Positions 1 through 64,000 of a DNA stretch of 64,000 nucleotides are shown in pieces. The notes below the pieces were generated by a model. The model saw nothing but the letters and a program-made list of their open reading frames with translations, made no database searches and was not told where the DNA came from. Source of the stretch: Caprimulgus europaeus. Its lineage: Eukaryota > Chordata > Aves > Caprimulgiformes > Caprimulgidae. The position numbers and the translations under genes are program-made. Position 1 is the stretch's first letter. The number at the start of each line of letters is the position of its first letter. Where the stretch lies: the NCBI GenBank assembly GCA_907165065.1, contig OU015524.1, positions 62,165,295 through 62,229,294 on the forward strand, written 5' to 3'.

Positions 1-2010
1 TTTCAGGAAAAATCAGAACAGTGTGATACAGGCAGACCGAATTCTTGTTGACTGTGCTCCAAGCCAACAGGATGCAGTCAGCTGCAGTTCAGATATCATT
101 TGCTGAACCTGAAGCAGTCATATTTTCCCTTGTACCCTCAGCCTGAGTTTGCTTAGAGCATGAGAAGAGTGAAGTCTTCTCTTCAAATGATTATATAAGA
201 GGTGCTTGCATTTTCATTTGGCCTGATGGGCAAAATATCAAGAGGCAGTGCTGCTATCGGCATCCTTGTTGGACTCAGTGGTAATGAAAGTCATGAATCA
301 TACCCAGTACTTAATCTTTCAGGCAGATGGTAGTATATTGAAGTTTAAGTTAAGGCACAGCATAGGGATTTATCTGTAGAAAACCTCATAGTATGTGCAT
401 AGTGCTTTGCAATCTCCAGGGCTATCAGCTTAGCACATCTTAGGTCTTTCTCGTTGCATGTGTTTTGGGGTTTGGTTTGGTAGGTTTTTGGTTTTGTTGG
501 GTTTTTTGTTGTTGTTTGGTTGGTTTTCTTTTTTTTTTAATTGAAAAGAAGAAAGGTTGATCCATTTTAGTGGAGGAAACAATGTAAAAATTTGTTAATA
601 CAAAATGACTGAGTTGAGCTGTTTTCAGTAGCCTGTGATGTGGAGAATCTTTTATTCTCTAAATGTTTATAGGAATTCAGTTTTTTACCAATATTAAGAA
701 AAATTTTCTGATATTCTATTTTTGAGACTAATGAAACAGATCCAGTATAGAGAGTTATTGCTAGCAAGCAAAAATTCTTCTTCATTGTAATGTGTTTATT
801 CTGGCTGTGTATGCTTTGATAACTCAGGTGATTATCATAATATTAATCAGTAAATATCTGGTAAATTATTGTGCCAAAGAGCTGACTAATTACTCTTGAG
901 TAATGACTTCAGGATTGAGACTATCTGTTGCTTATATTAAGTTATGGTTTTGGCAATTTAAAATAACTAATTTTAACTGTAATGACAAAAAAAATCCTCT
1001 TGGGTTTATGAAGATTAACAAAGGGCTTAGTTTTTCTTTTCCAGCTGTTAACTTGGTTTTCAGTTCAGGAGATGAGCACTGCAGAGCTCTCAGCTAGTGA
1101 GGTTCTAGAACAGTGTGGTGCACACGCTGCATGGGTTGTGCTTAAGCCCCAGCCAAGGCGGTGAGTGGCAGCCTCTGCATCACATTGACTGAGTAGCAGC
1201 TCAGCATGCTTTCCAGTATTCCTGTTCTTCAGACTCCCAGAGTCTGAGCTCATTATTCCAAAACCCTGAATTTTTTTCATCTGTAGTTAAATGGAGGAAT
1301 TCTATAGATGCCTAAATTCTGATATATTATTTTAATCCAATAGTTCTATTAATAGAAACCAGAGCTGTAACAGAAGTATTTTTAAGAAAAAAAGTCATGA
1401 GATGAGACATAAAGAAGGAAAAGGAGGAAATCAATACCATGTATGAGAATCAATGGCAAAAAAGTATAGAATCAGCCAAGAAAAAAAGAATAGGATAACT
1501 GTTGCACTACATTTGAGGGATTTGATGGCATCTGTGGTGTTCACATATAAGCATGTAAGCAAAAAACTTGTGCTGTATGGAGACTGTGACTAAATGTGAG
1601 CATAGGGGAGTGTGTGTGTGTTGGGGGGAGTGTTTTGATCTTTCATCAAATGGTATCCAGGGTTTATGGGGAGTAGGAGAAGGTACTGTGTGGTAATCAG
1701 CAAAGATCTAACCTTAAAAATTAATTTTTTGTCTGTGTAAAAATAAGACTATGCAAATTAACCCATTTATGTTTTAAAACAATAGAGTGATTTAGAAGGA
1801 TTATTGTGTCATAAAATATGCATTTGACAAAAAATGGTGCCAGATTATGGAAGCTATATTAATGAGCTTGTTAAACAGGCTGTAGAAACTACTGACTCAG
1901 CACTGCTTTTTCTTAGCCTCTCAGTCACTCATCCTTAACTGAGCTTGCTTTGCTTTCTTTAGCCGTGTGAACTCTGGCTTGACTTTGTCTTTTTGTTTGC
2001 TGAACTATAG
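1..2010 (+). other. MAP7: MAP7 intron, no exon recognised
   Basis: Inferred to be intronic because the gene is already in progress at 2011 with a phase-0 acceptor. It contains a T/G-rich tract at about 466-540. No stretch matching MAP7 upstream exons was seen on either strand. Confidence 0.6.
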
Positions 2011-22303
<20,293 letters not shown>

Positions 22304-24135
22304 TTGTTTCTTCTGAAGAACCAAAGGTGATATGAGCATCTCTGCAGTCAGTGGAGTTTCCTCCGTGCTATGAAGGTGTATTTTATTTTTTCTCTCCAGT
22401 TTTTTTTTTAAAGATTTCTTGAATATCTATTTTGGAAGGACTTTAGCAAAACCAGCAGAAGAAATGATGGAAATAGACTTGGATCACCTTTCTAATATCT
22501 TTCATCACTAGAAAAATCATGCTTCACATGCATTACTTAATATGGCTTTTCCAACAAGCTTTTTCTGTTAGTAAATGGATATTTCTGCATTCCTTAAGAC
22601 ACAAGACACTGGAATCTGAAAGCAATGGGCTGATTTGGGTGGTGGGACTGATTCTTTTTTTAAAAAGGTGGGTGTTGGTTTAGAAGGCATAATTGTAAAA
22701 TTGGCAAAGAATCTTTTACACTTTATGGTTCTAATACTTGAAAAATAAATACCTCATTGCTCTACAAGTAGAGTTAATGGGGTATTTTATTTAAACCTGT
22801 TGGTTTAAATATTATTGCAGAGAACTCTAATTATGGGGGCAAAGTATAGGCTTCTGTATCAGGTTCTTGTAAATGTAATTCCTACAGGGACATTCTGTAA
22901 ATTGAGACGTCACTATGATCTTCTCACGTTTTCTCTAAAAACACAGAACACGGCAGGTTTTAAAATGTGAAAATTTGAAAGCGTTATTTTTTCATGGACA
23001 AGAGGAAAACCTATTGTTCTCCTAGATTATGTATTTATGAATTTTGTTCAGTACAGAAATAAATTGTTTAATTGAATAAATTAGAAAAATGTGGTAAAAT
23101 AATACTGCAAACTTGATTTTTTTCTTTTTTTAGCTCCATCCAGGTTAACAATACTATAAAAGATGTGTACACATACACACACAGATGTGTGCACACACAT
23201 AAGGAAATACCTTGTTCTGAGTCCTGTAAATTGCTGCTGTTCCCAATGATGGAAGACTTTTCCTTTGCCTTATTAGATTGTCGGAGGCTCTGTGAAATGT
23301 GAAATATTTGATTTTTGGATGATGAAGCAGGGTGGGGTTTTTTGTTTGTTTTGCTCGTTTCAGAGCAAATGGAAAATGCTCCTTGTTTGTACTTTTTATG
23401 TAGTGTGTGATTTTTATAAACCCGTTCAGTTTGAGTGACAAGAGGAGCAATGCAAGTTGCTTTCTCTTTATTTAGTTGCTGATTTCTACTGTCATTGTTC
23501 CATCCCTCACTTTTGGTTGCTATTGGGCAGGACTGTAAAATCCTGCACCTTTTTGTGCTTTGACAAAAGATGCTGTTAAGGTAGAGCTCACTCTAGGTAT
23601 TTAAGTTTGGAGCACCAACCAGGGCTTGATGCATTGCTCACTGAAGTCAGTGAGAGGATCCTTGGCTAGGGGAAATGGAGGTTTATGGGTGTCAGTTCAT
23701 GCCACCAGAGAAGGTACCATTAAGATTCCTGCCCTTGCCTTTAGTGAGCGCTGAGCTGGGCCTGTAGGAAGCTGTGCAGAAACTCTGTGCTAGCAGAAGA
23801 AATCCTCTGAGAAAAAAGCTGAAGAGTTTTTGAAGAAATTGCTTTCTGATGCTGCCAAGTGTTCACCTTATACAGGAGATGGGATAAAAGCAATGGAAAC
23901 GCAAGGAAAAAGAGACTTCATCTGCCAGAATACCTATGGAAGGGAAAAAACAGCCATTCAGTCAGAATGCTTTCAACAGCAGGTTGTGACACAGTGAAAT
24001 GAACTGGGTTCCTTTCTTGCTTTCTTTAGTTTTCCATGTACATAGCCACAATAGTTTGAAGTGTCCAAAATATGTAGTTTTTCTTTAAACCTACATATAG
24101 TATGTAAGTACCAAATAAAACTTGTTTGAAATATT
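22304..24135 (+). other. MAP7: MAP7 3' UTR (inferred)
   Basis: This non-coding, AT-rich stretch follows the MAP7 stop. AATAAA hexamers occur at about 22744, near 23060-23085 and at 24114-24119. The last lies in a TG-rich context, so cleavage near 24135 is a reasonable guess. Which site is used cannot be told from sequence. Confidence 0.55.
24114..24119 (+). terminator. MAP7: Candidate distal polyadenylation signal of MAP7
   Basis: A canonical AATAAA is followed within 10 bases by a T/G-rich stretch (cttgtttgaaat), the usual layout of a vertebrate poly(A) site. Earlier AATAAA copies could give shorter transcripts. Confidence 0.45.
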
Positions 24136-25960
24136 TACTTCTATTTATATTTTCATTTTCTTGCACAGTTGAAGCAGGAGTCAGTCTGTGATGGAAAACT
24201 CTTCTTGCTGCTCCTGGCTTGCTTAAAACTTTTCAGATTTCCTCTCATCTCTTTACTAGAAAATCAGTACAAACAGAGCAAGAAAATAGCCAGTAAGATT
24301 CAGTTTTGATTTTAAGTTTGAAGATTCATTTAGGCTGAGGTTTAAATTATGACAATTGGGTTTTGTGAGACTTCAGAACGCTTGCTTCACTGTTTGCAGC
24401 GCAGAGGTGAAGGGCCTACTTCATTTCTCCTGTGTGTGGGTGTTGTGTTTTGGTTTGGGTTTTGTTTGTTTTTGTTGGGGGTTTTGGGACTCTGTTGTTT
24501 TTTTAAAAAATTTTAACAAGACTACAGCAAAAACCATTTATAATTATATTAATGCCAGGTTTGCTTTGAATGAGAGAGAAAATGTCCTCTTTTTCAAGGG
24601 CTTGACATACAAATTAAAAGCTAGGAAACTGGGAGTAGAATTAGGTGTATAAATCAGAAAAGAATAAAAGTCCCTTTCTTTAAATGCAGGGAAAAATAGT
24701 CTCTTCTGTTGAATGTTGTTCTTGATAATAAAATACAGTATCAAATGAAGGCCAGCTCCTTTGCCTGCTATTGCAACTATTTATGTTGCTTGTATTATCA
24801 GAGGCAATGCTGAACTACCCAGTGGGGCAGAACCAGCAACTGTAGAAGTCACAAGCAGTTACTCAGAAGGTACAGAACAGCATCCTGTCACAGCAGCTGG
24901 GCTGTGCTTTGGAGAGGCTCAGCCCCTGGCTCAGGTTTTAACAGGGTAACATAAGTGCCCAGGGGGGTGATGTCAGTGAGTCCGAACCACGGACGGGGCT
25001 GTTCACCATTAGCTTTGCTTGTCTCACATCTCGCCTCCTTGTTTCTGGTGAAGAATGCTTCATTATTTCCTTCTTGCCTAGACCTTGAAGTAGTGTTTGC
25101 AATTAAATACCTAAGACCAACAGGCAGATTCTAATGTCATTACTTAATATATTGCACTGATTATCTTTTTGGAAAAAAAACCTAAAGTCACCCAGGGAGG
25201 TGGCCTGAAGTTTGAGATTTTCTGGGTTTGTTCCTGGCTGTGTCACTCAGCTCTCTGTAGTGCTCTTTTAATGAGCTCAACTGCCCACAGCTGAGCACAT
25301 GGGTCTTTCACGGCAGATTTGCAAAGAAAATTTGTCACATGTGAAAACTGAAAATGCCATTTTGCTTTATCTGAAGTCTCTGTCTTGCCCTGTTCTTTAA
25401 CATGTCTTTTTACTGTGCTGCACAGAGGCTTTTGAGTGTGTTCTTGGTTGCGGGGTTGTTTTGTTGTTGTTGTTGGGTTTTTTCCCCCCAAACATTACTA
25501 TTGGTGAGAACTTGCCGTTATTAAAAGGAATCATTAACAGAATGCCTCCCCTGAGCACCAAAACTCAGCTTAGGGATTTGGGCCACAGTAAAACGCAGTG
25601 TTGAGCTCTTAGCTGACAGAACTGTTGTTTTTTGTTTTTTTTTAAAATCTCACTTTTATTCCGTGTTTGTAGCCAGTAGCAGCTCTAAAGCTCTGCATGC
25701 AGGTAAGAGTTACACCATGGTCAGAAGTACCTCAAGAGACAGGAAACTCCTCTGAAAGGTTTTCATAAGAAACTGCTATCTGGTAGCAGGTGTTTGCCAG
25801 TTCAACATGAAGTTCCAGCAGGATTCTTGTATTTAAAAACAAGTGTATTGATCAAAGGTGGAATTAGATAACTAACAATTATTAATTTTATTATTAAGTT
25901 ATTATTCTCTTACAAATTAAAACCTACATGTCCCATTATTTCGAGGCTCTATGCTACATT
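24136..25960. other. Gap between convergent MAP7 and Vac8-like genes
   Basis: No exon is recognised in this 1.8 kb. It holds G/T-rich low-complexity tracts near 24440-24510 and 25444-25490 and short AT-rich stretches. Part may belong to either 3' UTR. Confidence 0.6.
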
Positions 25961-25961
25961 T

Positions 25962-25967
25962 TTTATT
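25962..25967 (-). terminator. Candidate polyadenylation signal of the Vac8-like gene
   Basis: TTTATT on the plus strand reads AATAAA on the minus strand, about 970 bases after the stop. Further copies occur at 25887-25892 and 25655-25660, so the end of the 3' UTR is uncertain. Confidence 0.3.
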
Positions 25968-26935
25968 CCTGAAAAATACTGTTTTGATTGGCTAAAAGGT
26001 CTGTGAGACAGATTCTTTCCCTCTGGAGAAGAGGGAAGGGGAGGTTGTTCCGTATTCTGTATACATGTAAGAAAATCAGTTTAAACATACTACTACTTTT
26101 TTGTTGTTGTTCTTTAATTCCTTTTAAAATGAAATACCAATATCAAAATATAAGATCAATTCCTAATGTTGCCAGATTTGTTCACTTTTCCCCTGTTGCA
26201 AGTACCTTTGGGAATAATTTACCCTTTTGCAGAACACAATTTTCTATATTTGAATGCATCTCACTCAAATCGTTCCTGGTAGCCGCTATATTCTGACCAT
26301 GCTCTGCACAACATTTGCCTGCTGCAATCTGCCTTTGCTCTTCTGCCGGACAGCAGTGCCTACAGTGCAGGCAAGGATCAGCCTTAAGGCTTGCCCTGTT
26401 TTTGCTTCTTACAAATTTCTTGCAATTTCTGAGTTGTCCCTCAGCGGTTACTTCCTGTAGTAACCTGCTAGTAGCTTGCTACCGTATACTATGAGTTAAT
26501 TAGATTATTTTCTGAAGTCCCTGGAGCGTGCTCTGAAATAAGGGACGTGGAACAGAAACAAAATAAAGATGAATGTAGCGGAACCTGCGTACTTGAGAGC
26601 TGCCTCTGCAGGAGAATCAGCCTGTTACGTGAATAAAACCTCGTGACTACAGCGCTGGATTTTTGGAGCGGGGGTGAGGAAGCTAAAAACAAACCACAGA
26701 AGATTGCCCAAGCATAACTGGTGCTTTCCAAACTGTTGGAAGGAGCGTGGTAGCCGCAGTCCTTAAGCAGCCAGCCGAAGCGTTCAGGGGATTGTCTTCT
26801 GACCTGCTCCCGTTCCTGTTGTCGGAACATCTCCTTTGAATGGTGAAACTTTAACTACAGGAACCAACGAAAGGAATTGTCTTCTCTGAAAGTTCAGGCT
26901 CTTGGATCTGGTACGTCTTCATAAGCCATCTGGCT

Positions 26936-27063
26936 TTAATATGAACTGTCTTCGTGGCAAAGAGCTGCCCTAAGGAGCTCTCGGGTTTCTTCTGTTTGTT
27001 GACGGACTTGCTCAAGGAGTTTGGCCATTTGTTTTTTTCTGAATGCTAATGAAAAGTCTGGAT
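26936..27063 (-). CDS. Vac8-like gene, terminal coding exon 14 (charged C-terminal tail)
   Basis: After the acceptor tttcag, the split codon gives Asp, then [20 protein letters not shown] and [20 protein letters not shown], ending in Tyr and TAA at 26938-26936. This tail is not an ARM repeat; it is a short amphipathic, Gln/Glu/Arg-rich helix that may form a coiled coil. Its assignment rests on phase, the splice site and the clean stop; it begins no long Met-started ORF. Confidence 0.82.
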
Positions 27064-30000
27064 CTGAAAAGGAAAAACAAGTGTTAGGCATCCTGCTGGT
27101 TTTCCCTGTATTTTAATGCATACGCTTAGAAAGTTGTATTTCTGGTTAGATACAGTTGATCGTTGTTATCACAGTGTAATGTATAGAGAAGGCAGAACAA
27201 TATTCTTCTCTGACACAAAGCAGACATAAATTCAGTTTTCATCCCTATGACCATTCAGGATTGTTTGCTGTTAAATTCTCCTGATTGAGATGTCTAAAGC
27301 TCAGTTACCAAGTTCAGCCTTATGCAACAGGTGGGTATCAAGACATAGCAGGGTCTTGCTCTGGCTCTACATACTTGAAGATACACACTATGTACATTTA
27401 TTACTATATTATAACTGTCATCCGTACTCAACTTCTACCCAAAACCAAAATCCTAACCAAAAATGAGAAAAAAAAAAGGCAAGGAACAGAATTTAAAATA
27501 TGAAAAAGATGTGAGACTTCCCAGCTAATAATGCTGGGATTTTTTTCTTGCTTGCTTGCTTAAAATAAGCTAAATTCATATATGAGAAGTTTTTAAGTTA
27601 CGTCTAGTGCCATACATTCTGATATTGGATAAAACCACCTACAGCTGAAGTCTGTTGCCCTGCTGATCAGAAAGCCTTTAGTTTTAAAACAAACAAACAA
27701 AAAAGCCCTCTGCCTTTAGAAGATAGTTAATTAAAACCAAGTAAGGTAACAGCTACATTTGAGGTTGTTCTGTTGCTTAGGTGAGCAGAGCTAGTCCCCA
27801 GGGGAAGTTGCAGGGCGCCGTCACTCCCGTTATGAAGCAGTGCCTCTCTGCTGCTGGGGGCTCGGCCCAGCGGGAAGGACGTACCTCCTCGCAGTCTGCA
27901 GAACATAGAGATGCCCAGCTGCTGAAAGCGGGTCTCTTGGTGGCTGAGGAAATTCTGGAGGCAGGCCTGAATCTCTCCGATGTGACGCTTCAACAAAAGC
28001 ATCATTTGTTCTGCGTAAATGGGAGAGTCAGTGGAGATCAGTAGGAGCCTTTAAAACACTTTGAAAACTGCATTTTGTAACATTTCAGATTGTTAATGAT
28101 GCCTCTAACTCCAGCTACAACCAGTGTTACTGCAAAGAATGGCAAAGGACGTAATACAGCCTCTAATGGTATCGCTGATCCTTCAGGTAGGTAAGACGCT
28201 GAGTGGGCTGCTGTGCTCGGAAGCTGGTCCTGGCGTGAGGCGTGTGCTGACTTACAGACAGACCAGCCCGTCGTGCCGATGGTGCATCCATGAAGCAATT
28301 ACGCTGCTGGACTCTGTCTGCTGCTTGAGAGTCTCCTCTGTTGCAAATCCTCAATGGTAGGATTGAAACAGGTTTGCATTTTCCCTTATTGGAGACTTAT
28401 TATGGACCTGAGTTTCCCTCACGTCTAAGGATTAAAATCTAACCACGCCTTTCTAGAGAACGTGGCAAGAATTATTGCAACACCTTTTTCTTTCAAGTCT
28501 TAAAGGCTCTCAGCTGCATGGGACAAGTTTATTAGGCATATGGAGGTGTGTTTTCTGTGTGTAAAAAATAATGTTCTTTTTATGCTCTCTCACTGAAACT
28601 TAAATATAGTCTACATACCACTTCACTACTCCTGCTAATCTAGTCTAGAATTATAACAGCAGTGTGTGGTTCAGCAAGATGCTTTCCTCTTGCTGGTCCA
28701 GAGTTCATCTATAATTCTGGAACACAACCATCCCTTGTAATTGTTTCTACCAACCTCTGCTTCTCTCTGTGGGGAACGCCATCACATTATATCCACTGAC
28801 AGGGAGGATCAAACTGAAAGAGGCAACAGTACCTCTTGTCTGAAACATGTTCTCATCTTTCCTTTGGTAAGGAGTATTTTATATTATCTCACCTTCCTAC
28901 TGAAGTTGTTTTCAAGGACCTTTGAATTGACTACAGACTAGCCCTGCAGAATAGCAGTGCTTGAAGAAGGCAACAAATGCTTGAATCAGACCTTTATCTA
29001 TGGTCCATTTTCTTCCCTTGGCTGTCTCATGCACTCAAGCACTGTTCTATGTGTATTTCAAGGGTGACCGTAAGCCCTTCTATGCTAATAAATGTGATCA
29101 GATGGAGGATGCTATAGGAATGTTAAAGGTTGTTTGATGCCTCCTTTGGGAAAGGCTCATTTCACTCCAAACAGCCATAAGTATCTGTGAAAGCACAATT
29201 AATGCTGTGTGACAGTTACCGTGACCCATCATGTGCTGGATGAGGGAGGCAGCTTGAAAGGATGGCTCAGTATGTTCCAGTTGGCCAGCCAGTCTCACCA
29301 AGCACTTTGTCAAGGGTTCATCCATCCATTGGACCATGCATAACGTGGCTCCTTCTGGAAGACAGAAAGTCTATAAACAGAAACTCCAGCGGTGAAGCAA
29401 TGGTGAGAGGTCTGACAGAAACCATGCTGCCTAAATAGGAAATCCCTCATGCAGCTGGAGGGGAAAAGTGCTGGACTTATGCAATAAGTACGGTTAGTTT
29501 GTGGAAAAGGGTCATGTCTTGAGGTTATGCTCTCAGAAAGGCAGGGCCATGGATTTGATTCATAGAAAGGCTGGTGGATTTTTATTTTGTTGGTTTTGTG
29601 TTCTGATAGAATTAATCATTTTAGATATGAGATCTGCTCTTGCCTAGTGTGCTCAGTCTGTCCAGCTGCTGCTGGGCACCTCTTGCAAAATTAAATGTGA
29701 TGTTGTCAGTTGCGTGGCAGTTACACCGGCTACATGAGATGAAATGTTTGAGAGGCACTATCCAATGTTGGGCAGACTGGGAAAATTTACAGTGATCCTC
29801 TCTGCCACGAGGAGTGCTCTACCCTCCACCAGGGGTAATCTGTTTCAAAATCTATGTGCAAAAAATTTAAGGAGAAAGAGCCACTTTGTATTCTAGTCTT
29901 TTCCTCTTGTATTAGTTTCTATTGTGAAATGAATTCAGCTGGAGAAACTGACATTATACACAAAAGTACACAGGCCATGGACAGCAGGAAAGTTCAGCAC

Positions 30001-33000
30001 AAAACATTTTGAGTAAAAAATTTTAAGCAGTTCAACAGAAAAAAAGGCAAACCACAGAGCCCAGGTCTCCTGCCAGTAAGCTGGCTCTTGCTCTTTTTTG
30101 AAGCTTATGGCAAAACTCCCAGTGAATTTAAAGAGAAAGATCTGGGCTGTATGCCCACCTCTGCTTCATCTCCCACTAGGATTAATAAGGGATACCTACA
30201 CTTCTCAGATTAAGCCATTTATGTTGGTGTTACTTCCCTACCTTGCTTAGCCAGCTCAGCAAGGCAAGATGTCACATAATGAAGAGAGTCTTCTTGAACA
30301 TCAGTAGAAAGCATGGCCTGGAGGAGACCTTCAACACATGGGCTCTCAAGGATTCTCTGCAACAAGGAAGGGATTCCTGTTTAGCCGTTCCATTATGTTT
30401 TAGTGGTGTCCGAGAAAGTACTGATGAATAACTCTTCACAATAATGAGGGCTAAAACATCAACAATGGAAATGTCTCCTCCATCACCTGATTTTGGGCAT
30501 TTCCCAGGGCTTGCTCTGTCTGTGGCATGTTCTCATGATCGTGGATCACTCTGAGCTCAAAGAATTTCCTGACCCATTGCTGCTGTACCAGGCGGTATGT
30601 TAGTATTAAGCTGTCATCTGCTCCAGTCTTGCTGCAGAGGTGAATAAGGTGAGTGCTCCAGGGCAAAGCACTGGGACATGTGGAAGTTTTTCAGCTTCTC
30701 TCTGCCTCCAGGGCTTTGAAAACTTCCTGATGTTAAAATGCTCTGATCTGATCTGAGATGACCTCTTACTAGCAAAGGTGAGTTCTGAGAAATTCTATGA
30801 ATTAAAAATTTCTGTGTTTCCCTTATCTTTTAAGTTGAATCTGCTATGCCAAGAGTGGTGCTGGACAGCATGTCTCTGTACTGGAATAGATATTTTAGAG
30901 ACCAGGCTGAAAACAGATGAGACTTAGTTACTAGTGAACTTGAATCACAGAGTCATCAGCTCTCTGGGAGGCCCTAATAATCGAAGCTGCTCACACCTCC
31001 ATAAGGGAGCTCAGGTGTCCATCAACAAAAAGGACTCTTTTTTGTGTGCTCATTTTATGTTGCAATTTTTTAACTTGCTGCTTAGAGAGTGAAGCTGGAT
31101 TCAAGACTGATGCTTTTCAAGCTTCCACATTCTGTTCATGTCCTGCTGGCATAAAACCCACTTTTTTCCTCTTGTGCCAAGGACTCTTATGTGTTTTAGG
31201 GATGGTTCCTTAGAATTGACTCTGGAAACCTGGCACTACCACTCTTGTCTGTGGATTCACTTTTGCAGTGAGAGCTAAATGCTCTATACATTATAAAGCT
31301 TTATGAAAGTGAACCAGCTCCCTGCTGATAACAGAATAAAGTCACAGAATTTAAGTGAAAAATATGGTAATTTTTTAAAAAGCAATCTTTGAAAGGATGG
31401 CCCATTTTTACTCTTACTGTGAGCCTTGAGTTTGAGGGAATCTATTCCCCTGCAAAAACTGATTTCCCAACTATTAGAAATTCATATAATTCTTAGTATA
31501 AGTGAAAAAAAAATACTGGAAATAGTTTTCCTTTTGGCTAGTTTAAATCTCTGGAACTAGTGGTAACTGGATCATGAACAAAGAAAAAAAAAAAGTGCAA
31601 AAAGTCTGTGCTAGAACGTGGGGCAAAGCAGAGACAAGGATTTGAGTGGGTATTTTTTCCCCTGTATTGATTGTTACTAGTGGTACTGTTTGGTCAAGGT
31701 ACTCTTCAAAGGCAAGGAGAAAGGAAGCACATTGGATTTCATTAGAAGCCAAGCCAGCCATAGAGATCTTTACAGCATCTTGGCACAACTAGGGTCTTGC
31801 CAGACAGGCGAGGTGTACATGAGTAGCTGAGGTTACATTTAACAAACTGGGAGTGAAATTAGATCAATGCTGAACACCATAAGTGGATAACTAAAGGCAG
31901 CCAAAGAGTGAAAGTTAGGAAATAAGGATTCAGTTTATAACAAACATCAGATTTTCTTGGATGGTTCTTTTAATTAGTATGAAATGTCTTTGCTAGAAGT
32001 ATGTTTTACGCCTGTGATGCAGTCATTCAAATTAAGTAACCACATCACTCATAGGAAAAATCAGAAATTTCTTATTTTCATTAGCATTTTTGTATTGTAT
32101 TGGAAAAATATGAATAAAACCCCCTTTCATTGTGGCACATCAGGTCCTTTTATATGTACACATATCCTTGGCACATGTTTCATTAAAAAGAAAATATTTC
32201 TGTGGATAATGCTAATTTGATATAAACCTAGCTGCAACCCTCCAGGCTATAGTTCAGTGAAAAATACAGAGTACCTACCTGTCTGTTTTTGGAAAGGCTC
32301 AGGTTTTTGATGATACAAGCAGCATGGCCAACAATCACAGGGTCTGTTTTATGCACTGACAGTAGCATCCCCAGCCTCTGCAGTAGCTTGGCACATGCCA
32401 GAGTGTCCTGAGAAGAGCAACCAGCATCTCAGTTACATCCAGTACAGACAACACAATGCAACTTTGCAGCAAACTGTAGCTAGACAGATCTTCCTTCTGA
32501 AAGAAAAGCGTTACTTAATGGACTTCAACCAATGCTGTAGCGGCTGGGACCAGTCCTTCTTCTCTCAAAGTATGGTCTACTGACTGATCTAGAGCACTTG
32601 CTATGGAAAGCTGGTGTCTTTAAGGTCTGGTAATTTATTTTTGTTTCCATCAAATGCTTCCCAGAGGTTGTTGGTAGTCAGGAGAAAGAGGTGATCCTGA
32701 CTGGAAGAAGCAGTGGTCAGGATGGGTGTGAAAGGCAAAAGTATGTGGTGAAGTAGCAGCAGCAGGATGTCCTCGAGTACCTCAGCAACTTACCTTGCCT
32801 ACAATAATGGACTGTGTGTGTAGATCAGTTTGTCATCAGGCATCACTTTAGTAACATATTCTGAACAGCATCTTCTGAGTTTATCCACAAGTTCTCTGCT
32901 GTCTGGTGGATATTTCAGAGGGACTTTACTGAGTCCCACTCTCCCTGCATGTAGTGTTTCTCCAACTACCATTAGTATTAACTGGATTAGATCTTACTTA

Positions 33001-36000
33001 GAGTTTGGTTTACTTCCCAGGTAGTTTCCTCAATAACAGTGTGGATTAAGGCCACTGCTGGTTATAAGAGAAACCCGATCTCAGCAGGTTTGGGTTAAGT
33101 CTACAGTTAAAAGCAACATATGATTTCCTCTTGGGATAATTTTTTCTTTCAGTCTCTTTCCCTTAGGAATTTGAGTTCTTGAGCTGACATCTTCACTTAC
33201 ATTCATTTTAAAGCACTAACTCAAACAGCATTCCTAAAATAAAACATGAAATCAGATGGAAAGGGCAGTGCTATGGCTAAACTCAGGGCGTTTAGAGATT
33301 CCTACAAGCAGGTATGCCTGTAAATTTTCTCTAGTTTCAGTTTTCATCCTCTTCAAAGGCTGAAATAATAATTTTAGATAATCCAATTATACTACCATTT
33401 ATAACTGTTTTATGTGCTTTTAGAATCATAGAATTGTTTTGGTTGGAAAAGACCTTTAAGATCATTGAGTCCAACTGTGAAATGGTTGTCCTGAGTGTCC
33501 TCTTTTCTATGTAATCCCATCAACTACAGTACTCTTATTTGATTTGCTATAGCCTGAGAGGAGGAAATTGTCTGTGGACTATAAATGAACTTTCTAATAT
33601 ATAGTGACTTCCCTGGCAAGCTCTTCTGTTTATTTAGGACCCACATTAGCAAGTGACAGTACCCTAAATTCTGCTGAACCTCTTTTTTGGCTGGCATGTG
33701 TCCGAGATCCAGATTTTGCTTCCTAGCTCAATCCTGCACGGCACAAGGGACTCAAGAAAACTCTGAGTAAAAATGGATTGAGTGGTTCAGATGGATATTG
33801 ATCTAACTTCCTCCAAGATTAAAAAAAAAAAAAAAGCAGTGACTGTGCTTACAACAGCAATGCTGCACTTGCACCCCTTATCTAGGGACTTCTTGACAAG
33901 ATAAACATTTTCCCCTGTTTACCAGGTAGCAAGATGGGAAAGCAAACTTATTTTGTACCTGGAGTGGAAATTCAATGGCATCATCTGGAGTAGACAGACC
34001 CCTGCTACCCTGACTTCCAGGTCTTTGCTCAAAGGAATGTGATTTAAATGGCTGTTTTCTCACAAAGCCTGACTCTTTCTTTAGTGTTTCAGAGTTGGGC
34101 TAGCCTTGGGAGAACTGAATAAAATTTCCCCTGCAAGAGGGAAGGTTTCCAGTGCTTGCTGGGAACTGCTGTCAACAGCCTGGCCAGGGGATTGCAAAAA
34201 AGGGGTTTAAGCAGGGAGAGGAGTTCCTGTGAAGCATTCCCAGGGGTTTGCTTCATGGTAACGAAAGGGCAGATGAATTCTGCCCTATTGTATCCTGGGT
34301 AGTATTTGTAATAATTCAAGCATCACTTGACTTGCTTGTAAAGGTTAGCTTTGTTCAGTGGTTTGTTTTCCAACAGCTGTTCCCATGGAGAAGTCCCTCT
34401 TTCACTCACTGAGAATTCAGCCTGGGTTAGAGAAAGAAACCTTGAAACGATTTGAAAACAGGCCAGAAAAGGCACAGAGGTGGGGAGGCAGGATATGAGT
34501 AAGGAGAGGTCAGGCTCTTCTCAGAGTGCCCAGGGCTCACTCGCACAAAGCACCAACATTCAGTAGTCAGGGACAGCGGTGTTTGCTCACTAAAACAAAT
34601 TCTGAGATGTAGATACTTCTCACTGGAGAATAAACTCTCGAGGAGATGCTTTGCTTTCCAGTCTGCTGCTGCTGACCCTTTTCCCCATGAAGGACACTCC
34701 TGGTGTTTTTGTCTGTTCCCACTGACCGCTGTGCCGTGCCCTTTGCTGCTGGAGGTTTGGAGCACTGGTAAACACAGGTTTCAGGATCAGGGAGGAAAGG
34801 AGCTGCAGATACTCTTTTCTGAGAGAACAGAAAGTGTAAACTGTGTTTAGGGGTAAGAAAAGCAAATACAAGTGAGGACAATGTTCCAGCATAACGCCTC
34901 ACACCGTTTTTACTGTGCAAATAGCCTCCAACTAACTGAATGTATTTCTACAGTAAGCTTGTTGAGATCAAATTGTGTTTTGATGGCATGAGGCAGTTTG
35001 ACAAGCAATGAGGACATTTGGTGCTAATGCAGCCAGCACAAAACCTACAAGGCCACAGTGCCTTTGAAAAACTCTGTGCTCTAGTTGCTGCTTCCCAGGC
35101 ATTGAGCTTACCCATTTTTTCCATCATGTCCCAGAGTTAGAGGAGGTGCAATTTGGTTTGTACTGTGCTGTGCACATGCAACTGAGGTGTAAGGCACTAG
35201 GCTTCCAGTACCCAGAGGACATTTCAAATCAGACTGAATGTATTTCTGCCATGAGAAGCACCTAAGCTCAGCTGTGGTTACTCAGATCATCTGTCACTAC
35301 CGCTTAAAGCAATGTGACAGGAAAGGTTCTCATATTTTGTTTGCTTTATCTACCCAAACTCTAACTTTCTTATTGTTAGCTTAAGACACCTATCAAAAAC
35401 CTTTCATATCCATGCTCCTAAGGATGCCTTTAATTACTGTAATGGAAAAGCACATTTAAAAAGAATAGTAACTTGTCAGTTGCTACTTACTGGTTTTATG
35501 TGGATGATGAAAGTACAGTAGGAGTGTCTGTTTTGTTTATTTGCTGTAGTTTATTTCTAGTCAGACTTGATGCATTTGCATAGTGTTGTACTGTTAAGGG
35601 TGGTGTTTACCCTGAACATGGGCAAAAGAACCATTCTGTAACTAAGGACATGAGAAGACATGGGAAAGTCCTGGTGAATTAGCTAAAAATAGATAGAATT
35701 TCAAATATTATTAGCCCCCTTTGCTGTCATGATCTCAATTCAAAAAGTGTTAAATTTATGCTAATATACTTTTGAATAACTGTCTATAAAGGGAAGTAAA
35801 CAATTTTTGCACTATGTTTTGCATTGATGCATTTTAAGTGCATGCTCTAAATTAGTTTGCTTGTCAATACGTGGGGAAGCTCTGTAGCCAAGGAATAACT
35901 TCCTCAGCTGCCTTCATGGTTGCAGCCTCTCATGGTGCTATGCATGTGTCCTGCCCCTTGTTACACCCACCTGGAGAGACCTACGGTCTGGGAATGGAGA

Positions 36001-39000
36001 GGACCACAGGGAGTTGCAGGGAAGTATCCACGAAATCTGACAGGCATTTCCCCCTCCAGCCTCCCCTCCCATTACAGGTAATCTGATTAACTACAGGACC
36101 CTTTGGATCCTACTCACTACAACAGACAGGCTCCTTGGGTAGTTAGTGACAGTGCAGACGCAGTACACAAAACCTCGTCAATTTGTGTTGGGAGGGAGGA
36201 GGATTGGGAAGCCTGATGAAGTCTGTTGGCCAGTCACAGTATGTGTTTTGTTTGCAGTTTTACTGTAACAGAGCGTTACCCCAGGCAGGGGCCAGAACGA
36301 CTCTTTCCCCTCTGGTCTTGGGAAATGAAATGACCTCCCCTACCTGGTTGTGCGGGTGCTGGGACAGTATCCAGAGCAGAGCGATGGAGGCGCGACGCAC
36401 GTCCGCGCTGCCGGATGCCAGGAGAGAGCACAGCTTGGGCAGGACGTCCTCAGCAACCATCTCCGCCTGGATGTCTGCTGGTTTGGGAAAACAACTGAGG
36501 TCAGGGAGCTTCAGAGCACCGTGAGGAGACATTCAGGCTCTGACTCATAAGCATTTGACTGCCTCATTGATGAAATTAGAAGGGACCTCTCCATCTCTGT
36601 GGGATGGGACAACACTGGTTGGTTGGTTGGTTATAAAAATAAACCCTCATTTATTCTGTCTCCTTTTACCAAAGGATTGATACAGGCTTGAGAGCAGAAT
36701 GTAGCTTTGGGCACCCTTTAGTTCGTGTCTGAACCCCAGTGAGAAGAAGGGAGAGGAGTTTTCTGAGTGCTTAATTGGCCTAAGGCCCAGTAGAAGGTGG
36801 CAGCTTCTGTTGCACAGACAGAAAGACATCTCCAAGCACCACGTATCTCACACAGTCATGGTTAGCCAGGGGAGAGATCAGCTGCCTTGGCTGAATCCTT
36901 ACACCTCACTTGTCCCTGCAACCTCAGCAAGTGCTTTTGGGCTCTAAAAGGCAATGCCAGAGCAGACAGCAGATGGAACTGCAGTCCTAAAAGGGCAAAT
37001 AGACCAGGGGTTTTCAATCACACCATGGAGCAGCACAGCGGTTCCTTGACTTCCAGCTCCACTATAATTGTGATTGCTTGAAAATGAAGCACCTCTATGT
37101 TTTCCAGATGAACAACTCTACCCTGAGTGTTCCAGTTGTCTGCCTTCATCTCCTGAGTATGATGTAAAAAAGGATCTTGGGCATTTAATAGGATACAGTG
37201 TTTTAATAGGATGACAAATGCTTGGGAGGAAATTATATTTAATGACAAACAGATTCATGCCTTGGGAGAAGGCAGGTCCCCACTCAGGCAACAATTTCAG
37301 GATATATGCTGTCCTAATCAGGTTTAATGCTTAGGAAACATGGAAGGGAGAAAAACTTAATACAGTTGCAAAGGTTCTGCACATAAGATGACCTCTGCTG
37401 TCTCTGCTGTCTCTCTCACTTTGTCCAGATACTTCCCTTCGCTACCTGGGAGCTCTGAGGATGGTTTAGTGAGTAAACCTGTACTTCCTTCTTCCCTTAA
37501 CATCCACTTAAAATGTAGGAATGTATCTCTCTGCTTTTAACATGAGAGGTTCCCAGCCCACTGTGCTCTCTCTGAAAGGCAGAGAGAGAAAGAAAAAGAA
37601 ATAGTGTGATTATTTATCCCAAATATATTGCTTACCACTTGTAGCCAAATTTCTTAGGCAAACACATGCCTGGCTTGAAACCTGCTTGTGCCAAAGAGGG
37701 GGAAGAAAAAAAGAAAAGAGAGAGAGGAAAAAAAAAGTGGTTTCAGTAATGCATGTTCTTGGCTATTGTATACAAAATAAATGTCACAACACTAGCAAGC
37801 TATTACATTATCTTCAGAGAACAAATTTTGGGACATGGTTGTTTTTCAAAGTTTGATGAATTTTTTTTCAACCTCCTCTAGTATTAGTCATCCTGTTGTT
37901 GATGAGGAAGAGCCAATGGGGGTCAGATGTTGGTTTATTTTAGGAATGTCAGATAACTTATAGGAAAATGAGGGGAGTGAATTTGTCTCATTTGCTTTGC
38001 CTTTTTTTCACCTCCTTCCTACACCGAATTTAAGGTTCCACCCTTTAAATCCTGAACTGTGGCTTACTGAAGTTTCTTTGGTGTGACTTCCAACAAAGCA
38101 AAATGTTCAAGGTGTTATTCTTTGAAGCCATATAGTAAAAGTTATGGATACCAAAAAAAAAAAAAAAAGTAGCATAATAGGTGTTCCAGGCACCTTCTGT
38201 CACAGACATAGTAATCAAAGATAGTTGAGAGCCTGGACAGAGCACTTCACACATGTAGTTTCAGTTTTAATGAATACAGGCCATCCTAGTCTAAAAAACG
38301 TGTCCAGGGCTATGGAACAACTTTAATGATTTCTCTTCTCCTTCTGCACACACTGACCTTGTAGAACCTATGTAGCTTCTAATATACGTGTCTTTTCTCA
38401 TGGGAAAGATGCTACATAGGCACCTGTACAGGAGGTAAGCAAAATTATGCAAGACAACCTGGAAGCCCAAGTTTACAGCTCTACTCTGATGCTAAGCCTT
38501 TACACAAGAGAAAGCTACAGCTTTACCTTGTCCACAGAAGAGGATAGGAGAGAGATGAGTGTCCGCAGCAGGAATCTGTTACCAGGTTTCAGCATGGCTT
38601 CATGGTGCTGAGCATTGGCTGCCACATTGCTAAGGGCAGCACAGCTGTAATACTGCAGAGAGCCAAGAAAAAAGTAGAGAGAGAGGAGGTCACAGTGGTG
38701 ACATGTTGAAGAGAATAAAAATAAATTGGAGAAATGCTCAAATTTAGAGCTGATGAAAATGAAGTGTTTTATTGCGTAGATGTGATAACAGCCTGAGTGG
38801 GCTTCCTCCAGGAACAGTGATGCAATCTGCTGTCACAACAACAGCAGTCATGCTGTGGCACTTCACGTTGTACAAACCCACTAGGACCCCAGGTATTTGG
38901 GAATGTACTGTGCTGCTGCAACAACACTGCTACTTGCACCTAAGTTAGTGCATCTGCATCTGCAATATTATATGTTTACATTGATTTACTTAAGCCGGAT

Positions 39001-42000
39001 GTAGTCATTGCCCTAGCATGCCAAGAGATCATTTATTTTCAAAGTATTTAAACATTAATGCTAGGGAGCTTTACATATGTAATGTATGTATATATTACTA
39101 GGGAGGTATAATTAGAAAAAACAGGTTGAACTGCAGAGAAGGAAATTTTAAGACGAATCTCAGAGAAAGCTGATGATGCTGAAACAGTTTGCAGAAAGCA
39201 ATTCCAGAGGCTCCATCACTTCAGAAATTTAAAAGATAACTTAGAGATAACAAAATTAATGAAGGAAACAATCTTGTACTACTCAGAGGACCTAATGAAT
39301 GAACTAGTGGATTTTAAGCTTCATAATTTTTCATCAGCATACTTTTGAACCTAGACCAGCTCCCTGTTAAGCATGCAGAATCACAGAGCTGTCTGTGGTA
39401 GGCATGAAATGGGAAGATTTCCCAGACATTTACAATAAGAAGATAAAAAAAATCTTTGCAAGTTATGCTTTTTCAGAAGATTTAGTAAAATTGCTTAGAG
39501 TGGAAGATCAAAGTTAGGATGTAAAAAAAAAAAAACAAACAAAAACCAGAGGAAGAACCTTATCTGCAACTTGTCTGATAAGCTCTGATAAGCACAAGAT
39601 GCTCTCGTGTTTCTTCTCTAAAGAAACCTTCCCTCCTCTCCACCTTTTCATTTGCACGTGCTGTGGTTTGTCCTCTCCTGGCAGTCACACTGTTATTGCT
39701 TAAACATCTGACCTGTTTGAGCCATACCTGCACTTCTGAGTCAGGAGATTCCAGCAGCAAGGCAAGAACTGGTAGGGCTCCTTCCTTGCACAGGACCTGT
39801 TGGATTTTCTCTGCCATATTTTTTAAAAAAAAAAAAAAAAAGTGCTGTTAGTGTGTAGTGTCTTTCCCCTTCCCTTCCTCTCATCTGGAGGCACCATTCA
39901 GAAGGGATATGCACAATCACTGGATTTTAGAGAGTGGTGAAGTTGTTCAAATATATGCCAACTGGTGTGACTGTAGACTATATAATTTAGAGTTTGTGCA
40001 AAGTGGCTGTACCCAGGCATTTCAGCAAAATGACTGGCAGGCTGGCTGCTCATTTAGGCCTTTGCAGCTTTTATGCTAAAGACTGTTGCGAGAATCTGAA
40101 TTGCTGGAGAAGCTGAAAAACCTCAGCTACGAATTTCACCATGATTTCTGTATTAAAAAAAAAAAAAGATTATTTAAAAACTTCTGGATAATAACAGAGG
40201 TGTAACAGCCAGCGGTGGAAGTTCTTGCCAACCATTCCTTTCCGCTATATGGAGATAGGAGACATTACTCACAACTGCATCATTTAGCTGTGTGGGATAA
40301 TGGTATCATCTAGACAGGTGAGATTTAATGCTGGTTTGTTTCAGAGTTAATGTATAGTAGTACACACATTCTTGCAGAGGACCAAATACTGCTTTAGCTA
40401 AAGCTGGTGGCAGATATCCCAGGAGCCTTTAACATCTGGCCCATAATAGTTATATTTTGCATCTTCCAACATAAAGTTAGGGTCACGAGTCAATGTTCCT
40501 AGACCTTGACCTTGTTGGATAAGCTTCTGAATTTGCTTCAAAGTACCACCAAATGTGCTGTGAACTTTTTAGACCAAGTTATTTCTTTATTTATTTTTCT
40601 TTCTTTAAGTGCTTGTACATTAGCCCCTTGGGGTTGAAAATCAAGCCTTCCTATTTCAGTTCTAGACAAAAAAAGGTCTGTATTAGCTAAAGAGAGGCCA
40701 AACTTAAATCATCAGCCAAAGGTATCAACATGAATGCCCATATGCAAAGGAAATAATTTGTTGCTCAGATATGCCTTAACCCTTTTGAATTAATTTTCTA
40801 ACAGTAAGAAATTTTCTTTCAGCAATTATAGATAAATCATTAGTCAGAAAGTACCTGATTGTGTGAGGTTGAGAATAGCACCAACTGCATTTTGTTGGAC
40901 TCTAGGATCGTAGGAATTGGCTAGAGACAACAGCGGTGTAACTCCTCGAGCAGCGCCAATAGCCTCTCGGTTGGACTCTGGAGAAAAGAGTCAGAAAAAG
41001 AAGGAAATAAGACATTGCCATCTTACTGCCAGCCAGGAGCAGGACAACTTGCAGGACTAGATTTCTTTGGTGTTTGCTTCTCTGATTCTTTGGTATATAT
41101 AAAAATTTCTCTGCATGTTCAAAGGAACCTGTTAAAAATTCCAAGAGCTCAATGGGGAAGAAACTAACTCATGACTTCTGGATTAGCCACAGATCACAGC
41201 CAGTTCAATGCTTTTGTTCTGTGACTGAGATGATTAAAATAAAAGGACCATAACTCCCCTTAAACAGGTTAGTAAGGCTTCATACTCGCCTTGTACCCCT
41301 GGTATGTCTGATCCAGCTATTCACAGTGTGCCAACCAAAACCTACATAATTAACTGCAGATAAGACTGAATTAATCTAGCAGAGTATGTTCAGGGCTAAT
41401 TTCTCTCTTTGAATGTGCCTACATCACTCCTTTGACAGCTACAAACAATGCAGAGGTTTCTAAAGACAGAATTTGACTTAACCACTGGAATTTGAAAAGA
41501 TGCTTCCTCTCTGAAGTGATGAAGCTTTCTTCCATGGCAGCGTATTAAATTGTACAGTTGTATTCAACATCCTGGATTACAAGAATTCAAAAAAGATCTG
41601 CAGAGTCCCTTGAGACTCCTGGATGAAGCACTGGGAAAAAAACCCCCAACCTATAATACTTAAATATTGCTATAAAATTAACTATATGCTATAAAATACT
41701 ATATAACATATTTATGTACTGTGTATATATGTATACTACATATGATAAAGTTATACTATGCTATGAAATATAATACAATTTAAGAAAAAAACCCCTGCTT
41801 TTAGTTCTACTCCTTTTTTTTGGACTTACTGAAGGTAACCTCAGCTGCATGATAGAAGAGAATCGTTCCGTTATGCTCTTCCCTACCCCTCTACCATGAG
41901 GCCATCAAAACATTTGCAACAAACAACCTGCTGCCACACTCAGACAGCTGTGGTCCTCTCCCCTTTACTGTCTTTCTTACACATTATCTGTATTTTTTTC

Positions 42001-45000
42001 TTATAGGCATTCTAGTGGCATGATTTTGAGAAAATAGGGTGTTGGCAGCAGTGTTCTTTGAAGTTGATGAGATTTAAATGGGAACTAGACAAATGAAGAA
42101 TTATCTTAATATCACAGTATTCTGCAGATTACTTTATAAAAAGAAAAAGCAAAGTCCAGAGTCTACATCTTTCATTGTTTCTATGAGCCAACCTGCCACT
42201 GAAGACCATAGGAGTTTTAGTTGAGTATTGCTTCATTTACGGACATTTCTAAACAATGGTCGGTCTCTGGAAGTTTGCTGAGAAAAACATGAAGCAGAGG
42301 AAAGCGAGAAATGTGGAGGTATTTGGATGAGATCAACTCTTCAGGTGCTAGCTAACTGTGTGAGTTAAGAGAACAAAGTCATTATACCTGGAAGCAATCT
42401 ATACTGGAACTGACACACAGAGATAATCCAGGATATCTCTTCAAGCATAGTTCAGCCAGTACCCGTTTAGGATTCCAGGACAAGTCTTTTCTGCCTTCAT
42501 ATGAATACTTTATGCTTAAGGAAATACTTTTTACCTGGAAAAAAATACTCTATTTCTTGAGCAAAATAATTGTTCCAGGAAGAGTCATGTATTTAAAAAT
42601 AGCTTTTCCACGTGGGAAGCTATTATTCTGGTGAAATTTTCTGGCCAATTTTGTAGATAAGCCTTTCTCCCATCTAATCTGCCTGCATATTGTTCTTTTG
42701 TTTCCCTCAGCAGAAGCAGAAATTCTTTTGTGTGGCTCCAACTGATGGAAATCAGTCTGGTGTGATGTAAACTCTAATTAGTTGAGTAAAGAAGAGTGGT
42801 AAAAAGATTGAGAATTCAGATATTGCTGCTTCCTTCATTCTTCCACACAAAACACTCCATGAATATTTGTGAATATGGAAGAGAACCACATATTTGGGTA
42901 AAGGGATTACAAACTTTCAGACAAAACTTGGGCAAAATATAACAGAAAATAAGTCACTGGGTGCTTCAAAGGTTTTTCTTCCTTAAAGAAACATAACTGG
43001 CTTGATTTGGAAAGGCTTCACAACCATCACAGCTCAAACAATTTTTCTGCCCGAGGACTCGGAGCTGGTGGTCAACACAGGAAGCCTCCAGTGGCAAGAT
43101 GAGCTCTTACAGCCTGCTTTGGAGAGATGGGGCACATCGAGACCCAGGGATCCCACTCCTGCCTGGGAAGGACTGGAGCACCTGCTCTCATCACGGGAGA
43201 GTGGAGAGACCACAACAGGTATTGACATGACAGAAACCTCTGGGACCAATTTTTTTTTTTTCTTTTCCTTGGGTCATTCACTAGCTGACAAGTTCTCCAC
43301 TGCAGTCTTTGTTAGTGCCCATTCTTGTGGCTATGCTGGATTTATTCTTACATATGTCATTTTTGCTTATCCTTCTCTTCATTCTCATTCTAGTTTGGGT
43401 CAGATAATGTGGCTGAACAGTACCTGTTTCATCAACTTATGTCAGAATGGATGGAGATATCCATCTCATCAAGATGTGTAACTCTACTATCATCTCTGTA
43501 AGAGATGTGGCAGGCTAGGTCGTGTTTCTCTGCTGGACCACCTGTTTCTCTGAGTAACACAGTCCCTCCACTGATGTCACTGCAATTGCTGATGGCCCTC
43601 AGAGTGCTTTTAGAAGGGAACCTCATATTCGGATGCCACTCAAAAGTGGAGAAATCAATAATATCTATTCAATCTGGGTTTGAATAACCTTGAAACCTGC
43701 ATTTATAAATTCTTTCTTCCCACTCTCTGCCACTTGTGCACTTTATAACTCTCCTGTCGGTGCAACGTTGAGCATGCACTGCACTCACTGCATTCTCCTT
43801 CTTCGGCTTCATGCAGATGTTCAGGCCTCTCTAACCTGTGCTGCCAACGTTTAGTTCTGTTCCTATGTACTCTGAGAAGAGTTCTTATCCCAGAACAGAT
43901 TACTTTCACCCACAGATTGAAAAGCTCCAGATAATAGCAAATGTGTATGTGTCCTCTTGCTGCGTGGACAAATGCTACTGTTGGAACAAAATGACTTTCA
44001 AATCTTTTTAATCTGAATTAGTTTGTTTGCTGTTTTTGTTTTTTGCTACCTATTGCAGTGAGTATCAGACAACCCAGCTTACGTACAACTTGCAGTCACA
44101 TTACGAAATAGCTTCATTCTGTACACAGTCTTGGATATTTACTGCAGCAGAGTTAAGACACATTACCATTCTTGGATTTAGAATTTTAATCACCTTAAAG
44201 CTATCTAAAGGATCTTCCTAATATGATTGTGCTTCCATATTTATCTTTTCTAAATCACTCTGAAGCATGAATGGTTTACTTGAGGGACATGGTTGAACAG
44301 AATACTTTTCTCAAGTAGGCCCTTTAAGATCTCAAAGTCTGCAAGTTAAAATTAAAATAAACCCTAGAGAATTGCCTCTTGCTTTAGTCTCATTGCTGTG
44401 GTAGCTAAACATAGCCTGAAAAAGAAATAAATGAGTCCAGTCTGTCTAAATGCTAGTTAAACTGGGACAGAGATCCTCAAAACTGATCTAAATCCCAGAC
44501 AGCAACCCAGCCTATGCTCTCGCAGGACTGCCTACCTCTACATTCAGCAGATGGCTTCCTATCTAGTTTGAAAGCTCCCTGAACACTTAATTTGAACTAC
44601 CTGTGCTCAGAAATACACTGACACTTAGGGGAGTGTGCAATGGTATTAGATAACCACCTTCAACAGAGAATGAAGGTGGATTTGATCTGGAGTGGCTGAG
44701 AGTTCCCTACACTCTGGGTTAGAGACATCTAGGAGAGCTAGAGTGCCTTCAGGACTAGGGGATATCCTTAGGTACTGAAAGAAGTTGCTTTCTCTGTGGA
44801 CTGCTTAAAACAGGTGAAGGGATATCCCTCTGTAGATCTTCAGATACATAACTCTGCCAATTGTACATAAAGAATGTCCTCCAAGTACCAAGCATCTAAA
44901 ATTTTAGTGATGCCATGCCTAATTTAGACATTTGAATAAAGCAATTTGCATTCCACACAAACTAATGTAATATACAGTTCTTAACCTGACCATAATAATA

Positions 45001-48000
45001 TGCAATACTTAAAAAAAAGTTTCAAAGGGAAAAAAATATTTTAAAACCTGCATATAAATAAAAGATGGGATAAAATGCAAATCAGCACTTTGATGTTGTT
45101 GTATCCTGCTTTTCCATCCACTCCCCCTTTGCAAGACAAATATTTAAATGAGTAAGTAACACTTTCACCATGCTTCTCCAGCCTTCCGAGAGATCTGATT
45201 GCAACTTCCCATACTGGAGAGGGAAGCTGGTGGAATAAACACTAAAGGAACAGAAATACCTATTATTCATGGCTTTTATACAGGGATTTATACAATATGT
45301 ACAGTAGAATCACACACTTTGTGAATAAGCCAGACTAACCTGATAACCTTTCCTTTCCTAACTGTGCTTGAGCTTATCTATGCGGATGCCAGGAAAATAT
45401 CTACATCATGATATGAAACATGCAAGAGAAGATGGTGATAAATGCAAGAAGTGCATGGTGGCTAAGGAACTGACTAAAAGGAAGCTGGCAGCAAGTTCTG
45501 CTGCATGGGAATGACCACCTGGAAGGAGGCTACAAGTGGAATTCCATACGGACTGGTCTGTTGTTTTTGAACCAAAAAGTTAATACAAAAGCGTGAGTGC
45601 ATCACTGTAAATGTGGTGGGGGACTGGAATATTTTACAAATAACAGACAAGTTAGAAGACTGAAGCAACAGAAATAGAACAAAACTTTCTAGTACAAAAT
45701 GCAGGGACATGCACTTTGAAACATTTGTTGCAGACCCTTAATTAATTGGTGTCTGCTGCAAATAGCAGCAGAGGAGGAGAAACACAACGTGATTAAGTCA
45801 GCTGCAGGACAGCAACATCACCATGATGCAATCACAAAAAAATCAAGTGTTACCATGAGATATACCACAAAACATATTTCCCTGGATGCCCCAATAAAAG
45901 ACACAGGTAAGACCCCAGCTGAAATACTGCACATTTCTGGTGACCTCTCTTTTGGAAGAGATTAATTCAAAATGGAACTCCTGCAGCATTTATGTACATG
46001 TTCAGACTGTAACAATGCATGAGGTCTGTGGCATCACAAACCAGCAGACAAAATTACTATGTTCCATTTCTGGAACATATAATTTACACTCAGAAGAGCT
46101 ATGAAGATGAATGGAGAGCCTCGCTTACAAACGAAGTCTTAAATGAGCTTGGCTTTTTCAGTCTGGTAAAATGAAGGAGCCTGACCAGCACAGACATCTG
46201 AGAGGGACAACGGCCGAAGCAAAAGCCAGTGTGGACACTAATTAATATAAGCTGGTCATGCATATATTTAGGTTGGAAATCAGAAATAGGTTTGCAATCA
46301 TAAGAGAATGAAGGTCAGAAACACTGAGAAAAAGATCCTAGCTGGAATTTCAAGAGGTTGAATTTATGATGTGGGAATACCAAAATTTGCTCCTGCATCT
46401 TATGACTCTTAAACCAATTGCAAATATGTTGTTTCACTTTGAAACATGATGTAGGAGTTTAATGAATTCACTGTAGAGGATAAAGAGAAAGAACAGCACA
46501 CTTACCTGAAACAGCCAAAGTCATGGTGCAGGCACAAGAATTACACTGGACAGTGGGATCCTCCGACTCAAGCAGATCCAGAATTGGCTCAAGTAAACCC
46601 ATTTGGACAACTGTTTCTTTGTCAACTATTCATAAATGTAAGAAAAGATGGACAAACAGAAAAATAAACAGTCAATACCTTTGTGAAAAGAATGTATCTT
46701 CCTCTGACTGCTTTAGGGGTCTATGTTCTGATTATGCAAAACAGACCTGAGATGGAAACAGCCTGAAAGGCACTCATAGTCCCTAGCTTGGTTTGCTTGA
46801 TTCCTCTTCAGATTCATGAAAGACTGTAAGAGATGTTCAGAGGTTCTAGTTCAGAAGGTCCCAAATATTTCTTCTAGCAATTCTGTTTTCAAACATAAGG
46901 TTCATTTTGGAAAGTGCAACTGCAACTTTCCAACAGGTTCACAATTTAATCAGTGCCCCACTCTTTTTCTTCTGAAATCTACCTTTTAAATATTTTTTTT
47001 TTACTTGTAAATAGTGACATGATATTATTGGCAGCAAGATGCTTAAAAAAAAGAAAAGAAAAAAAAAATCTATCTTCATTGAAGACTGATCTGTCTTCTG
47101 CTGTTACAGGATAGTGTGATAGAATACCAGTTGTGGCCCAGGTGCCAGGGAGCACAGTGGATGCAACAAGGACTGTTGATGAGGTGTGGGGTGTTCATGC
47201 TCTGTCTATCAACATAAACCTTATTGGGAAGTTTGTCATCTGCACCTTCCAGATCCTACCTCAATTACATTTGCCCTATTAGTTATAGAATAAAGTGAAT
47301 TCTATTAAACATTTCTCTTTTTTTAAATATAAAATCTGCAAGCAATTTAAGACCAAGGTCCAGTTAATAAATAACAAGAAAATGAGCACTGTCTCACAGG
47401 CAGAGTCTATTTCTAAGAGCTGTATCTGTTACTTGAAAGGCTAAGTGGTGGGCTCTCGATCCAAGGATGATAAGAATATAGCTGTTCCCACACCAGTTTA
47501 GGAATAATTTACCAGCCTTTGCATAGAGATCCAAGATCTCTTGCCACATGATATAATCTAGCTGGAGTGATCCGATATATTCTGGTGCCGCGAGAAGCTA
47601 TGTAGCTTGCAGACAGAAACAGACTCACACACGTCCTATCAGGAACACAAGAAGCAGAATTGGATGTGTGTAGACCTCAGTGTGTAGATGTGCCCTCCTC
47701 CTGCCTGAGTCAGGCTGAAGAGATAGTTTTTCACGTGAACAGAGATGTGTTGTTAATTACTCACTGTTTTCTTCCAGCAAGAAGTTGACAAGGGACAAGG
47801 AAGACATCTGCTGCACCTCCAGGTCAGCAGACCGTAGTAAGGCATAGAAGGGCTCCAGATGCTCCACAGGCAGGGGGACGTTCACTGCAGGAATGAGAGG
47901 AAATATTCAGAAGTCTCATTGTTCACTGCAGTCACATTTTCCTCTTGTTGTTCTTAAGCCTCAGGTGCTACTGTACATAGTCTGAGTGGTATTCCCCTTC

Positions 48001-51000
48001 ATTTAAATTCAATTGCTACTAGCAAAACAGGGCAAGTTTCCTGAAAAGGTTTTGAATAATCAAGTACTTCAAGAACATCATGGGAAGGGAAGCAATATGC
48101 CTCACTACCAAACAAATCATTCTGCCTCATAGCAGGTCCTCATGTTGTGGCTATCTACACTTTTTTATCCAGCAAATAATACAGAGGACAAAGCTATCAA
48201 GCCAAGTGCCAGAATATTCTCCCTGAAGTAAATTTTAAAGAAACAAATAAATAAATCACAGCCTGCTTGTTGCTGATATTTCTGTCTTTTTGTAGGACTC
48301 AAACTCTTGCTGGAATCTTATTTGGCAGATCTAGGCTGACTTCTAACCATTTACAAATTACCTCGGGAGCTAAGTGCTCCTACAGAATAGTTGGACAAAG
48401 AAGAATGTTTCTTTCAAAAATTTTTACTACATTCTGGTCTCTAGGCATTTGTCCTCTTCCAAAAATCATGTAATATAAAACCTTAAACGATCACTATGTC
48501 CATTTCCTTCCACCATAGTTTTGACTGTATTGCTCTCAGGAGATTCAGTATACATTGACTCTAATTACTTTGGGCTCTGCTGAGTTTTTCCAGAAGTATT
48601 GCAATTACATAAATGATAGTCTCATGAGAGATATCTCTTCATAGCAAAACCCAGAATAACAGCCCACATGGCAATGACAGCATTTCCATTTTCGTTAGCA
48701 AACAACACAGCATGAAAGAAACAAACTTTGATTAATGAATCAAAGGGGGTTTCACAGTTGGAAAAAATACTTTTATTTGTAATTATGTGAAAATTTTCTA
48801 ATGCACTGAGATAACTTACTGTGCTGGCTCATATGCAAGTAATAGAGGGCAGCAGACTGCTGTAAACCTGGGTTTTCTGAAAAGGCTAAGGTCCTCAAGG
48901 CTTCCAGAGGGTCCTTTCCAAGTGGTGACATTTCAAAACCTGAAAATGTATAATGACATCACACACTCAATTATATCTGAAAAAAGTTAGTTTACAAAAA
49001 GAAATTAAAATTTCCAGCCAATCAAACACATAAGGACTTTTGTATTGCAACAAGTCCATACAGGCCATCTATCCTTATTCATGTTTCCATGAGAAGAATC
49101 AATAAATGAATCTGGAATAACCTGTCCTTGGCAATGTGTCTCGTGAAGCTCACAAAGCTAGTGACTGGAAGCAAGATAAATTATAACCTTTAGATACCTT
49201 TATACTCTCCAATAAAAATGCAGGTGTTCTTGTTTTCCATAAAAATATCTTTTCCTGAATCATGGAAGATATTTGTTAAAATATATCTTCAGAACATGGT
49301 GTTCTTAGTTATGAGCTATAGAAATAATATATATTTTTAATTTACTATATTTTAAGTTCACTGTGTTTCCTCTCCAGGGTATTACAACAAAGGATTTCAG
49401 GGAATAGCAACATGGATTGTAAACGGGCTTGCCTCAGGCACAAATTTTCAGCATGAGTCTACCTGTTCTCAAGTATGATAGTTCCTCTATGAATAAACCA
49501 GATGTTCAGCAATAGCTATCAAGCAATAGCAGTCATGCATGACTTCTGTAAGTCACTGTATAATGTACTTATAATGTGTGGAATGGAGCAGCAAAGAGAG
49601 AAAAAAAAAAGGGCCATTGAACCACTGCTCAATAGTAAAAACTGCTGAAAAGGTAATGTAGTATAAATTGACTGGTGGATCACACAATTATAAGAAATAT
49701 TTTCAGACAATATATTGAAGAAGTGCACTAAAGATTGAAATATCTCTGTGAACAAGATCTAGCTACTTCAGCTCCCAGGGCATAAAGAGATGCAATGGAT
49801 GTGAGGAGTGTGAGCTTAGTGCAAAACTTATCCAATATCTCAAGGTATTAAAAGCTGCTGACATGTCAAGAGCAGTAAACTCCTCCCTTCAGGATTAGGC
49901 AAGTGAGATTCACAGAAGTGCTTCATATAAAGATCATTTTTGTTCAATAATTAACAATACACACAAAGCAAGAGCTAGCCAGTGTGTGTAAGGTTCTAGA
50001 GGAAAACCAAAAATCTCAACATGTGGTTTAATTCTGCTCTTTGAGCACTATCTGAATCTCCCACATACTTGTGTGTTTTTGTTGGGAGAGTAATAAAGCA
50101 GAAGCCACTAAAAATCTTCACCTGCTTATAATATCAAGCATTTGTTGCCTGAGCTAGCAGCTGAGTAGGATGATCAACCACGAAGTCTCTCCTTGCACCC
50201 AAATTGTCCAAATGTTGTTTCCCTGCTTATTATAGGTCATCCAGAACTGAGCATGGGCTTGTTCCATTTTGGAATAAAATACACAGGCAAGGGGTAAAGT
50301 AAGAGGGATGTATCTTGGTTCTCCTTGTGAGGCTTCCTTGCCTCCATCTGTCTTGGCAGCAGGATTTGGCCACGCAGAGAATTAATCTTGGTTCTTCTTC
50401 CCGAGTGCTGTGTATCTCCTATCATGGATATCGCGACCTCCCTGAGAGCACAGGTCACCATCTGTGCACTGCTGTCACAGAAGCCCTAGGTTCACTGCTG
50501 CTGTACCCCAGCTCATGAGGATCTAAGACAGACCAGCCTTTTGAAGACCCAGCTCAGAGAGGCAAGGATTTCTCAAGAAAACATACACATTATCTTCAAG
50601 AAGCATTAGTGGTGCACCAAAGAGCCATTTTGGCCTCACCATCTTTTCCAGACCAACTCTCTGTTGCACCTGATCCATCAGCTGAGCTGGGATACTGCCT
50701 AAAACAATCTCTTATACAGTCAGGAGCATGCTAGCCTTTGGAAGAAAAAGTTCACCCCTAGAAGATCCCCACTGTATATCAGGCTGAAAGGTCTGGTTCC
50801 ATTCTGGATATGGCCTTCAGAATTTAGCTAGTGCCTCGTGTGCAATAATTAGTGAACCCTACCAGCAGCACAGGACCCCCCACACTCACAGGGTAATGAC
50901 ACCAGCTAACACCAGCTGGGGCTAATTCACGCATGTTCCCAACAACCAGCCTAACAGCAGTTGTTCCAAAGGTTGTTCCATGACAGATCATTTCAAACAG

Positions 51001-52275
51001 CATTCACTGTTTCACAGAAAGGAAAAAAATGTCTTTCCTGGCCCCTCTCACAAGATGGTTTTATGTCCCCAAAAGGTAAGTAAAGAAACACACTCTTCAC
51101 ACAAATGAAAGTAGAAGGCTATGCAATTTTATGTAGTAGCTTTAGCCCAAGGTTATTAAACTTAAATCACTATATCCAATTAGCTGTGAGACAATGTAAA
51201 ACCAAACAAGCAATGGCCCCTGCCCAACTTGAGAGAAGGAATGATTTTAGGTTGGACAACTGACAAAACACGCTTTTCCAAGATGATATTCTGTGATGTA
51301 GCAGTGAAATTAAAAAAAAAAAAAAATTATTGATATTGTTGTATCCTAGGACAGGACAGAGAGGACACCACAAGTAGACAAACAGGGGAGTTAGGGAGGT
51401 AGCCTGTAAAACAGAGATACATGAAGTTATGGATCTACTTTGATTCAAGCAGAATCCTATGATTCTGTTGAAGCCTTGTGTCTAAAATGTTCGCACGTAG
51501 GCAGACCAGTTGCTTGAAATCTGAGGAAGTCCTGGGAGCCCAACAGTGTTTGTCCTAAGGTGACACAGACCTTCTCTGCATCTAGTGCAGGCACCCCCAG
51601 CACAAGTCCAGGTGTTCTTCAGCCAGCAACATGGATGCAGAACTCATCCAGGACTACACTGTGATTTGCCTTCTCACAGCTCAGCACTTGTGTAGCATCC
51701 AGTGTCAGTGGAGCATGTTTACAGCTTTGTGACCTCAGTGACTGACTTCAAAATATTAACTTAAATTAGAAAGACTCACCTTTACAAAACATATTTACAT
51801 GGGTTATATATTAACAGTAGTGCAGAGCAAGAAAGTGACTGACCATTTCTACCTAGATCCAAGTGTTACACCACTTGACCCTTGGTGCCCTGTACACAAA
51901 GAAAAAGCTCTGTAACTCTGGCCTTTCCTGCATCTCCAAGCTGCTCCATGCCATGCTAGAGCAGTTCAGCCAGCAATCTGTTTTCAACCCACAAAACAAA
52001 TCTCCTTGTTTTTTTCACAAGCCTTTAGAAAAAAACCAAGCACTCTTACCTGTTTCAATATGCTGCAGAAACTCCTGTGCTGTCACCCTCTCATGAGGTT
52101 GCAGGATGGGCTTGTAAAGCTGTCTGGCCTTAGAGCTCTTTTGTTTTAAGCAGGAGCATTTGCTTAGCAGAATTAAGCATTCCTTGATGCCGTGCACCAA
52201 GTTGGAGGACATCCTCTGGATGAAGGTCATGAAGTCTCGCAGCAGCTGCATGCATCGTCCACACAGCTGACCCAT
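26936..52275 (-). CDS. Vac8-like armadillo-repeat protein, complete, 14 coding exons, 575 aa
   Basis: The joined minus-strand exons, in transcript order, are 52275-52050, 48939-48820, 47884-47765, 46625-46506, 40977-40855, 39810-39728, 38652-38527, 37681-37636, 36474-36344, 32407-32279, 30356-30242, 29354-29220, 28010-27885 and 27063-26936. They total 1728 bases, which is 575 residues plus TAA. Every intron is GT/AG and phase-consistent, and no stop interrupts the frame. Yeast Vac8 is 578 residues. The product has an N-terminal Met-Gly with Cys5 and Cys8, a run of armadillo repeats of about 40 residues, and a short charged C-terminal tail. Vac8-like hallmarks are [20 protein letters not shown] near residue 83, [11 protein letters not shown] near 265 and [11 protein letters not shown] near 309. 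Yeast Vac8 is a lipid-anchored adaptor on the vacuole; the role of this vertebrate relative is unknown to me. It might also be classed as another ARM-repeat protein (for example an ANKAR or ARMC3-related product), but no ankyrin repeats are seen. Confidence 0.92.
27885..28010 (-). CDS. Vac8-like gene, coding exon 13 (last ARM repeat)
   Basis: The 126-base exon (acceptor atttacgcag, donor gtacgtcc, phase 1 at both ends) encodes [20 protein letters not shown] then [22 protein letters not shown]. The pattern resembles the last Vac8 repeat, where a helix-turn-helix is followed by F..L..... W. Reading through the donor gives about 50 more codons before a stop, but the strong GAG-GTACGT donor and the well-fitting next exon argue against retention. 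Confidence 0.88.
29220..29354 (-). CDS. Vac8-like gene, coding exon 12 (diverged ARM repeat)
   Basis: The 135-base exon (acceptor tgtcttccag, donor gtaactgt, phase 1 at both ends) encodes [20 protein letters not shown] then [25 protein letters not shown]. The [11 protein letters not shown] segment fits the third ARM helix. An internal Met starts the apparent open frame, but the exon extends five codons upstream of it. Confidence 0.87.
30242..30356 (-). CDS. Vac8-like gene, coding exon 11 (ARM repeat)
   Basis: The 115-base exon (acceptor ccttgttgcag, donor gtagggaa, phase 0 in, 1 out) encodes [20 protein letters not shown] then [18 protein letters not shown]. The junction reads [16 protein letters not shown], which is the common 'NR..ILESGCVE.LL' layout of ARM helices 1-2. 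The repeat is more diverged than those upstream. Confidence 0.88.
32279..32407 (-). CDS. Vac8-like gene, coding exon 10 (ARM repeat)
   Basis: The exon has 129 bases, phase 0 at both ends, with acceptor gctcttctcag. It encodes [20 protein letters not shown] then [23 protein letters not shown]. The donor is gtaggtac, where a second GT lies four bases further on. It continues directly from the previous exon's HPHNQ loop. Confidence 0.92.
33422..33480 (-). mobile_element. Short CR1 3' tail fragment
   Basis: About 58 bases (tagaatcatagaattgtttt... gagtccaactg) match the reversed 3' end of CR1. It lies in an intron of the Vac8-like gene, in the same direction as that gene. Confidence 0.85.
36344..36474 (-). 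CDS. Vac8-like gene, coding exon 9 (ARM repeat)
   Basis: The 131-base exon (phase 1 in, 0 out, donor gtagggga) encodes [20 protein letters not shown] then [24 protein letters not shown]. It is GC-richer than the other exons, with several CpG. The acceptor is a tandem cagcag, so a variant one codon longer is possible. [16 protein letters not shown] is a typical ARM third helix followed by the loop to the next repeat. Confidence 0.93.
37636..37681 (-). CDS. Vac8-like gene, coding exon 8 (46-base ARM helix exon)
   Basis: The smallest exon encodes [15 protein letters not shown] and has acceptor cacaagcag and donor gtaagcaa, phase 0 in and 1 out. The sequence is the third helix of an ARM repeat whose first part is the end of the previous exon; yeast Vac8 has VKCQATLALRNLAS there in my memory. 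It splices in frame to the exon at 36474. Confidence 0.91.
38527..38652 (-). CDS. Vac8-like gene, coding exon 7 (ARM repeat)
   Basis: The exon has 126 bases, phase 0 at both ends (acceptor gctctctgcag, donor gtaaagct). It encodes [20 protein letters not shown] then [20 protein letters not shown]. The [11 protein letters not shown] motif matches the yeast Vac8 pattern C..ALSNIA in the equivalent repeat. The frame contains no other long ORF here, so this exon is easily missed. Confidence 0.94.
39728..39810 (-). CDS. Vac8-like gene, coding exon 6 (ARM repeat, first part)
   Basis: The exon has 83 bases, phase 1 in and 0 out, and donor gtatggct. It encodes [20 protein letters not shown] then ESPDSEVQ. 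The ARM repeat is split from its third helix, which begins in the next exon ([11 protein letters not shown]). The acceptor follows a run of 17 T (minus strand) separated from the AG by about 14 bases. The frame also reads through a Met just upstream, but this is intronic. Confidence 0.93.
40855..40977 (-). CDS. Vac8-like gene, coding exon 5 (ARM repeat)
   Basis: This 123-base exon (acceptor ttctccag, donor gtactttc, phase 1 at both ends) encodes [20 protein letters not shown] and then [20 protein letters not shown]. The [13 protein letters not shown] segment is the canonical ARM third helix. It follows a 5.5 kb intron. A longer chance frame overlaps the exon but is not the coding one. Confidence 0.94.
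40978..46505 (-). other. Large intron of the Vac8-like gene (5.5 kb)
   Basis: It lies between coding exons 4 and 5, which join in phase. Apart from a possible LINE relic at 45.9-46.4 kb and an AT-rich microsatellite-like stretch at 41660-41790, nothing is recognised. The frame at 43002-43481 has no splice or family support. Confidence 0.6.
45860..46370 (+). mobile_element. Possible ancient CR1/L3-like LINE relic
   Basis: Phrases such as 'gaccccagctgaaatactgc', 'ggagagcctcgcttacaaac' and 'gagcttggctttttcagtct' follow, in order, the 3' part of CR1/L3-family reverse transcriptase DNA (LVRPHLEYC..., then the 'agcttgagactgttcagcct' segment). Divergence is high. This rests on word similarity only. 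Confidence 0.45.
46506..46625 (-). CDS. Vac8-like gene, coding exon 4 (ARM repeat)
   Basis: A third successive 120-base, phase 1-1 exon (acceptor atgaatag, donor gtaagtgt). It encodes [20 protein letters not shown], then [20 protein letters not shown]. The pattern '[22 protein letters not shown]' is a textbook armadillo repeat. Three Cys residues lie in its third helix. Confidence 0.94.
47765..47884 (-). CDS. Vac8-like gene, coding exon 3 (ARM repeat)
   Basis: The 120-base exon (acceptor attcctgcag, donor gtgagtaa, phase 1 at both ends) encodes [20 protein letters not shown] and then [19 protein letters not shown]. The [11 protein letters not shown] turn is the typical ARM helix 2-3 pattern. 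One exon equals one 40-residue repeat length. Confidence 0.93.
48820..48939 (-). CDS. Vac8-like gene, coding exon 2 (first ARM region)
   Basis: The 120-base exon (acceptor cattttcag, donor gtaagtta, phase 1 at both ends) encodes [20 protein letters not shown] and then [20 protein letters not shown]. The SxNxxLQxSAAL pattern closely follows the first armadillo repeat of Vac8 proteins, which in yeast reads SDN.DLQRSAALAF as I remember it. Confidence 0.93.
52050..52275 (-). CDS. Vac8-like gene, coding exon 1 (N-terminus, residues 1-75)
   Basis: The start chosen is the ATG at 52275-52273 (context aagaATGG). It gives [20 protein letters not shown] and is followed by a Cys/Lys-rich region and [15 protein letters not shown] longer in-frame ATG lies upstream, but a pyrimidine-rich tract followed by an AG at 52278-52277 suggests an acceptor directly before the chosen ATG, so the 5' UTR is probably in upstream exons. 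Gly2 with Cys5 and Cys8 resembles an N-myristoylation plus palmitoylation signal. The donor is gtaagag and the exon ends in phase 1. Confidence 0.85.
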
Positions 52276-52769
52276 TCTTGTTCCAACAGCAGCACAAAGC
52301 AAGAGGAAAAGGAAGGAGATGGAAAGAAAAGTTTGTTCTCAACTTAGCCACGTTTTGCACTAACGTCCTGCCTCAAGTGTTTCTCCTGTCTTACAGATGT
52401 TAACACTATACCATGTGCAGCTGTGGTAAAGCAGACAAGCTTCTGCATCCAAAAATCCACATTGCACAACAAAGCTGGTTTCTGCAGATCTCCTGGAGTC
52501 TACAAGAAGTTATCTAAAAGGCTGGACTGGAGCCACACTCAAAAACCCTCCCTTTGCTTGAAGAAAAACAAAATTATGACCTAAACTCATTTCGTAGAGA
52601 ACAGAGTTTAACTCCTGGAGCATCCACCAAAGCCTTCATGAAGCCAGAAAAGCTCTGGGATAATGGAAAAAGCAACCTCAGTTTTTGTAAGGCGGCTTTC
52701 CACATGAAAGGTAGGCACCACCTCGTCTGCATGTGCACAAGCTGCAGCTGCCAATAGGAGAGGAAGGAG

Positions 52770-52790
52770 AAAAAAAAAAAAAAAAAAAAA
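52770..52790. repeat. Poly(A) tract, 21 bases
   Basis: An uninterrupted A run, about 0.5 kb upstream of the Vac8-like coding start. No retrotransposon body is recognised next to it. Confidence 0.97.
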
Positions 52791-55700
52791 GAGCACCTGA
52801 ACAAGTTTTTCCAGTTTTTGCTGAAGCACAGACCAGAACAAAGGTCCTGTTGGGAAAACAGCTCATAATGCAGTCAACTGAGACGTTTTACATCAGCAAG
52901 AATAGAAAACTGAAAAAAACCCCAAACGGTGGAATTTAAAAACATGTTTTCCTCCTGTCAAGCAAATCCCGCAGTGGGCTGGATAAGCTGGCAATGGGAG
53001 GATGCAAAAATAATCTGCAGTTTTCATGCAGAAAAAGGTAGAAAAAGGAAAATTAGCAGTTCTCCTTTTGCTCCGTCCTTTTGCTTAATTCACCAATCTG
53101 GTTCGCATTCCCACCCTTGATTGAACAATTTTACAAATTACCTTGGTCTGATTAATGTAGCATGAAGTGACATTTGTTATATTCTTGGGATTTCCAGTAA
53201 AACCTGGTTTGATTCAAGATAACTTTCATCAGGAAACCAGTAGGTACTGGTCTGCTGAGTGTTGATCACTTTTATTAACTTCTCTCTATCCATGGACTTG
53301 ATGGATTATTCTAACCATTGCATTTGATACATTTATTGGTAATTTTTATCCTCACCGTCCTTTAATAGCTCCTAAGTTTCTAAATAAACCATGCTTGAAA
53401 ATCAACTGTTTGTTCTGTGCCCATCTCCAAACACTGACAAACAGATTCACCTAAATCTCACTGGTCTGTCCAGCTACTGACATTTCGTCTCTCACTTGCT
53501 TGCATATGATGTAATTTTCCTAAACACAAATACCACACAGCACAGATAAACCCACCTAGACAGGTAAACCAAAAGGTACGAGACCTCTATTACACAATGC
53601 AATCCATTACAAAGAATCAAGATGCAGATTTTTCTGGCTACTTCCTTGATCAGCTCTGCAGGCCCACTGAGTTCTTATCTCTGTCTGGCTTCTTAATATT
53701 ATCAAAGGGGAGGCTGTTAGGCCTATTTCTTCACCATGTCTTCTGGATCCTTTCAGTAGGGATTTTCCTAAAGCACAGGGAACCTATGTGATTGTCAGGC
53801 CCTGCTTCTGCCACCACTTGCTCTACACCTTTTGCTCATGACCTTCCACTCTTCAGCTTCCATCCTAAAAGCAGCGAGGTGGCAGATCCCTGGGAAACCG
53901 TCACACGTGCCTTCTGTCTCTTGCTCTGTCCTGTCTACAGAACTGTACAGTTTAACTGCAGTCAGATTTTTTTTTAAGGTAATTTGAACTGTACTGCACT
54001 GAGATGAGAAAAACCATGACTGCATTTCTGTAACATATTCTTACTAGGCATTTCAAAATGCATTACAAGCATTAAAACATCTTTCCCACTTATTGGTAAG
54101 GAAGATATTCCCAAAATGGTTTAAAAACAAGTTTCAGAGGTGCTGAGCTCTTGTAACGCCATTTGAAATAAATGAGAGTTAAAGAAATGTGCCAGACCTG
54201 AAAACTAGGCTAAAATTTGCCTAAAGGCATAAAATTCAGGTGTCCCGATACCTAATTTGATGATTCAGTCAGCAAACTGTTCTTCTTTGATTTGAAACCA
54301 CTACTTGAAAGCCAGTGAAGAAGGCTGGTTTGTGGGTCTTCAAACCTCCTCTGAATTCACAACAGCTGCTGTAAAGGTAAAGTTGCAACCATAAACTCGA
54401 TGCTTTGGATTAGGTTCATGACCTAGATATTCTTCCTTATCTGAACAAAATGTCAGCTCAAGACCACAGAAGGGGAAAAGTTAGTAGTACCATAATAGTG
54501 TTAAACCATTTTGCTTTTATTCTTCTAAAGAACCTGTTCCAAATAGTAGAAGCCCCAGACCCTGATTTTCTTTTTTTCCAAAGGAAAAAAATCAGTTCCT
54601 TTGTAAAGTGTTCAAATGAGCTCCTCCAAACCATTTCCATTCGGTCATGTGCAAAGGAGACTTCCAAGTAGTAACCTGACTGTGTGAGGACTATCTGGAA
54701 TTCTGTATAAAATGCATTTGGAATTTTAAATCTATTTGCCAAGCAATGGGTGAATGCTGTAGCTAAATGGCACTTTCAACAGAGAGCTTCCACTGGCCCA
54801 GCATTTTATCTGCTGTGCAGTTTCTCTTGAAAGGACAGAAAATATTGCTTTTGGGCACAGTCTCTTAAGCATCTGACACTTGCAACTGGGTGGGTTTTTT
54901 TTGTTTTGAATTAAGAACAGAAAACCTAAAAATTATTTATGTATGACTAATCCGCCATTTCACTCACGCAGCATGCCACTCCCTGAACCACTTCTTGTAA
55001 CAGAAATTCCTCTATCTAGTTTGGAACGGTGCATAACTTTCAATTGCTCAAAAGCTGACTGGCACTGGAGAGTTATGCACAAATACTCTTTCTGCTCCTC
55101 TTTCATACATTTCCTAGGGCCTCTTCATTCTTAACAGGCCCCAAAACCCCTCAGGCTCTGACTGGAATATTAGAAAAAACAGGTCGACAGCTTTATTTGA
55201 GCTATGGTAGCAAATGGTCCCCTCTTAAAGGAAGAAAATGACAGCTCCAGGTTCAGGATTTTAGAAATCCTGTTACCACTGTGATTTTAATCAGTGAAAA
55301 AAGGATTTGGGGGGAGTGTAGGAGGGAGACATGGATTAAGAATGTATGGAGTCTTATTTGACTTGTATGCCAGTCAAATATGAAAACAGATACTTAAAGG
55401 AATGCTTAAAAAGCAGTAAGTTGAAGGAAGATACTTATATTACTCAAGAATACAAAACTTTAAAAATCTGAGCTAATTAAACTTGCATTTTATGAATTTG
55501 TCCCATATAACTTGATTGCAGCCTTTGTCTTATACACATTTCTTTCACTGCCTTGTCTCACCCTTCTGTTTTGGAGTGAAGAAAACACTACAGCTTAGAA
55601 AGCTGTAAGATGATGGCTGTGTGTTACTGCTTGGTTAGCAACAGATTTGATTTAAAAGGTGATAGCTCCCCTAAGGCCTAGCAAGTCTTTATTGCCCCCA

Positions 55701-55810
55701 TACCTGCAGTTAAGGTCTCCTCACTTGTACTAATTCACTGTACTGCTCTCTAAACTGGATCTATGAAATTTTGTGGCTTCAAAACAACAACATAGTACAA
55801 TCAACAACAG

Positions 55811-55811
<1 letters not shown>

Positions 55812-55880
<69 letters not shown>
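55812..55880. repeat. (ATT)n microsatellite, about 23 units
   Basis: A perfect trinucleotide run of about 69 bases lies upstream of the Vac8-like coding start. It is likely to be length-variable. Confidence 0.98.
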
Positions 55881-56049
55881 CCAGTTCTTAAACTGGATCT
55901 ACCATTGACAGAATAATAAAATAAAACAAAACCAATGAATTAGAAAAAACCCTGAGTCTGATGTGTGTAGCTTACGTTCTACTAAGCTCTTTTAAATACA
56001 GAAATATTTTATATATATAATAAGTATATACATATATTTTGCATATGTT

Positions 56050-56072
56050 TGTGTGTGTGTGTGTGTGTGTGT
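56050..56072. repeat. (TG)n microsatellite with flanking TATA repeats
   Basis: About 11 TG units are preceded by tatatata and atacatatat stretches from 56011 and followed by gtatgtatat. Confidence 0.95.
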
Positions 56073-58319
56073 ATGTATATAATCACCATTAAGATTTTAG
56101 GAGGAATTCAGGTTGAACAGAAACAGACTATAGTCATTTAAGCAGGAAGGAAGCCAGATGCAAGGACTTGATAGATCCAGATTTGTGAAGAACTGCCAGG
56201 GGTTACTTCACCGCATAGTTAGGCAGAGCTCTGCACTCATTGCAATTTCTGTAGAGTATAAAGTCAGTTCCTCTCACTGCATTAAATCCCTTGGCTGAGG
56301 TATTTGCTCATCCTCACTCAGAGGGAGAGTGCCATCTACTGAAGCATCTCCTTTACACAGCTCCCTTCAGCCTTGTCCCACTCACCCACCGGTTGACAAA
56401 ATTTACCCAACAGGGCTGTAAAACTGAGAAAAGGTTTTAACACGAGGAGAAGCTGCTTCAGGTGGGAATCTCCATTGTACAGTAACAGCTGCATGTAAAG
56501 GACCAGGACAAAGATGACAAGTAACAGCACTGGCTTGTGCAAGCCTACGCTCCAGTTTTATGAAGAGATTAAAAACGGCCTCACTCTGGGTTTCTTCATT
56601 CTTAATAAATCTTTGGAACTGAGGTTACATTATCATCTTGTAACACTTAAGAGCGGCATTCCCTGATGGGACAATCCGACTTCACTGCTGACTAGTAGCC
56701 ATGGACTTTCCTACTCATTTCTCCTTTCTACATTAGTGCTCAGAAGATGTACAAGTACTTGCCCAACTCACTGAGTAGTGAAGACATCTCTAACAGTCTG
56801 CAAGAGTTTGGCTTGGGCCAGTGATGACACACTATTATTGTGCTGCTTTGTCTTCCCCTTCGCCTTGAACTTTGTCCTTTATTGCAAATTTTCTGGACTG
56901 CTGCTGTATTCAAATAAAGCACCCACTTTGTGTCATGCCCAGAGCTACTAATCCTATGATAATAATAAACACTTATATTAAATTATTTTTTGACATTTTT
57001 TTGCTTTGTAGCAAAAGATAGTGCCTCTAAAACATCAAAGGTAGGTCAGAGGTCCCTACATACCTCAGAAGCTTGAACAAAACGTATTAAAAAAAAAATA
57101 TCTGTAATTTTATGAGGTAAATTACTACTCAAAGGCAGGGCACCATGTATTTGAAGAAGTATACCAGCTTAGAGGACAGAGGCCAAAGGAGACCTGTCAG
57201 GTTGTGTTTCACAGACAGTATCCTTAGAAAAACACTGGTAAGTTGTATTTCAAGAAACAGGTCCTTGTGTTTTTGCTACACTGAAGAATCACACAGCCCG
57301 ATAGCTCAAATGTCAATTTTTTGATAAAGCAAGGAGTGAACAAAACTTGAAACAACTTGCACTATTTGTCATTAGGCCAATATATTTGAAATAATTACAA
57401 AATGTTGTCAAAAATCTTCACATTATAGTTTGTTTTTTTTTTTTTCTTCTGATCCTGTACTATCTTGTGTTAAATACAATGGAGAACTGAAAGAGTAGAA
57501 GTGATCACCCTTTCTGTCCCAGTAAGATGTATCCCACATATCTCAGAAAATACAGGAGAGCTCTCCATCACTGAGGAGAAACAACACAAGTATCCCACGG
57601 GTCTTCAGGATCATTAAGAAATGGGGCAGGGGTTGTGTGCAGCCAAATCCCACAGGAGTTCTGGAAATCTTACTGAACCTAGGAAGCTGGCTTCCTCCCA
57701 CAAGTCTATTATCAAGCAGCCTTTACACTAATAATGTCTTACTGGTTACAGCCAAAGCTGCAACGTGTGCTGCACTTGATGTACAGGTTAGTTACCCGTA
57801 CCCCTGCATAAGGGAAAAAGCTTAAAAGAAGGAGAGAGGGAATTGTGTGTCTCTCTAGGCCAGGCTGTTCATCAGTTAAGCACAACCGGTAAGAAACAAA
57901 AACTCTGTGTATGTTTCAGCATCAGTCACTTACTGGCTGCTGCCTCCATAGAAGCCCCTGCTTAAAGAATTCAGTACCCAAAAGAACTAGTTCTAAGCAG
58001 TGCATTGCTTTCCCTACACAGAAAACAGCAAACCAGCATTTGGGGATTACGTCTGCTTCCCATTTTCTGTGCCTTTTTCCTCCATCAGTCGGGTCTAGCT
58101 GCCTCCCAGTCATTGTCCCCCAAATTTAAAAACTCGGTTACAATTGTGCATATGTATCTGTCCCTGGTGTTGTTTTTATTTATAGGTTTTTTTCTTGCCT
58201 CAGAAATAATATGCAACAGCCTTTTAAAAAATAAATCAGCTGTGTAAGATCAGAGAAGTGTAAATTTTAGGACTTAACTCTGCTGACACGCATCTCTGTG
58301 CATCAGTCAATGCTGTTCA

Positions 58320-59660
58320 CCCACAGCCCTTTGCTGCACGTTGGTGTTGGCGGCACAGAACCCGCCGGGCGCTTCCCCTGGGCGCGCTTTCCCGCCGCCC
58401 GGCGCCCGAGCGCTGAGGACACCGCTGCTGCAAACGCTGCTGCAGTAAAGTACGGCCGGTGCGCCAGCTGCTTCCTGGTGCAGGGCAGCATCGGGCGCAA
58501 ATGCCGCTTGACGGTGACCCGCTACCTGGGCTCCGCTTTGCAGACAACCGCTTCCAAGCAGCTCGTGTGGATGGATGCGCGCCCCGCCCGACAGGTAACC
58601 AGGCAGCGGCCGGGGGACCCCGACCCCTCGGGTCACTTTTCGGGGAAGCAGAGGATAAAAGGGAACAGCTTTTAGCCGCGGCAGTGCGGCCGAACACAAG
58701 AGCTACAGCCGGCAGGGCACGGAGCCCCCGGCCGTGGGACAGGGCGGGGGGACGTAGGGCAGGGCCACGCCGCTCCCCTGGGACACAGGCCCGGGGGCGG
58801 CCACCAGCGCCGCGGGCCGCCATCTTCCTTGCGGACGGCTACCCAAAACCAAGATGGCGCGCAGGCTGTGAGCTGGGCTAGCGTCTCGCCGCCCGGGCCG
58901 GAAGTGACGCACCGCGGCGGCAGCCGCCCCCCGCTCGCTCTATGGTGGTTTTTTTCTTTTTCCCTTTGGGCCCCGCGTCTCTTCCTCCGGCGAGACGGGA
59001 AATGGCCGCCGAGCTGCGATAAGGGAGCGGGGCCGCCGGGAGTTCCGCCCGCCAGGTGAGGAAGGGGCGGAGGTGAAGGGGCCGCGGGGAGGTTTTACGG
59101 GACGGTGGCGTGCGTAGCTGCGGCCGAGGCGGCCCCGGGGCCGGAGGGGAAGATGGCTCGGGGAGGCTGAGGGGGAGCAGCCCTCCACCCTGCGCCGCCC
59201 CTCCGCGCGCGGCCGCACCTCCCACCTCGCCTCCCCTCCCCCTGCGGCCGCGCGGTGGCCGCGCGCCGCGCCGTCCCGCCCTTCCCCACCGCGTGACCTC
59301 GGCGCTCCGCAGCCATTATCCTCCGCGCCCCCCTCCCCACGCCGCGCCAGACCCCGGGGTGACGGGCCCAGCTGCTCCCGGGGAGGGGCCGCCCGCCCTC
59401 ATCGCTTCCTGCGGGAGTCGAACGGAGCTGGCGGCGCTTCTCCCCGGGCCTGAACGGCGCCCCGGGGAGCGAAGGTAGAGCGGGAAGGGGCGGCGGGAGG
59501 CGGCCGCGGAGCTGCCTGGAGCCGGTTCGCGGCTTTTGGAAACCCGCCGGGCGTGGGGGTGGGTGGCGCGGAATGGGCGGCCTGCCCCGCTGGGCCTCCA
59601 GCCCAGCCGACCTGGGATTGCAGCCTTTGGCCCCCCCGTGTGGGAGACAGGCCCGAGGGG
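58320..59660. promoter_or_regulatory. CpG island promoter, probably bidirectional
   Basis: About 1.3 kb is strikingly rich in C, G and CpG compared with the AT-rich rest of the window, and no TATA box is seen. It contains CCGGAAGTGACGC (ETS plus CRE-like) at 58898-58910. YY1-like AAGATGGC motifs lie at 58849-58860 and 59149-59158 in plus orientation, and a reverse copy (gccgccatcttcctt) at about 58816-58830. Motifs in both orientations fit divergent transcription: a plus-strand gene to the right and possibly the Vac8-like gene to the left. Confidence 0.85.
58930..59055 (+). other. BCLAF1: Probable non-coding first exon of plus-strand gene (BCLAF1 by gene order)
   Basis: Within the CpG island, a good donor (ccgccag/gtgagg) lies at 59055/59056, with the likely transcription start just downstream of the ETS motif near 58900. 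In mammals the gene after MAP7 on the same strand is BCLAF1, whose first exon is non-coding as I recall. No BCLAF1 coding sequence (its Arg-Ser-rich start) lies in the window, so the name is inferred from neighbourhood only. The left boundary is a guess. Confidence 0.45.
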
Positions 59661-62600
59661 ATCGCCCTGCGGCACTGGGCGCAGGAACGGAAAGTCTCCC
59701 CGTTATCCTCATGGGTGTGCCTCTGAGGGGAAGGGACTCTCCCCGGTGTTGGATCAGGCTTTACGCTCGTTGGAGGAACTTCCCTTCGGGCACGGCTGCG
59801 GTTCAGGAGCTTGTGCGTTAAATACTCTGCTCCTGTTTGCCTCCCTGTGCGTGAACTGCCCTGTTCAGAAATGCCCGCAAAAGCGGGTGAAGGGCGGCTG
59901 GGGTTTTATGCCCCTTGCTGAAAGGGGCTGTTATATTCCCGGTGTTGATCACATTATAGTATACCACCTTTGCAGGATCTTGCCTTTTATTCCTCGCTTG
60001 CTTTGTAAAACCCTCTACTTTTTGCCTTTAGTTTTCTTTTGAAAATCAGATCTTGTTTTGTGTGTCATGGTGATCCTTTACCAAGTCAGTACATCTTGTC
60101 ACTTGTTTATCTCTTGAGATCGAAGTTTTACCTTAACAGTAGCAGCTAAATTTTACTACAGAAAGCCCCGGGGCATGCAAAACAGAGGCGTTTTTAACAC
60201 TGCAAGTAGTCACCGTTTGAGTAATGGTTGGTTTGTTATAAATATATGGAAACATCCCTTAGAATAGTTGTTCTCAGTGTGGGAAGGATTAAGGAGCGTG
60301 GGGTTCCAGAGTGTCTAGCTGTTGTCTTTCTCCTCCTTCCTCCTCTTTCTCCTCTCTGATAATCTCATAGCTTTAAACAAAAATGGGGAAAATAAGAAGC
60401 AGTAAAGGCTCTGACTCTGAGGTGCAGCCCAAAGCATGCAGCTTCTTACGGTGGGGAGGGTAGGAATTGCTTCCTCCCACTCGTCCCTTTTGATGTTGAG
60501 TGACAGGCTGTGCTGAATGGCAGAAGAGGTTTAATGCATTACATATATCAGTACGTGGGGCGTGAGTGCCTCTCTCCTGAGCACTGACTCCATGGCTTGA
60601 GCAAGGCTTTAGTAGGCCTGGCTCTAAGGGGCAATTCCTCAGGTCAAGGCTATGGCTGAGGGAATCTTTCTTGGGAGAAGGAGGAAATGGGAGGGAGCAT
60701 GTACCAGGAGGCAGGATTTGTTGCTGTTGGGGATGCAGAAAACTTGGAGTGGTTGTAAAAAAAAAAAAAAAAAAAAAAAATTAGAGAGGGTCAGAAGGGA
60801 ATGGTTTGGAGCTAGGGTGCAGGTATTTGGATGAATCAGGTTTGGGTCGGTTGTCAAGGAGAGATTGTGGTGTAGAGATTTGAGGAATGTCAGAGAATAT
60901 TTGGGATTCATTTACAAGTAGTGGAGATAGGTGAAGGAAACTACTGAAGAAAGTGAGCCTTTGGGTTGCGACCATATTCAGTTTATCTGTGTGAGAGTTT
61001 CTCCCAGAGGTATTCTGAAAAAGTGCATTGCTGTTTTGTTCATTGTGCTGGCAACTAGCCTCCATATAGCCTTGTGGTAAATGCGATCTGGGAGATGATG
61101 TGAAGGAAAAGTCAGCTTTGTCTTTTCATCCAGGGTAGTTTTCTTTTGGATCAGTTCTCTGCTTCAAGTGCCTAGATGAATATCAGTCTTGGAACAAATG
61201 AGGGAGGGAAGGTAGCCTTTTCTGTGGCAGTATGCTCAAGGGTTTATTCCAAAGAGACAGTGGAAACCACTGTGTTAAGGGCCTGTGAAAACAGTGTTTA
61301 AAACACAAACAAAAAATACAACAAGAATGGCTATCCAAAAAAAGGGGTATCCAAAAGCATGCTAATTCCTTTTTGCATATCAAGAAAATTCTTAGAAATA
61401 ACCACTTTGATTTCTGTGTTTTTAGTTAGAGGAGAAGCACGCTTTCGTTTGCCAATACTATTACATAAAAGAACAGCTAGTAATCACATGACGGTTTTGC
61501 AGAGCTGATTTTGCTGTTATTAGGATGCTGGTTTCTGACTTCATTATTAAATATTTGCAAATTAAGAAGTGAATTAATTAGGAAAAACAGCCTTTGTATG
61601 TTTTACCGTTCCAGTTGACGTTTTGTGCTCTGATTCTTACATGGGTCTGTTTTGCCTTTCTAAATGTGTGGCTATTATGAAGATAAGAATATAAGATGGG
61701 GGGGAAATACGTTTCCCAGCTCTTATTTGTACATTCCAAGATATTTTGGGCAAATTTGCTATGATACTTTAGTATTTGTAGGATTCTAGTAATTGATGAT
61801 CTGAGTGATATGGGTTTACAGTCACTAATGAAATGCATTCTATTCTTACTTGTGATGTGATGCTATTAAAGATTGTGGGCATTAAGAAAAAGGGGGAGGG
61901 GAGGAGGTAAAGAATGGATAAGAAAGCATGGCAGATGCACAGGCACTGAATAGGTGCCTTACACTATTGTCTCAATAAGTCTGACTTTCTTTTAATTAGT
62001 GTATGTATTATTAGAGAATATTACAATTTCTGTGTGATTTTTGTGAAGACTGTCCTATCCCCTTTTGTTTTATCCTGGCTGTATAATCCTCCTTTCTTTT
62101 GAAGCCTGAATCTCTGAATGAAAATGCATTTTGACAACAGCTTGTGAATTACTTTAACAAGATTTTGACTTAAACCTTCCTGACAGTTTTCAAGTGATGC
62201 TTAAGCAAGGGAAATGTAGACTGCTGAATAACTATAAATGAAGGATAGCTAAAATAATGAAGGTAAGAGGAAGCAGTGTTTTCCTAGTTTAAGTGGGGAT
62301 AACTGTCCTAAAATGTCTTTAAAAATTTCAGTGTGGTATAGAACTTTTAACATGGCTTAACAGATAGGTTGCATCTGCAGTCTGTGTACTCTGAGAAAAC
62401 TTCAACATCAGTGGTGTAGTGGACTCTTAAAAATAGTGTTTAAAATGAACTGGAAACAATATTTTTTGTCCTTCGTTTTTCTTTTAAACATAGAAAATGC
62501 TGTCAGTGACATTTACTTCCTCATTATTGTGTTGCTTGCAGTGGGATAAGCCTGATTCTGTTGTTTATCTTGCTTTCGCTTCATGGTCGTGCTTGCTTGC

Positions 62601-64000
62601 TGAGGCTGATATAAGACACCCAAAGATCCTGCTGTTATATTGTTAAGACTTTTCTTGACTCCCGCTTTGGTCATGACTGTGACTCAGTATCTGGCAGGTA
62701 GTGGGCTATCAATTTTTTAAAACTGTCTAGGTTTCTGTGTTAAGGTTTGAGTGTGTGAGGGTAGGGGGGGTTGTTTGCCTCTTTTTTTTAAATGTATGTA
62801 GGTTGTTTGGGGTGGGTTTTTTTTTGTTTTGTTTTGTTTTAAGCTGCTTGCAAGTATTGTTAAAAAGCTTAACTTCCAAGTGTGTTGCTGATGGCTTTGC
62901 CAAGCTAGTTTCAGGGAAGCTTTAAGATTGCAGCGCTGCCAAAAGAAGCAGTCCTGTCTGGCTGTTATTGCAACTTCCCTGTGTTGGCCCAAATGTTTGC
63001 GGGGCTGTCATGAACCATATCAGCAAAATCACCTGTACTGAAACTAGTCCAAGTGGTCCCTAAGTTTTTGATCTAGTTCACTGTGTAGCTGCAGAAATTC
63101 TTATGCTGGCATAAGGGAGAAGATCATCAAGAATGTGAGGAAACAAAGGAAAGGATAGGAGAGATGGGACTGTTTCTTTAAACTAGCAGTGTTGACTTAA
63201 CTCTGGTTCAAAGTACTGTGGAGCTACTGCAGCTTCCTTTGTAATATCCAGACTTTCTAACACAGGAGTGAAATGGTTGAGAGCCAAGCATCTCTTTTCC
63301 TGTATTTAGGGCAGAAAACAAGGGAAAAAGAAGCTTGAGTAGCAAAAAGCACGTGGATTCAGGCATAGAACACGTTCCTAGCAGTCATGGTCCTCTCTTA
63401 AAAATCCTTGATGTTAGTGATGATGTCTTGTGTAACATTCTTAATACACATTGTGTCTCTTCTGAGACTAGTCCAGAGATAAACTTCATCCACTGGAGAG
63501 GGGCAGCAAGTCTTTTGATTTAGTGATTGATGTTGTGTAGCAACATATGATGCTTAGCACCTCTTTTTCATTGCCCTTTACACCTAACATGGTGTAGCCA
63601 CTGCATACTGACAATGAGCACAAGAGTCTACTGGAAGATGCTGTGGGTGATTTGATACCATGAAACAGTATTTTGTAGTTGTGATGCTTTCAGAGGAATG
63701 TGTGCTTTTCTCTGAAAAAAATGTGAAGCATGTAGAAGCCTACTGTTCTAAAGGAGCTGTTTTCCTACATATTTCTATATCTACCACTATTCTTCTCTAA
63801 ATTAGCTTTAATAGAGGTTAATCAAATTTTATATTTTTGCATATTGAGATAATATTTGCACAGACAAAACAATGTTTGCACAAACATTTATTCAATAAAC
63901 AGTTATGCAGTCTTTTCATTTCTGCTCCTAAATGTGAGAATTGTTTGGAAAAGGGGGTTTTGTGTGTCAAGACTTTACCTATTACAATTAAGTGGAAACA
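59056..64000 (+). other. Probable first intron of plus-strand gene; no exon recognised
   Basis: The first 600 bases are still CpG-island sequence. The rest is AT-rich with a poly(A) tract at 60757-60780 and a G/T-rich tract at 62755-62841. Open frames here, including one at 63335-63523, match no family I recognise. Confidence 0.5.
60757..60780. repeat. Poly(A) tract, 24 bases
   Basis: An uninterrupted A run in the inferred first intron of the plus-strand gene. The purine-rich sequence before it is not recognised as a known SINE. Confidence 0.97.

Follow-up and report, generated by a model that had tools for sequence, protein, structure and literature searches.

Whether mammals possess a counterpart of yeast Vac8, the armadillo (ARM) repeat protein that organizes the inheritance and fusion of vacuoles, membrane contacts, and the onset of autophagy, is a question on which a locus within a 64-kb stretch of DNA (referred to as the window) from the nightjar Caprimulgus europaeus bears. 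Excerpts from the literature give differing answers. The mammalian counterpart has been called unknown, with ARMC3 added as a suggestion (PMC8664900), while passages in further papers either equate ARMC3 with mammalian Vac8 or treat it as a candidate, and Lei et al. (2021) is cited for ARMC3 as the orthologue of Vac8 in mammals. In an excerpt of PMC4300403, the provisional name 'Arm-repeat containing 4, yeast vacuolar protein 8' is given to a Nematostella gene, which illustrates a loose use of the Vac8 name.

Fourteen minus-strand exons, running from 52275 to 26936, were located by relaxed splice-site scans and by reading of the minus strand (Table 1). They are joined in phase through introns that are all of the GT-AG type (13/13), and the joined coding sequence of 1731 nt has no internal stop, ends with a single TAA, and encodes 576 residues. 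This agrees with the first-pass annotation, which had described 14 exons in perfect phase. The length of 575 residues given there is obtained through the downstream choice at the tandem acceptor of exon 9 (CAGCAG), whereas our main model gives 576; its remark that several exons contain no Met-started open reading frame is consistent with the absence of an in-frame Met from exons 5, 6, and 8, as read off the exons and the protein. The start codon sits in a context of A at -3 and G at +4 and is preceded by in-frame stops in the genomic sequence, and AATAAA sequences, considered as motifs only, occur 968, 1043, and 1275 nt past the stop. The gene model is beyond chance because the predicted proteins of other birds align with the joined exons along 100% of their length. 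The gene is thus intact and protein-coding, and MAP7 exons share its locus. A 164-residue open frame on the plus strand inside intron 4 (42987-43481) looks like chance sequence. An Rfam scan of the window returned no family, and a search of the window for long near-exact repeats returned none.

Table 1. Features of the Vac8-type gene, in positions of the window
Feature	Position	Strand	Basis
Exon 1: start codon, N-terminal anchor module (residues 1-42, about 52275..52150), pre-ARM linker (residues about 51-74)	52050..52275	-	
Exon 2, 120 nt: ARM repeat 1	48820..48939	-	Vac8 alignment
Exon 3, 120 nt: ARM repeat 2	47765..47884	-	Vac8 alignment
Exon 4, 120 nt: ARM repeat 3	46506..46625	-	Vac8 alignment
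Exon 5, 123 nt: ARM repeat 4, without in-frame Met	40855..40977	-	Vac8 alignment
Exon 6, 83 nt: first part of ARM repeat 5, without in-frame Met	39728..39810	-	Vac8 alignment
Exon 7, 126 nt: ARM repeats 5/6	38527..38652	-	Vac8 alignment
Exon 8, 46 nt: carries R316 (position of Vac8 R276), without in-frame Met	37636..37681	-	
Exon 9, 134 nt (131 via alternative acceptor, first base 36474): carries W357 (position of Vac8 R317)	36344..36477	-	
Exon 10, 129 nt: carries K400 (position of Vac8 R359)	32279..32407	-	
Exon 11, 115 nt: C-terminal repeat region	30242..30356	-	
Exon 12, 135 nt: C-terminal repeat region	29220..29354	-	
Exon 13, 126 nt: C-terminal repeat region	27885..28010	-	
Exon 14, 128 nt: conserved C-terminal stretch around QVRQQTEET, and stop	26936..27063	-	
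Candidate polyadenylation signals (AATAAA 968 and 1043 nt past stop)	25887..25967	-	Motif only

The gene is matched in sharks, bony fish, frogs, reptiles, and birds, as seen among the best 120 of 213 matches in one search and all 53 matches in a second, which was confined to proteins with at least some 577 residues. Across the full length, bird orthologues among the best 120 reach up to 92% identity (goshawk, 92%; chicken P0035, 85%), and the orthologue of Xenopus tropicalis is P0120. No named mammal appears among these listed matches, on which the mammalian absence rests, each search having scored only about 8000 candidates sharing the most words. Automatic annotation names many of the orthologues 'vacuolar protein 8-like' and others 'uncharacterized'; the 'vacuolar protein 8-like' proteins of birds, reptiles, frogs, and fish, such as P0035, are by sequence the same gene, separated from that of the nightjar by species divergence only. 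The gene had been presented at first as an intact vertebrate relative of Vac8 with a retained but little-described function; it is indeed intact, but rather than a lone oddity it occurs from sharks to birds and already carries an automatic Vac8-like name.

Among proteins of solved structure, the best relative is yeast Vac8 (PDB 7YCJ, 5XJG, 6KBN), which matches nightjar residues 56-455 of 576 in one stretch as a collinear ARM array (199.8 bits, E 8.2e-58). The next natural relative, importin-alpha, reaches only 61.8 bits, and PF00514 matches the protein with an E value of 6.2e-33. The repeat order proposed at first is that of Vac8 across this array, but the collinearity ends at residue 455. Yeast Vac8 is similar in length to the nightjar protein. 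The comparison was then made reciprocal, with ARMC3, ANKAR, ARVCF, CTNND2, and plant CSI1 each represented by no more than two sequences; the ARVCF-like and CTNND2-like sequences stood for the p120-type catenins. A fungal profile, comprising 11 of 15 fungal candidates and yeast Vac8 (P0128, P0130, P0131, and P0134 (incomplete) were excluded), matched the nightjar protein once and collinearly with 256.7 bits, versus 81.9 for fish ARMC3 and, as best domains, 44.0 for ARVCF-like, 35.8 for ANKAR, and 34.9 for CTNND2-like sequences. A vertebrate profile of 19 proteins chosen for spread from both orthologue searches gave 267.8 bits for yeast Vac8 versus a best single match of 33.7 for ARMC3, with best domains of 31.6 for ARVCF-like and 22.4 for CTNND2-like sequences. 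The unnamed long ARM proteins P0132, P0136, and P0138 exceed the nightjar protein on summed fungal-profile score (421.4, 364.8, and 276.0 versus 257.2), and P0132 exceeds fungal Vac8 on summed vertebrate-profile score (327.9 versus 287.7), but these totals are stacked partial matches whose best single match is at most 109.4 bits.

The pre-ARM linker is likewise of the type found in six fungal Vac8 proteins, although the signal is modest: it scored 7.2 bits, where the best of 5000 shuffles reached 4.1, and 44 of 55 vertebrate proteins scored above the shuffle maximum while 11 failed. In a maximum-likelihood tree, ARMC3 and ANKAR fall outside the vertebrate and fungal Vac8 groups, and the vertebrate part is broadly species-like; since the tree has no root and contains strongly diverged outgroup pieces (two of them from ARMC3), it shows distance and not the branching order of ARM families. 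Taken together, sequence comparison supports the original assignment of the gene to the Vac8 family, in the broad sense, with Vac8 ahead of p120-type catenins, ARMC3, and ANKAR in both searches and profiles.

It is conceivable that the likeness is merely generic and that the protein belongs to another ARM family, such as the p120-catenin/plakophilin group, ANKAR, ODAD2, or importin-alpha, given that all share ARM repeats and that it has significant matches to importin-alpha, to ODAD2, and to several designed ARM proteins, the last with up to 101.1 bits. The steep drop from Vac8 to the next natural solved family, the fungal-profile scores, and, modestly, the linker make this very improbable. 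Among the Pfam matches of the nightjar protein there is neither the IBB family, a mark of importin-alpha, nor an ankyrin family, a mark of ANKAR (ANKAR P0184 has ankyrin repeats). We regard it as equally improbable that the gene is bird ARMC3 or a close paralogue of it, despite the treatment of ARMC3 as mammalian Vac8 in the excerpts above. ARMC3 does share with Vac8 its ARM repeats, a significant match, and a reported role in autophagy; human ARMC3, in a provisional sequence, aligns with Vac8 in a single stretch (residues 29-385, 86.6 bits), and the N-terminal FDPLPVES of fish ARMC3 P0155 resembles by eye the Vac8 linker YDPVLADS. However, the linker profile gave no score for fish ARMC3, and its local matches to the joint Vac8 profile are out of order, though the provisional human sequence matches Vac8 itself in one stretch. 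P0155 is 856 residues long and carries an additional C-terminal PF14381 domain (EDR1/CTR1/ARMC3-like), which is absent from the Pfam matches of the 576-residue nightjar protein. ARMC3 is also nearer to ODAD2 by sequence, both for the provisional human sequence (106.7 bits, versus 86.6 for Vac8, among natural solved relatives) and for the database fish protein (ODAD2 82.5, plakoglobin 76.9, Vac8 72.0 bits), and vac8p and armc3 are described as separate clades, with the tree not shown, in an excerpt of PMC3141441. By sequence, the nightjar gene is far closer to Vac8 than ARMC3 is. The fact that the nearest characterized proteins are fungal might point to contamination by fungal DNA, to a gene acquired horizontally from a fungus, or to a pseudogene in decay; we rejected these explanations as scarcely credible, since the 14 exons lie in a locus shared with MAP7, have no stop or frameshift and only canonical splice sites, and have orthologues, in a tree that broadly follows the species, across jawed vertebrates.

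Within the Vac8 family, the nightjar protein has a cysteine-rich N-terminal anchor pattern like that of yeast Vac8, whose anchor, according to excerpts of PMC6899017 and PMC12734321, consists of a myristoylated glycine and three palmitoylated N-terminal cysteines. The nightjar N-terminus begins with MGQLCGRC, including Gly2, and continues to C33, C40, and C42, so that two cysteine groups flank an amphipathic helix; in four of four species tested, the hydrophobic moment of helix 9-39 was 0.51-0.60 versus shuffle means of 0.18-0.21. Compared with the yeast N-terminus, the vertebrate protein has about 35 extra residues with this helix ahead of the CxCLK motif. Among 55 vertebrate proteins chosen for spread from both orthologue searches, raw counts were 44 for Cys5, 45 for Cys8, and 36 for Gly2. 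All 55 were kept, and the counts are lowered because some proteins carry additional leading residues (P0219, P0221, P0222), shifts of 1-2 positions (some fish), or no module (P0212). Gly2, unlike in yeast, is not universal: it is absent in eight of eight cartilaginous fish, all three turtles aligned, and one caecilian, and myristoylation is therefore no fixed feature. The sequence pattern suggests that the N-terminus is most likely S-acylated, and also myristoylated where Gly2 is present.

The partner-binding groove of fungal Vac8, for Nvj1 and Atg13, is marked by the triad R276, R317, and R359. The nightjar protein has R316, W357, and K400 at these positions; arginine is kept at 14, 3, and 1 of 20 aligned vertebrates, respectively, versus 12, 11, and 12 of 12 fungi. 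Because the triad is largely not kept, the nightjar gene stands outside the fungal-type (Nvj1/Atg13-binding) groove subgroup. With R317 and R359 replaced, the yeast partners are not to be assumed, nor are yeast functions simply transferable. The C-terminal region also differs, with only 18-19% identity to fungal Vac8 past residue 407. ARM repeats 1-6 and the N-terminal cysteine, helix, cysteine module are conserved.

We consider it likely, with a probability of roughly 0.7, that the protein is a membrane-anchored adaptor of the Vac8-family armadillo scaffold type, where we infer the acylation, membrane identity, adaptor role, and partners. N-terminal lipid modification would fix the protein on the cytosolic face of a membrane, and the ARM superhelix, above all repeats 1-6, would dock partner proteins onto it, by analogy with fungal Vac8 at the vacuole. 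The likeliest membrane may be that of an endolysosomal or lysosome-related organelle, a tentative step to which we give slightly less than an even chance. Toxoplasma TgARO, described in an excerpt of PMC3567180 as an ARM protein that is palmitoylated, is homologous to Vac8, and tethers an organelle, offers a likeness by description. Alternatively, the product of this Vac8-family gene might now serve another scaffold role, for example at secretory granules, in cilia, or in germ cells, and not as an adaptor of a lysosomal-type membrane. The largely lost triad and the diverged C-terminal half are in keeping with such a change, as is the listing of chicken LOC421690, to which P0035 would correspond judging from the shared name, as pituitary-enriched at a low level (RNA-seq FPKM 0.56-0.82) in one table of PMC5148799. 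We think this unlikely, as the conservation of the N-terminal module and of ARM 1-6 argues against it, and favor the membrane-anchored adaptor.

There are about even odds, in our estimate, that a true Vac8 orthologue was passed down to jawed vertebrates and bears a new anchor of cysteine, amphipathic helix, and cysteine, that mammals lost the gene from the MAP7 locus, and that ARMC3 is a separate ARM protein nearer to ODAD2 and not the mammalian Vac8 orthologue. Loss in mammals, if true, would explain why the gene has been overlooked. Since a Vac8 relative much closer than ARMC3 is present in chicken and Xenopus, the question of a mammalian counterpart can be tested directly in standard laboratory animals.

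The Vac8-like gene lies on the minus strand in 14 exons; its 13 introns all have GT-AG boundaries, and the phases are compatible between exons. The joined coding sequence of 1731 nt encodes 576 residues with a single stop, and its ATG has a good Kozak context and in-frame stops upstream, which bears out the 14-exon gene proposed in the first-pass annotation. The length of 575 residues proposed there is that of the product of the second exon 9 acceptor: the sequence CAGCAG offers two sites three bases apart, and the choice would add or drop one residue. Exons 2, 3 and 4 are exactly 120 nt each, share a start phase and, in the alignment to Vac8, correspond to one ARM repeat apiece.

We consider the gene a member of the Vac8 family, with a probability of about 0.9. 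Among the best 60 of 148 matches to solved structures, the window protein matched yeast Vac8 most strongly, in a single stretch (residues 56–455, 199.8 bits), followed by designed ARM proteins (101.1 bits or below; 5mfm_C, a chain of a designed-ARM entry labelled importin subunit alpha, scored 72.8), natural importin-alpha (61.8) and ODAD2/ARMC4 (54.1). Against a profile built from 12 fungal Vac8 proteins, the window protein scored 256.7 bits in one domain, and fish ARMC3, an ARVCF-like protein, ANKAR and a CTNND2-like protein 81.9, 44.0, 35.8 and 34.9 bits, respectively. The window protein's score and the top structure match support the family originally proposed. In the reverse direction, yeast Vac8 scored 267.8, ARMC3 33.7 and ANKAR 31.3 bits against a profile built from 20 vertebrate proteins, one of them the window protein. 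An unrooted maximum-likelihood tree of 40 sequences and pieces grouped the 20 vertebrate proteins (support 100/100) and, separately, the fungal Vac8 sequences, all 12 of them (96.9/98); ARMC3, ANKAR, CSI1, a Pythium protein and others stood apart on long branches with weak mutual support.

Published papers, in the parts accessible to us, equate ARMC3 with a mammalian Vac8 or propose it as a candidate. Human ARMC3, in a working sequence rather than a database entry, does match Vac8 in one stretch (residues 29–385, 86.6 bits), behind ODAD2 at 106.7 bits. The view is said to go back to Lei et al. 2021. For fish ARMC3 (P0155, a database sequence), Vac8 (72.0 bits) ranked after ODAD2 (82.5) and plakoglobin (76.9), and the segments that aligned locally with a joint Vac8 profile were out of order. 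A tree mentioned, but not shown, in one paper placed vac8p, armc3 and armc4 in separate clades (PMC3141441). Judged from sequence, ARMC3 is not favoured as the mammalian Vac8 in the sense of orthology, which leaves its reported function untouched.

The N-termini of 55 aligned orthologues, counted on raw sequences, mostly read M-x-x-x-C-x-x-C, followed after about 30 residues by C-x-C. Cys occupies position 5 in 44 and position 8 in 45 of them, and Gly position 2 in 36; this Gly is missing from all eight cartilaginous fish and all three turtles aligned. The helix between the cysteines is strongly amphipathic; its mean moment is 0.519 for the window protein versus a shuffle mean of 0.182, with comparable moments in Xenopus, Latimeria and Heptranchias. 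The vertebrate CxCLK motif immediately precedes the pre-ARM linker (residues about 51–74), like the cysteines of P0125, the one fungal protein with an intact N-terminus in the comparison. Four of the eight cartilaginous fish (P0204, P0205, P0213, P0214) carry CCSCLK about 35 residues in, without Gly2; we take this to be the motif that stands right at the N-terminal end in yeast Vac8. The linker, which by its profile score is of the Vac8 type, scored 7.2 bits in the window protein against a maximum of 4.1 in 5000 shuffles, and exceeded the shuffle maximum in 44/55 orthologues; fish ARMC3 gave no linker profile score. The vertebrate N-terminus would be a version of the yeast Vac8 anchor, for which the sections seen name one glycine, which is myristoylated, and three cysteines, which are palmitoylated (PMC6899017, PMC12734321).

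Conservation among vertebrates peaks at residues 126–275 (mean majority share about 0.8; 0.50–0.65 after 326), and identity to fungal Vac8 reaches 44–46% over residues 199–280 and falls to 18–19% after 407. The groove triad of fungal Vac8, whose positions we take to be those of the Vac8–Nvj1 work (R276, R317 and R359), reads R316, W357 and K400 in the window protein; Arg is retained in 14, 3 and 1 of 20 vertebrates versus 12, 11 and 12 of 12 fungi. Next to R317, fungi have an asparagine in 12/12 cases and the vertebrates in 0/20. Because of this conservation pattern and triad replacement, the adaptor design is likely kept and the yeast binding mode in the triad part of the groove likely not. 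The product is probably a membrane-anchored adaptor; an endolysosomal place of work is a tentative proposal.

Among the best 120 of 213 predicted-protein matches, bird orthologues reached 92% identity, full-length turtle matches mostly 70–74%, crocodilians 72%, tuatara 69%, squamates 58–65%, caecilians 62–63% and frogs 55–61%. A padded frog query, which limited the candidates to lengths from about 577 residues upwards, returned 53 matches, 52 of this family and one plant kinesin, adding coelacanth, sturgeon, lungfish, sharks, rays, chimaera, eels and other teleosts (39–55% identity to the frog protein). Teleost P0220–P0223 showed 39–45% identity to the query versus 49–50% for shark and 54% for sturgeon, and being further from it, they seem to evolve faster. 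No match was named as a mammal in either search (best 120 of 213; all 53), P0114 and P0211 carrying no species name. A mammalian copy should score higher than those of frogs, so the matches listed point to loss of the gene in mammals. The flanking MAP7 exons and CpG island delimit the interval where any mammalian remnants would lie.

Features of the locus, in window positions
Feature	Position	Strand	Remark
MAP7 (ensconsin), further likely exon	near 2.6 kb (MAP7 span 2590-10720)	+	assigned by eye
MAP7 exon pieces	about 5.8-10.7 kb	+	joined pieces match PF05672, E 3.3e-39
Open frame	6858-7499	+	no Pfam match; resembles 3' end of avian CR1-type reverse transcriptase
Open frame	17733-18057	-	resembles 3' end of avian CR1-type reverse transcriptase
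Vac8-like gene, 14 exons	52275 to 26936	-
Exon 9 tandem acceptor	36474-36480	-	CAGCAG
CpG island	58251-60000		GC 0.53-0.79, CpG ratio 0.69-0.98; about 6 kb upstream of exon 1; possible site of next promoter
CpG island to window end	up to 64000		no coding exon recognised by eye; human gene order would point to BCLAF1

Orthologue entries are named 'vacuolar protein 8-like', 'Vacuolar protein 8', 'uncharacterized' or 'hypothetical'. Literature searches on vertebrate Vac8, 'vacuolar protein 8-like', LOC421690 and ARMC3 yielded, among the papers listed, none recognisable as a study of this gene, functional or other; chicken LOC421690 ('Vacuolar protein 8-like') appears in one table among pituitary-enriched genes, at FPKM 0.56–0.82 (PMC5148799). 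The product is a protein of known kind, already named by automatic annotation, and the interest of the gene lies in a directly testable claim on the identity of the vertebrate Vac8.
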